Shown: piece after piece, positions 1-64,000 of the stretch | Layout: every line of letters begins with the position of its first letter | Position numbering within the stretch: the stretch's first letter is position 1 | Source of the DNA: Argyresthia goedartella | Taxonomy: Eukaryota; Arthropoda; Insecta; Lepidoptera; Argyresthiidae | DNA length: 64,000 nt | Direction of reading: 5' to 3' | NCBI GenBank assembly: GCA_949825045.1 | Contig: OX463820.1 | Location: 6,460,501-6,524,500 of the forward strand | Notes under the pieces: generated by a model | Told to the model about the DNA's origin: nothing | Database searches by the model: none | Seen by the model: only the letters and a program-made list of their open reading frames with translations | Position numbers and translations under genes: made by a program

Positions 1-806
1 TCGCTGGAGGTCTAATGTGTAGGCTGAGTCGGTATATATGATTTGGCTCAGTCGAGGAAGTGCTGCGGCTAGTGGAATTCATAGTTCGGTATTTATCGAA
101 CTATGCACTTCGCTATGGTGTGGGTTAGATCTCCTAAAGCAATAATGCCTACGTTTCGATAACATCTAGCTCAAATTGCGCAGAGTTGAAGGTTTCAAAA
201 CGTTACGGACCTTTTGAGGTAACCGCTAGTTCAGAACCCATTTCGGAAAATCAAATCGCAATTGTGTAAACCGGTCTTTTCGGATCGTTATTGCCGTGAA
301 CCAAATATATAATTGGAACCACCACAAGCCGCTACTAGCGAGCACATGAAATATCATTGAGTACTCACGTCGTAAAACTACGACGGATATCTATACGATA
401 TCACAAACAAATATTATAAACTGTGGTCGACCACTAAAAGAAGTTCCAAGCGCCCATATATACAAAAACCAAATAGTACCATCACACATAAAATATAACA
501 ACGATTGATCTGGCGCAATACACCGCTGACTGATGCGAATTACCGGCTCGCGGACATATATGCTTTCTCTGTCTAACTTGAAACTGTAACTTCCTGTACC
601 AAACTTCGTTCGACTATTGTACGCCTAACGAACTTCTCAACGAACGAGAAATTCAGACTTATCATTCTTAATGAGATGACCCGATTCAGCTGTAAGATTT
701 GTAAAATCTTACAGCTGAATCGGGTCATCTCATTTTGGGGATAGATAGAATAGACGATCATAGCTACTGATAGCGGTGGCTCGACCTTAGCCTTTGTGCC
801 GTTACA
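1..806 (+). mobile_element. Right-hand part of a long LTR (Gypsy-2 family)
   Basis: This is the last ~800 bp of a long terminal repeat; the rest lies left of the window. It matches the start of Gypsy-2 just upstream of its gag (about 53155-53337), the end of the Gypsy-2 3' LTR (about 59026-59552), and the reverse complement of the solo LTR at 38199-40413. It ends in GCCGTTACA, the canonical 3' terminus (TGTAA...TTACA), and Dong copy 1 begins right after it, so a retrotransposon or solo LTR was inserted into the Dong element. Whether internal sequence exists to the left cannot be seen. Confidence 0.88.
671..733. repeat. Perfect 30-bp palindrome with 3-nt loop inside the LTR
   Basis: Bases 671-700 are the exact reverse complement of 704-733, with loop GTA. 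In the sister LTRs (near 38275-38310 on the minus strand and near 59445-59480) the sequence is present once, without the inverted copy. The palindrome is therefore a copy-specific inverted duplication, not part of the family consensus. Confidence 0.92.
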
Positions 807-1000
807 ATAGTTATAGGTATAGCCTCTGGGCGCGAATCGGCCGGAGTGCAAATGGACCCGGTGTTGAGTGCCATAGTACTGGCACTGGAAGCGAGATTCT
901 CAGTCAGTCCCGAGATCTATTGGAAGTCACACGTCTGTTCGCTTCCTTGCTTAATTCCAAAGGTTCTCAAAGTTCGATTATATCGTCCGTGATCGTTACA

Positions 1001-1950
1001 ATGGTTGAGTGCGGTGGTTGCAACCAGGAAGCCTCGGATACCATACCCTGTGTAGTGTGCGGCCTTCATTATGATTTTCCATGTGCCGGCATCACCGAGG
1101 CTAAGTACCGGAGACTGTCGGAGAAAAAGAAAAAAGAATGGAGCTGTCCTTCCTGCCTGATTAAGGTACCGATGGCGGGTGCGCCTACCGCTGCGACCTC
1201 GGCTTCACTAGCAGCAGCGTCTCTGGGATCCCCTGCTGTGCCGACTCTGGAGCTCATCGTGCAGCGCCTGGACTCAATGGCTCTTCAACTGGAACCCCTC
1301 AAGAGTCTCGAGTGCATCAGGAGCGATATGGCTGAATTAAAAATCGTCACAGAGTCCATCGTGGGCCGGATCGATGACGTCGAGCGCCGTATTGCCGAAG
1401 TTGAGCAGCAGCAGAATGTTACTACGGAGCTACAGGCGAGAGTGGTGGAGCTGGAAAAGTCGTCGGAGGCTAGAGACCAATGGCTTCGATCGAGCAATGC
1501 GGAGATTAAAGGAATCCCCATCAGGGCTAATGAAAATCTATTTACTATATTAGCTAACATCGGATCGGCTATTGGGTATGCGGTGGAGCGCGACAGAATT
1601 AATTTTATTGCCAGAGTCCCCTCCCGCGATGAAGGTAAAGGTAAATCAATAATAGTCTGTTTTACGCATCGATTCGACAAAGAGAATTTCGTCACAGCCG
1701 GTCGATCGACTAAGAACTTGTCCGTATCCGCCATTGGCATGAAATGGGATGACAGAGTGTTCATCAAAGATCACCTTACCGTTAACCAAAAACAGCTACT
1801 GACATCGGCGAAGAAATTAGTCAAGGAAAAGGCTTATGATTTCATCTGGGTAAAACGGAAACGGAACACGGAAAAATAATGGTACGGCGGAACGAAACTT
1901 CGCCCTTTCTTCATATCCGATCGACCAACGACCTATCGAAAATCAAGTGA
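1001..1950 (+). pseudogene. LINE-A ORF1: PHD-finger plus coiled-coil RNA-binding type protein
   Basis: The frame is open further upstream, but ATG 1001 directly precedes the zinc finger and is the best start. Residues 4-50 form a PHD-like C4HC3 finger (CGGCNQ, CVVCGLHYDFPC, WSCPSC). A linker rich in Ala and Ser follows, then a probable coiled coil (about residues 85-160), then a C-terminal domain resembling the baculovirus-FP-like/L1 ORF1-type domain (NAEIKGIP, RINFIARVPS, FIKDHLT). In LINEs, ORF1 binds RNA and helps assemble the RNP; the PHD could touch chromatin, which is inference. The open frame ends at 1879, but the family-like tail (GKIMVRRNETSPF) continues in another frame to a TGA at 1948-1950. 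That implies a small indel in the ACGGAA-rich stretch near 1855. Confidence 0.78.
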
Positions 1951-2501
1951 TATGTTATTTCCTTTGTGCTCACTAACCCAAGCTAATTTTTATATGTTAC
2001 TCGTATCGCGAAATATTTTTATTAGCTTTATTAGTTTGAGAACCGCTGTTTACCTCTGCTTATTACCATTGTTCGTCGCTGCACACGCATTTCGCCACTG
2101 CCTTGCTAATCTCACAAACCACTCTCGCGCTTACATGTCTTCGCTACTGCCCGCTTTGAACCCTGCTACACTGATCATAATAGCTATTTTGCTATGTACC
2201 CATATCTTACTACGACTTAATATTGCCAATCATCTCATTTCCCATTCGTCCCCATATGCTCTGAAAATGTGCCGCGTTAGCTCACAAACAACTTTTTGCT
2301 GCCTATGTTTCGTAATTTTAATATTACTAACTTTGTTTTTAAATGTCGGGTGTGCACAAATATTGATTTTGCTTCTCTGGCGCTCTTGTACTATGCTGCT
2401 TAATAATGATTTGTGAATGGCTACTGTCATTATTGCCATTATTATTTCCCACTATTTTGGTACTATAGTGTATCCTTTTTTAGTGAATCATTTGCGATTA
2501 T
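1951..2501 (+). other. Spacer between LINE-A ORF1 and ORF2
   Basis: This 550-bp stretch is AT-rich and contains an open frame at 1952-2416 for a strongly hydrophobic peptide (many Leu, Ile and Cys). I recognise no domain in it and consider it probably non-coding. ORF2 has no obvious ATG near its start: the open frame begins around a TTG at 2502, just upstream of the endonuclease motif VYYQNVRG. Confidence 0.5.
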
Positions 2502-5406
2502 TTGACATTAGTAACATATTCGTTCGATAATCTCAGTGTATACTATCAGAATGTGAGGGGACTTCGGACTAAAACGGAGACTTTCGGGCGGAATATTACG
2601 CTTAACGATTATGACATAATAACTCTGACGGAAACCTTGCTTCTTGATTCTATCGCTGACAATGAATTATTCGATAATAGGTACATAGTGTGGCGGCGCG
2701 ACCGCGACTATGTTTCTACGCAGCTGACTATGGGAGGCGGTGTATTGATAGCGGTTAAAAGGGAATTATGCTCGAACGTTAATGTTGGTTGGCAAACCTC
2801 GGCCGAGGACATCTGGGTATCAATCCCATTACGACTTAATAACAAACAAGTAACCACTCTGCATCTGTGTTCGTTATACCTCTGTGATGAAAAAAATGGT
2901 AATAATTTTAAAACCCAATTAGATAACTTTTGTAGTAATTTAATTAATCTTAGGTCTCATAATAATCAAGATAGATTTGTTATTGTAGGTGATTTTAATA
3001 TGAGTTGCATTCAATGGACATCACAGAATGGTCAACTTCAGCCATCCAACTTAGTCAGTTCTCAGGTTAAGGAATTTATCGATGCTCTGAATGTCTGTGG
3101 TCTTCACCAATATAATACATTCGAAAATAACTATGGCCGCATTCTTGACCTTGTGTTGTCCAACGAAAATGTTATAACAATGTCCTGCCTAGATCCGCTA
3201 GTTCCAGAGGACCCCTACCACAAAGCTCTTCATATTGACATTCCTGTGTCACACTTTACCCCTCTCATAACGATACCCTTCACATCATTTAATTATTTTA
3301 AAGCAAATTACGAATTGATAAGAGAGGAGTTAAATAAAATTGATTGGTCCATAGTTCTTCGTGAGGGTAGTGTGCGTGATGATGCGGTCGAGCTGTTCTA
3401 TAAAACTATTTATAAAATTCGTGATACCTATGTGCCGATCCGTAAGTCGTCTAAGAGTAAGTACCCACCATGGTACAGTCCAGCATTGATTAAGGCGATT
3501 AGAGAGAAATTTAAATATCACAAAAAGTTTAAAACTTACGGAAATCTGTCTGATAAAGCATCCTTTATAGTACTTCGCGATAGGGTAGGCAGTATTGAAC
3601 GTGATTGTCATGCTAAGTATATTTCTAATGTGGAAAATGCTATTGTTAACAACCCAAGAGTGTTTTGGACCTTTGTAAAGTCGAAAAGAAAAAGTGGCGT
3701 TTTCCCTTCGAGTATGACTTATCTGTGGCCAATCAATAAGCGAATATTTTTCTAAATTTTTCCACTTCACATTCTTAGACCCAGTTCTGAGTTCCGACGA
3801 CTTAAGAAATGACGACACCGCCAGACTGTGCGACATCACTGGCATTGAGATTAAGGCACCGCTTGTACAAAGACAATTGCAAGCTCTTGATCTGGCCAAG
3901 TCTGCTGGTCCCGATACAATCCCGGCCAAATTCTTGGTTACATGTTCCAAAGAACTTTCGGGTCCCGTGTCTATGCTGTTCAAACGATCGCTGGACGAGG
4001 GTGTAATGCCAGCCCGTTGGAAATCTGCGTTTATCTCACCTATTCATAAAAAAGGTTCCCGGGATTGTGTCGAGCACTACAGACCAATTTCAAAATTATG
4101 CCTAATTGCTAAGGTTCTGGAACGTATCGTTTACACTCAGCTTTATAGTAGTCTCAAAGCAAGTTTCAGCCCTTTGCAACATGGGTTTTTGAAGGGGAGA
4201 TCGACCGTATCAAACCTGGCAATTCTCAATGACTATGTTACGGAGCGTATGGATGATGGCGATCAGGTTGATGTCATATATACCGACTACAGTAAGGCCT
4301 TTGATCGCATTGACCACAGAATATTGCTAAGGAAGCTTGGGGGTGTTGGTATCGGTGGCAGTTTGTTTGCATGGTTGAGTTCCTATGTATCTAACCGTTG
4401 TCAAGCTGTTGTATTAAACGGTTTTAAATCCTCCTGGGTGAAAATACCATCCGGTGTTCCCCAAGGATCATTGCTTGGCCCATTGCTATTTATTATATTT
4501 GTACAGGACATCGATTATTGCTTTATTAATTCTAATGTACTATTATTTGCCGATGATATGAAAATTTTTAGAGTAGTGAACAAGGCTTCGGATGCCATGC
4601 TGTTACAACAGGATTTAATCAGGCTCGACAACTACTGTCTGTTAAACAAGCTGGATCTGAACGTCTCCAAGTGCTTCTTTGTAACATTTACCCGCAAGCT
4701 TAGGCCTTTTGTATCAAACTACGATATAAAAAACCTGCCATTGACTAGGCTGTCTGAAGGTAAGGACCTAGGGGTAATTCATGATAGTAAACTAATGTTT
4801 AACCAGCATATTAATAGCATTGTCAGTAAAGCCTCGAAGGCCATGGGATTTGTTATGCGGTTGTCTAAGTCGTTTAATTGTATGAAAACCGTCAAAGTTC
4901 TTTACTGCGCTTATGTCCGTAGTCACCTCGAATACGCATCTCAGATATGGAACCCTTGCTATGACACGTATAGTGGTAGACTTGAGCAAGTTCAGAGGAA
5001 GTTCACTCGGTATCTCGGTTTTAAGTTCAAGCTGCCTAAATTACAATATGAAAACCGATGTGCACGGCTCCATCTTCTTCCTCTTAACTTGCGCAGGGAC
5101 ACTGCTGATGTAGCATTCCTCATGAAGATAGCAAGAGGTACCGTTAAATGTCCTTGGCTACTAAGCATATTGAATTTTAAGGTTCCTAACCGTAGTACTC
5201 GTAGACGCCCGTTGTTTCAGCTACCTTTGGTGCATAGCAATTACAGAGCTAATTCCTTTCTTGTCAGAGCCTGCTCGACTTTCAACCGTCTTTTTGACTC
5301 TGGCATTGATCAAGATATGGGCATAGATATTTTCAATAGCAGTGTTCAATCACTAGGAAAAAATACTATAAAGAAATTTTTTGCGTCTCTTAAGAGTGAA
5401 GGATGA
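2502..5406 (+). pseudogene. LINE-A ORF2: APE endonuclease and reverse transcriptase
   Basis: ORF2 nicks target DNA and primes reverse transcription there. The APE-type endonuclease occupies about residues 1-230 (YYQNVRGLRTK, LTETLL, VIVGDFN). The RT follows in the second half: VIYTDYSKAFDRIDH (motif A), SGVPQGSLLGPLLF (motif B) and the FADD box (LLFADDMKIF). A C-terminal thumb region then runs to the stop at 5404-5406. The frame breaks near 3720: the first open frame stops at 3755, while the RT frame is already open upstream of 3877 with plausible linker sequence. A single indel therefore explains the split. Otherwise the protein is complete. Confidence 0.85.
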
Positions 5407-5638
5407 CGTGTAGATGGTGGGTATGTAGGTGGTGGGTGCGTGAGCAGCGAGATCTTTTTAGTTAATAAATTTTTGTGTGGCGAGGTATCACCTCAATTAT
5501 GTTATTGTTATATATATTTTTTTAACTATATGTGGTTGCTTATAATTAGCCTTTAGTTTATCATAGTTCAAAACTGTTTCATAATATAGCTGTAAGCTTC
5601 CCAGAAAAATAATAAAATAAAATAAAATAAATAAAATA
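5407..5638 (+). other. LINE-A 3' untranslated region and A-rich tail
   Basis: This short 3' UTR follows the ORF2 stop. It ends in an AATAA/AAAATA-type simple repeat (about 5607-5638) directly abutting Dong sequence that starts AGGCAGGATC. The tail marks the 3' end of the retrotransposed LINE. Confidence 0.75.
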
Positions 5639-6634
5639 GGCAGGATCCCGATGGGAATCTCCCCCCACAGTTTATAGCAGCAGACCTCGCTAAATCACCT
5701 ACATCATAAATTTCATTATTTTCATCTCCACCATCATCACCACATCCCTTCTCATTACCACCATCATCAACATTATCATCCCCAAGCATAGTATCGTTAG
5801 ATGTTGTCCAGGAGGCAAGTGCCAACCATCCTGCACCCACTATTGGCAACAAAAATAGCACGAGAATCAGATGGACATCCGAAATGACCAAAACCATTTG
5901 GCGTGGATATCTCACCGCTACATCATTAGAAACCATCAACAAAACGCCATATTTACAACATGTCCACGAAGATTTCTCATCCAATTTCCCTAATATAGTA
6001 GTGTGCAGACAGAGAGTAGGTGATCAACGTAGAACAATTATCAGCAATAAACTTCTAACCAACCAAGAAACGCATCAGTATTGCGATACAGCGAGGTAAC
6101 AGTGCCAGCGTCTTGGGCACCCTCCCGTCCGGCAGCGAACTCAGGGAAATTTTTAATTTAGTTTAGTGCAGTTATAGTTTAGTTTTAGTTTATAATATAT
6201 AATAGGTAAATACTGTTTCTAAATATTTGAACACAAAAAATATGTGATAATTCAGTAAATAAACATTTTTATGAGTATTAAAAAAAAAAACTAGATCAAA
6301 TCCGAATAGAAGTAGCAACCAACCTAGCAATACAACACACACGGAAACAAAGCCAACAAGTCAATTCACTATCACAACCAAACTCTGAGAACAAGCCTAG
6401 GACCCGCTCACTAATACCTACAGTAACAAGTCATACCACAAGAATGCGATGGCCTACTGAATGAAAATGTCATGAAAATTTTCTACACAGTCACACACCA
6501 AGAAACGAACAAAACAGCCTACCGAAAAAAAATGCACACAATGTTTATAGAACAGAATCCAAACCTCTCACACGTAACAGAACTAGAGAAGAAATGTAAT
6601 AATAAAGAATAAACTTACTACACAGGAAAGACTA
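5639..6634 (+). pseudogene. Dong copy 1: decayed N-terminal coding region
   Basis: It aligns with Dong copy 2 at 15297-15567 and 27385 onward. Readable fragments include the stretch around 5884-6099 (KTIWRGYL, TSLETINK, RVGDQRRTIISN) and a second, similar block near 6420-6600 (MRWPTE-like, then NENVMKIF-like). So the ORF N-terminus seems to hold two related modules of the form W..E.N..I followed by ADQRR.I. Stops and frameshifts occur throughout. An internal AATAAA-rich stretch with an A run at 6240-6290 may be a further small insertion; its origin is unclear. Confidence 0.6.
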
Positions 6635-6830
6635 CAGTGGGCGAAGTGTGAGTTTTCAATAAAATTGACTTTACTACCGCGTTGCCGTAAAATGCCATTT
6701 TGTGTAACAAAGTCACGTGACTAACGAGCTTGCGACTCACTGGTCACGTGACTTTTCTATAGAAAACTGGCGTTTTATGGCAACGTGGTAGTAAAGTCAA
6801 TGTTATTGAAAACTCACACTTCACCCACAG
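6635..6830. mobile_element. 196-bp MITE with 63-bp terminal inverted repeats
   Basis: The left end (6635-6697, CAGTGGGCGAAGTGTGAG...) and the reverse complement of the right end (from 6830, CTGTGGGTGAAGTGTGAG...) match over 63 bp with about six differences. The short centre holds two copies of the palindrome GTCACGTGAC (6712-6721 and 6743-6752). There is no coding capacity. Termini starting CAG/CTG would fit a hAT-derived MITE, but I cannot see a convincing 8-bp duplication, so the superfamily is open. It lies inside Dong copy 1. Confidence 0.8.
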
Positions 6831-7593
6831 AAAATAAAACTGGCAACAGCAACGGAAAACATCGTTGACACAAATTAAATAATGGAGAACATCGAAGAAG
6901 AAGAACAAAACAATTATGGAAATGTTAGACAAAATACAAAACCTATAAAAGAAAACAACAAAGAAAATAATTCGGAAATTGACAGAAGACATAAATATAG
7001 ATAGCTACAAACAATTAAAAATACACAAACTATTTCAGGATTCTCTCGAAATCTTCTCTAATACAGACCCAAGCAAAAGACCATATATACCCAAACTGAA
7101 ACCAATAAAAAAATTAACACTTGTAGTGGAGTATATCGACAAACATATATTGTCACAACACCTTCACACAAACCTAGACTTACAAACCTTACACACAAGC
7201 ATCTACTGCACTGCGTACACTGCAGCCATAAACAGCGGGGTTAAAATAAGAACGTTCACTTTTTAGATATCCTGAAACAAAAACTATGCGCAGCATCAAG
7301 CAGACTGAGAAGATATAAAGAATACACTCTTAGGAAAACTCAAAGCTTCAATTTTGCAATAATGAAAAACAGTTCTACAGATCGCTATCATCTAAACCGC
7401 AACACACACTTACACCTTCAGAGCCACCAGAACCTGAAGACCTGCATCGTTTCTGGTCAAATATATGGTCATGCACAGTAGAACATAACCAAGAAGCTGA
7501 TTGGATTCGACGTGATGCTGCGTGTGTAGAAGATGTACCAGAGTTGACATTTCAGTTCATCCCTATAGATGTTTTTGTTAGAGTCCTCAAAAA
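6831..7593 (+). pseudogene. Dong copy 1: central coding remnants before RT
   Basis: This continues Dong copy 1 after the MITE. The frame at 6979-7266 (FQDSLEIFSNTDPSKRPYIP and a TLHTSIYCTAYTAA-like segment) corresponds to copy 2 around 28030-28260 (FHNCIEQFQNTEPTHRPYIP, IYCAAYTAA). Further on, a segment reading roughly EDVPELTFQFIPIDVFVRVLKK at 7530-7593 matches copy 2 at 28690-28750, the start of the RT domain. It then stops abruptly at the minus-strand LINE fragment. Confidence 0.6.
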
Positions 7594-8318
7594 AGGTCAT
7601 CATTATGGTCGCACCACTCACTTAACTGTTTGATGTCTTCCTGTAAGAGGCTGGAATCGTTTGGCGAAGCGATTGGTCTGTTCAACTTTAGGCCATCGGC
7701 AAAAAACTGGAATTCTGAGTGCCCAATGCAGTCACCAATGTCGTTGACAAACATTGAACAGTATTGGGCCAAGATGAGAGCCCTGAGGTACACCTGATAT
7801 CGCCTGAAAAGCATCGCTCGATTGCCCACATGCAGCCACTCTGTAGGTTCTGTCGTAGAGATAGGACTGCAGCCATTTGATAAGGTTTCCCCCGATGCCC
7901 AACATGGACAGTTTTCCGATCAGTAGCCTGTGATTGACTCTGTCAAAAGCCTTACTAAAATCAGTGTAAATAACATCCGTGGGGATACGGAGATCCACTG
8001 ACCGGCAAATATCAGTCTGATTTGACACCAAATTTTTAATTGTTGAGCGCGATGCTGTAAAGCCATGCTGTTAGGTATAATGTATGGCTTCAAAAACCAG
8101 GTCAGGTGAATACAAACAAGTTTCTCAAATATTTTACCCATTATGGCAAGGATAAAAATTGGCCAATAATCCGAGATAGCATTCTTCTGGCCAGACTTAA
8201 ATATCGGAACCAACAACGCTTCCTTCCAAATATGTGGGAATGTACCATCTGACAGGGAGCGATTGAATATATGTCGGAGAGGGACAGCAAGTGCAGCCGC
8301 TGTTTTCGATACAAATGT
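7594..8318 (-). pseudogene. Minus-strand LINE reverse-transcriptase fragment
   Basis: The minus strand encodes RT pieces related to LINE-A ORF2 but not the same copy. They read HIFNRSLSDGTFPHIWKEAL (thumb-proximal), VIYTDFSKAFDRVNHRLL (motif A), SGVPQGSHLGPILF (motif B), then FFADGLKL, where the usual FADD box has its second Asp changed to Gly. Frames change at least twice. Both LINE ends are missing: the fragment sits between two Dong copy 1 segments and replaces roughly 600 bp of Dong RT. Confidence 0.8.
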
Positions 8319-9665
8319 AACCAATGTATGTCAACCAATACAGATAAAAAGAGGGATATTTCAGGGGGATGTCGTCAGCCCTTTGTGGTCCTGGATAACA
8401 GATAAAACGCAACCATCACTAACTCACCTGATGTATATGGACGACATAAAAATATACTCCTCAAACAAAACTAATCTATTCAAACTTGCAGACATGACTG
8501 AAATATTCTCAAACGACATGCATATGCAATTTGGAATAGACAAGTGCAAAATCAACTCCGTTCATAAAGGCAAAATAGAGAATAACACATACACTTTAAC
8601 AACTGGAGATAAAAAAGAAGCTTTAACTGAGAACGACAAATACAAATATCTAGGATTCCACCGATCGCGCCAAATACATCACAAGGAAACAAAATCAGAT
8701 CTCACCAAAACATTGAGACAGACTCAGCCAACTATTAAAATCACAATTAAACTCACGTAACTTAATAAAATCTATAAATACTATATATATAGCTATACCC
8801 ATTCTTACATACTCATTTGGTGTAATAAAATGGTCACAAACTGACCTCAAACAATTGCAAACAATTATTAACGTTCAATTCACTGCTAACAGGAAACATC
8901 ATCCTAAAACAGAGTTCTAATACACGGCTGAAATGAGGGGAACTCTTCCCAGAAACCGAGGCATTTATCCTAGCTATACAGGATCAAATCACTAACATTC
9001 GCAACTACAAAAAATACATCCCCATACAAAAAAATCTACAGTCTGACCAATGCCGACTTTGCAATAGCGCTTCAGAAACCATACAACACATCACCGGAGC
9101 TTGTAAATTCATAGTACAAACTGACTATAAACAGACAGACACGATCAATCTATAATCCATCAACACTTCGCACATAAATATAATTTCATCACAGAAAAAG
9201 AACCCTATTACAAATATAAACCAGAAACTGTCGTAGAATACAATCGCGTGAAAATTTATTGCGATAGAACGATAAAAACTGACAAAACAATCCATTACAT
9301 TAGGCCAGACATAACCATCCATGATAAAAACACAAACACAGTATATTTAATTGACGTCGCTATTCCAAACACTCATAATTTAACAACCACACACGAAACT
9401 AAACTAGCCAAATATACGGACTCATCCATAGAACTGAAGACTCAATGGAAAGTCAACACAGTACTAACAATACCGATCATAATATCAACAACTGGAATCA
9501 TGCCGAAAACTCTAAACAATAGCCTTAAGTTGCTAAATATGAAACCATCTAATACGTGTAGAATAGTTCGTTTTTTTTTAGGAAACTCACAGATCCTTAG
9601 CACTTGGCTACGGCCAGGACTACTGTAACCTCCTAGAAGAGGAATGAAAAAAAAACTAAGAAACA
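8319..9665 (+). pseudogene. Dong copy 1: RT C-half, CCHC finger and restriction-like endonuclease
   Basis: From 8320 the frame reads the RT motif B region (QIKRGIFQGDVVSPLW) and the catalytic box MDDIKIYS. It continues through FGIDKC to about 8760 with one broken segment. Near 9048-9110 a CRLC...SETIQHITGAC-like stretch is the CCHC finger. The frame at 9248-9628 holds the PD-(D/E)xK endonuclease region (IRPDITIHDK, YLIDVAIPNTHNL, IIISTTGIMPKTL). Compared with copy 2 (29320-30650 and 35960-36311) the order is identical. Frameshifts at several points make it a pseudogene. The 3' UTR runs to the TAA tail. Confidence 0.78.
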
Positions 9666-9687
9666 AATAATAATAATAATAATAATA
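9666..9687 (+). repeat. TAA repeat: 3' tail of Dong copy 1 and target of copy 2
   Basis: About seven TAA/AAT units end Dong copy 1. The next base starts the C-rich 5' end of Dong copy 2. Dong of Bombyx is known to sit in TAA repeats, so this is both the tail of one element and the insertion site of the next. Confidence 0.85.
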
Positions 9688-9722
9688 CCCCCCAAGGGAA
9701 CCACCTTGACGTGGTTGGGGGG
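9688..9722 (+). ncRNA. Dong copy 2 5' terminus: strong stem, possible HDV-like ribozyme start
   Basis: CCCCCCAA at 9688-9695 can pair with TTGGGGGG at 9715-9722. Inside it, AACCAC (9699-9704) and GTGGTT (9711-9716) form an alternative hairpin around CTTGAC. Some LINEs (R2, RTE) carry HDV-like self-cleaving ribozymes at this position. After the BEL-3 insertion, 14888-14950 supplies AAGCTG/CAGCTT, a possible P4, and CCTT, a possible P2 partner for AAGG. The nested double pseudoknot is only partly convincing by eye; treat it as a candidate. Confidence 0.35.
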
Positions 9723-9982
9723 TGTTACGGCGGCTATATTGGTCAGGATCCTTGGTCAGGTTAAATAAAAACAGCTTAGTCTTCACTTTATGTACTTGTA
9801 TTTACTGTAGTAATGGATTAAAATGGATTATTTGCGTGAAGCGCTATTCGAGGGTTTTAAAGGTAAAAAAGAATATGGCGGCTGCCAGTGCTGCCACACA
9901 CACAGTCGACGACGTTTTGTTTCTTCTATCGCGCTAAGGAGTTGCGCTTACTCGCCAGTCATGGCGTTTCGTTTCTTGAACA
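9723..9982 (-). repeat. BEL-3 3' LTR
   Basis: This 260-bp repeat is identical to 14623-14882 apart from one substitution. It is the 3' LTR because pol reads toward it. The pol-B stop codon (9959-9961) lies inside it, so the end of pol overlaps the LTR by about 20 bp. Confidence 0.92.
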
Positions 9983-11221
9983 TAGTCCCGGCCTTGGAAC
10001 ACCCTGTTCCAACATTGGTAATAAGCAGAGACGATTGAACGCTCGTCGGATGGTTCCTGATGTCGTAAGTATGTCAGCAACGCGTGCAATTCCATCTGTA
10101 CCAGGATACACGTTGGTTATTCTTCCCAGCAGCCATTTGTTTGGAGGTAGTCTGTCGTCCTTTACTAGGACCATGTCACCATTCTGAAGTTGTCCGCCAT
10201 CCTTACGCCATTTCTGTCTGGTCTGCAATTCTGTGATGTATTCCTTATAGTACCTGTTCCAGAAGTGCAATTTCATTTGCTCGACTCTTTTGTGTCGTGG
10301 AAGATAGCTGGTTGATGGCTCAGTGTTGATAGGATATGGCAACATCGTGAGCGTTCGTCCTAGGATAAAATGTGCTGGGGTCAAGGGAATTAAATCGGAA
10401 GGATCGGATGATAATGGTGTAAGAGGACGTGAGTTAAGTATGGCCTCTATTTGAGTTAAAGTTGTGTACATTTCTTCAAATGTCAAATGTGCTGATAAAA
10501 CACGTTTAAGGTGATGTTTTACAGACTTAACCGAACCTTCTACTAACCCGTTAAAATGTGGACTATAGGCTGGTGAAAAATTAAAATTTATTGAAAGGTC
10601 AGACGAATAAGAACCGAATTCATCGCTGTATGCTTTTAAAAACCTCCCTAGTTCGTTGCAACCCCCCACAAACGCGGTGCCGTTGTCGGAGAAGATGTTG
10701 ACAGGCCTTCCCCGCCTCGCAATGAAACGATTAAGGGCAGCAATGAATGCTTCCTTTGTTAGGTCGGTCACAAGCTCTAAATGGACTGCCCTCACAGACA
10801 AACAGACGAAAATGCAAATATACGATTTTATCAAACTGCATCCTCTACCTTTTCTGTTCGCTATGAGAATGGGACCTGCGTAGTCTACGGCAGTATTGGT
10901 GAAAGGAAAATGCGCAGTGATCCGCTCTTTAGGTAGATTTCCCATAATAGGTTGTATGGTACGGCCTGAAAATCTGCAGCATTTAATACAACTTCGAAGT
11001 ACTTTTCGAGCTAAGTTACGTCCATTTATAACCCAATATTTATGTCTGACATTGGATAAAAGAAGCTGTGGTCCTGCGTGTAATAACAATTTGTGGTAAT
11101 ATTCGAAAATAATGTTGGAAACATGATGTGAAGCGTGTAAAATGATAGGATGTTTTGTGTCATAGTCGTAATGAGAGTTTGAAAGACGACCCGCAACCCT
11201 TATTATGCCGTTGTCATCCAT
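9959..11221 (-). pseudogene. BEL-3 pol, downstream part: integrase and C-terminal DUF5641-like domain
   Basis: This is the second half of Pol, in a different frame from the upstream part and overlapping it by 19 bp (11203-11221). One indel around the MDDNGIIRVAGRLS sequence therefore split the polyprotein. Features in order: zinc-binding region (LLLHAGPQLLLSNVRHKYWV, CIKCCRF), integrase core with Asp in AVDYAGPI, Asp in FSDNGTAFVG and Glu in NGLVEGSVKS, then the BEL/Pao-typical C-terminal domain (MVLVKDDRLPPNKWLLGRI). The integrase joins cDNA to host DNA. The catalytic triad is intact, so the lesion is the frameshift alone. Confidence 0.88.
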
Positions 11222-14142
11222 GAAGGGATTGAGAGGAAGTAGTTTATTTTAACAGGTAATTGTTTTTTATTTAATAATAACGTGTACTCTTCAGGGAAAT
11301 TTTCAACTTGTGCAACTTTGCATATTAATAAAATTGCTGAATTTAATTCGCTAACTCGTAAGTGACCAGATGGTTTTTTGCCGCGACAGATAGAAATAAA
11401 TCTATTTATGTAGGCAAAAACATGTTGCAATCTCATAAATGTGGAAATGTCACGAATGCTATCAGCAAACGATTTTTCAACTGAAAAGTGACAAATGACC
11501 TTAAGTTCTGGTAGCTCTTGTTCAGTATTGTGTCTTGGTGAACTCGGCCACGTATCTTCAGAATGTTTTAAAAATGACGGTCCTGACCACCACAAGCTTG
11601 AATCTTTAAGTTGTGTTCCATTTAGACCTCTAGAGCCGATATCTGCAGGATTCAGATTGGTTGGAACATAACGCCAGGTGTAAATACTTGTGACTTCTTG
11701 AATTTCATTGACTCTATTGAGTACAAATGGTTTTAAATTTGAAGTATTGGTTTTAAGCCATCCTAAAACTATGGTTGAATCGCACCAAAATATGCATTTA
11801 TCAATTTTCAATCGCAATGAATCTAATACCTTTTTAGCGAGTCGGGTAGCCAATAATGCACCACATAATTCTAATCTGGGTATTGTCATGGTTTTGAGTG
11901 GTGACACTTTATTTTTGGCAATTATTAGACTTACCTTGACTGTATCTGATACGGTTCTCAAATAAATGCATGTACTATAAGCCAATACAGATGCGTTACA
12001 AAAAATTTGCATTTCTATAGTTTTAGGTGATTCATTTGAAATCCATCGTGGAATTTTAATGTCATTGAGTAAGGGTAATTTTTTAAGAATGTCATGCCAA
12101 ATATCTTGAATATTTAAAGGAATTGTCTCTTCCCAAGAGACATTTAATGCCCAAAGTCTCTGTAATACAGTTTTAGCTTGTAGAATAAAAGGACTTATGA
12201 GACCTAATGGGTCGAATATTTGTGCAATAATAGACAGTATTGATCTTTTAGTAATTTTAGTTTGTTTAGGTATTTGTATATTGTATAGAAATGTGTCTTC
12301 TACAGAGTTCCAAAGTAAACCTAAAGTTTTTGAAAATTCGTCTTTATTTAAGTTTAATATTGTATGTTGGCTATCTGGAGTGTTATTGTCATATTCAGTG
12401 TTAATGTTTTCTATTTCTTTTAGAATTTTTGAACTATTGGAACGCCAGTTACGTAAGTGAAACTTAGCTTCTTCTAATTTATGGATAACACCCTTACAGA
12501 TGTGAATAAGCTCTTCTTCAGAGTCAGCACCAGAGAGCCAGTCGTCAACATAGAAATCTTTAAGGATAGCTTCTGAGACCGCTTTATCCTCACACTCCTT
12601 GCCTAATTGTACAATGCATCTCGTTGCAAGAAAAGGCGCGGAGGCAGTACCATATGTTATGGTGTTTAATTTGTATATTTGGATAGGCTCGCTGGGCTCC
12701 GATCGCCAAAGTATTTGTTGAAGGTTTCTTTGTTCTTCGGCTACTAAGACCATTCTATACATTTTTGCAATGTCTGATGAAACTACTATTTTGTGTTGCC
12801 TAAATCTTAATAAAATTGAAACTAGATCGTCTTGAACAGTAGGACCTACCATTTGTATGCTGTTGAATGATAAGCCAGACGATGAAGCCATGGAAGCGTC
12901 GAACACGCACCTGAGACCTGACGTGAGGCTGGATTCACGTAAAATTCCGTGATGTGGATAAAAAAAGGAAGTAGTATTAGTGTTAGCATTGAAGTTTTCA
13001 TTTTTTGTCATATGACCCATGTCTATGTATTCATTCATAAACTGTAAATACTGTTTTTTGAAATTTGGATCACGATCAAATCGACGCTCTAAAGAGAGGA
13101 ATCTAGTTAACGCCTGCTGATAGGAGTCTCCTAATTTTTCTGGGGACTCCTTCAGAGGAATTGTCACGATAAATCGTCCGTCTGAATCCCTCTTAGTAGT
13201 TTTTATAAAGTGTTCCTCACATTCTCGCTCAACCTTAGACATTGAATGAGATGGAGACACTGATTCGAGTTCAAAAAATCTCGAAAGTTGTTCTTGAACT
13301 TTATTATCTGATAAGAAGTGACAATGGACTGTATTTGATTGTTTATTATTTGATGTTGATTGTTTATTATATATATTTTGTATTGAACCGGAAATTGACC
13401 ATCCGAATTTGGTTTCATGAAGTGACGGGTTATTTTTTCCGAGGTTGATGTGATTAGCTCCTAGCACATCCCAAAATATGTCTGCCCCTAGAAGCATGTC
13501 GATGGGTGCAGGCATGTGAAATGATGGATCTGCAAGTTGTATATGATCAGGAATGTTCAACAATGTTTTGTCAATGTGTGTAGTAGGTAACAGTTGAGTA
13601 ATGCGTGGTATCACAAAGCATTGTGATTTTCTTGAATAGTTACCTACTAATGAGGATATTGAAACGTCACAACGTTTAGAAACGCGTGAGGTTTGATTGT
13701 TTAATCCTTCAACTGTACCCGAGGACGAGTAAGTTTTAAGTTTTAATTTTGTACATTGATTCTCTGTAATAAAGCATGAAGTGCTTCCGTTGTCTAGTAA
13801 GACACGGATTTTGTGTTTCATACCTGAATGGTCAGTAATAAAAATGAGAGCTGTACATAGTAAAACATGGTTATTGTGTGTAGCTGACAATGCTATATTA
13901 TTATCAAATGTTTGTTCTGTTTGTGAGCTGAATGGCTCTTCATGCTCTTGATGAGCTGCTGACAACACTACACTGCTATTGGCTGCAGGAGTGGGTACTT
14001 GGACTTGGTCTGTATTGTTATTTACTTGTGAATTGTTTTTATGTAACAATGTGTTATGACGCTGAGAACAGTATTTACATAAACTCAATTCACAAGTAAA
14101 TAACAATACAGACCAAGTCCAAGTACCCACTCCTGCAGCCAA
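11203..14142 (-). pseudogene. BEL-3 pol, upstream part: protease, RT and RNase H
   Basis: The open frame starts inside the inverted repeat; its first ~20 residues are an artefact of that duplication. True element coding begins about LCKYCSQRHNTLLHK, which looks like the last Gag zinc knuckle. Then come the aspartic protease (LLDNGSTSCFI), the BEL-type linker (PIDMLLGADIFWDVLG), RT with SSDIAKMYRMV and the YVDD box (FYVDDWLSGAD), and RNase H (IFCNAS with Asn where Asp-Ala-Ser is usual, PRLELCGALLA, WCDSTIVLGWL). HVP-like and LNPADIGSRG motifs follow. IFCNAS suggests loss of the first RNase H Asp. The open frame ends at the frameshift near 11221. Confidence 0.85.
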
Positions 14143-14175
14143 TAGCAGTGTAGTGTTGTCAGCAGCTCATCAAGA
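13946..14175. repeat. Perfect 90-bp inverted repeat with 50-nt loop in BEL-3
   Basis: Bases 13946-14035 are the exact reverse complement of 14086-14175; the loop is 14036-14085. The left arm is normal BEL-3 coding sequence just after the residual zinc knuckle. The right arm is an inverted copy lying where Gag should be. The structure marks the breakpoint of the gag deletion. Confidence 0.95.
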
Positions 14176-14622
14176 TCAATCCGGCTCGAAGGACCATATG
14201 TAATAGGAATGAATCGGAACGAACTCACGGTAATCTCTGGTTGTTGTAGGTACTTAGTTTGGTGATCTCATGGCTTGGGTACACAAATTCCTTTGATCAT
14301 GGCTTAGTTACACAAATTCCTTTGTGCATAGCTTTCCTTTGCTGAATTTGATAGATGTCACTGTGTGACGCTGACGTGGATGGGCTCGATGCGGAGATTG
14401 TAGGATTCCCGTAGCTTGCCACTTATGCCCACGCAGGATTGAATGCTTTGACGTAGATTTTGAATGCAGATTGTTAGGTGCTGCTGTGACTTGAGATGAA
14501 TGCAGATTGTAGATGCTGCTTTGGGTTTCCTCTTTGAACCCTTCCTTTGGTGGATTTGTTTGACCGCAAGGTAACCTCCGTTGCAGGCGTAGGCGCAAGT
14601 TGAATCCGGCTCGAAGGACCAA
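14176..14622 (-). other. BEL-3 leader with primer-binding site and a second PBS-like copy
   Basis: Next to the 5' LTR, 14603-14621 reads on the minus strand TGGTCCTTCGAGCCGGATT, in the position of the tRNA primer-binding site. The same 19 bases recur at 14178-14196, right beside the inverted repeat. Between them is about 400 bp of leader with a small direct repeat (CACAAATTCCTTTG at about 14281 and 14311). No Gag domain is recognisable in any frame here. Confidence 0.7.
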
Positions 14623-14882
14623 TGTTACGGCGGCTATATTGGTCAGGATCCTTGGTCAGGTTCAATAAAAACAGCTTAGTCTTCACTTTATGTACTTGTA
14701 TTTACTGTAGTAATGGATTAAAATGGATTATTTGCGTGAAGCGCTATTCGAGGGTTTTAAAGGTAAAAAAGAATATGGCGGCTGCCAGTGCTGCCACACA
14801 CACAGTCGACGACGTTTTGTTTCTTCTATCGCGCTAAGGAGTTGCGCTTACTCGCCAGTCATGGCGTTTCGTTTCTTGAACA
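14623..14882 (-). repeat. BEL-3 5' LTR
   Basis: This is the upstream LTR in the element's orientation. It would carry the promoter and the start of the R region. TSD GGGGG follows at 14883-14887 in Dong sequence. Confidence 0.92.
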
Positions 14883-14887
14883 GGGGG

Positions 14888-15567
14888 CTTACGGGGAAGC
14901 TGAACTAAATCAGTCGAACAGCTTGACGATACAACCTTTTAAAGGAGACACTGACATGCCTGTCCCAGCTTGGCACACCACCTTCCCCAAACAAAGGTTC
15001 CCAAACCTCCTTCCCAGGTATAAGGGATAACCATGGACACGTCAAAAAATATGAGTCCTCAGGAGGGTCCTGACACAGTCGGGGAATCCCTCACCGCGCG
15101 CGGTGGACTGGGCTCGCAGCGCCCAGCGCGTTGTCAGTCCGGCCCGTCGCGTTCGGTTAGCTCTTCGTTTATGAGGTGGAGGGACGCGCATCGTGGTACT
15201 AGTAATAGGTACAGCCTCCGGTCGCTAGTTGGCCGGGGGACAAATGGACCCGGTGTTGAAAACTACAGTAAAGGCATCGGAAGCGAGATTCTGGGTAGGC
15301 AGGATCTTGATGGGAATTCTCCCTCACAGCTTATAGCAGCAGGCCTCGCTAAATCACCTACATCATCCGTTTCATTATGCTCATAGCCACCATCATCACC
15401 TAACCCATTTTTATTTCCACATTCATCATCATCAACATCACCCAGAAGCTCACCAGTAGATTTTTTGCTGTAGGCAAGTGCCGACAACCCAGCACCCACT
15501 ACTGGCAAGAAAAGCACGAGATTAAAATGGACTCTTGAAATGAATAGATCCATATGGCGTGCATATC
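14888..15567 (+). pseudogene. Dong copy 2: leader and ORF N-terminus
   Basis: This resumes Dong copy 2 after BEL-3. An open stretch from the ATG at 15033 (DTSKNMSPQEGPDTVGESL) is a plausible ORF start, and it continues through QSGPSRSVSSSFMRWRDAHR to about 15386. After a stop or frame change, the region near 15470-15567 reads LKWTLEMNRSIWRAYL, matching copy 1 near 5860-5910. It ends at the ATATC target site of Gypsy-1. Copy 1 shares the part from about 15190 on. Confidence 0.6.
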
Positions 15568-15668
15568 TGTGGTATATGCGCGCGGCGTGCCTGCCCGCGC
15601 GCCGGTTGTCTACCTGCACTGCAGTAATAAACTAGCTACGAGCTGACACGGTTGTCTCATTTACATCA
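15568..15668 (+). repeat. Gypsy-1 5' LTR (101 bp)
   Basis: It begins TGTGGTATATGCG and ends TTTACATCA, and holds an AATAAA-like TAATAAAC. It differs from the 3' LTR only at one A/T position near 15576. 101 bp is very short for an LTR. Confidence 0.93.
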
Positions 15669-15711
15669 TTGGCGCTGCGGACCGGTCGCCTACGCGTGCA
15701 AATAAAAAAAA

Positions 15712-16793
15712 ATGGCGAATATAATTATCGGAACCTTGTTCGTGTTTGATCATAATAACCAGGAATGGCCGATATTCTTCAGTCGGTTATCCCAGTTTAT
15801 CAAGCTGAACAAGATACCAGCAGAAGATAAAAGTGCCGTGTTGCTGACTCATTTGTCTGACGAATCATACCGTCTCGTGCGTGATTTGATTCACCCAAGT
15901 GCAATCGAAGGTCAAACATTTGACCAGCTAGTTACAATACTCAACGGGCATTTTACACCCAAGAGGTCAACGTATGCCGACAGGGCGAAATTCTACGAAG
16001 CGACGAAAAATGATGGTGAAAATGCCGAACAATGGGCTGCGCGACTAAGGGGACTTGCTATACATTGCGGGTTCGGCGCGGCCTTAGATCAACTCTTGTG
16101 CGATCGATTCGTTCTGGCGTACAAGCCAGGCCCAGAACGAAACCGCCTTTTCGAACAAGATGCGGTGACGCTGACGCTGTCCAAAGCGATTGAAGTGGCG
16201 CGGCAGGTGGCGTGTGCGCGAGCAGCTCGGTCTATCGGCACAACGTCCACGATCAACATCAAGGAGGAGCCCGTGTTCAAGGTCAGCAGCCGACGCGCGC
16301 CCGCGCACGGCGCAGGCGGCGGCAGCAGCGCGCAGCGACACCAGGGTGACGGCGGGCCAAGGTGCTCGGTTTGCGGTATGAAGAATCACGATACAGAAAA
16401 GTGCCGTTATAAGGGTTACAAGTGTGAAGTTTGCGGCGTAAAAGGACACCTTAAAAAGGTGTGTGTTAGTAAATCGCGTAGTTACAGCAGAGTGCACAAC
16501 ATCGATATGGAGTCCGAGGATGCTGACGACGACGGTAACGACTGTACTCAGTGTAAGGAATGCCAAATGTTCAATTTGAGGTGCGTGAGTTTTAAGACTA
16601 TATTATTGTCAGTTCTCGTGAACAATGTAAAATCATATGAGATGGAACTCGATTCAGGATCTAGTGTTAGTGTTATGTCGAGTAAAATGTATAATGACCA
16701 TTTCGCAGATATACCTCTAAAGAAGTGCGATGTAAAGATGTGCTTTTATAACGGACATAATATAACACTGGAAGGATGTTTGTCATTAAGGTT
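15712..16793 (+). pseudogene. Gypsy-1 Gag and start of protease, cut by BEL-1
   Basis: The frame starts at ATG 15712 (MANIIIGTLFVFDHNNQEW). Residues ~10-170 look like a Ty3-type capsid (retrotrans_gag: ENAEQWAARLRGLA, DRFVLAYK). Two CCHC knuckles follow (CSVCGMKNHDTEKC, CEVCGVKGHLKKVC), then an acidic linker, then the protease active site MELDSGSSVSVMSS. The frame runs into the BEL-1 LTR after LSLRF. Gag and protease share one frame, with no stop between, as in several insect Ty3 elements. A locally GC-rich stretch at 16190-16360 encodes an Ala/Arg/Gly-rich linker. The downstream protease part lies at 24122 onward. Confidence 0.88.
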
Positions 16794-17325
16794 TGTTCGA
16801 TTCCAAATCGATATTCGATCGATGGTTTCTGAACGGCCATTTTGAATTTGACGTTGCTGCCAACCTAGCAGTTTTTTTGACAACTGACAGACGGAAGCCC
16901 TCGCAAGTAAACGCGTTTTGGTTAGGGTATTGAAATTAAATCGCAGTCCATCTGGAATGTATTCGGGTTTCCCTCAGGATTGTCTATATAGCTGAGTGTG
17001 TTGTGGTTCCCCGAACCAGATAAAGTTCGCATTTTCGTGGCCGATTGGTTTTTACCACGTAACTTAGGTTATCCTGTGTTGGAACACTGTGCTCATTGAA
17101 GGAGGTTGGCTGAAGAACCTGTCTACCAAGAAGAGCCTAGGGTGCACCCGGGCCTTGCAGAGAGACAGGAGGTTGACGGGACCGAAGCACAGACCAGGTT
17201 AGATCGACCCCAATTACTTCAGCTCGGTGAATCGCCGACGTTCACGCTTCTTGGCAACTGATCGTTACGCTACCTCGTAGCTGATGGGCCCCTACGAGGT
17301 CATTAGGTGCTGAGAAGCCTGAACA
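16794..17325 (+). repeat. BEL-1 5' LTR
   Basis: It starts TGTTCGATTCC and ends GAAGCCTGAACA. Relative to the 3' LTR it lacks 18 bp (CTGGCCCGCCAGTCATAG-like) near 17100. The sequence TTTTGGTAGCTAGAGCG just after 17325 occupies the primer-binding position. Confidence 0.93.
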
Positions 17326-17856
17326 TTTTGGTAGCTAGAGCGTGGCTTCCTGAGATTTGCAGCCGTCAAGGGCTCCAGGAAGGCACGATTTGGGACTATC
17401 AATCTGTAGGTATAGGCGGTTATTAGGTAACTTGGTTGTGTTCCTATATCCACATAGATTGGTAGTATTGTAAGCTATAGGTCTATTGCTGGTAGTAGAT
17501 AGACAGATATTGAATTGAATTACCAGTTAGTCAATCTATTAGTGGTCTAGTAGTGCTATTGAATGAATGTTTGGTTAACATAGGTAGTTACATCTATTGA
17601 TAGCAGGCTATTACATTGTTTTCAGTTTATAGCAATTTATAACTTGAACTAATATTGACTATCTGTGTGTGTTATAATGATAAAGGGAAACTAAATTGTA
17701 TTTACAGAATTTATATAGATATAAAACTCGGTTCCTATTGTTTAAGGAAAACAACATTGTTTAAGTTGTGGTTTAGGGTTCCCTCGTTTGGGTTGTAGAC
17801 TGGAGGGTCCAATAAAATTGAGTTACTGCAAATTGTGAGTAAGTATCGTTCCGATC
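17326..17856 (+). other. BEL-1 untranslated leader
   Basis: About 530 bp lie between the LTR and gag, with no ORF. Compared with BEL-2 (31204-31819) it lacks a block of roughly 85 bp near 17510 that contains ACCAGTTGTACTGAG; outside that block the two are nearly identical. The block may be deleted here or inserted there. Confidence 0.7.
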
Positions 17857-19662
17857 ATGTCGTTATCTGAAATCCAGAAGGGTGTTTCTAAGGAACTCAG
17901 ATGGTTTTCCTCCGCACACGGTCTGATAGACCGTTTAGATAGGCATGATGTGGTATTGGAGCGGTCTATGGACGTTAAGGAACGTTACAATAGGGTGCTC
18001 GAATTGTCCGCGCAGGCGGAATCAGTTGATGGTTGCGCACCTGACAGGCTGTCACGGTTGCTAGGGGATGTCGACCAATGTATGGAGATGGCAGCTGCTA
18101 TCACGCAGAAGGCTGCGGACATACGTAGACAGCGCGAGTCCAGCCATGGTGGTGACATTGAAGCACCTCTGCCGCTTCAGGGTTCGGGGTCCAGGTTACC
18201 TGCCATAACTATGCCTACTTTTGACGGAGTGTCCGGTGAATGGATGAGCTTCATCAATCTGTTCGACAGTTTGGTGCACATGCGATCGGACATTACCAAG
18301 TCTGTCAAGATGGCTCAGCTGGTGGCAGCATTGAGGGGTGAGCCTAGGGAGCTGGTCGCTCATTTGACAGTTACGGAGGGTAACTATGAAACGGCCAGGC
18401 AATTGTTGGTCAGACGTTACCATAACAAACGGAGGTTGGCCGATGCCCAACTGAACCGTTTGTTTAGTATCCCGGTTGTGAACAAGGTCGGGGCCATACA
18501 GACGGAGGTTTTGAACCCATTGTTGTCCGTCACCAAGGCTCTAGAGAATCTTGGACTTCCGGTTGGTGAATGGTCGTACCTACTGTTGTACATTGTACTT
18601 TCCCGCCTACCCGCTGACGTGCAGACTCGTTTCGAACAGTCTCACGGGAGGTCGGCCGAGGACCTGCCCGCCTTCTCCGACTTGGTCGGATTCTTGGAAG
18701 AGGAGGCTCGACGGGCAGAGAATTTGGGGTTGACGGTCACCCATCCTTCGGAGCCACAGAGAGCTGCCGGGAGCGCTGTGAGTAGGGGCCCTCCGACGAG
18801 GAAGGACCGCACCAACCGGCAGTCGTATGGGACTGTGAGTGAATTGACCCCACATGGTGAGACCTGCCCATGTTGTAGGCAGATTGGCCATGCTGTGGCC
18901 AATTGCAATAAGTTCGGGGAACTTAGGGTTCAGGGACGGCGCCGGATGGCCAAGCAGCGGAGCTGGTAATTCCTGTGCCTCGGGCCACACATGGCTAGGG
19001 ACTGCACGCGCACAAAAATGTGCGGATATTGTGGTGGGGCCCACAACAATCTGTTGTGCATGAACCGGTCCGGCCAACAGCCTCCACAGGGCCGTATCCA
19101 GGGTGACACGGCATGGGGCCCTGAGAATTCGTTTGCGACTCGGAGCGCAACTCAGGGGCCAACGTCCCCACGTCCACAGGGCCGTACCCAGGGTGACACG
19201 GCATGGGGCCCTGAGAATTCGTTTGCGACTCGGAGCGCAACTCAGGGGCCAACGTCCCCACGTGCACAGGGCAGTACCAGGGTGCAGGGCCGCACTCAGG
19301 ACCATTACATGGGGGGCCCTGAGTTTTCGGTTGCGACTCAGCATCCGACCCAGCGGGACATTGGGTGTGTTGAGCAGGCCGTAACGGGCGGGTGGCATGG
19401 GATGCCTTCGAGCTATGCGGGTGCGGTTCGGACGCCGCCTCAGTTGTCGCCCCGCTCGTCGCCTCGTCCTCGTCGGTCACATGTGATGTCCCCCCCGCTC
19501 ATGGAGCGGCCACGGTTGAATTCACGCCCACCCCCCTTTACGGGGAATCGTAGGTTGGGAATGGAACCGGCGCGTGGGCCATTTGTACAATGGGACCCTC
19601 TGGCGTATAGCTGCATACCTGATCGGTTACAGGCACAGTGGGGCCCCGGGGGTCCTCGCTAG
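17857..19662 (+). pseudogene. BEL-1 Gag with a premature stop
   Basis: ATG 17857 opens MSLSEIQKGVSKELRWFSSA. Residues ~100-280 form the BEL/Pao capsid-like region (LPAITMPTFDGVSGEWMSF, YHNKRRLADAQLNRLF). Cys/His knuckles follow (CPCCRQIGHAVANC, then the CFLC.GPHMARDC and MCGYCGGAHNNLLC types). The codon after SW at 18967 is TAA, where BEL-2 has TGT (Cys), removing the second and third knuckles from the product. The frame then stays open to 19662 through a Gln/Pro/Gly-rich repeat region. Translation to 18969 would give 370 residues instead of about 600. Confidence 0.9.
19087..19290 (+). repeat. 90-bp tandem repeat in BEL-1 gag
   Basis: Units begin at 19087 and 19177 (CAGGGCCGTA...), period 90 bp or 30 residues (QGRTQGDTAWGPENSFATRS...), followed by a partial third unit at 19267. 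It is in frame, so length changes keep Gag readable. BEL-2 has the same array and an extra 108-bp duplication. Confidence 0.88.
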
Positions 19663-19680
19663 GAATTTGCGGCCCAACCA

Positions 19681-22600
19681 TTGGTTGCCCCCCAACCGGA
19701 GACGGTGGTGTTACCGATCGCCTCTGTGCTTGTTTGGGATTTGGCGGGCAACCCAACATACGTTCGCGCCCTATTAGATTCTGGAGCTCAGGGCTGCATT
19801 GTATCGAATGATTTAGCAAAATGGTTGGGCCTCAAGGTAAATAGGTATAATAAATCAATACGGGGCGAGGAGAATGTTACGGTTACGAATGTAGTTGGTC
19901 AATCGGTAATCACGTTCTCTCCACGTTATGACATTTTGACAAAAACATCCGTGCAAGCTTTAGTAATGACGCATGTCATGGGCAGACACCCCTTGGTGAA
20001 GTTGAATCCGGCCGTTCGATTCCTGACATCAGGACTCAAGTTGGCGGATCCCGATTTTGACACTCCAGCCCCGGTCGACCTGCTACTGGGAGCAGACGTT
20101 CTGGGTAGGTTTCTGTTGTCGGATCGGCGAGTTCTTCAGCCGGACGGGTTGATTGCTGTGGATACTAAGTTTGGTCACGTGATCATGGGTCCGGCATTGC
20201 CAATGGTTAGGCCTGCCGAGTCAGATGGCATACTTATTGGCTCAGCGTTGTCAGACGCTATCCAACGTTTCTGGGAGATAGAGGAACCTCCCACCGCTCG
20301 TCGAGTCGACGCAGACGAAGAAGAGTGCGAGTTGTTTTACCAGAATAGTACTGGTCGCCTTCGTTCTGGTCGTTTTGTAACTCGACTGCCTTTCAGGGCC
20401 GATCGACCGCCACTAGGAGAATCTAGGAAGATGGCTGAGACGAGATTGATGTCGATGGAGCGTAGGATGACAAGGGACGCCGTATTTAAACAAAAATATG
20501 TTGATTTCATGAGGGAGTATGAGTCGTTAGGACACATGTCGGTATCGGGTGTGGACTGGAGATCTGAGGATCATTGTTTCCTTCCACACCATGCCGTCCT
20601 ACGAACCCCTACCGGCAAGATCCGAGTTGTTTTTGATGGGTCAGCACCTACCTCGAACGGGATGTCCCTGAATCAGTGTCTACATTCGGGACCCAAGTTG
20701 AGTCGTGATATTTCGGATATTCTCACGAGCTTTCGGAGGCACCAGATTGTATTTGTCGCAGACATTCGGATGATGTTTAGGCAAACGGTAATTCATCCGG
20801 CTGACAGAAGGTATCAGTTGATACTTTGGCGTGAGTCCACGGCCGAGCCAGTCAAGGTCTATGAGTTAAACACGAACACGTATGGGTTACGGTCTAGCCC
20901 GTATTTGGCGATGCGTACCCTGCGGGAGTTGGCGTCGCGTGACCGTGTGAGCTATCCTAGAGCCGCCGCTATCCTGGAGCAAGATTTGTACGTCGATGAC
21001 GTCTGCACAGGGGCAGGCAGTGTAGAGGAAGCTCTGGACCGACGTGACGAGCTCATTCAATTGCTGCAACGAGGCGGCTATGAACTACGTAAGTGGATGT
21101 CCAACTCCCCTGAGTTGATGGCTGGTCTCCCAGATGAGTTTTTGAGAATCCTGACAACCCTAACATGTTGTCAGTGCTTGGAATTCAGTACCGGCCCGTC
21201 CATGATGAGTTTACCTATCGGGTGGTTTTAGAAACACCGAAGGCCTGGACGAAGCGGTCAGTACTGTCAACGATTGCGAGAACGTTCGACCCGAATGGAT
21301 GGATTTCTCCAGTCACCTTTGCTCTCAAATGTTTTATGCAAAGGCTATGGGCGGCTCAGTTGACCTGGGACACCCACCTCTCAGGTGATTTGTTGACTGA
21401 TTGGACGCGAATGTTCACCTCGCTATCGGACATAAATAATGTATCGCTGCCGAGGAAATTGATCCCTGCTGGGGATTACAGGGCAACCCTTCACGGGTTT
21501 TGTGATGCCTCTGAACGAGGGTTTGCGGCAGCGGTTTATTTGCGAACCGTCACCTCCACCGGGGAGGTCGACGTGCGTTTGGTTTTGGCAAAAAGCAAGG
21601 TAGCGCCTATTCGGACAAGGATGACGATTCCAAAACTGGAACTGTCCGGGGCTGCTCTTTTGACCAAACTTTTGAATCACACTCTAACAGTGTTGCGTGG
21701 GTCAGTGGTTTTAGAGGATACGGTGTACGCTTGGACGGAGAGCCAGATTGTTTTGTGCTGGCTGAAGGCTTCGGTCCATAACTTAGAGGTTTTTGTTGCG
21801 AACCGTGTCTCCCAGATTGTGTCGTCTGAGGTCCCACTGACCTGGAGACATGTACCAGGAGAATTGAACCCGTCTGATTGTGCATCCAGGGGATGTCGGT
21901 CTCCTGAACTCGTTAGACACCATTTGTGGTGGGGACCACCCTGGCTTGCCAAGAGAGAATCGGACTGGCCGCACAGCCATGTAGTAGTATCTTCGGATCA
22001 TGGCCCCAGAGCGGCCGTGCATGTTACCCAGAAGGCTGAGGACCCTGACGCCGGGTTTCTGCTGGACCGGTATAGCTCACTTGACAAGTTGATAAACGTG
22101 TCCACTTGGATTAGGAGATTCGCTCGAAATTGTCGTACTCCTCGCGATCAGCGAACGTTGAACCCTATTCTGACTCCGGCAGAGCGAAACGAGTCGCTGT
22201 TGAATTTGGTCCGGTTGGTACAGTCCTCGAAGTTTGGGGCAGAATTGGAGATTATACGAAGTGGACGTTCGAAATTGAAGGGAGCCGTCGCGCGTCTCAA
22301 CCCCTTTGTTGATTCGACCGGGTTACTTCGGGTAGGAGGGAGATTGCGCAATGCGAATCTGTCGTATTCGGCTCGTCGCCCACTTCTGCTCCCCAAGGGG
22401 GGACAGTTAGTTGAATTGCTGGTGACTGATCGTCATATTAAAAACGCGCATGCCGGCTGTAACGCGTTGTTGGCCACGCCCCAGCGGGAGTTTTGGATCT
22501 TATCTGCCCGCCGTGTCATACGGAACATCGTGTTTCGGTGCATGCCTTGTTATCGACTTAAGGCTGCCACGATGCAACCTCTCATGGGGGACTTGCCCCC

Positions 22601-23534
22601 TGATCGTGTGAATGAGGTCAGACCGTTTTCAGGTGTTGGTACGGATTTTGCAGGACCGTTTATGGTGAAGAGTTCACGATTGCGTACCGCTAGGCAATAC
22701 AAGGCGTACCTATGTGTGTTTGTTTGTTTATCCAGCAAGGCGGTACATCTCGAGCTCGTTGCTGATCTCTCGACAGAGGCTTTCATTGCTTGTTTGGATA
22801 GGTTTGTTTCTCGAAGGGGACTTCCAACTTTGATCCGCTCTGATAACGGCACTAACTACATCGGTGCGGAACGATACTTACGAGAGATAGTCAACTTTTT
22901 GAATGTAAATAAAGTGGATATTGGAACGGCCCTCTCCCGTCGGGGTATACAGTGGACCTTCAGCCCACCGATTTGCCCCCACTGGGGTGGGATTTTTGAG
23001 GCCGTAGTTAAGTCAGCTAAGACGCACTTGGGGCGTATAGTAGGTCAGACCGCGCTGACTTTTGAGGAGCTCGCGACATTGTTTTGTAAGATCGAGGCCG
23101 TTCTCAATTCGCGACCGTTGTGTCCGCTCAGCTCGGATCCAAATGACCTGGAGGCTCTGACCCCAGGCCATTTCTTGATAGGACAGCCACTTAACGCGTT
23201 GCCCGAGCACCCCTTCGAGGGAGTGAAATTATATCGGTTGTCAAGGTATCAGATGTTGCAGCAGTTTACTCAGAATTTCTGGAAGCGTTGGTCGCTCGAG
23301 TATCTGCATATCTTACAACAGCGCCTTAAGTGGACTGACAAAACTAGCCCCCCTAGTGTTGGTGACCTCGTTCTGGTTAAGGATGCTAACCTACCGCCAC
23401 TACGTTGGCGCAGGGGGCGCATTGTTAACTTGTTCCCTGGCAAGGACGGGACCCCCCGGTCTGCAGAGGTTCTAGTAGGAGGCTCGGTTCTAAAACGAGC
23501 GGTAGCAACGTTGTCTCGGCTGCCCGTAGATTAG
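19681..23534 (+). pseudogene. BEL-1 Pol: protease, RT, RNase H, integrase (one frameshift)
   Basis: The first frame is open at 19681-21231, the second at 21165-23534; the overlap and loss of register near 21150 show a 1-nt indel. Order: aspartic protease (ALLDSGAQGCIV), PVDLLLGADVLG, RT (ADIRMMFRQTV, YVDD in DLYVDDVCTGA), RNase H (GFCDASERGFAAAV, KLELSGAALL, then WTESQIVLCWL), HHCC region (HAGCNALLATPQREFWIL, CMPCYR), integrase (GTDFAGPF, RSDNGTNYIG, GGIFEAVVKS), and a C-terminal DUF5641-like domain (VGDLVLVKDANLPPLRW). The RNase H Asp seen in BEL-2 (WTDSQ) is Glu here, so that site may also be impaired. Confidence 0.9.
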
Positions 23535-23566
23535 GGGACAGGTGGGTGCCTGTCCGGGCGGGTGAT

Positions 23567-24116
23567 TGTTCGATTCCAAATCGATATTCGATCGATGGTT
23601 TCTTAACGGCCATTTTGAATTTGACGTTGCTGCCAACCTAGCAGTTTTTTTGACAACTGACAGACGGAAGCCCTCGCAAGTAAACGCGTTTTGGTTAGGG
23701 TATTGAAATTAAATCGCAGTCCATCTGGAATGTATTCGGGTTTCCCTCAGGATTGTCTATATAGCTGAGTGTGTTGTGGTTCCCCGAACCAGATAAAGTT
23801 CGCATTTTCGTGGCCGATTGGTTTTTACCACGTAACTTAGGTTATCCTGTGTTGGAACACTGTGCTCATTGAAGCTGGCCCGCCAGTCATAGGAGGTTGG
23901 CTGAAGAACCTGTCTACCAAGAAGAGCCTAGGGTGCACCCGGGCCTTGCAGAGAGACAGGAGGTTGACGGGATCGAAGCACAGACCAGGTTAGATCGACC
24001 CCAATTACTTCAGCTCGGTGAATCGCCGACGTTCACGCTTCTTGGCAACTGATCGTTACGCTACCTCGTAGCTGATGGGCCCCTACGAGGTCATTAGGTG
24101 CTGAGAAGCCTGAACA
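23567..24116 (+). repeat. BEL-1 3' LTR
   Basis: The 550-bp 3' LTR retains the 18 bp missing from the 5' LTR. TSD AGGTT follows. A short spacer with GGGGACAGGTGGG (about 23533-23560) precedes it and may serve as the polypurine tract. Confidence 0.93.
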
Positions 24117-24121
24117 AGGTT

Positions 24122-27100
24122 AACATATAATAATGTTAGCGACGATATTTTGTTTTACGTTGTACAAAATGGCGGCCCACCTCTTATTGGTCGTGATTTC
24201 ATGGCGAGGTTTAGGGTCACATTTTGCTCAAATAATAATATCAATGCGGGTATAAGTGACGTGGAGGTGCGCGAGCTATTGACCGAGTATGACGAACTAT
24301 GGAAAGATGAGTTAGGGACTTATAATAAGAGCAAAGTTCATCTTCAACTAAAAGGAAATGCTGTACCACGATTTTTCAAAGCGCGCACGGTACCTTTTGC
24401 CCTAAAGACAAAAGTAGAAGCAGAATTGGACCGGTTGACCGAGTTAGGTATTTTAGTGCCTGTTAGCCATTCAGATTACGCAACACCAATCGTACCTGTA
24501 CTTAAAGATAATGGTAAGATCAAAATTGCAGGTGATTTTTCTGTTACGCTGAATAAAGACCTAGAAGTAGAGAAATACCCGATGCCCTTAATCGAAGAAG
24601 TTTTTGCAAAAATAGGAGGGGGGGAAAGGTATTCTAAAATTGATTTGTCTAACGCGTATAATCAATTCGTCCTGTCGGATCAATCACAAATCCTTACCAC
24701 GATAAGTACATCGAAAGGGCTATACAAATATACACGTTTAGTCTATGGCTTATCTAATGCACCGGCCATATTCCAGAAAGCCATGGTAACGCTGTTGGTA
24801 GGCATTGAAGGCGTAAGTATCTGGTTGGATGACATCTGCTGTACAGGGCCTAATAAAGAAACTTACTTAAAACGACTAAGAGAAGTTTTAAAAAGATTAA
24901 AAGATGCAGGTCTTAGGTTACAAAAGGATAAATGTGTATTTTTCCAAGATAGTGTCACTTATCTCGGGTACATTATCGACAAAAACGGTCTTCATACATG
25001 TCCCAGTAAAATAGAGGCAATAATGAATGCCTCCGACCCGACGAATGTAACAGGATTAAAAAGATTCCTTGGAGTAGTAAACTACTATAGGAATTTTATT
25101 CCAAATGCTTCGTCACTAATGAGTCCGCTGCACGAGCTACTTCGAGGCGGGGCGGGGTGGGGGTGGGGCGCGAGGCAGCGTGCGGCGCTGGCGGCGGTGA
25201 GGCGCGAGCTGGCGAGCGAGCGCGTGCTGGCGCACTTCGACCCGGCGGCGGCGCAGCTGGTGCTGACGGTGGACGCCGGGCCGGGCTGGCTGGGCGCGGT
25301 GCTCGCGCAGCAGCAGGCCAACGGCACGGAGCGACCGCTGGCGTTTGCCTCGAGGTCATTGGTGGATAGCGAGCGAAACTATAGCCAGATCAAAAAGGAG
25401 GCTACGGCTATAGTATTCGGAGTGAAGCGATTCCATCAGTACCTGTACGGCCGAAACGATCCATTTTTACTTAAAACAGACCACAAGCCCTTGTTGTCGA
25501 TATTTGGATTAAAAAACGGTATATCGGTAACAACGGCGGCACGTTTACAGAGATATGCGCTGATATTATCTGCCTATAACTATGAGGTGCAGTATACATC
25601 GGGCGAAAACAATACGGTAGCTGATTATTTTTCTCGAGCACCGTTGGGAAATAAGAGTTCGGCTTTGAACAGTATCGAGCCAGACAGTGTGGTAGACTGT
25701 AATTTTATGCATCGAAATGTTTTACCAATTAGATTCGAAGATATATTAAAAGAAACCGAGAAAGACCCGGCGTTACAAACAGTAATTAGGTATATGAAGT
25801 ATGGATGTCCACGAAAAATAAACTTTAGTAAGATCGTTCCATATTATAATCACAAAACGGATTTACAATATGATAATGGATGTTTATTGAGAGGGCACAG
25901 AGTAGTAATTCCTAGTGTTTATAAAGACAGGATGTTAGAGGAGTTACATTCAGGACACTTGGGAATTACAAAGACGAAAAGTATGGCGCGCAGTAGGATG
26001 TGGTGGCCGGGAATAGACAGTGATATTGAAAGATTTATAGGTACATGTGCACTGTGTGTTCGCGTGCGATCCGCTCCGCCGCGCGCGCCGCCCGCCGCGT
26101 GGCCGCAGCTGACCGGCGCATGGCAACGGGTCCACCACCACCACCTACCTCGTGGTTGTTGACGCGTTTAGCAAATGGGTCGAATGTATTCGTATGAATA
26201 GTGGCACCTCCACTCACGCGCTGATTGTAAAACTAAAACAGTTATTCGCATTATGGGGAATCCCTTGTGTTTTAATATCGGACAATGATGTGAAAATTAA
26301 TTCTGTAGAATTTAAAAACTTCTGTATGTACAATGGTATGAATTACATAACCTCGCCAGTTTACCACCCATGCAGTAATGGGCAAGCAGAGAATTCCGTA
26401 AAAACGTGTAAAAATATGTTGAAACGTATAATTAGTGAAGGGAGCAGTAAAGATAGCATAGCAGACAAATTACTGGGTCACCTATTTGAGTACAGGAACT
26501 CAGTACACTGTACCACGGGCATGTCGCCTGCTAGGTTAATGATAGGCAGGGAACTAAGATCAAGAATTGATCTTGTTCTCCCAGAACATAGAAAACAAAG
26601 CTGTCAAAGAGATAAATTAAAAGAGAGTAGTCGTTTCGTACCTGGAGATGTGGTTTGGGCTCGTTGGTTCTCTCAGAGGAAACAAAGTTGGTCAATAGGT
26701 ATTGTAAAGAAAGAGTTAGGCCACCGGATGTTTGAAATTTTGTTTAAAGATTATGGTACAGTTTGTAAAAGACATGTTGACCAATTAATTAAGAATACTG
26801 GGCAAACTATGCGTGACATTGTGGTTTCAGAAGAGCATTGTGTAACGTCAGACGACGAGCCCGACCCAGGTCCGCTTTGCGGTGAGGTGTCTTCGCCTGC
26901 TACTCCACCACCAGCACTGACACCAGCTCCGAGCGCGGAGTTGCCGCAGCTGCAGGGTGACCATAATGAGGACGTGTCGACTGGTCAAGTGGAGGAGGAG
27001 GAGGAACAATGGTCTGAGGCAATAGAACCTAACGAACATAGCGAGACGGAGCCAGTTGCTGATGTAGACGTTGAGGCTGATGCGAGAGCTGAGACAGGCC

Positions 27101-27165
27101 AGCCCCAGCATCCCTCTCGCTCGCACAGGGAGAGAACTAAAGTAGATTATAAGAAGTTCTTCTGA
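24122..27165 (+). pseudogene. Gypsy-1 protease end, RT, RNase H and integrase
   Basis: This resumes after the BEL-1 TSD in the frame of the protease (VVQNGGPPLIGRDFMARFRV). RT has DFSVTLNKDL, YSKIDLSNAYNQFVL and a WLDD box (VSIWLDDICC) in place of the usual YxDD. RNase H begins VLTVDAGPGWLGAVLA, then DHKPLL. The integrase zinc finger is HSGHLGITKTKSMARSRMWW plus CALC. At about 26125-26155 the frame breaks: the WQRVH.D.AGP region is truncated, so the first integrase Asp is missing and the rest (VVVDAFSKWVE, LISDNDVKINS, NGQAENSVKT) continues at 26152-27165. The C-terminus is acidic, with no chromodomain. Confidence 0.88.
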
Positions 27166-27278
27166 TTAGATTGTAAGATATTAGTTAGTTAGTTATGTAA
27201 TTAGTTAGTTACGTGTTTAATTATTAATGTGTCTATTTCTATTGTTAATAGATGCTCTTCTAAGTAAGGTTGGAGGAA

Positions 27279-27379
27279 TGTGGTATTTGCGCGCGGCGTG
27301 CCTGCCCGCGCGCCGGTTGTCTACCTGCACTGCAGTAATAAACTAGCTACGAGCTGACACGGTTGTCTCATTTACATCA
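27279..27379 (+). repeat. Gypsy-1 3' LTR (101 bp)
   Basis: It matches the 5' LTR except one base (TATTTGCG versus TATATGCG). TSD ATATC at 27380-27384 is followed directly by Dong coding sequence continuing from 15567. Confidence 0.93.
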
Positions 27380-27384
27380 ATATC

Positions 27385-28699
27385 TCATCGCAACCTCATT
27401 AGAAACTGATACAAACTCATACCTTCAATGCATCTACGACGACTTCACATCAAAATAACCGCGCATGAAAGCGTCGAAACAGAGAATAGGGGATCAACGC
27501 AGAGCAATAATTAGAAATAATTACCTCACAGATAGCATTTTAGAAGACATTAGAAAATAAGTGGTACAGCTTCTACAGACAGTTCCACATACCCCAGACT
27601 CTCACTCACAAATAACAAGCACTCAAACACCAGCGATTAGGAGATCTAGAATGAGATGGACAAAGTCTCTTAATGAATCAATAATGAAAATTTTACTACA
27701 GTCACTAAAAATGAAACAGATAAGACTGCATACAGACAACAACTACATACCCTATTCATAGAAGAACACCCACATTTATCACACCTTTCAGCACAGCAAA
27801 TAGCCGACCAACGAAGATGAAAAGAACACAACAAATACATTACTTAACCTAGATTGCAAGGGAAGAAAGATTAGAATCAACGCTAAGAGAATATGAGACA
27901 CATATGTCCGATGCAATTCAAAATGCACTAAACACTGGCGAGAGCATAATAGACGTACAGAATGAAACACTAACTCAAAATAACACAATCACACAGGCCA
28001 CAAACAATAATTCTCACTCTATTAACGCACACAGTAGCTTTGAAATAACTCTTACATTCCACAACTGTATTGAACAGTTTCAAAACACAGAACCAACACA
28101 TAGACCTTACATACCAAAACAAAAATGTTAAAAAAATGCTACAATAATGGATTACATAAACATACAAATTCTCCCCAAATATATTTCTAACGACACAGAT
28201 TTTGCAAATACTCAAGCAATAATATATTGCGCTGCGTATACAGCAGCTGTATGCAATGGTGCGAAAATTAGAAAAGACCAATCAAGTACAAACCCTCCCA
28301 ACAGAATACCCGCTTGGCAAAAAAGACTACAAAATAAAATAGATTCACTACGTAAAGACATAGGCAGACTGACACAGTACATATGGAACATATAAAGCTA
28401 AGACACCAAACACATACACGACATGAAGAACTTAATACTAACGATGAACAGTACTTGGACTCGATGAAACAAAAACTCAATGCAGCAACAAATAGACTCA
28501 AGAGATGTAGCATGTACAAACAGGAAAAAGCAGAATTCACAATTCAAAAACGCAGAGAAACAGTTTTATCGTAAACTCACTTTGTGTTGACAAACACTGC
28601 ACAAACACTAAACCCACCCACTCAAGAGAATCTACACACATTTTGGTGTAATATTTGGGAAGATCCAGTTGAGTTCAACCATGGTGCGATATCCCAGAT
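27385..28699 (+). pseudogene. Dong copy 2: ORF central region before RT
   Basis: The coding remnant continues from 15567 (SLETDTNSYLQ-like, then QRIGDQRRAIIRNN). The second module starts near 27630 (RSRMRWTKSLNESIMKILLQ). Later pieces include FHNCIEQFQNTEPTHRPYIP (about 28065-28120) and IYCAAYTAAVCNGAKIRK (28223-28270), a region homologous to copy 1 at 7030-7250. Next come charged sequence (RLQNKIDSLRKDIGRLTQY) and a probable helical stretch (LDSMKQKLNAATNRLKR). Stops and frame changes occur about every 100-250 bp. Confidence 0.6.
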
Positions 28700-29801
28700 A
28701 TGTCATTTGAGTGCATACCGTTAGAAACATTCGGTAAAGTTATTAAAAAGATACACAACTGGAAAGCACCTGGAACAGATAATATCCACAACTACTGGTA
28801 TAAAAAAATCACAACCCTTCACCCCATACCATATAACCACATACACAAATTCATTCAGTCACCAGATACTATGCCAGCCTACTTCACACAAGATATTACT
28901 TACATGCTCCCAAAAGATGAAGACACCTAAAATCCAGCTAAATATAGACCTATCACTTGCCTACAAACCATTTATAAAATCATCACCGGATGCATCACCG
29001 AGATTATTAATAAACACATTGAGACCAACAACATACTCGCAGAAGAACAAAAAGGTGCCCGCCAAAATAGTGAAGGCTGCAAAGAACAACTGACAATAGA
29101 CTCTATAGCCCTCCAACAAGCATACAAACAAAAACGAGATATTAACGTAATGTACATAGACTATCGCAAAGCATATGACTCAGTGCCGCGCAGCTGGCTG
29201 GCTGATGATACACATATTGAAGCACTACAAAGTTAACCCGATAATAGTAAATTTCCTACAAAATACCATGCAAAACTGGAACACTCAACTTAACTTGCAA
29301 CTCAAAGATGTGTCCATTGTCGCACCAAATATAAAAATACAACGAGGCTTATTTCAAGGCGATGCCCTGAGTCCCCTTTGGTTTTGCCTAGCATTAAACC
29401 CACTTTCATACAATCTCAATAGACTTCAAAACGGATTTCAAATAAATAACACACATAACGATAGACAATTATTATTATCACACCTCCTATACATGGATGA
29501 CATAAAATTATATAGCTTTAACGAAATAGAACTAAACAAACTGGCTGACTGTACCCAAAAGTTTTCTCAGGACATCAAAATGGAGTTTGGCATAGATAAA
29601 TGCAAAACCATGTCAGTAAAACGAGGCACTCTAGAACAGAACAGTAATGTACTTGAATCTGGAGATCAAATAGAAGCTATGGATAATGGCCAAAGCTACA
29701 AGTACTTTGGGTTTCAACAGGCACGGAAAATAAACTTTAAAGAAACCAGGACAAACCTCACAATAAAATTTAAACAACGAATTAATCAAATCTTAAAATA
29801 A
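28700..29801 (+). pseudogene. Dong copy 2: reverse transcriptase
   Basis: The RT starts WKAPGTDNIHNYWYKK, then (around 28930-29170) KYRPITCLQTIYKI, EEQKGARQNSEGCKEQLTID and the motif A MYIDYRKAYDSVP. EQKG...GCKEQL is characteristic of the R2/R4/Dong lineage. The frame at 29175-29801 holds RGLFQGDALSPLWFCLALNP (motif B) and YMDDIKLY (catalytic MDD), then FGIDKCKTM. A TAA replaces a codon near 28928, and the frame slips near 29190 after SWLADDTH. So RT is complete in outline but split into at least three frames. Confidence 0.82.
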
Positions 29802-30655
29802 CAACTCAACTCCCGCAATACCATTAAAGCAATTAACACTTATGACATCCCCATTCTGACTTACTCGTTTGGCATTATAGCATGCTCACAAACTGATATT
29901 AAGAAATTACAGACAATAATCAACACTAGCCTTACTAAAAACCGAAAACATCACCCAAAATCCTGCCTTCAGCGTCTCACCCTGCCACGATTCGAAGGAG
30001 GAAGAGGTCTTATAGACATCCAAAACCTACATAAAAAGCAAATTAAATCACTCAGAACATTCTTCCATCAGCGGTCCCAAAACTCCACACTACATCAATG
30101 CATATCAGAAGCAGATACAAAATACACACCACTCAACCTTCACGCAAAAGACACACAACAAAATGAAAAAAAATTACAAAATACTGACAAAATTGCAGTA
30201 TGGCAGCAGAAGTCTCTGCATGGAAGACATCTCGACCTGCGGCAGCCACATGTCGACAAAAATGCGGCGAGGGGAGTTGTTTCCAGAGACTGAAGCTTTC
30301 ATGCTCGCAATTCAGGACCAAGTCATAGCCACCAGGAATTACCAAAAACACATACTTCGCTTACCCACCTACCTACAGATATGTGTGGACTGTGCCATAG
30401 AAATTCCGAAACCATCCAACACATCACCAGTGCCTGCTCATCATTAGCTCAAACAGATTATAAACACAGACATGACCAAGTTGCCGCGATAATCCATCAA
30501 TATATAGCTTATAACTCCAAACTTATCACGGAAAAAACTCCTTACTACAAATAACCTTCATCCATATTAGAAAACGAAAATTATAAAATATATTGGGATA
30601 GATCTATAATTACCGATAAAACAATACACTACAACAATAGACCTGATATAACAGT
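29802..30655 (+). pseudogene. Dong copy 2: thumb, CCHC finger and start of endonuclease
   Basis: Several frames carry the post-RT region: YDIPILTYSFGII (about 29840), RKHHPKSCLQRLTLPRFEGG (about 29940) and, at 30380-30440, CGLCHRNSETIQHITSACSS, a CCHC zinc finger of the R2/Dong type. Further on, YKIYWDRSIITDKTIHY and NRPDIT begin the PD-(D/E)xK endonuclease. BEL-2 then interrupts at TSD ACAGT (30651-30655), exactly between RPDIT and the LIDIAIPNTHNL segment at 35960. Confidence 0.78.
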
Positions 30656-31203
30656 TGTTCGATTCCAAATCGATATTCGATCGATGGTTTCGGAACGGCC
30701 ATTTTGAATTTGACGTTGCTGCCAACCTTGCAGTTTTTTTTTGACAACTGACAGACGAAAAGCCCTCGCAATGTAACGCGTATTGATTAGGGTATTGAAT
30801 TTAAATCGCAAGCCATCTGGAATGTATTCGGGTTCCCCTCAGGATTGTCTATATAGCTGAGTGTGTTGTGTTTCCCCGAACCAGATAAAGTTCGCATTTA
30901 CGTGGCCGATTGGTTATTCCCACGTAACATAACCTGTGTTGGAACACTGTGCTCGTCGAAGCTGGCCTGCCAGTCATACCTGGTTGGCTGAAGAACCTGT
31001 CTACCAAGAAGAGCCTAGGGTGCACCCGGGCCTTGCAGAGAGACAGGAAGTTGACGGGACCGAAGCACAGACCAGGTTAGATCGACTCCATAAGTATTAG
31101 CTCGGTGAATCGCCGACGTTCACACTTCTTGGCATCTGATCGCTACGCTACCTCGTAGCTGATGGGCCCCTGCGAGGTCATTAGGTGCCGAGAAGCCTGA
31201 ACA
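30656..31203 (+). repeat. BEL-2 5' LTR
   Basis: It begins TGTTCGATTCC and ends CCTGAACA, like BEL-1, but differs from the BEL-1 LTR at many sites (for example CGCAATGTAACGCGTATTG versus CGCAAGTAAACGCGTTTTG). TTTTGGTAGCAAGAGCG after it is the primer-binding position. Confidence 0.93.
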
Positions 31204-31819
31204 TTTTGGTAGCAAGAGCGTGGTTTCCTGAGATTTGCAGCCGTCAAGGGCTCCAGGAACCCACGATTTGGGACTATCAATCTGTAGGTATAGGCGGTTA
31301 TTAGCTAACTTGGTGTTGTTCCTGTATCCACATAGATTGGTAGTATTGTAAGCTATAAGTCTATTGCTGGTAGTAGACAGACAGATATTACAGTTTTCCC
31401 TAAATTACCAGTTGTACTGAGATGTGACTCAGAATAGTAGGTACTCAACTTAGGTACATTGTAGGTGAATTGAAATTTGCATTGAAGTACCAGTTAGTCA
31501 ATCTATTAGTGGTCTAGTAATGCTAATGAATGTTTGGTTAACATAGGTAGTTACATCTATTGATAGCAGGCTATTACATTGTTTTCAGTTTATAGCAATT
31601 TATAACTTGAACTAATATTGACTATCTGTGTGTGTTATAATGATAAAGGGAAACTAAATTGTATTTACAGAATTTATATAGATATAAAACTCGGTTCCTA
31701 TTGTTTAAGGAAATCAACATTGTTTAAGTTATAGTTTAGGGTTCCCTCGTTTGGGTTATAGACTGGAGGGTCCAATAAAATTGAGTTACTGCAAATTGTG
31801 AGTAAGTATCGTTCCGATC
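31204..31819 (+). other. BEL-2 untranslated leader
   Basis: About 615 bp without an ORF. It is near-identical to the BEL-1 leader except for an additional block around 31390-31490 that includes ACCAGTTGTACTGAGATGTG. It runs directly to the gag ATG. Confidence 0.7.
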
Positions 31820-33733
31820 ATGTCGTTATCTGAAATACAGAAGGGTGTTTCTAAGGAACTCAGATGGTTTTCCTCCGCACACGGTCTGATAGACCGTTTA
31901 GATAGGCATGATGTGGTATTGGAGCGGTCTATGGACGTTAAGGAACGTTACAATAGGGTGCTCGAATTGTCCGCGCAGGCGGAATCAGTTGATGGTTGCG
32001 CACCTGACAGGCTGTCACGGTTGCTAGGGGATGTCGACCAATGTATGGAGATGGCAGCTGCTATCACGCAGAAGGCTGCGGACATACGTAGACAGCGCGA
32101 GTCCAGCCATGGTGGTGACATTGAAGCACCTCTGCCGCTTCAGGGTTCAGGGTCCAGGTTACCGGCCATAACTATGCCTACTTTTGACGGAGTGTCCTGT
32201 GAATGGATGAGCTTCATCAATCTGTTCGACAGTTTGGTGCACATGCGATCGGACATTACCAAGTCTGTCAAGATGGCTCAGCTGGTGGCAGCATTGAGGG
32301 GTGAGCCTAGGGAGCTGGTCGCTCATTTGACAGTTACGGAGGGTAACTATGAAACGGCCAGACAATTGTTGGTCAGACGTTACCATAACAAACGGAGGTT
32401 GGCCGATGCCCAACTGAACCGTTTGTTTAGTATCCCGGTTGTGAACAAGGTCGGGGCCATACAGACGGAGGTTTTGAACCCATTGTTGTCCGTCACCAAG
32501 GCTCTAGAGAATCTTGGACTTCCGGTTGGTGAATGGTCGTACCTACTGCTGTACATTGTACTTTCCCGCCTACCCGCTGACGTGCAGACTCGTTTCGAAC
32601 AGTCTCACGGGAGGTCGGCCGAGGACCTGCCCGCCTTCTCCGACTTGGTCGGATTCTTGGAAGAGGAGGCTCGACGGGCAGAGAATTTGGGGTTGACGGT
32701 CACCCATCCTTCGGAGCCACAGAGAGCTGCCGGGAGCGCTGTGAGTAGGGGCCCTCCGACGAGGAAGGACCGCACCAACCGGCAGTCGTATGGGACTGTG
32801 AGTGCATTGACCCCACATAGTGAGACCTGCCCATGTTGTAGGCAGATTGGCCATGCTGTGGCCAATTGCAATAAGTTCGGGGAACTTAGGGTTGAGGGAC
32901 GGCGCCGGATGGCCAAGCAGCGGAGCTGGTGTTTCCTGTGCCTCGGGCCACACATGGCTAGGGACTGCACGCGCACAAAAATGTGCGGATATTGTGGTGG
33001 GGCCCACAACAATCTGTTGTGCATGAACCGGTCCGGCCAACAGCCTCCACAGGGCCGTATCCAGGGTGACACGGCATGGGGCCCTGAGAATTCGTTTGCG
33101 ACTCGGAGCGCAACTCAGGGGCCAACGTCCCCACGTCCACAGGGCCGTACCCAGGGTGACACGGCATGGGGCCCTGAGAATTCGTTTGCGACTCGGAGCG
33201 CAACTCAGGGGCCAATGTCCCCACGTGCACAGGGCGGTACTAGGGTGCAGGGCCGCACTCAGGGTCATCACATGGGGGGCCCTGAGTTTTCGGTTGCGAC
33301 TCAGCATCCGACTCAGCGGGCAATGGGGCCACAAGCACGCAGCCACCCAGGGGTGCAGGGCCGCACTCAGGGTCATCACATGGGGGGCCCTGAGTTTTCG
33401 GTTGCGACTCAGCATCCGACTCAGCGGGACATTGGGTATGTTGAGCAGGCCGTAACGGGCGGGTGGCATGGGACACCTTCGAGCTATGCGGATGCGGTTC
33501 GGACGCCGCCTCAGTTGTCGCCCCGCTCGTCGCCTCGTCCTCGTCGGTCGCATGTGATGTCCCCCCCGCTCATGGAGCGGCCACGGTTGAATTCACGCCC
33601 ACCCCCCTTCGGGGGGCGTCGTAGGGTGGCAATGGAACCGGCGCGTGGGCCATTTGTACAATGGGACCCTCTGGCGTATAGCTGCCTACCTGATCGGTTA
33701 CAGGCACAGTGGGGCCCCGGGGGCCCTCGCTAG
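31820..33733 (+). CDS. BEL-2 Gag (intact, 637 residues)
   Basis: This is the only long retroelement ORF here without a visible lesion. ATG 31820 gives MSLSEIQKGVSKELRWFSSA. A capsid-like region spans ~100-280; the zinc-knuckle block is ~335-400 (CPCCRQIGHAVANC, CFLCLGPHMARDC, MCGYCGGAHNNLLC). A Gln/Gly/Pro-rich tandem-repeat linker covers ~405-545 and a Pro-rich C-terminus ends LQAQWGPGGPR. Gag packages element RNA in virus-like particles. A TAG stop separates it from pol, which continues in the +2 frame starting ~40 bp downstream. Compared with BEL-1 it keeps Cys where BEL-1 has a stop, and has a 36-residue duplication. Confidence 0.88.
   Translation: MSLSEIQKGVSKELRWFSSAHGLIDRLDRHDVVLERSMDVKERYNRVLELSAQAESVDGCAPDRLSRLLGDVDQCMEMAAAITQKAADIRRQRESSHGGDIEAPLPLQGSGSRLPAITMPTFDGVSCEWMSFINLFDSLVHMRSDITKSVKMAQLVAALRGEPRELVAHLTVTEGNYETARQLLVRRYHNKRRLADAQLNRLFSIPVVNKVGAIQTEVLNPLLSVTKALENLGLPVGEWSYLLLYIVLSRLPADVQTRFEQSHGRSAEDLPAFSDLVGFLEEEARRAENLGLTVTHPSEPQRAAGSAVSRGPPTRKDRTNRQSYGTVSALTPHSETCPCCRQIGHAVANCNKFGELRVEGRRRMAKQRSWCFLCLGPHMARDCTRTKMCGYCGGAHNNLLCMNRSGQQPPQGRIQGDTAWGPENSFATRSATQGPTSPRPQGRTQGDTAWGPENSFATRSATQGPMSPRAQGGTRVQGRTQGHHMGGPEFSVATQHPTQRAMGPQARSHPGVQGRTQGHHMGGPEFSVATQHPTQRDIGYVEQAVTGGWHGTPSSYADAVRTPPQLSPRSSPRPRRSHVMSPPLMERPRLNSRPPPFGGRRRVAMEPARGPFVQWDPLAYSCLPDRLQAQWGPGGPR
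33050..33440 (+). repeat. In-frame minisatellites in BEL-2 gag (90-bp and 108-bp units)
   Basis: Two 90-bp units begin at about 33050 and 33140. A second array follows with units starting at about 33246 and 33354 (GTGCAGGGCCGCACTCAGGG), period 108 bp. BEL-1 has only one unit of the second type. Both periods are multiples of three. Confidence 0.88.
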
Positions 33734-33742
33734 GAATTTGCG

Positions 33743-35377
33743 GCCCAACAATTTGTTGCCCCCCAACCGGAGACGGTGGTGTTACCGATCGCCTCTGTGC
33801 TTGTTTGGGATTTGGCGGGCAACCCAACATACGTTCGCGCCCTATTAGATTCTGGAGCTCAGGGCTGCATTGTATCGAATGATTTAGCAAAATGGTTGGG
33901 CCTCAATATAAATAATGTATCGCTGCCGAGGAAATTGGTCCCTGCTGGGGATTACAGGGCAACCCTTCACGGGTTTTGTGATGCCTCTGAACGAGGGTTT
34001 GCGGCAGCGGTTTATTTGCGAACCGTCACCTCCACCGGGGAGGTCGACGTGCGTTTGGTTTTGGCAAAAAGCAAGGTAGCGCCTATTCGGACAAGGATGA
34101 CAATTCCAAAACTGGAACTGTCCGGGGCTGCTCTTTTGACCAAACTTTTGAATCACACTCTAACAGTGTTGCGTGGGTCAGTGGTTTTGGAGGATACGGT
34201 GTACGCGTGGACGGACAGCCAGATTGTTTTGTGCTGGCTGAAGGCTTCGGTCCATAACTTAGAGGTTTTTGTTGCGAACCGTGTCTCCCAGATTGTGTCG
34301 TCTGAGGTCCCACTGACCTGGAGGCATGTACCAGGAGAATTGAACCCGTCTGATTGTGCATCCAGGGGATGTCGGGCTCCTGAACTCGTTAGACACCATT
34401 TGTGGTGGGGACGACCCTGGCTTGCCAGGAGAGAATCGGACTGGCCCCACAGCCATGTAGTAGTATCTTCGGATCATGGCCCCAGAGCGGCCGTGCATGT
34501 TACCCAGAAGGCTGAGGACCCTGACGCCGGGTTTCTGCTGGACCGGTATAGCTCATGTGTGTTTGTTTGTTTATCCACCAAGGCGGTACATCTCGAGCTC
34601 GTTGCTGATCTCTCGACAGAGGCTTTCATTGCTTGTTTGGATAGGTTTGTTTCTCGAAGGGGACTTCCAACTTTGATCCGCTCTGATAACGGCACTAACT
34701 ACGTCGGTGCGGAACGATACTTACGAGAGATAGACAACTTTTTGAATGTAAATAAAGTGGATATTGGAACGGCCCTCTCCCGTCGGGGTATACAGTGGAA
34801 CTTCAGCCCACCGAGTTGCCCCCACTGGGGTGGGATTTTTGAGGCCGTAGTTAAGTCAGCTAAGACGCACTTGGGGCGTATAGTAGATCAGACCGCGCTG
34901 ACTTTTGAGGAGCTCGCGACATTGTTTTGTAAGATCGAGGCCGTTCTCAATTCGCGACCGTTGTGTCCGCTCAGCTCGGATCCAAATGACCTGGAGGCTC
35001 TGACCCCAGGCCATTTCTTGATAGGACAGCCACTTAACGCGTTGCCCGAGCACCCCTTCGAGGGAGTGAAATTGTATCGGTTGTCAAGGTATCAGATGTT
35101 GCAGCAGTTTACTCAGAATTTCTGGAAGCGTTGGTCGCTCGAGTATCTGCATATCTTACAACAGCGCCTTAAGTGGACTGACAAAACCAGCCCCCCTAGT
35201 GTTGGTGACCTCGTTCTGGTTAAGGATGCTAACCTACCGCCACTACGTTGGCGCAGGGGGCGCATTGTTAACTTGTTCCCTGGCAAGGACGGGACCCCCC
35301 GGTCTGCGGAGGTTCTAGTAGGAGGCTCGGTTCTAAAACGAGCGGTAGCAACGTTGTATCGGCTGCCCGTAGATTAG
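33743..35377 (+). pseudogene. BEL-2 Pol with two large in-frame deletions
   Basis: The frame is open throughout, but domains are missing. After the protease start (ALLDSGAQGCIVSNDLAKWLGL) it jumps at about 33907 directly into RNase H (NNVSLPRKLVPAGDYRATLH), dropping about 1.6 kb with the rest of protease and all of RT. RNase H motifs are present (FCDASERG, KLELSGAALL, WTDSQIVLCWL). At about 34554, DRYSS is fused to CVFVCLSTKAVHLE, dropping about 0.6 kb with the HHCC finger and the first integrase Asp (GTDFAGPF in BEL-1). The remaining integrase has RSDNGTNYVG and GGIFEAVVKS, and the C-terminal domain is intact. No polymerase activity is possible. Confidence 0.92.
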
Positions 35378-35409
35378 GGGACAGGTGGGTGCCTGTCCGG
35401 GCGGGTGAT

Positions 35410-35954
35410 TGTTCGATTCCAAATCGATATTCGATCGATGGTTTCGGAACGGCCATTTTGAATTTGACGTTGCTGCCAACCTTGCAGTTTTTTTTTGACA
35501 ACTGACAGACGAAAAGCCCTCGCAATGTAACGCGTATTGATTAGGGTATTGAATTTAAATCGCAAGCCATCTGGAATGTATTCGGGTTCCCCTCAGGATT
35601 GTCTATATAGCTGAGTGTGTTGTGGTTCCCTGAACCAGATAAAGTTCGCATTTACGTGGCCGATTGGTTATTCCCACGTAACATAACCTGTGTTGGAACA
35701 CTGTGCTCGTCGAAGCTGGCCTGCCAGTCATACCTGGTTGGCTGAAGAACCTGTCTACCAAGAAGAGCCTAGGGTGCACCCGGGCCTTGAGAGACAGGAA
35801 GTTGACGGGACCGAAGCACAGACCAGGTTAGATCGACTCCATAAGTATTAGCTCGGTGAATCGCCGACGTTCACACTTCTTGGCATCTGATCGCTACGCT
35901 ACCTCGTAGCTGATGGGCCCCTGCGAGGTCATTAGGTGCCGAGAAGCCTGAACA
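35410..35954 (+). repeat. BEL-2 3' LTR
   Basis: 545 bp; it matches the 5' LTR apart from two substitutions and loss of 3 bp (GCA within CCTTGCAGAGAG). TSD ACAGT follows at 35955-35959. Confidence 0.93.
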
Positions 35955-35959
35955 ACAGT

Positions 35960-36345
35960 GCTAGACAAAATTAACAAACTTGTATACCTTATAGACATTG
36001 CTATACCCAACACTCACAATCTTAACAGCACGCAAGCTACAAAGATAGCTAAATACAATCATCTTTCAATAGAGATCCAGGCTCAATGGTGGGTAAAGAC
36101 AGGCAAAACAGTACCCATTATAATATCTACAACCGGTATCAGCCCCAAATCATTACACTCGTACTTAAAAACAATACATCTACATCCATCAACATATACA
36201 CTACTGCAAAAGGCCGCATTTAAAGACTTGCAGGAACGTCCGCAAATTCATGGGAAATTCATCTTAATCATTCATGCATCACTATGCACTTGGCTTAGAC
36301 CCGTGCCGTAAAATAACCTCCTATGAATAGGAGAGAAAAAGAAAG
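35960..36345 (+). pseudogene. Dong copy 2: restriction-like endonuclease C-terminus and 3' UTR
   Basis: It continues the endonuclease interrupted at 30655. The open frame 35958-36311 reads LDKINKLVYLIDIAIPNTHN, the Asp-bearing second half of the PD-(D/E)xK site, then IAKYNHLSIEIQAQWWVK and PIIISTTGISPKSLHSYLK. This segment is open with no stop, ending LCTWLRPVP. A 3' UTR of only about 35 bp follows before the TAA tail, matching copy 1 (CTTGGCTACGGCCAGGACT...). Confidence 0.8.
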
Positions 36346-36360
36346 AAATAATAATAATAA
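36346..36360 (+). repeat. TAA-type tail ending Dong copy 2
   Basis: Four to five AAT/TAA units. The adjoining GTATTTATTCC reads on the minus strand GGAATAAATAC, a polyadenylation-signal-like end of the neighbouring LINE. The repeat may therefore combine the tails of both elements. Confidence 0.75.
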
Positions 36361-37172
36361 GTATTTATTCCAGAAAAAATTAAAAAAACCCATATAACTC
36401 ATAACCTAGCACACATAAAAGATAATTTAGAAACAATCAGTCTTATTCTGAGATTTATAATAATTTGCATGTAGGCAAAAGGCCGTTGTAGTTCAGCCCA
36501 CTGTCGTGAGCCACGAGCGCGCAGCGCACACGACGGTATTGGTGGAGGCGCGCAGGCGCTCGGCGGCGCCGGGCGTCACATGACGCATGGGTCTGTCCCA
36601 CCCGGGCGGGCGCACCGACGCGAACATCTCCGATGCGCTACACTAGAGCGGCAGGCGGTTCAGGGCTCTCCAACCGTTGTTATATTGAACCCGTAGTCGG
36701 CTGTACTCTCGTTTGGTGTAGTTACACCACAACTCGGCAGTGTATATGGTGGTGCAGTAGGCAGTGAATAGTGCACGATTCACATCTTCGCTGCAGCGGT
36801 GAAAGCGTCGGGCCAGCATGTTCGCCTTGACACAAAGTGCTCGACGTTGTCTCTCAATGTCCCTGTCGTCTTTTAGATCCGAGTCTATTATATCCGTATA
36901 TGGCCGAGGTATTTGGTCTCCTCCACGCGAGTGAGTACCTTGGTGATTGAGAAGTAAAGGAGGGATCTCGGTAGGCGTGTTTTTAGATTTGAAAACCATG
37001 AATACGGATTTGATATATACCATGTTGTTCTGTTGGGCATATCTTCACAAATAGCCAAAAGACGACGCATCGCAGAAACGGAGGGGGCGACCAAAGAAGA
37101 AGAAGAAGAGGAAGAAGACGACGTCGAAGAAGAAGAAGTAGAAGGAGTAGAACTAGAAGAAGAAGAAGGCAA
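36361..37172 (-). pseudogene. 3' part of an older minus-strand LINE
   Basis: The minus-strand frame 36643-37023 resembles the region after RT in a LINE ORF2 (SDLKDDRDIERQRRALCVK, LARRFHRCSEDVNRALFTAY, GWRALNRLPL). Upstream residues around 36990-37060 (MVYIKSVFMVFKSKN, CPTEQHG-like) are probably part of the same palm/thumb region in other frames. Toward 36361 lies GC-rich sequence and the 3' end with AATAAA (minus strand). It is 5'-truncated and decayed; the clade is not assigned. Its TTA-rich tail hosts Dong copy 2. Confidence 0.65.
37092..37169 (+). repeat. GAA-rich purine tract
   Basis: Near-continuous GAA/AGA triplets over about 78 bp. One plus-strand frame would encode an acidic Glu tail ending in a stop (TAG about 37168-37170), but no credible gene body precedes it, so I treat it as a simple repeat. 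Confidence 0.6.
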
Positions 37173-38198
37173 ATAGACGACTATTTGGTGAAGTCAGACC
37201 AGAAACCTTGTGTTTGCTTCATTTGCTTTTTAATAACTTGGACGTAGTGTTTGGCTTGCAATACTGAGCGAGGTTGCCATTTATATTTATTACCCACTCT
37301 GTTTTCAAATACGTCAATTTTGGTTAGGCCTTGTATTCCGAGGCCTTATATACTCATGGGGCGATGATCTGTCCAGGTGACGCTGTAGTCTATGTTCATA
37401 GATTGTATAGATCTACTTAATGTCCCAGTGGTAACGTGTGCGCGTCGCTAACGTACGTGTATGAATCAGGTGGTACAATACAATTAAAATCAGTTAAAGA
37501 TTCGGCTTTTCTCAGATATCATCGCCTAAATCCGGAGACGGAAATGACACGAAATACATTACCACGTTTTCTTTTAGGTAGCATTCAATTTAAAGTATCA
37601 TAAACGCAATTTAAAAAATATATTATACAGAAGCGACATGAATTTGCGTAATTCAACGCCACAAAGAACACTCAATTCGACGTGAAAGTTTTTTTGTATG
37701 TATGTTATAAGATTTCTAGAAGACACGTGAATCGATTTACAAAATTATTTTTGTATTTGATAGGGTACACTTCCGAGATGGTCCCATGTATAGATGTTAT
37801 AGATGTTATTAATGTAGTGAGAACATTTAGTGACTGAACTGAAACGAAGTTTTGTTGCTCTCTTTGAATTATTGACAGCCCCCATTAAAAAGAAAAGAAA
37901 AGTACGATTATAACCTCCAAATATTCGGGTTTGATTTCTCCACAAAGAAGAAGCCTAGAGCTACCGTTAATCAATAAAGATTTAGTGACTGAGAACCACT
38001 GCTTTCCTTTTACTCCTAGTGTCACCGTTTAGAAGCAAAATTAATTTTAGTTCCTGGAACATCAGGTCGTTTGGCCAGTGTGATTTTCATAAATAAGGAC
38101 CTGAGAAAGAGAAAGAGAGTGAGAACATTTAGTGACTGCACTGTAACGAAGGGTCGTTGCTCTCTTTGAATTAGTGACAGCCCCATTAGAGAATAAAC
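37173..38198. other. Unassigned sequence with a pair of 70-bp direct repeats
   Basis: No convincing ORF or RNA gene. Bases 37817-37887 and 38119-38188 are diverged direct repeats (GTGAGAACATTTAGTGACTG..., TTGCTCTCTTTGAATTA.TGACAGCC), about 300 bp apart. The interval contains several AT-rich stretches. It could be old element sequence or host intergenic DNA. It ends with the AAAC target of the solo LTR (38195-38198). Confidence 0.55.
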
Positions 38199-40413
38199 TG
38201 TAGCGGGCCCAGGGCAAAAGGTCGTAGCCGCCGCTAACAGTAGCTATGATCGTCTATTCTATCTATCCCAAAATGAGAGGACCCGATTCAGCTGTAAGAT
38301 TTGTAAGTAAGAATGATAAGTCTGAATTTCTCGTTCATCGAGAAATCTGTTAGGCGTACAATAGTCGAACGAAGCTTGGTTCGGAAAGTTACAGTTTCAA
38401 GTTAGACAGAGAAAGCATATATGTCCGCGAGCCGGTAATTCGCATCAGTCAGCGGTGTATTGCGCCAAAACGATCGTTGTTATATTTTATGTGATGGCAC
38501 CATCTGGTTTTTGTATATATGAGCGCATTGGAACATCTTTTGTTGTAATTTTAGTTTTAGTTTTAGTGATCGATCACAGTTATAGTATAGATATCCGTCG
38601 TAGTTTTACGACGTGAGTACTCAATTATATTTCATGTGCTCGCTCGTAGCGGCTTGTGGTGGTTCCAATTATATATTTTGTTCACGGCAATAACGATCCG
38701 AAAAGACCGGTTTACACAATTGCGATTTGAGTTCCGAAATGGGTTCTGAACTAGCGGTTACCTCAAAAGGTCCGTAACGTTTTGAAACCTTCAACTCTGC
38801 GCAATTTGAGCTGGATGTTATCGAAACGCAAGCATTATTGTTTTAGGATATCTAACCCACACCATAGCGAAGTGCATAATTCGATAAATACCGAACTATG
38901 AATTCCACTAGCCGCAGCACGTCCTGGGCTGAGCCAAATCATATATACCGACTCAACTTACACATTAGATATCCAGCGAAATTTACATTTAATTTAAAAA
39001 TGCAACTTGAATCCAATCTGACCCAAGGCAATGCAAAACACCTACCCGGACCTAAACAATGAACTTTAGACTGTAAATTGATCTCTTCGCGCGTCCCCGA
39101 TAACACTCAAATGTCAAAATATCAACAGAATATATTATCTGTGTTGACACCGGTTTAACTTTGTTCTGAATTTGTTATTTCCATCCGCGGAACCTCACCG
39201 ATCAAACAGTCTCCCTATGCCCTGCCAACCTAGGTTTAGCCGCAACTAAACTCCTGTCTAGCCTAGTCTAAAACCTAGTGTTATACCACGTCCATTATCG
39301 ACACCACTCGAAAATGGTTGAGTTTGATTTGAATGTGCTTGAATGTTTAACGACTGTGTGTGTGGGAATTTCAAAGCTCGCTAGTCGAAGGAATGAGGAG
39401 AGGATTAGCCCGCGAATATCCTAAGAGCCAATCCAGGAACCCTATGGTGAAGGAAAAAGGAATTTAGGGTCGCTCCAAGCCCAGACTCAGACTCAGATAC
39501 ATTGACTTAAAAGTTCTTTCCTAACGACCCAAGGATAGTTTTGGAATTAGGGGTAGGTTGATATAAAGGTTAGGAACCGAGGTATATCTCGGCGCTTCAG
39601 ACACTCACGAAAACCCACTGAAACTTCGCAGTCACAAATTCGTATAGTTCTGACGCGTAACACGGCAGACAAAAACTGTTTAGAACTCGTGAAGACGACT
39701 GTCACAGAGGCTAGACGCAGAGACTGAATGAATTCCCCTCCCACGCTCTGGTATTTATATGCCCCACATGCGTCCTTTGCAAATACGCTCTGCCCAAGCG
39801 AAGCTTCTTATCACTAACTACACAGGGTCCAATTTCAACCATGCCATGCAGATCCGCCGTTCTACAAATTGTGTGTACGCATATTCACTATGATCAACCG
39901 TAGGTTATCACTCAAATCATTTGGTACTGCCGATACACAGAATCTGTTGATCGCTGACCAATAAAAGCTTGTTGCGATTAATTAAGCATTTCCCGACCAC
40001 TAGCTGCGCGTAGCAAAAGACCACTAGAATGATATTCAATCCAGAGGTGTCAGACCCTCCATATCATACCTCAATCGCAATTGTATATTTGCAATCAACA
40101 TAATAGCTTTCTCCGTTCCATAATAACCTTTCATTATTTAGTTATTCATAATTTTATTCAACGCGCAGCCAAATCGGCTCTGATTTCTACACATCTCGCA
40201 GGAATGCGACAAAAAAAAACTTGGCCTGAAAACTTCCACGAATCAACCCACGCATCGGCTCTGTTTTTTTTTTGCTAACTTTGCCAGTAAGCTACACAAA
40301 ACCCCCAAACGTTATCTGAACCGATTCTCGTATTCAAAACAGCGCGGCGTTGGGCTAGCCCTCTATCACGCAGAATGAAGTATCTAATGTACCGACTCTC
40401 GTGTACCATTACA
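38199..40413 (-). mobile_element. Solo LTR of the Gypsy-2 family, 2215 bp
   Basis: On the minus strand it begins TGTAATGGTACACGAGAG at 40413 and ends CCGCTACA at 38199, covering both the part kept in the Gypsy-2 5' LTR and the part kept at 1-806. A 4-bp TSD, AAAC, is at 38195-38198 and 40414-40417. With no internal sequence it is a solo LTR formed by recombination between the LTRs of a full element. It is the only full-length LTR of this family in the window and defines its unusual ~2.2 kb length. Confidence 0.93.
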
Positions 40414-40417
40414 AAAC

Positions 40418-41294
40418 GTGTAAAAGTTCGATTATAACCAAATGAATTGGAGGTCCTGGTACTAAACTAGGTCTTAACCTGTATTTTACAAGCCAGTTCA
40501 AAAATATGTTTTTTAATAAGCTTTTATTGGTTGTAAAGTACTTTTCAAGACGAACCCAACGATACCAAATACGATAGGGATGTGTCGTTTTATTACAGAG
40601 TTCCCTTGGCCACTTTCCGGCTCCATCATCAGACCCTGGGTATCGTCTAGGACCAAAGTTCTTGTCAAGACGAATCAAACTACCCCAAGCTCGATGAGGT
40701 TGCGTTGTTTAATTGAAGAGCTCCTGTGACCACCTTCGGACTCCATCATCATATCAGCTCCATGCCTCCATGTCATAAAAATATTGCATTGTCATCAGAT
40801 TTACTTACATACCTATAAAATATATATAGGTAATGCAAAATTCAGCTCAATCTGAAACAGGGAAGTGGGCCAAAAACTTGCAAGATTTGATTACAGACGG
40901 ACGGACGGGTGGATAGAAAGATAGAGCCCGAGACAAGTACAACTAAATAAAAGCCTATGAATATTTAGGCATTTTTTTGTTTCAAAATAATTTACTGTAA
41001 TATTTTGTAACCTTACAACAAAATGTAGGGATTTTTTTCCCTTAAACTGGCAACATTTTAAAGCAATGGCGTCTATTGAAATTACGTTGGATAATTTGTT
41101 TTGGTTTATGTTTAACGATAAGTCATAATGTGAATTGCAGTACTTACATGTGGAATGTGATGTTACACCTTTTGTTCTGTTTTCCTGATGAGTTGTGACA
41201 CCCATTGACCACACAAACCGTCATTTTTAATTTAAATTCTGAGAGCTGTTACTAGTAAGGGCTGACATAGAGAACTGACTGGCCGGTCAGTACC
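40418..41294. repeat. Interspersed repeat remnants, including a diverged 120-bp dimer
   Basis: Units at about 40541 and 40661 (CTT.TCAAGACGAA..., CTCCATCATCA) form a diverged dimer with period 120. Further right (40850-40950) is sequence of a type I recognise from many lepidopteran loci (GGAAGTGGGCCAAAA, CAAGATTTGATTACAGAC..., ACTAAATAAAAGCC). I cannot assign a family without a library. The ORF 40891-41214 is not credible. Confidence 0.5.
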
Positions 41295-41404
41295 ATTTAT
41301 TTATTTATTTATTTATTCAATAGTTTACAATAAGGCTTACAGTAATTATTTACCAAATTGCACTTATTGCTAGATAATTAGTAACAAAAAGCAACACTTA
41401 TCAT

Positions 41405-44280
41405 TTATCTGTAGAAACTAAATAGTAGAGTCAGATCGTTTGTTAACTTTGGGATTGTATCAGAGAATATGTCAACCAGCTGACCCACCCTGACCAGTTC
41501 ATTTATGAGAGCTATAGCTCTTGGGGTAGGCGCGTTTTCACCGCGCAGGCTGCGAAAATGATGGGCCGAAGCCAATAGTGGTGGCCGCCGCCGAAGCATA
41601 CCAGATCGCAATTTGGGGACTATTATAGAGATGCTGTGCAAAACGCTTGGATTATTTACCGTGTTTCGCAATGTACTGATATAGTGGACAAATAGGGCCA
41701 GCTTTCTTCTAAGCTCTAGAGTATACAGGCCAACCATACCCACCACAAATAGGGAGGGGAAAAGGAAAGGATAATAACCATACATTCGTTTGTAGAGGTA
41801 TCTAGCAAACTTCCTTTGTATTCGCTCTATCATAATAGTGTATTTATCCTCGCGAGGATCCCAAACTATAGCGTCAAACTCCAGCCTACTACGAACAAAT
41901 GCGTTGTAGAGCATAATAGCAACTTTCGGATCTCTAAAATGAGAAGCAGTCCGCATGATGAACCCTAAGTCCTGCTGGCATTTTTGCAAGTGGTTTTAAT
42001 GTGATCGCTAAAGGTTAATTTTTGGTCCAACATTATCCCCAGATCACGGATCTTGTCAACCCTTTCCATGACTTGTCCGTCTAGCGTGTATAGATTTATT
42101 GCAGGTGCGCGTTGCCTAGAAAACGTGATGACTTTACACTTTGCAATATTCAAATCAAGTTTATTTGATTTGCTCCACTTAGCTACAGCGTTTACATCAT
42201 CCTGCATTCCTTGACCATCGGCAGCAACTCTACAAGGTGTGAACAATTTTAAGTCATCAGCAAACATGAGACATCTACACCCCTTCACAACGTCAGGGAG
42301 ATCATTTATCATAAGCGCGAACAACGTCGGTCCGAGTGTGCTACCCTGGATTACCCCAGATCTAGTGTAGTAGTCGACAGAACGGTATTTTTGAAGCTGG
42401 ACATACTGGACACGATCACTCAAGTAACTGGCAATAAATTTTAGAAGTTTGGGTGTGAAACCAAAGCCAGATAGCTTACGTAGGAGTATATCATTATCAA
42501 CAGTATCAAAAGCCTTCCGAAAGTCAAAAAATGCAGCGTCAACTTGACAACCTGTGTCCATTTGACAAAGAGTGTAGTCTACGAAGTTAATATGGTTCGT
42601 TGTGGTAGATCGCCCTGCACGAAAACCATGCTGTGCGTCTGCAAGACGAATCTCTACCTGTCGAGTTATTTGCGCATTAAGTATATGTTCAAAGACTTTA
42701 CAAAAACCTGACACAGCAATAGGCCTAAACTCAGTCACATCAATAGAGCTAGATTTAGGCACCGGCGTAACTCTCGATCTCTTCCATTTACTGGGAAATT
42801 TACATTGCTTTATAGAGAGGCCAAATAAATGCTGAAGCGGCTTAATTAGCACATATTTACAATCTTTTATCAAGAAAGCTGGTATTGAGTCAGGGCCTGT
42901 GGCAGCTGTAACTTTCATGCTCTGGATGGCGCGCTTGACTTCTTGAAATGTTATGTCAGTTATAGAAATGTTGAGAGCGTCTAAGCAACCTCCAGAACAC
43001 TGTTCAGCATCCTCTGCGCTAAGATTTGGAATAGTGTCTAAGAATACAGAGTGAAAGTGAGTTGCAAATGCATCAACAGCTTCCTGGTTACCTACACATT
43101 TACCCTTGTGGATGGATCGGTATTCTTGGCTCGAGCTCCTGGGACTCCGCAAGCTTTTAACATACTGCCAGAATTTATTGGGGTCTTCATATATATAACG
43201 TTCAACTGTTTTCGTATAGCGGCGGTACGCCATGTCTATTAGTGATTTTATAAGACTTCGATAGTACTTATAAACCTGATGATTGAAATCCAGACCCAAC
43301 TGCTTATACTTTTTAGGTGAAAGTACTTGATCTTCAATTTTGATTTAATTTCATCCGTAAACCAAGGTGGATAGCGTCTATAGTTGATTTGCGTACTACT
43401 TTTTAATGGCACATTTTCATCAAGAACACGGTAAAGTTCATCATAGAAGGCATGTAGAGCAGCATCGCTGTCCCTCAAACTCAATACTTTAGTCCAATCA
43501 ACGCGAGATAGTTCAAGATATAGTTTGCTTAGATCAGCTTTGTGAAAATTCCATTTAGGGGGCTGCCTATCAGCGTTCGGGGGAAGTTTTGAGGTTATGT
43601 AGGAGGGTAAAGAATGTTTTGAGCTAGGCATGGTTAGCATTATCTCCAGGGGTGGGTGATACAGGTCTGCGGGAACCAACGGTTCAACATCAGCTGAAAC
43701 TAGTACTTGCTCTGATTTAATATTTGTGATTACATAATCAAGAATCCCTCCATAAGAATTAGGTGTAACATTTAGTTGCTAACCGTTACAGAATTGGATA
43801 AAGTTGATAATCTGTGATTTCACTTTTGAGCTGCATGAATTGATGTTGAAATCTCCTAATAACAAGAAATTCAAGGTAGAGTACCGACAGTATATATCTT
43901 CTAAGCATTCTAATACATCCAGGTAACGATTATCATCATAGCTAGGTGGTAAATATACTACACAGATAATTAATTTCACACCTTTATGAGTTATAATTAA
44001 ACCCAAGATTTCTTTTTCAGCAGTCAGACTGTCAATATTGTCAATTACTTTAATAGAGAAGCTATCCTTAACTCCTAACATAACTCCGCCCCAGCCAACA
44101 TTTTCCGGGCGATCTCTTTGATACAATTTATATCCAGCGGGAAATAATTCACTGTTCATTACAGAGGTGGTCAGAAAGGTTTCAGTCACAGCTATCACGT
44201 CACAATCCATTGCAGATACGCTATTTAAAAAGATATGAGTTTTACTTCTGAGACCTCTTACATTCTGATAAATAATATTA
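41405..44280 (-). pseudogene. LINE-B ORF2: endonuclease and reverse transcriptase
   Basis: The endonuclease is at the right: IAVTETFLTTSV, GVMLGVKDSF and LLLGDFNINS (minus-strand frame 43779-44210). A TAG after FCNG interrupts it, then the same frame continues (SYGGILDYVITN). The frame shifts near 43310. RT occupies 41965-43299: DAAFFDFRKAFDTVDNDILL (motif A), SGVIQGSTLGPTLFALMIND (motif B) and MFADDLKLF (FADD box). Another shift near 41985 leads to 41405-41989, the C-terminal region (VAIMLYNAFVRSRLEFDAIV). All catalytic motifs are still readable, but the protein cannot be made. Confidence 0.83.
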
Positions 44281-44298
44281 AGTTTAAGTTTAATATCT

Positions 44299-45610
44299 CT
44301 ACTTCTGCGTGTCTTTGCTTTGACGGCGAAAATTCTGACGCCACGGCTTCACACATATGTCTTCAGTCCAGTTTGCAGGCGACAAGACAATATCAGCAGA
44401 AGAGAGCGGAACACCCAACTTAAATGAAGCATAGTCCCCACGGGCATTCAGGGACGTCACAGAACAGGTATCATGGCCGCATAAAGTGGCAAGATAGGTT
44501 TTTACCTGTTCACTAGTGGTGCCAGTCTTAACATAATACAGATGAAGATAGCGGCGTCGTTCAGCAGCTTCCAAGAGTGTTTGACCCGGAATGATGGTAG
44601 CAGTCCCGCGCACAACGTTGGACAGACTTGCAGCGCTGCGCTTCCGCCTCTTTTTGACTTCAATCCAGTCCGACTCATTTGCACTTGCCAAAGCCGCAGC
44701 GGAGAGATCTTGTACATCCGAGGCAGGAAGTTGGAGCAAGGCACCGACCGGATCCGGGTGTGATGCAGGAAGAGAAACGTGAGAAGAAGACTGAGAAGAA
44801 GACTGCGCCTGAACACTTGCTGACGGGAGATATGCTGAGCACGTGTCTCCTACCACTGTGCCTTTTTTTCCTTGGGTGGGCTTCTCCTTGACTACCTCAA
44901 CTGGGACTAGATTATTATGTTCAGTTGCACCGTCCGTACATGCCACTCGACCACGCACCTCACGCGCAAGCTCCTCTACCTTGAGTTCTAGAGTTGACAA
45001 TTTCTCGCTCAATGCGGAGAGTTCCTTGCGGACTGGAATTGCAAAGTTCTCAGTAATAACGGTCTTAATAATTTCCATAAGGCGCTCTCCCTTGAACCGT
45101 GAGAACTCGTCGCGTATGATAGTACGAATATTATCCATATACTGAGTGTCATCAAATACTTCGACCATGCTAGAGCCTCCGCGCTTCATGTTCACTTTGG
45201 AGTAGCCAGTATCTGGAGTCTGAAGAGATAGATCATCGTCGGCATCGACATTCAGTCTTCCCGCAGGAATCTGAGCATAGGCAGAGCCCACGGAAGTATA
45301 CATTCAGTCTTCCCGCAGGAATCTGAGCATAGGCAGAGCCCACGGAAGTATTGAGGTTTCCAGTTTTGGGTATTTTGCTAATACACTCCAGACATTTCCA
45401 ACTTTTCTTATTCTCATCCGACATAATATTATAGAAACGGCATTCAGGAACATTTGCGCATTCCAAATCATAGTGTTTTTCACATACCCTGCATACCAGG
45501 TAACGCCTCGAATTTATAATTCCGGAACAGCCCCAACATTTCACCTGCTTCGATATCGAGGCATCCCCTACCGAGGATGGCGAAGATGAAGACATCTGTC
45601 GGCTTAACAA
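44299..45610 (-). pseudogene. LINE-B ORF1: PHD finger and coiled coil, frameshifted by a duplication
   Basis: The start is at 45610 or the second Met at 45595. A PHD-like finger lies in the first 60 residues (CWGCSGII, CRVCEKHYDLEC, WKCLECI). Then AYAQIPAGRLNV appears twice because of a 52-bp tandem duplication (45248-45351); since 52 is not a multiple of three, the frame changes. The second frame (44299-45303) holds a coiled-coil region (ELSALSEKLSTLELKVEELA) and a C-terminal domain (YYVKTGTTSEQVKTYLATLC, CVKPWRQNFRR) of the RNA-binding ORF1 type. Function by analogy: RNP assembly. Confidence 0.78.
45248..45351 (-). repeat. 52-bp perfect tandem duplication in LINE-B ORF1
   Basis: 45248-45299 and 45300-45351 are identical (ACATTCAGTCTTCCCGCAGG...GAAGTAT). 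It shifts the ORF1 frame. Confidence 0.93.
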
Positions 45611-45625
45611 AGCAATCTATGGTAC

Positions 45626-45894
45626 CCAAATCCAACACCAGAGGTCGCCTCCGTATGGAATATATCTTAGGTAAGACTTAACAAGACTTAACAGTTTCCA
45701 AGTTAGGTCGCTAGGCAGCGCCACTTCGTGTAGCTGTAGATCGTTGATTGATGATTGATTTTGCAGAACTCGATCACGAACGACGATATATAGTTCCGTC
45801 TGTGACACCACTATCCTCCAATTGCTGTTAGTTCGTGGTACCAGGCTACAGGGGGCGCCACTGCGCACACACACATTTGAAAAAAGGTGAATGC
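45626..45894. other. Short unassigned stretch between LINE-B and a SINE head
   Basis: About 270 bp without a credible gene. The plus strand ends with ACACACACATTTGAAAAAAGG, which on the minus strand follows the tRNA-like SINE head and may be SINE body. Nothing else is recognised. Confidence 0.4.
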
Positions 45895-45975
45895 GGCGGG
45901 TGAGGAATCGAACCTGCGATCGATTGCGCGCTCAGCTATTATACCAAAACGTTAACGCAGTGAGCCATCAAGACA
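45895..45975 (-). mobile_element. tRNA-derived SINE head (pol III A and B boxes)
   Basis: On the minus strand, TGGCTCACTGCG (from 45967) fits an A box and GGTTCGATTCC (from 45914) is a perfect B box, about 45 bp apart. No full cloverleaf or intact acceptor stem is visible, so this is a SINE head or a decayed tRNA copy, not a working tRNA gene. SINE length and 3' partner LINE are unclear. Confidence 0.55.
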
Positions 45976-46852
45976 CTACGAACTAGTGCGGAATTAGAAT
46001 ACTCTATGGCAGCGGTTCCCGAATTCTTTTAGCTACGGAACCCTTTTTGGCTCACCATTTTTGTGCGGAACCCTAGATCAAGTAAGAAGTAAACTTACTG
46101 TAACATTGTTTTTTACGTGAGATCACACCATACTGAGGCTTTTCGGCTTGGTGTTCGCATCTTGTAAGTATAGTTTAACTTGAAAAGAAAGACTTTTTAA
46201 GATAAATATATTTATTTAGTTATAACAAAAAAAAAATTTAGATAAACTTAATGCGAAGAATGAAATCTTTTCATAGTTTTTTACAAAATAACATTGAAGT
46301 CAGGTTTTATGTCTGACAATTGGATTCGGAGGTCTGGTGCAGCATTCAGCCTACTCCTAAACTTATTTTTCGTGTAGGCGTAAGCTGAAAACCCAGCCTC
46401 GCATCTATAAATTGACACAAATGGAAGTAACGCCATGATAGCCTTTTCGACGATGCCCGGGTATTCGTTTTTCAGGCCAAACCAAAATTGGCTCGGGTTC
46501 GTGGTAGCTTTTGATTCAAAAAGTTGTTTGAGTGTGGATGAATTTTTAATATCAATTAAATTTTCATACTCCGACAATGTTGAAGGTTTGGTATGAATCC
46601 TAAATGGATTTCGGACCCATTCGATTTCCTGTAACTGTAACTTTTCTCCTGGAAAATATTCGTCCAAAGACTTTTTCAGGTTTGTCAAATGTTAACATAT
46701 ACTTTTTTCCATGTCTGGAGCGATTTGAAGATGATTTTTTTCGAGAAATTGCTGGAGTAGCGGAAAGCAGTCATAACTTTTTTGTCTAGACATTCAATCC
46801 AGAAGGCGATTTTCTCTTTCAATGAAGATATTTTGTCGCTCACTGTATTATT

Positions 46853-47280
46853 ATTATTATTTATTAACATAATTTATTTATGCCTTGACAGCCGAGGCCA
46901 AATCGACATAAATTACAGATATATACCAATAAAATAAAATATTTACAATACAAAATAAAATTCACAATATGTCATCAATCATAAATCAATTAATAAAAAA
47001 CCAAATTCAATGTTATAATTTGACATTACTGTCATTCCATCATCTCGCAGAACCTGCCACACATTCGCACAATGTCCCTCCATGCATCACAAAACAGATC
47101 GTTCAGTGGTGCTACCGCCAACAGAGCATTCAGGCTGTCCTGCGCCCGGACAAGCGGAGACTGCCGGCGCGCCGCCATGCGGTGCGAGCAGCCCGCTAGC
47201 AGCTGGTGCCTGCGCCCGCGTAGGTAATTGTCAGGCACAAATAACGCGCATACTGCACTGACAAGCCTCGCGCAGTCACA
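46853..47280 (-). mobile_element. 5'-truncated LINE fragment inside the hAT transposase
   Basis: Minus-strand sequence interrupts the hAT frame between ITMFTD and VSDKISS. It ends in a TAA/ATA tail (plus strand TATTATTATTATTATTTATTAAC at ~46847) and carries a short frame (47032-47238, LAGCSHRMAARRQSPLVRAQ, DLFCDAWRDIVRMC) resembling the extreme C-terminus of some lepidopteran LINE ORF2 proteins. It is 5' truncated, as LINE insertions often are. A target-site duplication is not clear. Confidence 0.6.
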
Positions 47281-47284
47281 GTCA

Positions 47285-47632
<348 letters not shown>

Positions 47633-48669
47633 TTATTTTAAATCAGATGGCATTATTTTCACGGCAAGAGCATGTCGATGTAAAATGCAATGACTGCTAG
47701 TACAATTTTTACTTTTCCAATCATGGCTGCAGCTCCATCGCTGCATACATCTCTACATTTGTTCCAATTCCAATATTGTGTTTTTTCATGTAGTCATCAA
47801 TGACTTTAAAAATTTCTTCTCCAGTCGTATTGGTCTCCAAAGGAGCACAGAGAAACAAATCTTCTTCGATAGATCCTCCGCATGGATATCTAACAAAAAC
47901 GAGCAGTATCGCTAGTCCAGCAACATCCGTACTTTCGTCCAGTTGCATTGCAAACGCATTGCTCTCTTTCAACCTACCTATCAATTCATCTTCGATATGG
48001 TCTGAAATCTTATGAATACGGTCAGATTCGATGTTGTTCGAACACTGAACTGCTGCGACTTTCTTGGCTGAATCCTCTCCAAGCACGCAGGTGACAACTT
48101 CAGATATGCATGGTTTTAATAAATCTTTGAGGTGAGGATGATTAGTGTCAAGGTGACGCTTAAGTTTTGCAGGTGCCAGAGAGCTATTAAACAAAATCCT
48201 GTTGCAAACAACACATTTCCCATCAGGATTTTCAGCATTCCCTACCGGTATAAATCCATAGCTCAGATAGGACTCATCATATTTCTTATTTTTTGAAGAA
48301 GTTCCCTCTTGACGTTCAGTCCGGTCGGTAGTTGGTGTCACTGCATTTTGCTGATTTTGTACAACAAAAGAGTCTTCCGTACCTATTCTCTGAAAAAATA
48401 ATGTAATAAAGAATAAGTTCTTATAAAAGTGCTGGCACCATATTTAGTACCAATCACCCTGGCTGGCACACACATGTGACTTTTAAAAAAATTATTAGAA
48501 TTAAGTTATAAAATCGCAGCTTAGTTTGTGTGAGTGTCCCCGTACACGACAGCCACAAACGCCGCTGCAAGAAACTAGAAGCGGCCACTAAGGAAGCTGA
48601 AGCGCGCGGCAGCCACGTTTATGGACATGCGCGCCGTATCATAATAGATATAAGGTGGGGTGGATGACG

Positions 48670-48749
48670 TGTGGCGGCGTTTTGAAGCGTGAGGTGGCCA
48701 CGCGCTGCTCGCTTCTTGTGGTCGCCATGCGCTTCAAAACGCCGCCACA
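48670..48749. repeat. 20-bp perfect inverted repeat in hAT 5' region
   Basis: 48670-48689 (TGTGGCGGCGTTTTGAAGCG) pairs with 48730-48749, spacer 40 nt. It lies in the GC-rich intron between the two transposase exons. It may be the remains of a small MITE or a regulatory structure. Confidence 0.85.
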
Positions 48750-49591
48750 AACACCCGTGTGCGGCGACACACAGGTTATTATGAGTAGGTACATTAAATT
48801 AAATGATTATTTTCTTACTAAACAACTAGCACCACTGGTATCTTCCGAAATGTTTTCAATTAACTCTCCTTCTGGTGATGGTGAGACTTGGTCAAAAGCT
48901 TGGTTAGGTTGGTTAGTATAAGCATTAGTGATCGAAAAGCTTGCACCACGTTTCCCCTTAGCAAGCCCAGTTTTTAGCCATTTATCCATAGTTAGCTGTA
49001 AGTAATAAACATAAATATTTTAGGAAAAATCTACTTCTTATCGTTTTATAATAAGTAAAAATATTAAAACATACCTGCTTATCATAACAATGCTCGTAAA
49101 ACTGAAAACAATCACTGCAATTACTATCTTTAATGTTGCTTTTCATCGTTATTGTCGAGTTTTGATCATGTGTCATCAAAAACGTAATCACGTGCAGTCT
49201 CACTTATCGTGCTGACTCGACTGATTTGGTGACTGGCGGGCGGCGCGGGCGGACGCTGTGACCCCCGCTCCCGCCGCCGCAGCTCCCCGTCCGGCCGCCA
49301 GACCTTGCTACCCGTCGCGAACTCGTATTTACACTCGCGAGCGGTACTAACCTACATAGATAGGTACCTAAACGTAATTTCGGAATACAATATTTTAAAT
49401 TAAGATAATAATTACATCCATTTAAAAAAAATCCCATATCTATATCTAAATATACCAAAGGTACGAGTAAAGCGATTAAAACCAGCTAGCTAGACTAGAA
49501 AAAAAACATCGAAATCTTGAATTTTTGCGGAACCCCTGAGAGCCTTCTACGGAACCCCAGGGTTCCGCGGAACACCATTCGGGAACCGCTG

Positions 49592-50126
49592 CTCTATGGA
49601 GTGCTTGATGCAACTCTATGGAGTGCTTGATGCGATAATATAACGTTGATGTAGGTGTTTGCAGAAATGTTCGATGTTGTGTCTGTGCACTCAACGGAAT
49701 TTGGTCACACTTTGCACTGGTTTTACTGCATAACTGATATTAATGTTTGATATTTTACGGAACACTTGAAGATGTATTGGTCTGCTACACTTCCTATGAA
49801 AATTAGTATATTTGGTGCACTTTGGACTAATTTTATAAATAAAACTGTACGGAGCGATATTATAGACGTTATCTTGTCGGTCTACCCTCTACCCGCTTAT
49901 CCAGTATAGTATACCATAGTACCGTGTCTGAATGGACATAGTTTTACTTGTCTCACTTTGTGCGCGTGGACTAGGTTTCTAGGCGTTATTATTCTAAGGC
50001 TGCAGCTATGAATAGCTAGTCTATGATTTAAGTATGTTTTTGTTAGACTTGGTTCTTTTACTCGCCACCATACGGCGCTGGCCGTAAAGACAGACTGATG
50101 ATATCTCTCTCTTTATCAAGACTATA
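49592..50126. other. Intergenic stretch between hAT and Tc1-like transposons
   Basis: It starts with a 20-bp direct repeat (49592-49611 and 49614-49633, CTCTATGGAGTGCTTGATGC), whose first eight bases served as the hAT target site. The remainder is unremarkable AT-rich DNA with no ORF or RNA gene recognised. It ends at the TA target dinucleotide (50125-50126). Confidence 0.6.
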
Positions 50127-51704
50127 CCTTGTTCAACATAGGATGATCTCTGACAGCTGTCAGTGTCAAAACATGACTATGAAGTATCGTATTTTTCGAA
50201 GGTAAAATGTATAACGACAATTAACATACTTTATTGGAAAATAGTGACGTGCTACACATATCGTAAGACAAGTTATCGATCTTGACTTGAAAAACATAAT
50301 AGAATATTGATGATATTGTATAAATAAAATAGATTGGGTAAATGAAATACTATTAAAACATTGATTAAAAATAGTTTTATTTGTGTTAAAAGCAAACTGA
50401 ATTTTTAACGAGTGGTGCTTCATGCATGAACGCTCCACACTCGCGAGCGAAACAATAATGAAATCCCATTCATTCATTCATGCATGTTTCGCGGGCTTCG
50501 TGCGTGAGTCTGTAGTGGGCTTCACCGCGGCATGCCGCCATCTTGTTTGATTGCATCTGCCATCTTGTTCAGTACGAGTGCCAACGCCTTGTATTCGCCA
50601 CGTGTTTTCATTCAGTCTCCATTCGGTTATTGTTATTCTTATAAATTTGTTGAGTTTTGCTGTTATTTGTTTGTTAAGTTTGTTCTGTTTTTGGATACAG
50701 TATGGCAAAAAGAACAAAAAAACTGTTTTAAATAGTGAAAGCCGGGAGTTAGTGATTCCCTTGCGCGAATTCTTTGAACGCGAGAATCAAAATGGCGGAC
50801 CGTTGTTACCGTTAACGCAAGCGTGCAACAGAGGCTGATGCTCTGGGAATCGGGATTGCTACAGTGATTCGTGTCAGCAGAGAAAAGTATGGTGAGCATT
50901 CATCTGCGACAACGACGACAGAGGAAAACGAAGAGCAAAAACTGTCGACGCCAAATAAAAAAAGGAAGAAGACGAGATCAATAACAGAAATTGACGATTT
51001 TGATGCCGCAGCAATCCGGAACCATATTTATGGGTACTACATGCGTGGGGAGTTACCAACACTCAGAAAACTACAAAAATCCCTTGAAGACGCTGAATTA
51101 TTTAAAGGTGGCTACACGACGTTAGCCAGGACACTAAAAAAATCGGGTTCAGGTACAAAAAAAGTAACAAAATAAAAATACTCATGGAAAGGACAGATGT
51201 TGCGCTCAAGCGAATTGATTATCTCCGAAAAGTTAAATAGATCTCAAACTGGAACAAAGTGGTTTTTGTGAACGAAACGTGGTTAAACGCAAATCACACA
51301 GTTTCAAGACCACGGACGGATGGCACAGCTAAGTTAACTACAAAAGTGCCCGAAGGCAAAGGGCAAATATTAATCATATCATATGCTGGGACGTCATCTG
51401 GCTTTGTGCCCAATTGTTTGCTGGCGTTTAAATCAGTAAGGACCACCGAATATCACGAAGAAATTGATTTCAAAAGATTCAAAAAGTGGTTTTTAACTCT
51501 TTTGGAAAACCTGCAAGAACCGCATACCATCGTGATGGACAGTGCAACGTACCACTCCGTACAAAGAGATAAAGCACCAACGTCAAGCAACCGGAAATTG
51601 GATTTAATTTCGTGGCTGCAAAGCAAAGGTGTAGAGGCCAACGAAACGATGTTAAAAACTGAATGACTACGATTGGTCCGTATACACAAACCCCGTACAT
51701 ACAT

Positions 51705-53337
51705 TGTAATGGTACACGAGAGTCAGTACATTTGATACTTCATTTCGCATGACAGAGGGCTAGCCCATCGCCGCGCTGTTTTGAATACGAGAATCGGTTC
51801 AGATAACGTTTGGGGTATTGAGTAGCTCAGGGGCAAGTTAGCAAAAAACAATGAGCCGACGCGTGGGATGGTTCGAGGAAGGTTACATACAGGTCAGGTT
51901 TTTTTTTGTCGCATTCCTGCGAGATGTGTAGGGATCAGAGCCGATTTGGCTGCGCGCTGAATAAAATTATGAATAACTAAATAATGAAAGGTTATTATGG
52001 AACGATACGGAGAAAGCTATTATGTTGATTGCAAATATACAATTGCGTTTGGTTGGTATGAGATGGAGAGTTTGAGACGACTAGTATGAATAGCATTCTA
52101 GTGGTCTTTGCTTCGCGCGCTAGCGGTCGGGAAGGCTTAATTAATCGCAACAAGCTTATATGGTCAGCGATCAACAGATTTTGTGTATCGGCCATACCGA
52201 ATGACTTGAGTGATAACCTACGGTTGATCATAGTGAATATGCGTACACACAATTTGTAGAACGGCGGATCTGCATGGCATGGTTGAAATTAGACCCTGTG
52301 TAGTTAGTGATAAAAAGCTTCGCTTGGGCAGAGCGTGTTCGCAAAGGACGCCATTTTTTCTTTCAGACATGTGGGGTGTATAAATACGATTGCGGGGGAA
52401 GGGAGAGCATTCAGTCTCAGCGTCTAGCTACTGTGACAGTCGTCTTTCACGAGTTCTAAACAGTTTTTGTCTGCCGTGTTACGCGTCAGAACTATACGAA
52501 TTGTGATTGCGAAGTTTCAGTGGTTTTTCGTGAGTGTCTGAAGCGCCGAGATATACCTCGGTTCCAATCCTTTATATCAACCTACCCCAAATTCCAAAAC
52601 TATCCGTGGGTCGTTAGATAAGAACTTTTAGGTAATTTATCTGAGTCTGAGTCTGGGCTTGGAGCGACCCTAAATTCCTTTTTCCTTCACCATAGGGTTC
52701 CTGGATTGGCTCTTAGGATATTCGCGGGCTAATCCTCTCCTCATTCCTTTCGAGTAGCGAGTTTTGAAATTCCCACACACACAGTCATTAAACATACAAG
52801 CACATTCAAATCAAACTCAACCATTTTCGAGTGGTGTCGATAATGGACGTGGTATAACACTAGGTTTTTAGACTAGGCTAGACAGGAGTTTAGTTGCGGC
52901 TAAACCTAGGTTGGCAGGGCATAGGGAGACTGTTTGATCGATGAGGTTCCGCGGATGGAAATAACAAATTCAGAACAAAGTTAAGCCGGTGTCAACACAG
53001 ATAACCTATCCTGTTGATATTTTGACATTTGAGTGTTGTCGGGGACGCGCGAAGAGATCAAATTACAGTCTAAAGTTCATTGTTTAGGACCGGGTAGGTT
53101 GTTTTGCTTTGGTCAGGTTGGATTCAAGTTGCATCTTTAAATTAAATGTAAATTTCGCTGGAGGTCTAATGTGTAGGCTGAGTCAAATATATATGATTAG
53201 GCTCAGTCGAGGACGTGCTGCGGCTAGTGGAATTCATAGATCGGAATTTACCGAAGTATGCATTTCGCTATGGTGTGGGTTAGATCTCCTAAAGCGCTAA
53301 TGACTACGTTTCGATAACATCCAGCTCAAATTGCGCA
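51705..53337 (+). repeat. Gypsy-2 5' LTR, lacking its last ~600 bp
   Basis: It begins TGTAATGGTACACGAGAG. At 53337 (CAAATTGCGCAG) homology to the LTR at 1-806 and the solo LTR stops; gag-proximal sequence follows at once. The missing part should contain the LTR end and then the primer-binding site. A TATA-like TATAAATACG at ~52378, followed by AGCATTCAGTCTCAGCGTC, is a plausible promoter/start region; it is repeated in the 3' LTR near 58815. Confidence 0.88.
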
Positions 53338-53396
53338 GACAGGAACTAGAGACGTTTGAACAATCGGTAGAAAATCGTCAATCATGCATTGTGAAA

Positions 53397-54212
53397 ATGA
53401 CACAGAAGTTGCCGACATTCGATGGGCGGAGTTCGGAAAATCCGATGATTTTATTAAGAGATTTAAAGGCTTATATTAAAGTCTCGGGAGATAGTTCTAG
53501 GGCTTTGATATGGGCAACGGATAGTTTGGTAGGAATTGCAAAAGTTCGAATGAGCATATACAGAGACTCATGGCGAACCTATTCGGATTTTGAAAAAGAT
53601 TTCAGAGAGGTATTCTGGGGTGATAATGAACAGGAATTAATTAAGCAAAGATTCCTAACTGCGAAGTTTGATTCTAAGAAAGGTCAAAGTATGGAAGAAT
53701 ACTTTGCCTCTCAATTGAATAGCATATATGAGCTTACGATACCGTTTACTGATACGGAGAAAATCAACACGATTTTTAGACAGTTGCCGCGTGATATTCA
53801 GGTAGCGTTTTTTGCTAGAAAGGAACCGATGACTATACGAGATGCGGTCGAGTTCCTTCGGCATTTAGAACGGAATATCGATGGGGGATTAAGTGCGTTA
53901 CAGGGTTCGGAGACAATGAATACGAATAACGTAAGGCGGAATAGCTACATGCGTGGGCATTATCGTGCTATGCGGGTAAATACGATACGTTATAACGCGG
54001 TGAGTCGTAGGAATAATTATAACGCGGGAACGAAGGCGCGAAACGAATTTGGGACACGCGCTCGCGGTTATTTTCTCGGTAGAGGTAGACAGCCTCAGGC
54101 TAGTTTCAAGGCAATAGGGTTCCAAAGGGGCAATGATGGTTCAGATAATACAGAGGCAGGGCAAAGTTCAAGTGACAGGAATAATGCGATAAATCAGAAT
54201 TCAAAAAACTAG
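53397..54212 (+). CDS. Gypsy-2 Gag
   Basis: The frame is open upstream of this ATG, but that part lies at the LTR junction; ATG 53397 (MTQKLPTFDGRSSENPMILL) is the credible start. A Ty3-type capsid domain covers about residues 15-165 (WRTYSDFEKDFREVFWG, IKQRFLTAKFD, FRQLPRDIQVAFF). The C-terminal third is Arg/Asn/Gly-rich (RRNSYMRGHYRAMRVNTIRY, YFLGRGRQPQ) and has no CCHC knuckle, so RNA binding would rely on basic residues. Stop at 54210-54212; pol follows in another frame with no gap, suggesting a -1 frameshift mode. Confidence 0.8.
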   Translation: MTQKLPTFDGRSSENPMILLRDLKAYIKVSGDSSRALIWATDSLVGIAKVRMSIYRDSWRTYSDFEKDFREVFWGDNEQELIKQRFLTAKFDSKKGQSMEEYFASQLNSIYELTIPFTDTEKINTIFRQLPRDIQVAFFARKEPMTIRDAVEFLRHLERNIDGGLSALQGSETMNTNNVRRNSYMRGHYRAMRVNTIRYNAVSRRNNYNAGTKARNEFGTRARGYFLGRGRQPQASFKAIGFQRGNDGSDNTEAGQSSSDRNNAINQNSKN

Positions 54213-57200
54213 TGGACTCGCGCGGGTCGTTCGCGCTCAGATATTTATTACGGTTTGGGTGGACAGCCGATCAAATTGAAAAAAAGCATAGACTGTATGA
54301 TTTGTGTAATTTGGATTCGAACGTGGGTGTGAATGAATTTATTCAATTATTAGCGCATAAAGCGCACGGATATGCCGTGTGTTTAGATGAAAAATCTAGA
54401 TCGAATTGTAGAGATCGAAATGACAGACGTTTACATACGATATTCAGAGACAACGATTCGACTGAGTGTGGGCGCGATTTATGTAGTACCTTGACATTAC
54501 CTGAGATAGATGTGCGTATTGGGAATATTGTTGTAAGGAGTTTGATTGATTCGGGGAGCGAAATCATTGTAATTAGTCGGAGAGTGTACGAAGAAGTGTG
54601 CAGGCAATTGGGAAAACAGACGGAAATACCGATTCCAAGTTTGAGAATCACAGGTGCATTTGGGGTCAGTAAGGAAAAGGTTGATAAGTTAGTTACGTTG
54701 CCATTAACAATAGGTGAATGCGTTATCGATACTCCAATGCTAGTATTAACAAGGGTGCCTAAAGATTTAATTTTGAGGTTTGATTTTATACAACAGACGC
54801 GAGCCAGTTTAATGTGTGAGGGTAATAAGAGGCTAATTATACGAAGCGCCGGGCGGATGTGTGAAATACCATTAGGTACTGGTCCTAATCAGGATTCTTG
54901 CTGTTGTACAATGGAAGTACAGAACCAAGATACCAGTAGAAATATGATAGAGGAATATGTGAATAATTCATCAATACCTGTTGAACACAAAACAAAGTTA
55001 TTGCCGGTGTTAAATAAACATGCAGAGTTGTTTAGCGATAGGGTGGGTCGGACAAATACATATATACATATATACATGAGATAAAAATGAGAGATGAAAC
55101 GCCTTTCGTAAAACGAAGCTATCCCATATCGTTCGCATATCGTGATAAAGTAACAAAACGATTGAAGGAAATGGAGCAGATAGGTATTATTAGCAGGCAA
55201 TCTACGGATTTCAGCAGTCCATTGACTTGTGCACTAAAGAAATCAGGGGAGGTCCGTATCCTGCTAGATGCACGACAATTAAACACGGGAATGGTTGGGG
55301 AAGTTGAAACTACACCTTTAATGAGTGAGATATTGCAATCCGGACGCCGAATAAACTACATAGGGGTTATTGATATCAAAGATGCGTATTTTTCTATACC
55401 ATTATCAGACGAATCTAAACGATACACGGGTTTTGTATATCAAGGCAGAAGTTATGTTTACAACGTTTTACCTCAGGGGTTGAAAACCAGTGTGGGTTCA
55501 TTTTCGAGGGCGATGGACTTAATTTTAGGGCCAGAGGTTAGGTCATATTGTTTAAATTTTGTTGACGATTTGGCGATTTTAACTGAGGGTGACTTCGAAC
55601 AGCATTTGTCTCAAGTGGACACGGTTCTGAGTAAATTGAAAGACGCGGGCTTCACATGCAAACTAAAAAAATGCGAGTTCGCACAAAAAAAGGTCAAGTT
55701 ATTGGGGCATATTTTGTCTACACAAGGTTTGCAATTGGACCCGGACAAAATTGAAACACTTAAATTATATCCGTCACCCAGAACTGTCAGGCAATTGAGG
55801 GCGTTTTTGGGGTTCATAAATTACTTTAGGAGGTTTATAAAAAATTTTGGAACGTTAACACAGCCCTTGTACAATTTATTACGGTCTGGATTCAAGTTCG
55901 TCCGGAGTGCGCAGGTGCAAAGTGCTTTTGACGAGATAAAAAAACAATTCTTAGAAAGTATAATTTTGAGTCAGCCATTGGCGGGAAAAACATATTATGT
56001 TCAATGTAACGCCAGCGCTATAGGAATTGGGGGCTATGTTTATCAATTAGATGATTCGGGCCAGGAACGAATTATAGGGTTCTGTTCGCAGGCATTTGAG
56101 GGAGCTCAGACGAGATGGGCTGTCAGTGAACAGGAAATGTATGCAGTTATATACACTTTAAAGCGATTTCAGATATATTTGCGGGGAGAAAAAGTTATTA
56201 TTAGAACTGATCATAAAAGTTTGACGTTCATTAAGTCGTGGACTTTATTGGGCGCACGCGTAACTAGGTGGGTTATGTTTTTAGAGCAATTCGATTACGA
56301 CATAGAATTTGTACGAGGGACTGATAACCAAATTGCCGACACGCTAAGCAGGCAAATAGCGGGACCTGGAGGTATGATTGACAGTACAAATGTTCAGCCG
56401 GGGATATTCTGGTTTCAGGCATCGAATACCGCAAGTGTTATTTCGAGTTTACGGGACATTGCGAGATTACAAAGCGAAGATGAGCGGTTGAATCGAATTA
56501 GCGGTTGTATCAGACGTAGGGTGGTAGATACGGGAACGAGAGGGTTTGAAAATTACAAGCTAGTAGGTGATACGTTATATTTTCACGTGCCGAAGCGGAA
56601 CGTACAGTTGTTAGTAATTCAGAAATCACTACAGGAGGAACTAATTTTACACATACATGAAGAAATAGGTCACTACGGCAGATATAAAATATTAGCACTG
56701 ATGAAGGACAGATATTATTTTCTTCATATTAGTAGGGTGATTAGCACGGTGATAAGAAGTTGTGACATTAAAAGTTCAAACCAAGTACTAACAATACCGT
56801 TGGTCCTTGTACACCGGTGTTGGCGGAGAGGTTGGGTGAGAAAGTTTTCTCGGACCTTTATGGGCCATTGCCCGTAGGTAAATTCGGATATCAATATATA
56901 TATGTGTTTCAAGACGTGTACAGTAAAGAAATAAAATTATATCCAATGCGAAAAGCGACAGGTAGGAGCGTGCTCGCTTGTACAAAGAGATTTCATAGGG
57001 AAATACCTATCGAAACTATAATGACGGACTCAGGACCACAGTTCATATCGAAAGTTTGGGAATTTGGTCTCAAACAGCTGGGGATTCGGGTCACTCATAC
57101 GTCGGTGTATTGTCCAAATTCTAATAGCGTAGAAAGTGTGAATCGCGAGCTAGGTCGGCTGATTAGAATTTATTGCGGCGGAAGTTATCGTAGTTGGGTC

Positions 57201-57563
57201 GACGTGTTACCGGACATTCAAAATTGCTACAATAATATCAAACACACAAGCACAGGCTTTGCGCCTAATGAATTAGCGTTTAATAGGCGGGAACCGTTAA
57301 CTATTGACAAGGAATTAGGCGATGAATGGTTATTAGGCCATAGTGTGCGAGATACGGAACAGGTGCGGAATGTAGCGATAGAAAACTCTAAAAGTTCTAG
57401 TGAACGACGTAAGCGACAGGCAGACAAACGGCGTAAGTTAGAAGTCTATCGTATAGGTGATTATGTGAAACTTAAGACCTTTGTGCGTTCAAATAAAGAA
57501 CATAAAATCATGTGGAAATTTTCATTGTTGTATCTTTATACAACAATGAAAATTTCCGCATGA
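54212..57563 (+). pseudogene. Gypsy-2 Pol: protease, RT, RNase H, integrase (broken)
   Basis: Protease: SLIDSGSEIIVISRRVYEEV (54212-55084). The frame breaks near 55065-55086 in an ATATACAT microsatellite. RT/RNase H (55087-56877): ILLDARQLNTGMV, GVIDIKDAYFSIPL, NFVDDLAIL (FVDD box), AFLGFINYFRRFI, AIGIGGYVYQ with CNAS where DAS is usual, and RTDHKSL. Integrase HHCC: HIHEEIGHYGRYKILALM; its second half with the CysCys is unclear where the frame shifts again at 56770-56830. Catalytic core (56817-57563): FSDLYGPLP, MTDSGPQFIS and VESVNRELGRL give D, D and E. The end is replaced by two hairpins at 57499-57633. Confidence 0.86.
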
Positions 57564-57572
57564 TTTTATGTT
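57499..57572. repeat. 35-bp hairpin 1 at the end of Gypsy-2 pol
   Basis: Arms 57499-57533 and 57538-57572 with one mismatch (T/G), loop CTTT. The left arm is ordinary pol sequence; the right arm is its inverted copy. Confidence 0.92.
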
Positions 57573-57577
57573 ACCAC

Positions 57578-57633
57578 TACCACTGCCGAAATAACATAAG
57601 GCCCTTTGGCCTTATGTTATTTCGGCAGTGGTA
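57578..57633. repeat. 26-bp hairpin 2 at the end of Gypsy-2 pol
   Basis: Arms 57578-57603 and 57608-57633 are perfectly complementary, loop CTTT, as in hairpin 1 five bases away. The right arm runs on into the natural end of pol. Confidence 0.93.
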
Positions 57634-58145
57634 TATCCGAACTGTTATACTTTGGTAGATCCGGTTTCAAATGAGATATTGGGTAACTTCAATACTATAA
57701 ATATGGCCAGGTATTATGTGAGGACGAATAAGGGCGTAGATAAATAAGATAGTGTATAAAAGTTATATAATTAAGCTGTAAGCTGTAAATTTGAGTAACT
57801 ACTTTGTAGATTTAAGGATCTTGCATGGTTTGGAAACAAAAACAAAAAAAAAAAAACAAAAAAAAAAACACAATTTGTATATATATAGTAATACGAATTA
57901 GGATAAGTTGCGGGTAAGCGAGGTTGTATAGTTAGATAGATAAATAAGATAAGACAGGAGAGAGCTCAATCGAGTTGTGTAGATATTATATACATAATTG
58001 ACAGATTCATCGGTCTGTGTACATGATTTGAGATGGTCGTACGTATAGAGTGGATATGGACAAAGCATGGATTAGCATTGTGGTAATGAGATCCTTGCGC
58101 CATGTTTAACTGAGATAAACAGTGTCTCAAGGTCTGGGAGGGGGC
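57634..58145 (+). other. Gypsy-2 pol terminus and 3' untranslated region
   Basis: Just after hairpin 2 a frame reads YPNCYTLVDPVSNEILGNF and ends KGVDK plus stop at about 57748, probably the true C-terminus of Pol separated from the rest. Then come AT-rich DNA with an A-run (57838-57870) and the polypurine tract GGGAGGGGGC just before the 3' LTR (58146). Confidence 0.7.
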
Positions 58146-59552
58146 TGTAATGGTACACGAGAGTCAGTACATTTGATACTTCATTTCGCGTGACAGAGGG
58201 CTAGCCCATCGCCGCGCTGTTTTGAATACGAGAATCGGTTCAGATAACGTTTGGGGTATTGAGTAGCTCAGGGGCAAGTTAGCAAAAAACAATGAGCCGA
58301 CGCGTGGGATGGTTCGAGGAAGGTTACAGGTCAGGTTTTTTCTTGTCGCATTCCTGCGAGATGTGTAGGGATCAGAGCCGATTTGGCTGCGCGCTGAATA
58401 AAATTATGAATAACTAAATAATGAAAGGTTATTATGGAACGATACGGAGAAAGCTATTATGTTGATTGCAAATATACAATTGCGTTTGGTTGGTATGGGA
58501 TGGAGAGTTTGAGACGACTAGTATAATAGCATTCTAGTGGTCTTTGCTTCGCGCGCTAGCGGTCGGGAAGGCTTAATTAATCGCAACAAGCTTATGTGGT
58601 CAGCGATCAACAGATTTTGTGTATCGGCCATACCGAATGACTTGAGTGGATAACCTACGGTTGATCATAGTGAATATGCGTACACACCATTTGTAGAACG
58701 GCGGATCTGCATGGCATGGTTGAAATTAGACCCTGTGTAGTTAGTGATAAAAAGCTTCGCTTGGGCAGAGCGTGTTCGCAAAGGACGCCATTTTTTCTTT
58801 CAGACATTTGGGGTGTATAAATACGATTGCGGGGGAAGGGAGAGCATTCAGTCTCAGCGTCTAGCTACTGTGACAGTCGTCTTTCACGAGTTCTAAACAG
58901 TTTTTGTCTGCCGTGTTACGCGTCAGAACTATACGAATTGTGATTGCGAAGTTTCAGTGGTTTTTCGTGAGTGTCTGAAGCGCCGAGATATACCTCGGTT
59001 CCAATCCTTTATATCAACCTACAAAATCAAATCGCAATTGTGTAAACCGGTCTTTTCGGATCGTTATTGCCGTGAACTAATTATATAATTGGAACCACCA
59101 CAAGCCGCTACTAGCGAGCACATGAAATATCATTGAGTACTCACGTCGTAAAACTACGACGGATATCTATACGATATCCCAAACAAATATTACAAATCGT
59201 GGTCGACCACTAAAAGAAGTTCCAAGCGCCCATATATAAAAAAAATAAATGGTACCATCACACAAAAAAACAACAAAGATCGATCTGGCGCAATACACCG
59301 CTGACTGATGCGAATTACCGGCTTGCGGACATATATGCTTTCTCTGTCTAACTGAAACTGTAACTTCCTGAACCAAACTTTCGTTCGACTATTGTACGCC
59401 TAACGAACTTCTCAACGAACGAGAAATTCGGACTTATCATTCTTAACTTACAAATCTTACAGCTGAATCGGGACATCTCTTTTGGGGTAGATAGAATAGA
59501 CGATCATAGCTACTGTTAGCGGTGGCTCGACCTTAGCCGTTTTGCCGTTACA
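58146..59552 (+). repeat. Gypsy-2 3' LTR with an internal deletion
   Basis: 1407 bp beginning TGTAATGGTACACGAGAG and ending GCCGTTACA. Homology to the 5' LTR is continuous to about 59023 (TATATCAACCTAC), then jumps to sequence matching position 260 of the window, so roughly 0.8 kb of the LTR is missing. TSD ACAT follows. Confidence 0.88.
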
Positions 59553-59657
59553 ACATCTTGGATGAGATTGCAAAAGAAAAGGGCCATACTGTGAGTCGGC
59601 TACCAATATACCACTGCCAGTACAACCCGATAGAGCTGATCTGGGCTCAAGTCAAAG

Positions 59658-60316
59658 GTAAACGTGCTTCTGTATTTCTATCACCATCGCTCGCATTTAT
59701 CTGGTTTGCTAAATAAAAACTCAATTAGATTTATATTTGTAATTTATTGTTATCTCATAAAATTATAATCATAGTACATTGTTGCCCAGGTATAGAAAGT
59801 AAGCAATAGATGGACGAGTTAGCCTCACCTGCGGCTCGGCCCGCGAAGATGCGAGTCCATCTATTGCACTTTCTACCGAGGCATTTACTATGTGCTTTTC
59901 ACGCCTAATGTAAGGAAATAAAACAGGTTGAGTACACAGTATAATACACAGTTGAACACAATATGATAGACATTGACTGGAATATACTCAATATTGCTGA
60001 CTTCAAACTAACGTCACGCCACGGTAGGAAATCACGTTAATCGACCAATAGCAGAGTAGAAAGTAAAAAAGGCCGCTAAACACTACATTTTACTTTGCAA
60101 ATCTGCATTGTTTGACTGTTTTTGAATTGTACTACTAAGAACTACTTTCTACTCTCATTTCAATCCATCTTTGGCCATATTTCCGAGCAGTGGCGTGAAA
60201 AATACATTTTGATAGCAGACATGCAAAAATATCTAATTAGACATCAATTAGCTAATAAGACATCTCTTCCAACAAGCCATGGTGTGTTTTATATGTATTT
60301 TATTTCTTTGTTACAG
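59658..60316 (+). other. Probable intron of the Tc1-like transposase, with a foldback element
   Basis: GTAAAC follows the codon after WAQVK at 59658 and TTTCTTTGTTACAG ends at 60316; the reading frame fits across (exon 2 reads YGARHNTTTP). The 659-bp interval holds an imperfect ~40-bp inverted repeat at 59773-59893 (arms share GTCCATCTATTGC and ACTTTCTA), probably a small foldback MITE. The open frame at 60122-60370 spans the splice site and is not a gene. Confidence 0.65.
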
Positions 60317-60552
60317 GTTACGGAGCCAGACATAATACAACAACGCCTTTCACGGCAAATTAAATGCTAACGTTACTCAAGGATGCATGTGACAGTGTCA
60401 CATCGGACAATTGAAAGAAAGACATCGACAGAACAAGAAAAATTATGGAAGATTGGGAGCGTGACGTACGATTCGATCAATCTACCCACGAAATGATTAT
60501 AAATCTACAAGACTGCTCCAGCGAGTCCGAATCAAATATTGATGATGATGAT

Positions 60553-62660
60553 TAAAAGACTATACCTGAACATCTTAGAACGCGAACCTCAACTAGAAAC
60601 CTCAGACTATAAATCTATTGAAGATACTATACTAGAAGCAGTGACACAGAGCAAAGTGAAGAAAACTAAGGTATTAAATCCACCGAAGACTGAATGGATT
60701 AATAAAGAACTGATATCAGGAATAAACAGAAGAAACTTACTTTGGCAACAGACTAAACTAAACCCAGATGATCAGCAAATCAAGGCAAAGTTTTTGAGTG
60801 ATAGGAACTTAGTGTCTACAAATATACAAAGGGCTAAAAACGAATATTACTATAAATCATTTCAAAACTGTAAAGGGAGTCCGAGAAAAATGTGGCAACT
60901 TATAAATACATTATCCAGCAATAAAATGAAAACAGAATCTGTTCCGACTAAATTAGATACCCCTACTGGGTCCATAAATGACCCTAAGAACATATGTACG
61001 TGAGTACTTCAATTCTTTTTTCTCTAGTATAGGTTCAGTATTGGCAAATGACATACTTACAACCCAATCTTCCAATATCCCACAGATACCAAAAAAGTTG
61101 TTTGCAACCACCACCACACTCTTCACCCCAACAAATAGTACTGAAGTAAGAAAAATTATCGATAATTTTAAACCAAACACTAGCACAGGCATAGTCGGCA
61201 TTAGTTCTAAAACTATCAAATGTATAAAAAGCGTAATAACTGAGCCTCTTAGCAGAAGCATCAATCTGTGTATGTTAGAAGGTAAATTTCCTGACTCACT
61301 TAAAAAAGCAAAAGTCCGACCAATAAACAAATCTGGAAAAAAGGCCGATCCCAATGACTACCGACCAATTTCCGTACTACCGATAGTATCAAAAATATTC
61401 GAAAAGATCCTTTACAACCGCCTCGAGAATCACCTTCTTTCAATCAATTTTCTATACGACAAACAATACGGGTTCCGTCCTAAATCTAATGCTGTATCAG
61501 CAGCAGTTGACCTAATAACAACAATCAAACTTAACATAGATAAAAAACACATAGCCCTAGGAATATTTATTGATTTAAAGAAGGCTTTTGATACCGTTAG
61601 TCACGATATACTTCTGCTTAAACTGGAAGGCATTGGGATTAAAAGCAGTGCTTTTGACATTTTTAAATCATACCTTAAGGATCGAAGCCAGGTGGTTAAA
61701 ATTAATGAGCACGAAAGCGGTCCTAGGACTGTCTCCTTCGGTGTGCCGCAAGGATCAATCCTGGGACCGCTTCTCTTCCTCATTTACATAAATAGCATGA
61801 AAGATATAGGCTTAACAGGCGATATCACTCTCTACGCAGATGACACGTGCCTATTTTACTTCGGTAACGATGTCCACATGATAATAAACAGAGCTCAGCA
61901 AGATCTAGATACTCTACACCAGTGGCTTAAGAGTAACTTACTCACAATTAATACGTCTAAAACTACATACTTAATTCTTTCTGCTAAAAACAAACCAATA
62001 CCAGTCCATAAATCTCTAACCATAAACCAAGTAACAATAGATAAAACAAATGAAGAAAAATATTTAGGATTAATTATAGATAGTCATGTAACATGGAAGC
62101 CTCACATCGAAAAAGTAAAAGGTAAGTTAACGTCTCTATCGGGTGCCTTGCGTGGTATTTCTCGTTGCCTACCAAAACGTGTCCGCTATACCATTTATAA
62201 CTCACTAGTAAGACCCCACATAGAATACCTAATAGAGATATGGGGTGCAGCGGCGAAAACAAACCTGGTTCGACTGCAGATTGCACAAAATAAAGTCATT
62301 AAAACTCTCTTTGGCTACGATTTCTTAACAAGTACGACTAAAATCTATACAGAAACAAAATTATTAAAGATATCACAAACATACATATATAACACATGCA
62401 TACTTATACGAAAAATCCTTACAAAAGACATTCATACCCAAATTACTTTCACAAAAAAGATAGATCTACGAAAACGTTTGACTAGACAAGCAAATAACAT
62501 TGTTATACTACACCACAGGACAAACTACGGTAAAAACAGCATAGTTGCAGATGGGGCGCGACTGTATAACAAACTACCGAAAGATATAAAAGAGGCGAGA
62601 TCACTACCAATTTATAAAAAACTTTTAAAAATATACATCTCAAAGTCACCACATTCTTAA
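60553..62660 (+). pseudogene. LINE-D ORF2 remainder: RT and C-terminal region
   Basis: The first frame (to 61003) is the linker (LNPPKTEWINKELISGINRR, NEYYYKSFQNCKGSPRKMWQ). A single slip near 60985 moves to the frame 60978-62660 (YFNSFFSSIGSVLAN). RT motifs: KAKVRPINKSGKKADPNDYR, IFIDLKKAFDTVSHDILL (A), FGVPQGSILGPLLFLIYINS (B) and ITLYADDTCLF (YADD). A C-terminal domain follows (YLGLIIDSHVTWKPHIEKVK, GRHNS-like GKNSIVADGARLYNKLP). Apart from the slip and 5' truncation the RT is undamaged, suggesting a recent insertion. Confidence 0.85.
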
Positions 62661-62802
62661 CATAAATATTTACATTTTTCAAGGACTACCCTACTTTAAT
62701 GTCTCGCGCGATGGAAGAAATCTATTTGTGTAATTATTTATTTGTGTTGTTTCTCAAGTAAGTGAATATTGTATTCTTTTTGAGAAATAAATATCTTAAA
62801 CC
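60553..62802 (+). mobile_element. LINE-D: 5'-truncated LINE within the Tc1-like transposon
   Basis: It starts in the linker between endonuclease and RT, so the endonuclease and any ORF1 are missing. It ends after a 3' UTR with AATAAATATCTTAAA. The insertion point is the GAT repeat at the transposase C-terminus: flanks are TGATGATGATGATTA on the left and TTATGATGGTGATTT on the right, a possible imperfect 15-bp TSD. The RT type (YADDT box) differs from LINE-A and LINE-B and suggests another CR1/L2-like family. Confidence 0.8.
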
Positions 62803-62976
62803 TTATGATGGTGATTTGGGCTGTGAACCGATTTAACAAGAACTTCCTTTTGTTTGATTTGCTTGAAACATTCAGCTTAACTTTAGTTAGAATATCGATA
62901 ATTTATATCGACATTATCCACATACCTAGTATAGTCACAGTGACAAGCTGTGAGAGATCACCTATGTTGAACATGG
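62803..62976 (+). other. 3' end of the Tc1-like transposon
   Basis: It contains the last transposase codons (DGDLGCEPI-like, before a stop) and the 3' UTR. The right terminal inverted repeat, about 62937-62976, ends CCTATGTTGAACATGG. Confidence 0.7.
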
Positions 62977-62978
62977 TA

Positions 62979-63330
62979 AAATAAAATAATGTACTCTGTG
63001 GTCAGGCGACAAAGATGGCGGCGTTTTTTGTCAGTGACACAGTGTCACTGACACTCAAAGAGAGAGTATTATAAGTAGTATAAGGTGACACTGCTGCACG
63101 TAAGTTGTTTAATCGTATAATTTTATTGTATACAAAAAGCAATTTTTGTTAGTTACTAGCTGTTATCATGACACAATCGTGTTTATCTTGGTTAGAATTA
63201 CTAAACTTAGAAATTAGAAGAAAAATATTCGAAGATTATTATTATTATTTTTTTGTAGGAAGGCCGCTTTCTTGTGTTATAATTCTAGAACTACTAGGAG
63301 ACGGCAATGATTCCTAGGTAGAAGGCGTGT
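62979..63330. other. Sequence before the piggyBac-type ORF
   Basis: Mostly AT-rich and unassigned. 63030-63052 is a perfect odd palindrome (GTCAGTGACAC, A, GTGTCACTGAC), which might be near a transposon end, but no TTAA-flanked terminus is evident. A decayed reading GDGND...CEDKELPF near 63300 could be the acidic N-terminus of the transposase that follows. Confidence 0.45.
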
Positions 63331-64000
63331 GTGAAGACAAAGAATTACCTTTCCAGAGGAGGAGGAATCAGGGATCTCTCATCGTATTTCAAAGACTACT
63401 TTGATGATGAGTTTTTCGAGAAAACTGCGACGTGTACTAATAACTACTACAGGCGCAAAACTGGCTGCATTTTAAATGCAAATGCTGCCGAAGTGAGGAA
63501 GCTGTTAGGCATCCATTTTATCGTGGAATGCATCCCATACCCGAGGATGTACATGTACTGGCGAGATGGTTTGCGTTTGGACATTGTAGCAAACGTAATG
63601 ACTAGTCGTTCTGCAGTACATATGGTTGACAGCGACACTGCTCAACCAGGGAACACTAACACACTTTGGAAGGTGCAGCCAATACTAGACCAAGTCAAAA
63701 AAGCATATGATCGACTCGAAAGACAACCGGGTTATAATTCGATTGATGAGCAGATGATCCCATTCATTGGTGTTGGCTGCGACAGTTTATTAAGTCCAGC
63801 CCCGTCCGCAAGGTCTAAAAGCCTTTGCGGCAACCACCCATGATGGTCTGGATAATTCTTTATCTTTCCAAGTCTATTCCAAGGAGAAGCTGAATTTACT
63901 TTGACCGGTACTTCTGATACCATTGTTTGAAAAGTTAAACTCCATTGGGCTGTATGGTACAGGAACCCTGATTATGAACCGGATGCCAGCTTTGAAATCG
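63331..64000 (+). pseudogene. piggyBac-type transposase, partial and frameshifted
   Basis: The frame 63331-63843 matches the DDE core of piggyBac-like transposases: YFKDYFDDEFFEK, CTNNYYRRKTG, AAEVRKLLGIHFIVECIPYP, WKVQPILDQVKKAYDRL and SIDEQMIPFIG, whose Asp is the first catalytic residue. The start shown is only the first Met. Near 63775-63810 the frame is lost; the continuation (KAFAATTHDGLDNSLSF, QVYSKEKL) appears in another frame and YRNPDYEPDASFEI reaches the window edge. The second catalytic Asp region is outside or damaged. piggyBac enzymes cut and paste at TTAA. Confidence 0.8.

What the first reader, a model, noticed from the sequence alone, without database searches (positions are those of the whole stretch)
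9688..36360. Four-level nested insertion resolved base by base
Dong copy 2 contains BEL-3, Gypsy-1 and BEL-2; Gypsy-1 contains BEL-1; and Dong itself lies in the TAA tail of an older LINE. Every LTR insertion has a perfect 5-bp duplication (GGGGG, ATATC, AGGTT, ACAGT) and the interrupted frames resume exactly across each one. This gives a relative clock: old LINE, then Dong copy 2, then BEL-3, BEL-2 and Gypsy-1, then BEL-1 inside Gypsy-1.
Basis: seen in the sequence. Interest (0 to 1): 0.75.

Follow-up and report, generated by a model that had tools for sequence, protein, structure and literature searches.

The report
Nested jumping genes, order confirmed
In a stretch of DNA probably from a moth or butterfly, jumping genes have landed inside one another four deep and most of the order of landing can be read from the sequence; it is a very clean example of something common rather than a new kind of thing.

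Summary
Four LTR retrotransposons have clear limits and perfect 5-bp duplications: BEL-3 GGGGG, Gypsy-1 ATATC, BEL-1 AGGTT, BEL-2 ACAGT. Three sit in a Dong-type LINE (copy 2); BEL-1 sits in Gypsy-1. Continuity of the hosts was tested: the Gypsy-1 and BEL-2 sites align to a second Dong-type element with no gap at the junction; at the BEL-1 site the host pieces abut exactly in 65 of the 69 relatives matching both pieces, of 120 given. The BEL-3 site rests on its duplication alone.

One correction matters. The 'older LINE' is itself Dong-type, collinear with copy 2 and in the same orientation. So copy 2 stands in the TAA tract of a related element, as Dong's known (TAA)n preference predicts.

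The clock is partly supported. LTR divergences (K2P 0.004 to 0.010) have overlapping intervals; nesting, not divergence, puts Gypsy-1 before BEL-1, and BEL-3, BEL-2 and Gypsy-1 stay unordered. Copy 2 is clearly more decayed than its inserts.

New member of a known kind. Side leads: a possible BEL-1/BEL-2 mosaic and a shared amber codon before the BEL protease.

The parts
808..9687 (+).
   Evidence: 19 tblastn matches in the same order as in Dong copy 2, some overlapping; TAA units at 9666-9686
9666..9686 (+). TAA tract, 7 units, left of Dong copy 2
9688..36346 (+). Dong-type LINE copy 2 in its interrupted state (own pieces about 9688-9722, 14888-15567, 27385-30655, 35960-36346)
   Evidence: Pfam RVT_1 in 29160-29801
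9723..14882 (-). BEL-3, LTRs 260/260 nt, TSD GGGGG; no gag domain in the two ORFs searched; inverted duplication at 13943-14178
15568..27379 (+). Gypsy-1 in its interrupted state, LTRs 101/101 nt, TSD ATATC
   Evidence: best named relatives lepidopteran
16794..24116 (+). BEL-1 inside Gypsy-1, between its protease and RT regions; LTRs 532/550 nt, TSD AGGTT
30656..35954 (+). BEL-2, same family as BEL-1, LTRs 548/545 nt, TSD ACAGT; lacks 1595 and 633 nt present in BEL-1
36347..36358 (+). TAA tract, 4 units, right of Dong copy 2

Best explanation
Successive retrotransposon landings. A Dong-type LINE (copy 1) came first. A related Dong-type LINE (copy 2) inserted in the same orientation into the TAA tract at its 3' end, by target-primed reverse transcription. 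Copy 2 then decayed. Later Gypsy-1, BEL-2 and BEL-3 integrated into copy 2 with 5-bp staggered cuts, and BEL-1 integrated into Gypsy-1. Shown here: element limits, duplications, continuity of the host at three sites, homology of the two Dong-type elements. Inferred: the enzymology (established knowledge of LINEs and LTR retrotransposons) and that copy 1 preceded copy 2.
For: Four of four perfect 5-bp duplications at LTR pairs. Dong copy 1 aligns across the Gypsy-1 site (45/61 columns identical left, 40/60 right) and the BEL-2 site (43/61, 41/60) with no gap at the junction. Gypsy-1 pieces, searched apart, abut with offset 1 in 65 of 69 relatives that match both; of 120 given, 69 matched the left piece and 112 the right. 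Matches of Dong copies 1 and 2 run in the same order. Decay: in the RT part of copy 2 (about 28904-30023) relatives show 1 frameshift and 2 stops, against 1 private stop and 3 apparent frame breaks in about 14 kb of open coding of BEL-1, BEL-3 and Gypsy-1 (my count), roughly nine-fold denser in copy 2. BEL-1 and BEL-2 each have their own matching duplications, which argues against an assembly swap between the two.
Against: No empty-site copy from the genome could be fetched. 4 of the 69 BEL-1-site relatives do not abut; two of these are among the 25 rows printed (P0148, P0152), with partial matches only. 51 of the 120 relatives given had no match to the left piece. No relative tests the BEL-3 site, and its duplication is a G run. 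The decay argument assumes that copy 2 landed intact, and the LTR-element count rests on stop-to-stop ORFs, which favour open stretches.
Confidence: 0.93

Rival explanations
1. Assembly join: repeat-rich loci were fused and the nest is partly artefact.
For: BEL-1 and BEL-2 are alike over kilobases, the kind of repeat that misleads assemblers.
Against: Each copy has its own matching pair of duplications and the hosts resume at both sites; a swap between the copies would break these.
Confidence: 0.03
2. Copy 2 did not use a tail made by copy 1: two Dong-type elements hit the same older TAA microsatellite one after the other, so no new landing site was created.
For: Dong is described as targeting (TAA)n (passages of PMC7998251, and PMC2887409; the latter calls such targets pre-existing), so the TAA right of copy 1 may be leftover target.
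Against: Nothing found here speaks against it; one locus cannot separate the two readings.
Confidence: 0.5
3. The LTR elements landed at clearly separate times that LTR divergence can rank.
For: Gypsy-1, older than BEL-1 by nesting, has the highest value (K2P 0.010 against 0.004).
Against: That value is one substitution in 101 bases; all four 95% intervals overlap.
Confidence: 0.1

Closest known systems
Dong (R4 clade) non-LTR retrotransposon, first from Bombyx mori
   Same: Flanked by TAA repeats; RT closest to R2-group proteins among solved structures; B. mori Dong was assayed with 7 TAA repeats upstream (passages of PMC3774820)
   Different: The 1993 Dong paper itself was not held
BEL/Pao LTR retrotransposons
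   Same: Peptidase_A17 and DUF5641 in all three, DUF1759 in BEL-1 and BEL-2; 5-bp duplications
   Different: BEL-2 lacks the RT region and BEL-3 shows no gag domain in the ORFs searched; BEL-1 and BEL-2 share an in-frame amber codon upstream of the protease
Ty3/Gypsy LTR retrotransposons of Lepidoptera
   Same: Relatives 61-67% identical from Cydia, Parnassius, Manduca and Plutella
   Different: LTRs of only 101 nt; that this is short for the group is recalled
Self-targeting LINE arrays: Zepp of green algae, HeT-A/TART of fly telomeres
   Same: LINEs standing at the ends of like LINEs in one orientation (recalled; PMC8226300 and PMC5537684 seen only as search listings)
   Different: Two members only, at a TAA tract

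Membership tests
Dong / R4 clade | Reverse transcriptase of the R2/R4 group | tested here: met
   Pfam RVT_1 3.9e-10; the 3 solved-structure matches are all R2 proteins, best 2.2e-07. No tree was built, so R4 is not separated from R2 by sequence
Dong / R4 clade | C-terminal restriction-like endonuclease | tested here: inconclusive
   No solved-structure match for 35955-36308 at E up to 1; likeness of its motifs to this nuclease is recalled only
Dong / R4 clade | Insertion in (TAA)n | tested here: met
   7 units left, 4 right of copy 2. TAA tails alone are not diagnostic: the I element also ends in TAA repeats (passage of PMC3747384)
Dong / R4 clade | HDV-like ribozyme at the 5' end | tested here: inconclusive
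   A hairpin at the very 5' end is predicted, but the joined 133 nt fold no better than shuffles (z -0.4); no Rfam match at gathering score in the window, where BEL-3 splits the stretch
BEL/Pao | Pao-type pol with Peptidase_A17; 5-bp duplication | tested here: met
   Peptidase_A17 9.4e-51, 3.9e-49 and 2e-25 in BEL-3, BEL-1, BEL-2; duplications
Ty3/Gypsy | RT, RNase H, then integrase; 5-bp duplication | tested here: met
   RVT_1, RT_RNaseH, Integrase_H2C2, then rve over 24114-27165; ATATC

The most novel reading that the evidence does not exclude
Dong-type elements supply landing sites for one another: they target TAA repeats and stand with TAA repeats at their 3' end, so same-orientation Dong stacks can grow at one spot, and such dead stacks then collect LTR elements. 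This window would be a two-step stack. It would qualify the remark in PMC2887409 (passage) that insertion into pre-existing repeats such as Dong's would not add repeats to the genome.
Probability: 0.3. Interest if true: 0.45.

Novelty: new member of a known kind. Interest (0 to 1): 0.3.

Why it matters
Nested insertions are common, but here most of the order is fixed by sequence alone, with a relative in the same window serving as empty-site control for two sites. Two Dong-type elements in one TAA tract give a testable case for whether a target-specific LINE makes its own targets.

Tried and rejected
Ranking the LTR elements by LTR divergence: rejected, intervals overlap. Relatives of the Dong copy 2 RT piece and of the BEL-1 pol ORF in viral contigs: none confirmed. 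HDV-like ribozyme at Dong's 5' end: not supported by folding energy or Rfam. Programmed frameshifts: the BEL-1 break near 21138-21231 and the BEL-3 break near 11203-11248 are each continuous in the other element, so both look like private damage; the Gypsy-1 break near 26113-26162 was not examined further. A non-coding comparison (34 of 317 differing) was dropped because it used one fixed offset across indels; the gapped alignment gives 3/170 and 5/200 around there. Filters before counts: one search lists only matches of 90 nt or more; one search leaves out self-matches and E above 1e-3; one search used the 120 relatives listed of 993 found, of which only the 7991 best candidates had been scored; one search used the 120 listed of 180. 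Paper searches: on Dong and TAA repeats, nested insertions in Lepidoptera (10 of 104 listed) and BEL/Pao readthrough (10 of 16 listed, none of the ten holding 'BEL Pao'). In these listings, and in the passages that I read of six papers, I saw no report of a Dong element standing in another's TAA tract; no paper was read whole, so this is weak evidence of absence.

Full report
What was checked. A self-comparison of the window shows four LTR pairs in 9.7-36 kb. BEL-3: 260/260 nt, GGGGG, 1 substitution in 260. Gypsy-1: 101/101 nt, ATATC, 1 in 101. BEL-1: 532/550 nt, AGGTT, 2 in 532 and one 18-nt gap. BEL-2: 548/545 nt, ACAGT, 2 in 545 and one 3-nt gap. For BEL-1 and BEL-2 the blast match began one base before the limit used; I set the limits at the TGTT start and AACA end. 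Pfam puts Pao-type domains in the three BEL elements and Ty3/Gypsy domains in Gypsy-1.

Continuity of the hosts. Dong copy 1 (808-9687) matches Dong copy 2 in 19 tblastn stretches that run in the same order along both, some overlapping, at 36 to 77% amino-acid identity. It is therefore an in-window empty site. Short joined flanks align to it across the Gypsy-1 site (45/61 and 40/60 identical columns) and the BEL-2 site (43/61 and 41/60) with no gap at the junction. For BEL-1 the host pieces left and right of the insertion were compared separately with the 120 Gypsy relatives listed: 69 matched the left piece, 112 the right, 69 both, and in 65 of these 69 the pieces abut exactly. For BEL-3 only the duplication speaks, since copy 1 lacks its 5' end inside the window.

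The older LINE. That LINE is also Dong-type and points the same way. 7 TAA units stand between it and copy 2, and 4 at the right end of copy 2; runs of four or more units occur four times in the window. Dong's use of (TAA)n is stated in passages of PMC7998251 and PMC2887409, and B. mori Dong was assayed with 7 TAA units upstream (passages of PMC3774820). The two copies are probably different families of one clade: each has P0001 as best match among 120 relatives, at 51% (copy 1) and 56% (copy 2), while they are 43% alike in their longest shared RT stretch. Whether copy 1 made the tail or sat in an older TAA tract cannot be told from one locus.

The clock. Nesting gives Dong copy 2 before Gypsy-1, BEL-2 and BEL-3, and Gypsy-1 before BEL-1. 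LTR divergence adds no ranking. Decay separates the LINE from its inserts: its RT part of about 1.1 kb has 1 frameshift and 2 stops against relatives, while about 14 kb of open coding of BEL-1, BEL-3 and Gypsy-1 shows 1 private stop and 3 apparent frame breaks (my count). BEL-2 would add 3.6 kb and no further private stop or break that I saw. This assumes that copy 2 landed intact.

BEL-1 against BEL-2. The LTRs differ at 28-32 of 521-542 sites and the leader after the 5' LTR at 10 of 184, but synonymous sites inside differ at about 2% (16.5 of 820, summed over four blocks); Fisher p = 0.0003 for 32/542 against 17/820. In 200-column windows divergence rises from 2/200 to 13/197 at the 3' LTR. 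One stretch inside gag (about 19279-19575) is also at 5%, so the picture is patchy. Template switching between two RNA lineages would explain it; faster change of the LTR is not excluded.

A shared stop. BEL-1 and BEL-2 both have an in-frame TAG between gag and protease (19660 and 33731), 39 codons before a DSGA motif (BEL-1; that this is the protease active site is recalled, and Pfam finds an aspartyl protease there). A possible 5-bp stem starting 13 bases after the TAG has a C-G pair in BEL-1 where BEL-2 has A-U (sequences). This hints at readthrough, but two copies are too few: the minimum-energy fold shows 4 of the 5 pairs in BEL-2 and a different pairing in BEL-1.

Source. The best named relatives of Gypsy-1 are moths and butterflies, so a lepidopteran is likely; this is inference.

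Verdict. It is an ordinary kind of structure, unusually well resolved.

Noticed in passing
19660-19662 and 33731-33733: Same in-frame TAG between gag and protease in BEL-1 and BEL-2, followed by a possible short stem in which C-G became A-U between the copies; possible stop-codon readthrough.
   Followed up: partly
16794-24116 and 30656-35954: LTR and leader differ by about 5-6% between BEL-1 and BEL-2 while synonymous sites inside differ by about 2%: a possible recombinant.
   Followed up: partly
33905 and 34554: BEL-2 lacks 1595 and 633 nt present in BEL-1; the first break lies at a 6-base word found on both sides in BEL-1. The RT region is lost, yet its two LTRs are nearly identical.
   Followed up: partly
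13943-14199: BEL-3 holds an inverted duplication where gag would be expected, next to a second copy of the sequence beside its 5' LTR that looks like a tRNA primer site (the primer reading is by eye and recalled).
   Followed up: no
901-5636, about 6097-6290, 6637-6828, about 7590-8340: Dong copy 1 is itself interrupted: by a LINE with endonuclease and RT domains, a SINE-like piece (by eye), a palindrome of about 190 nt and an inverted RT-like stretch (by eye).
   Followed up: no
51705-59022 and 38218-40414: Further long repeats shared between distant parts of the window; the pair 51705-52585/58146-59022 is 98.6% alike.
   Followed up: no
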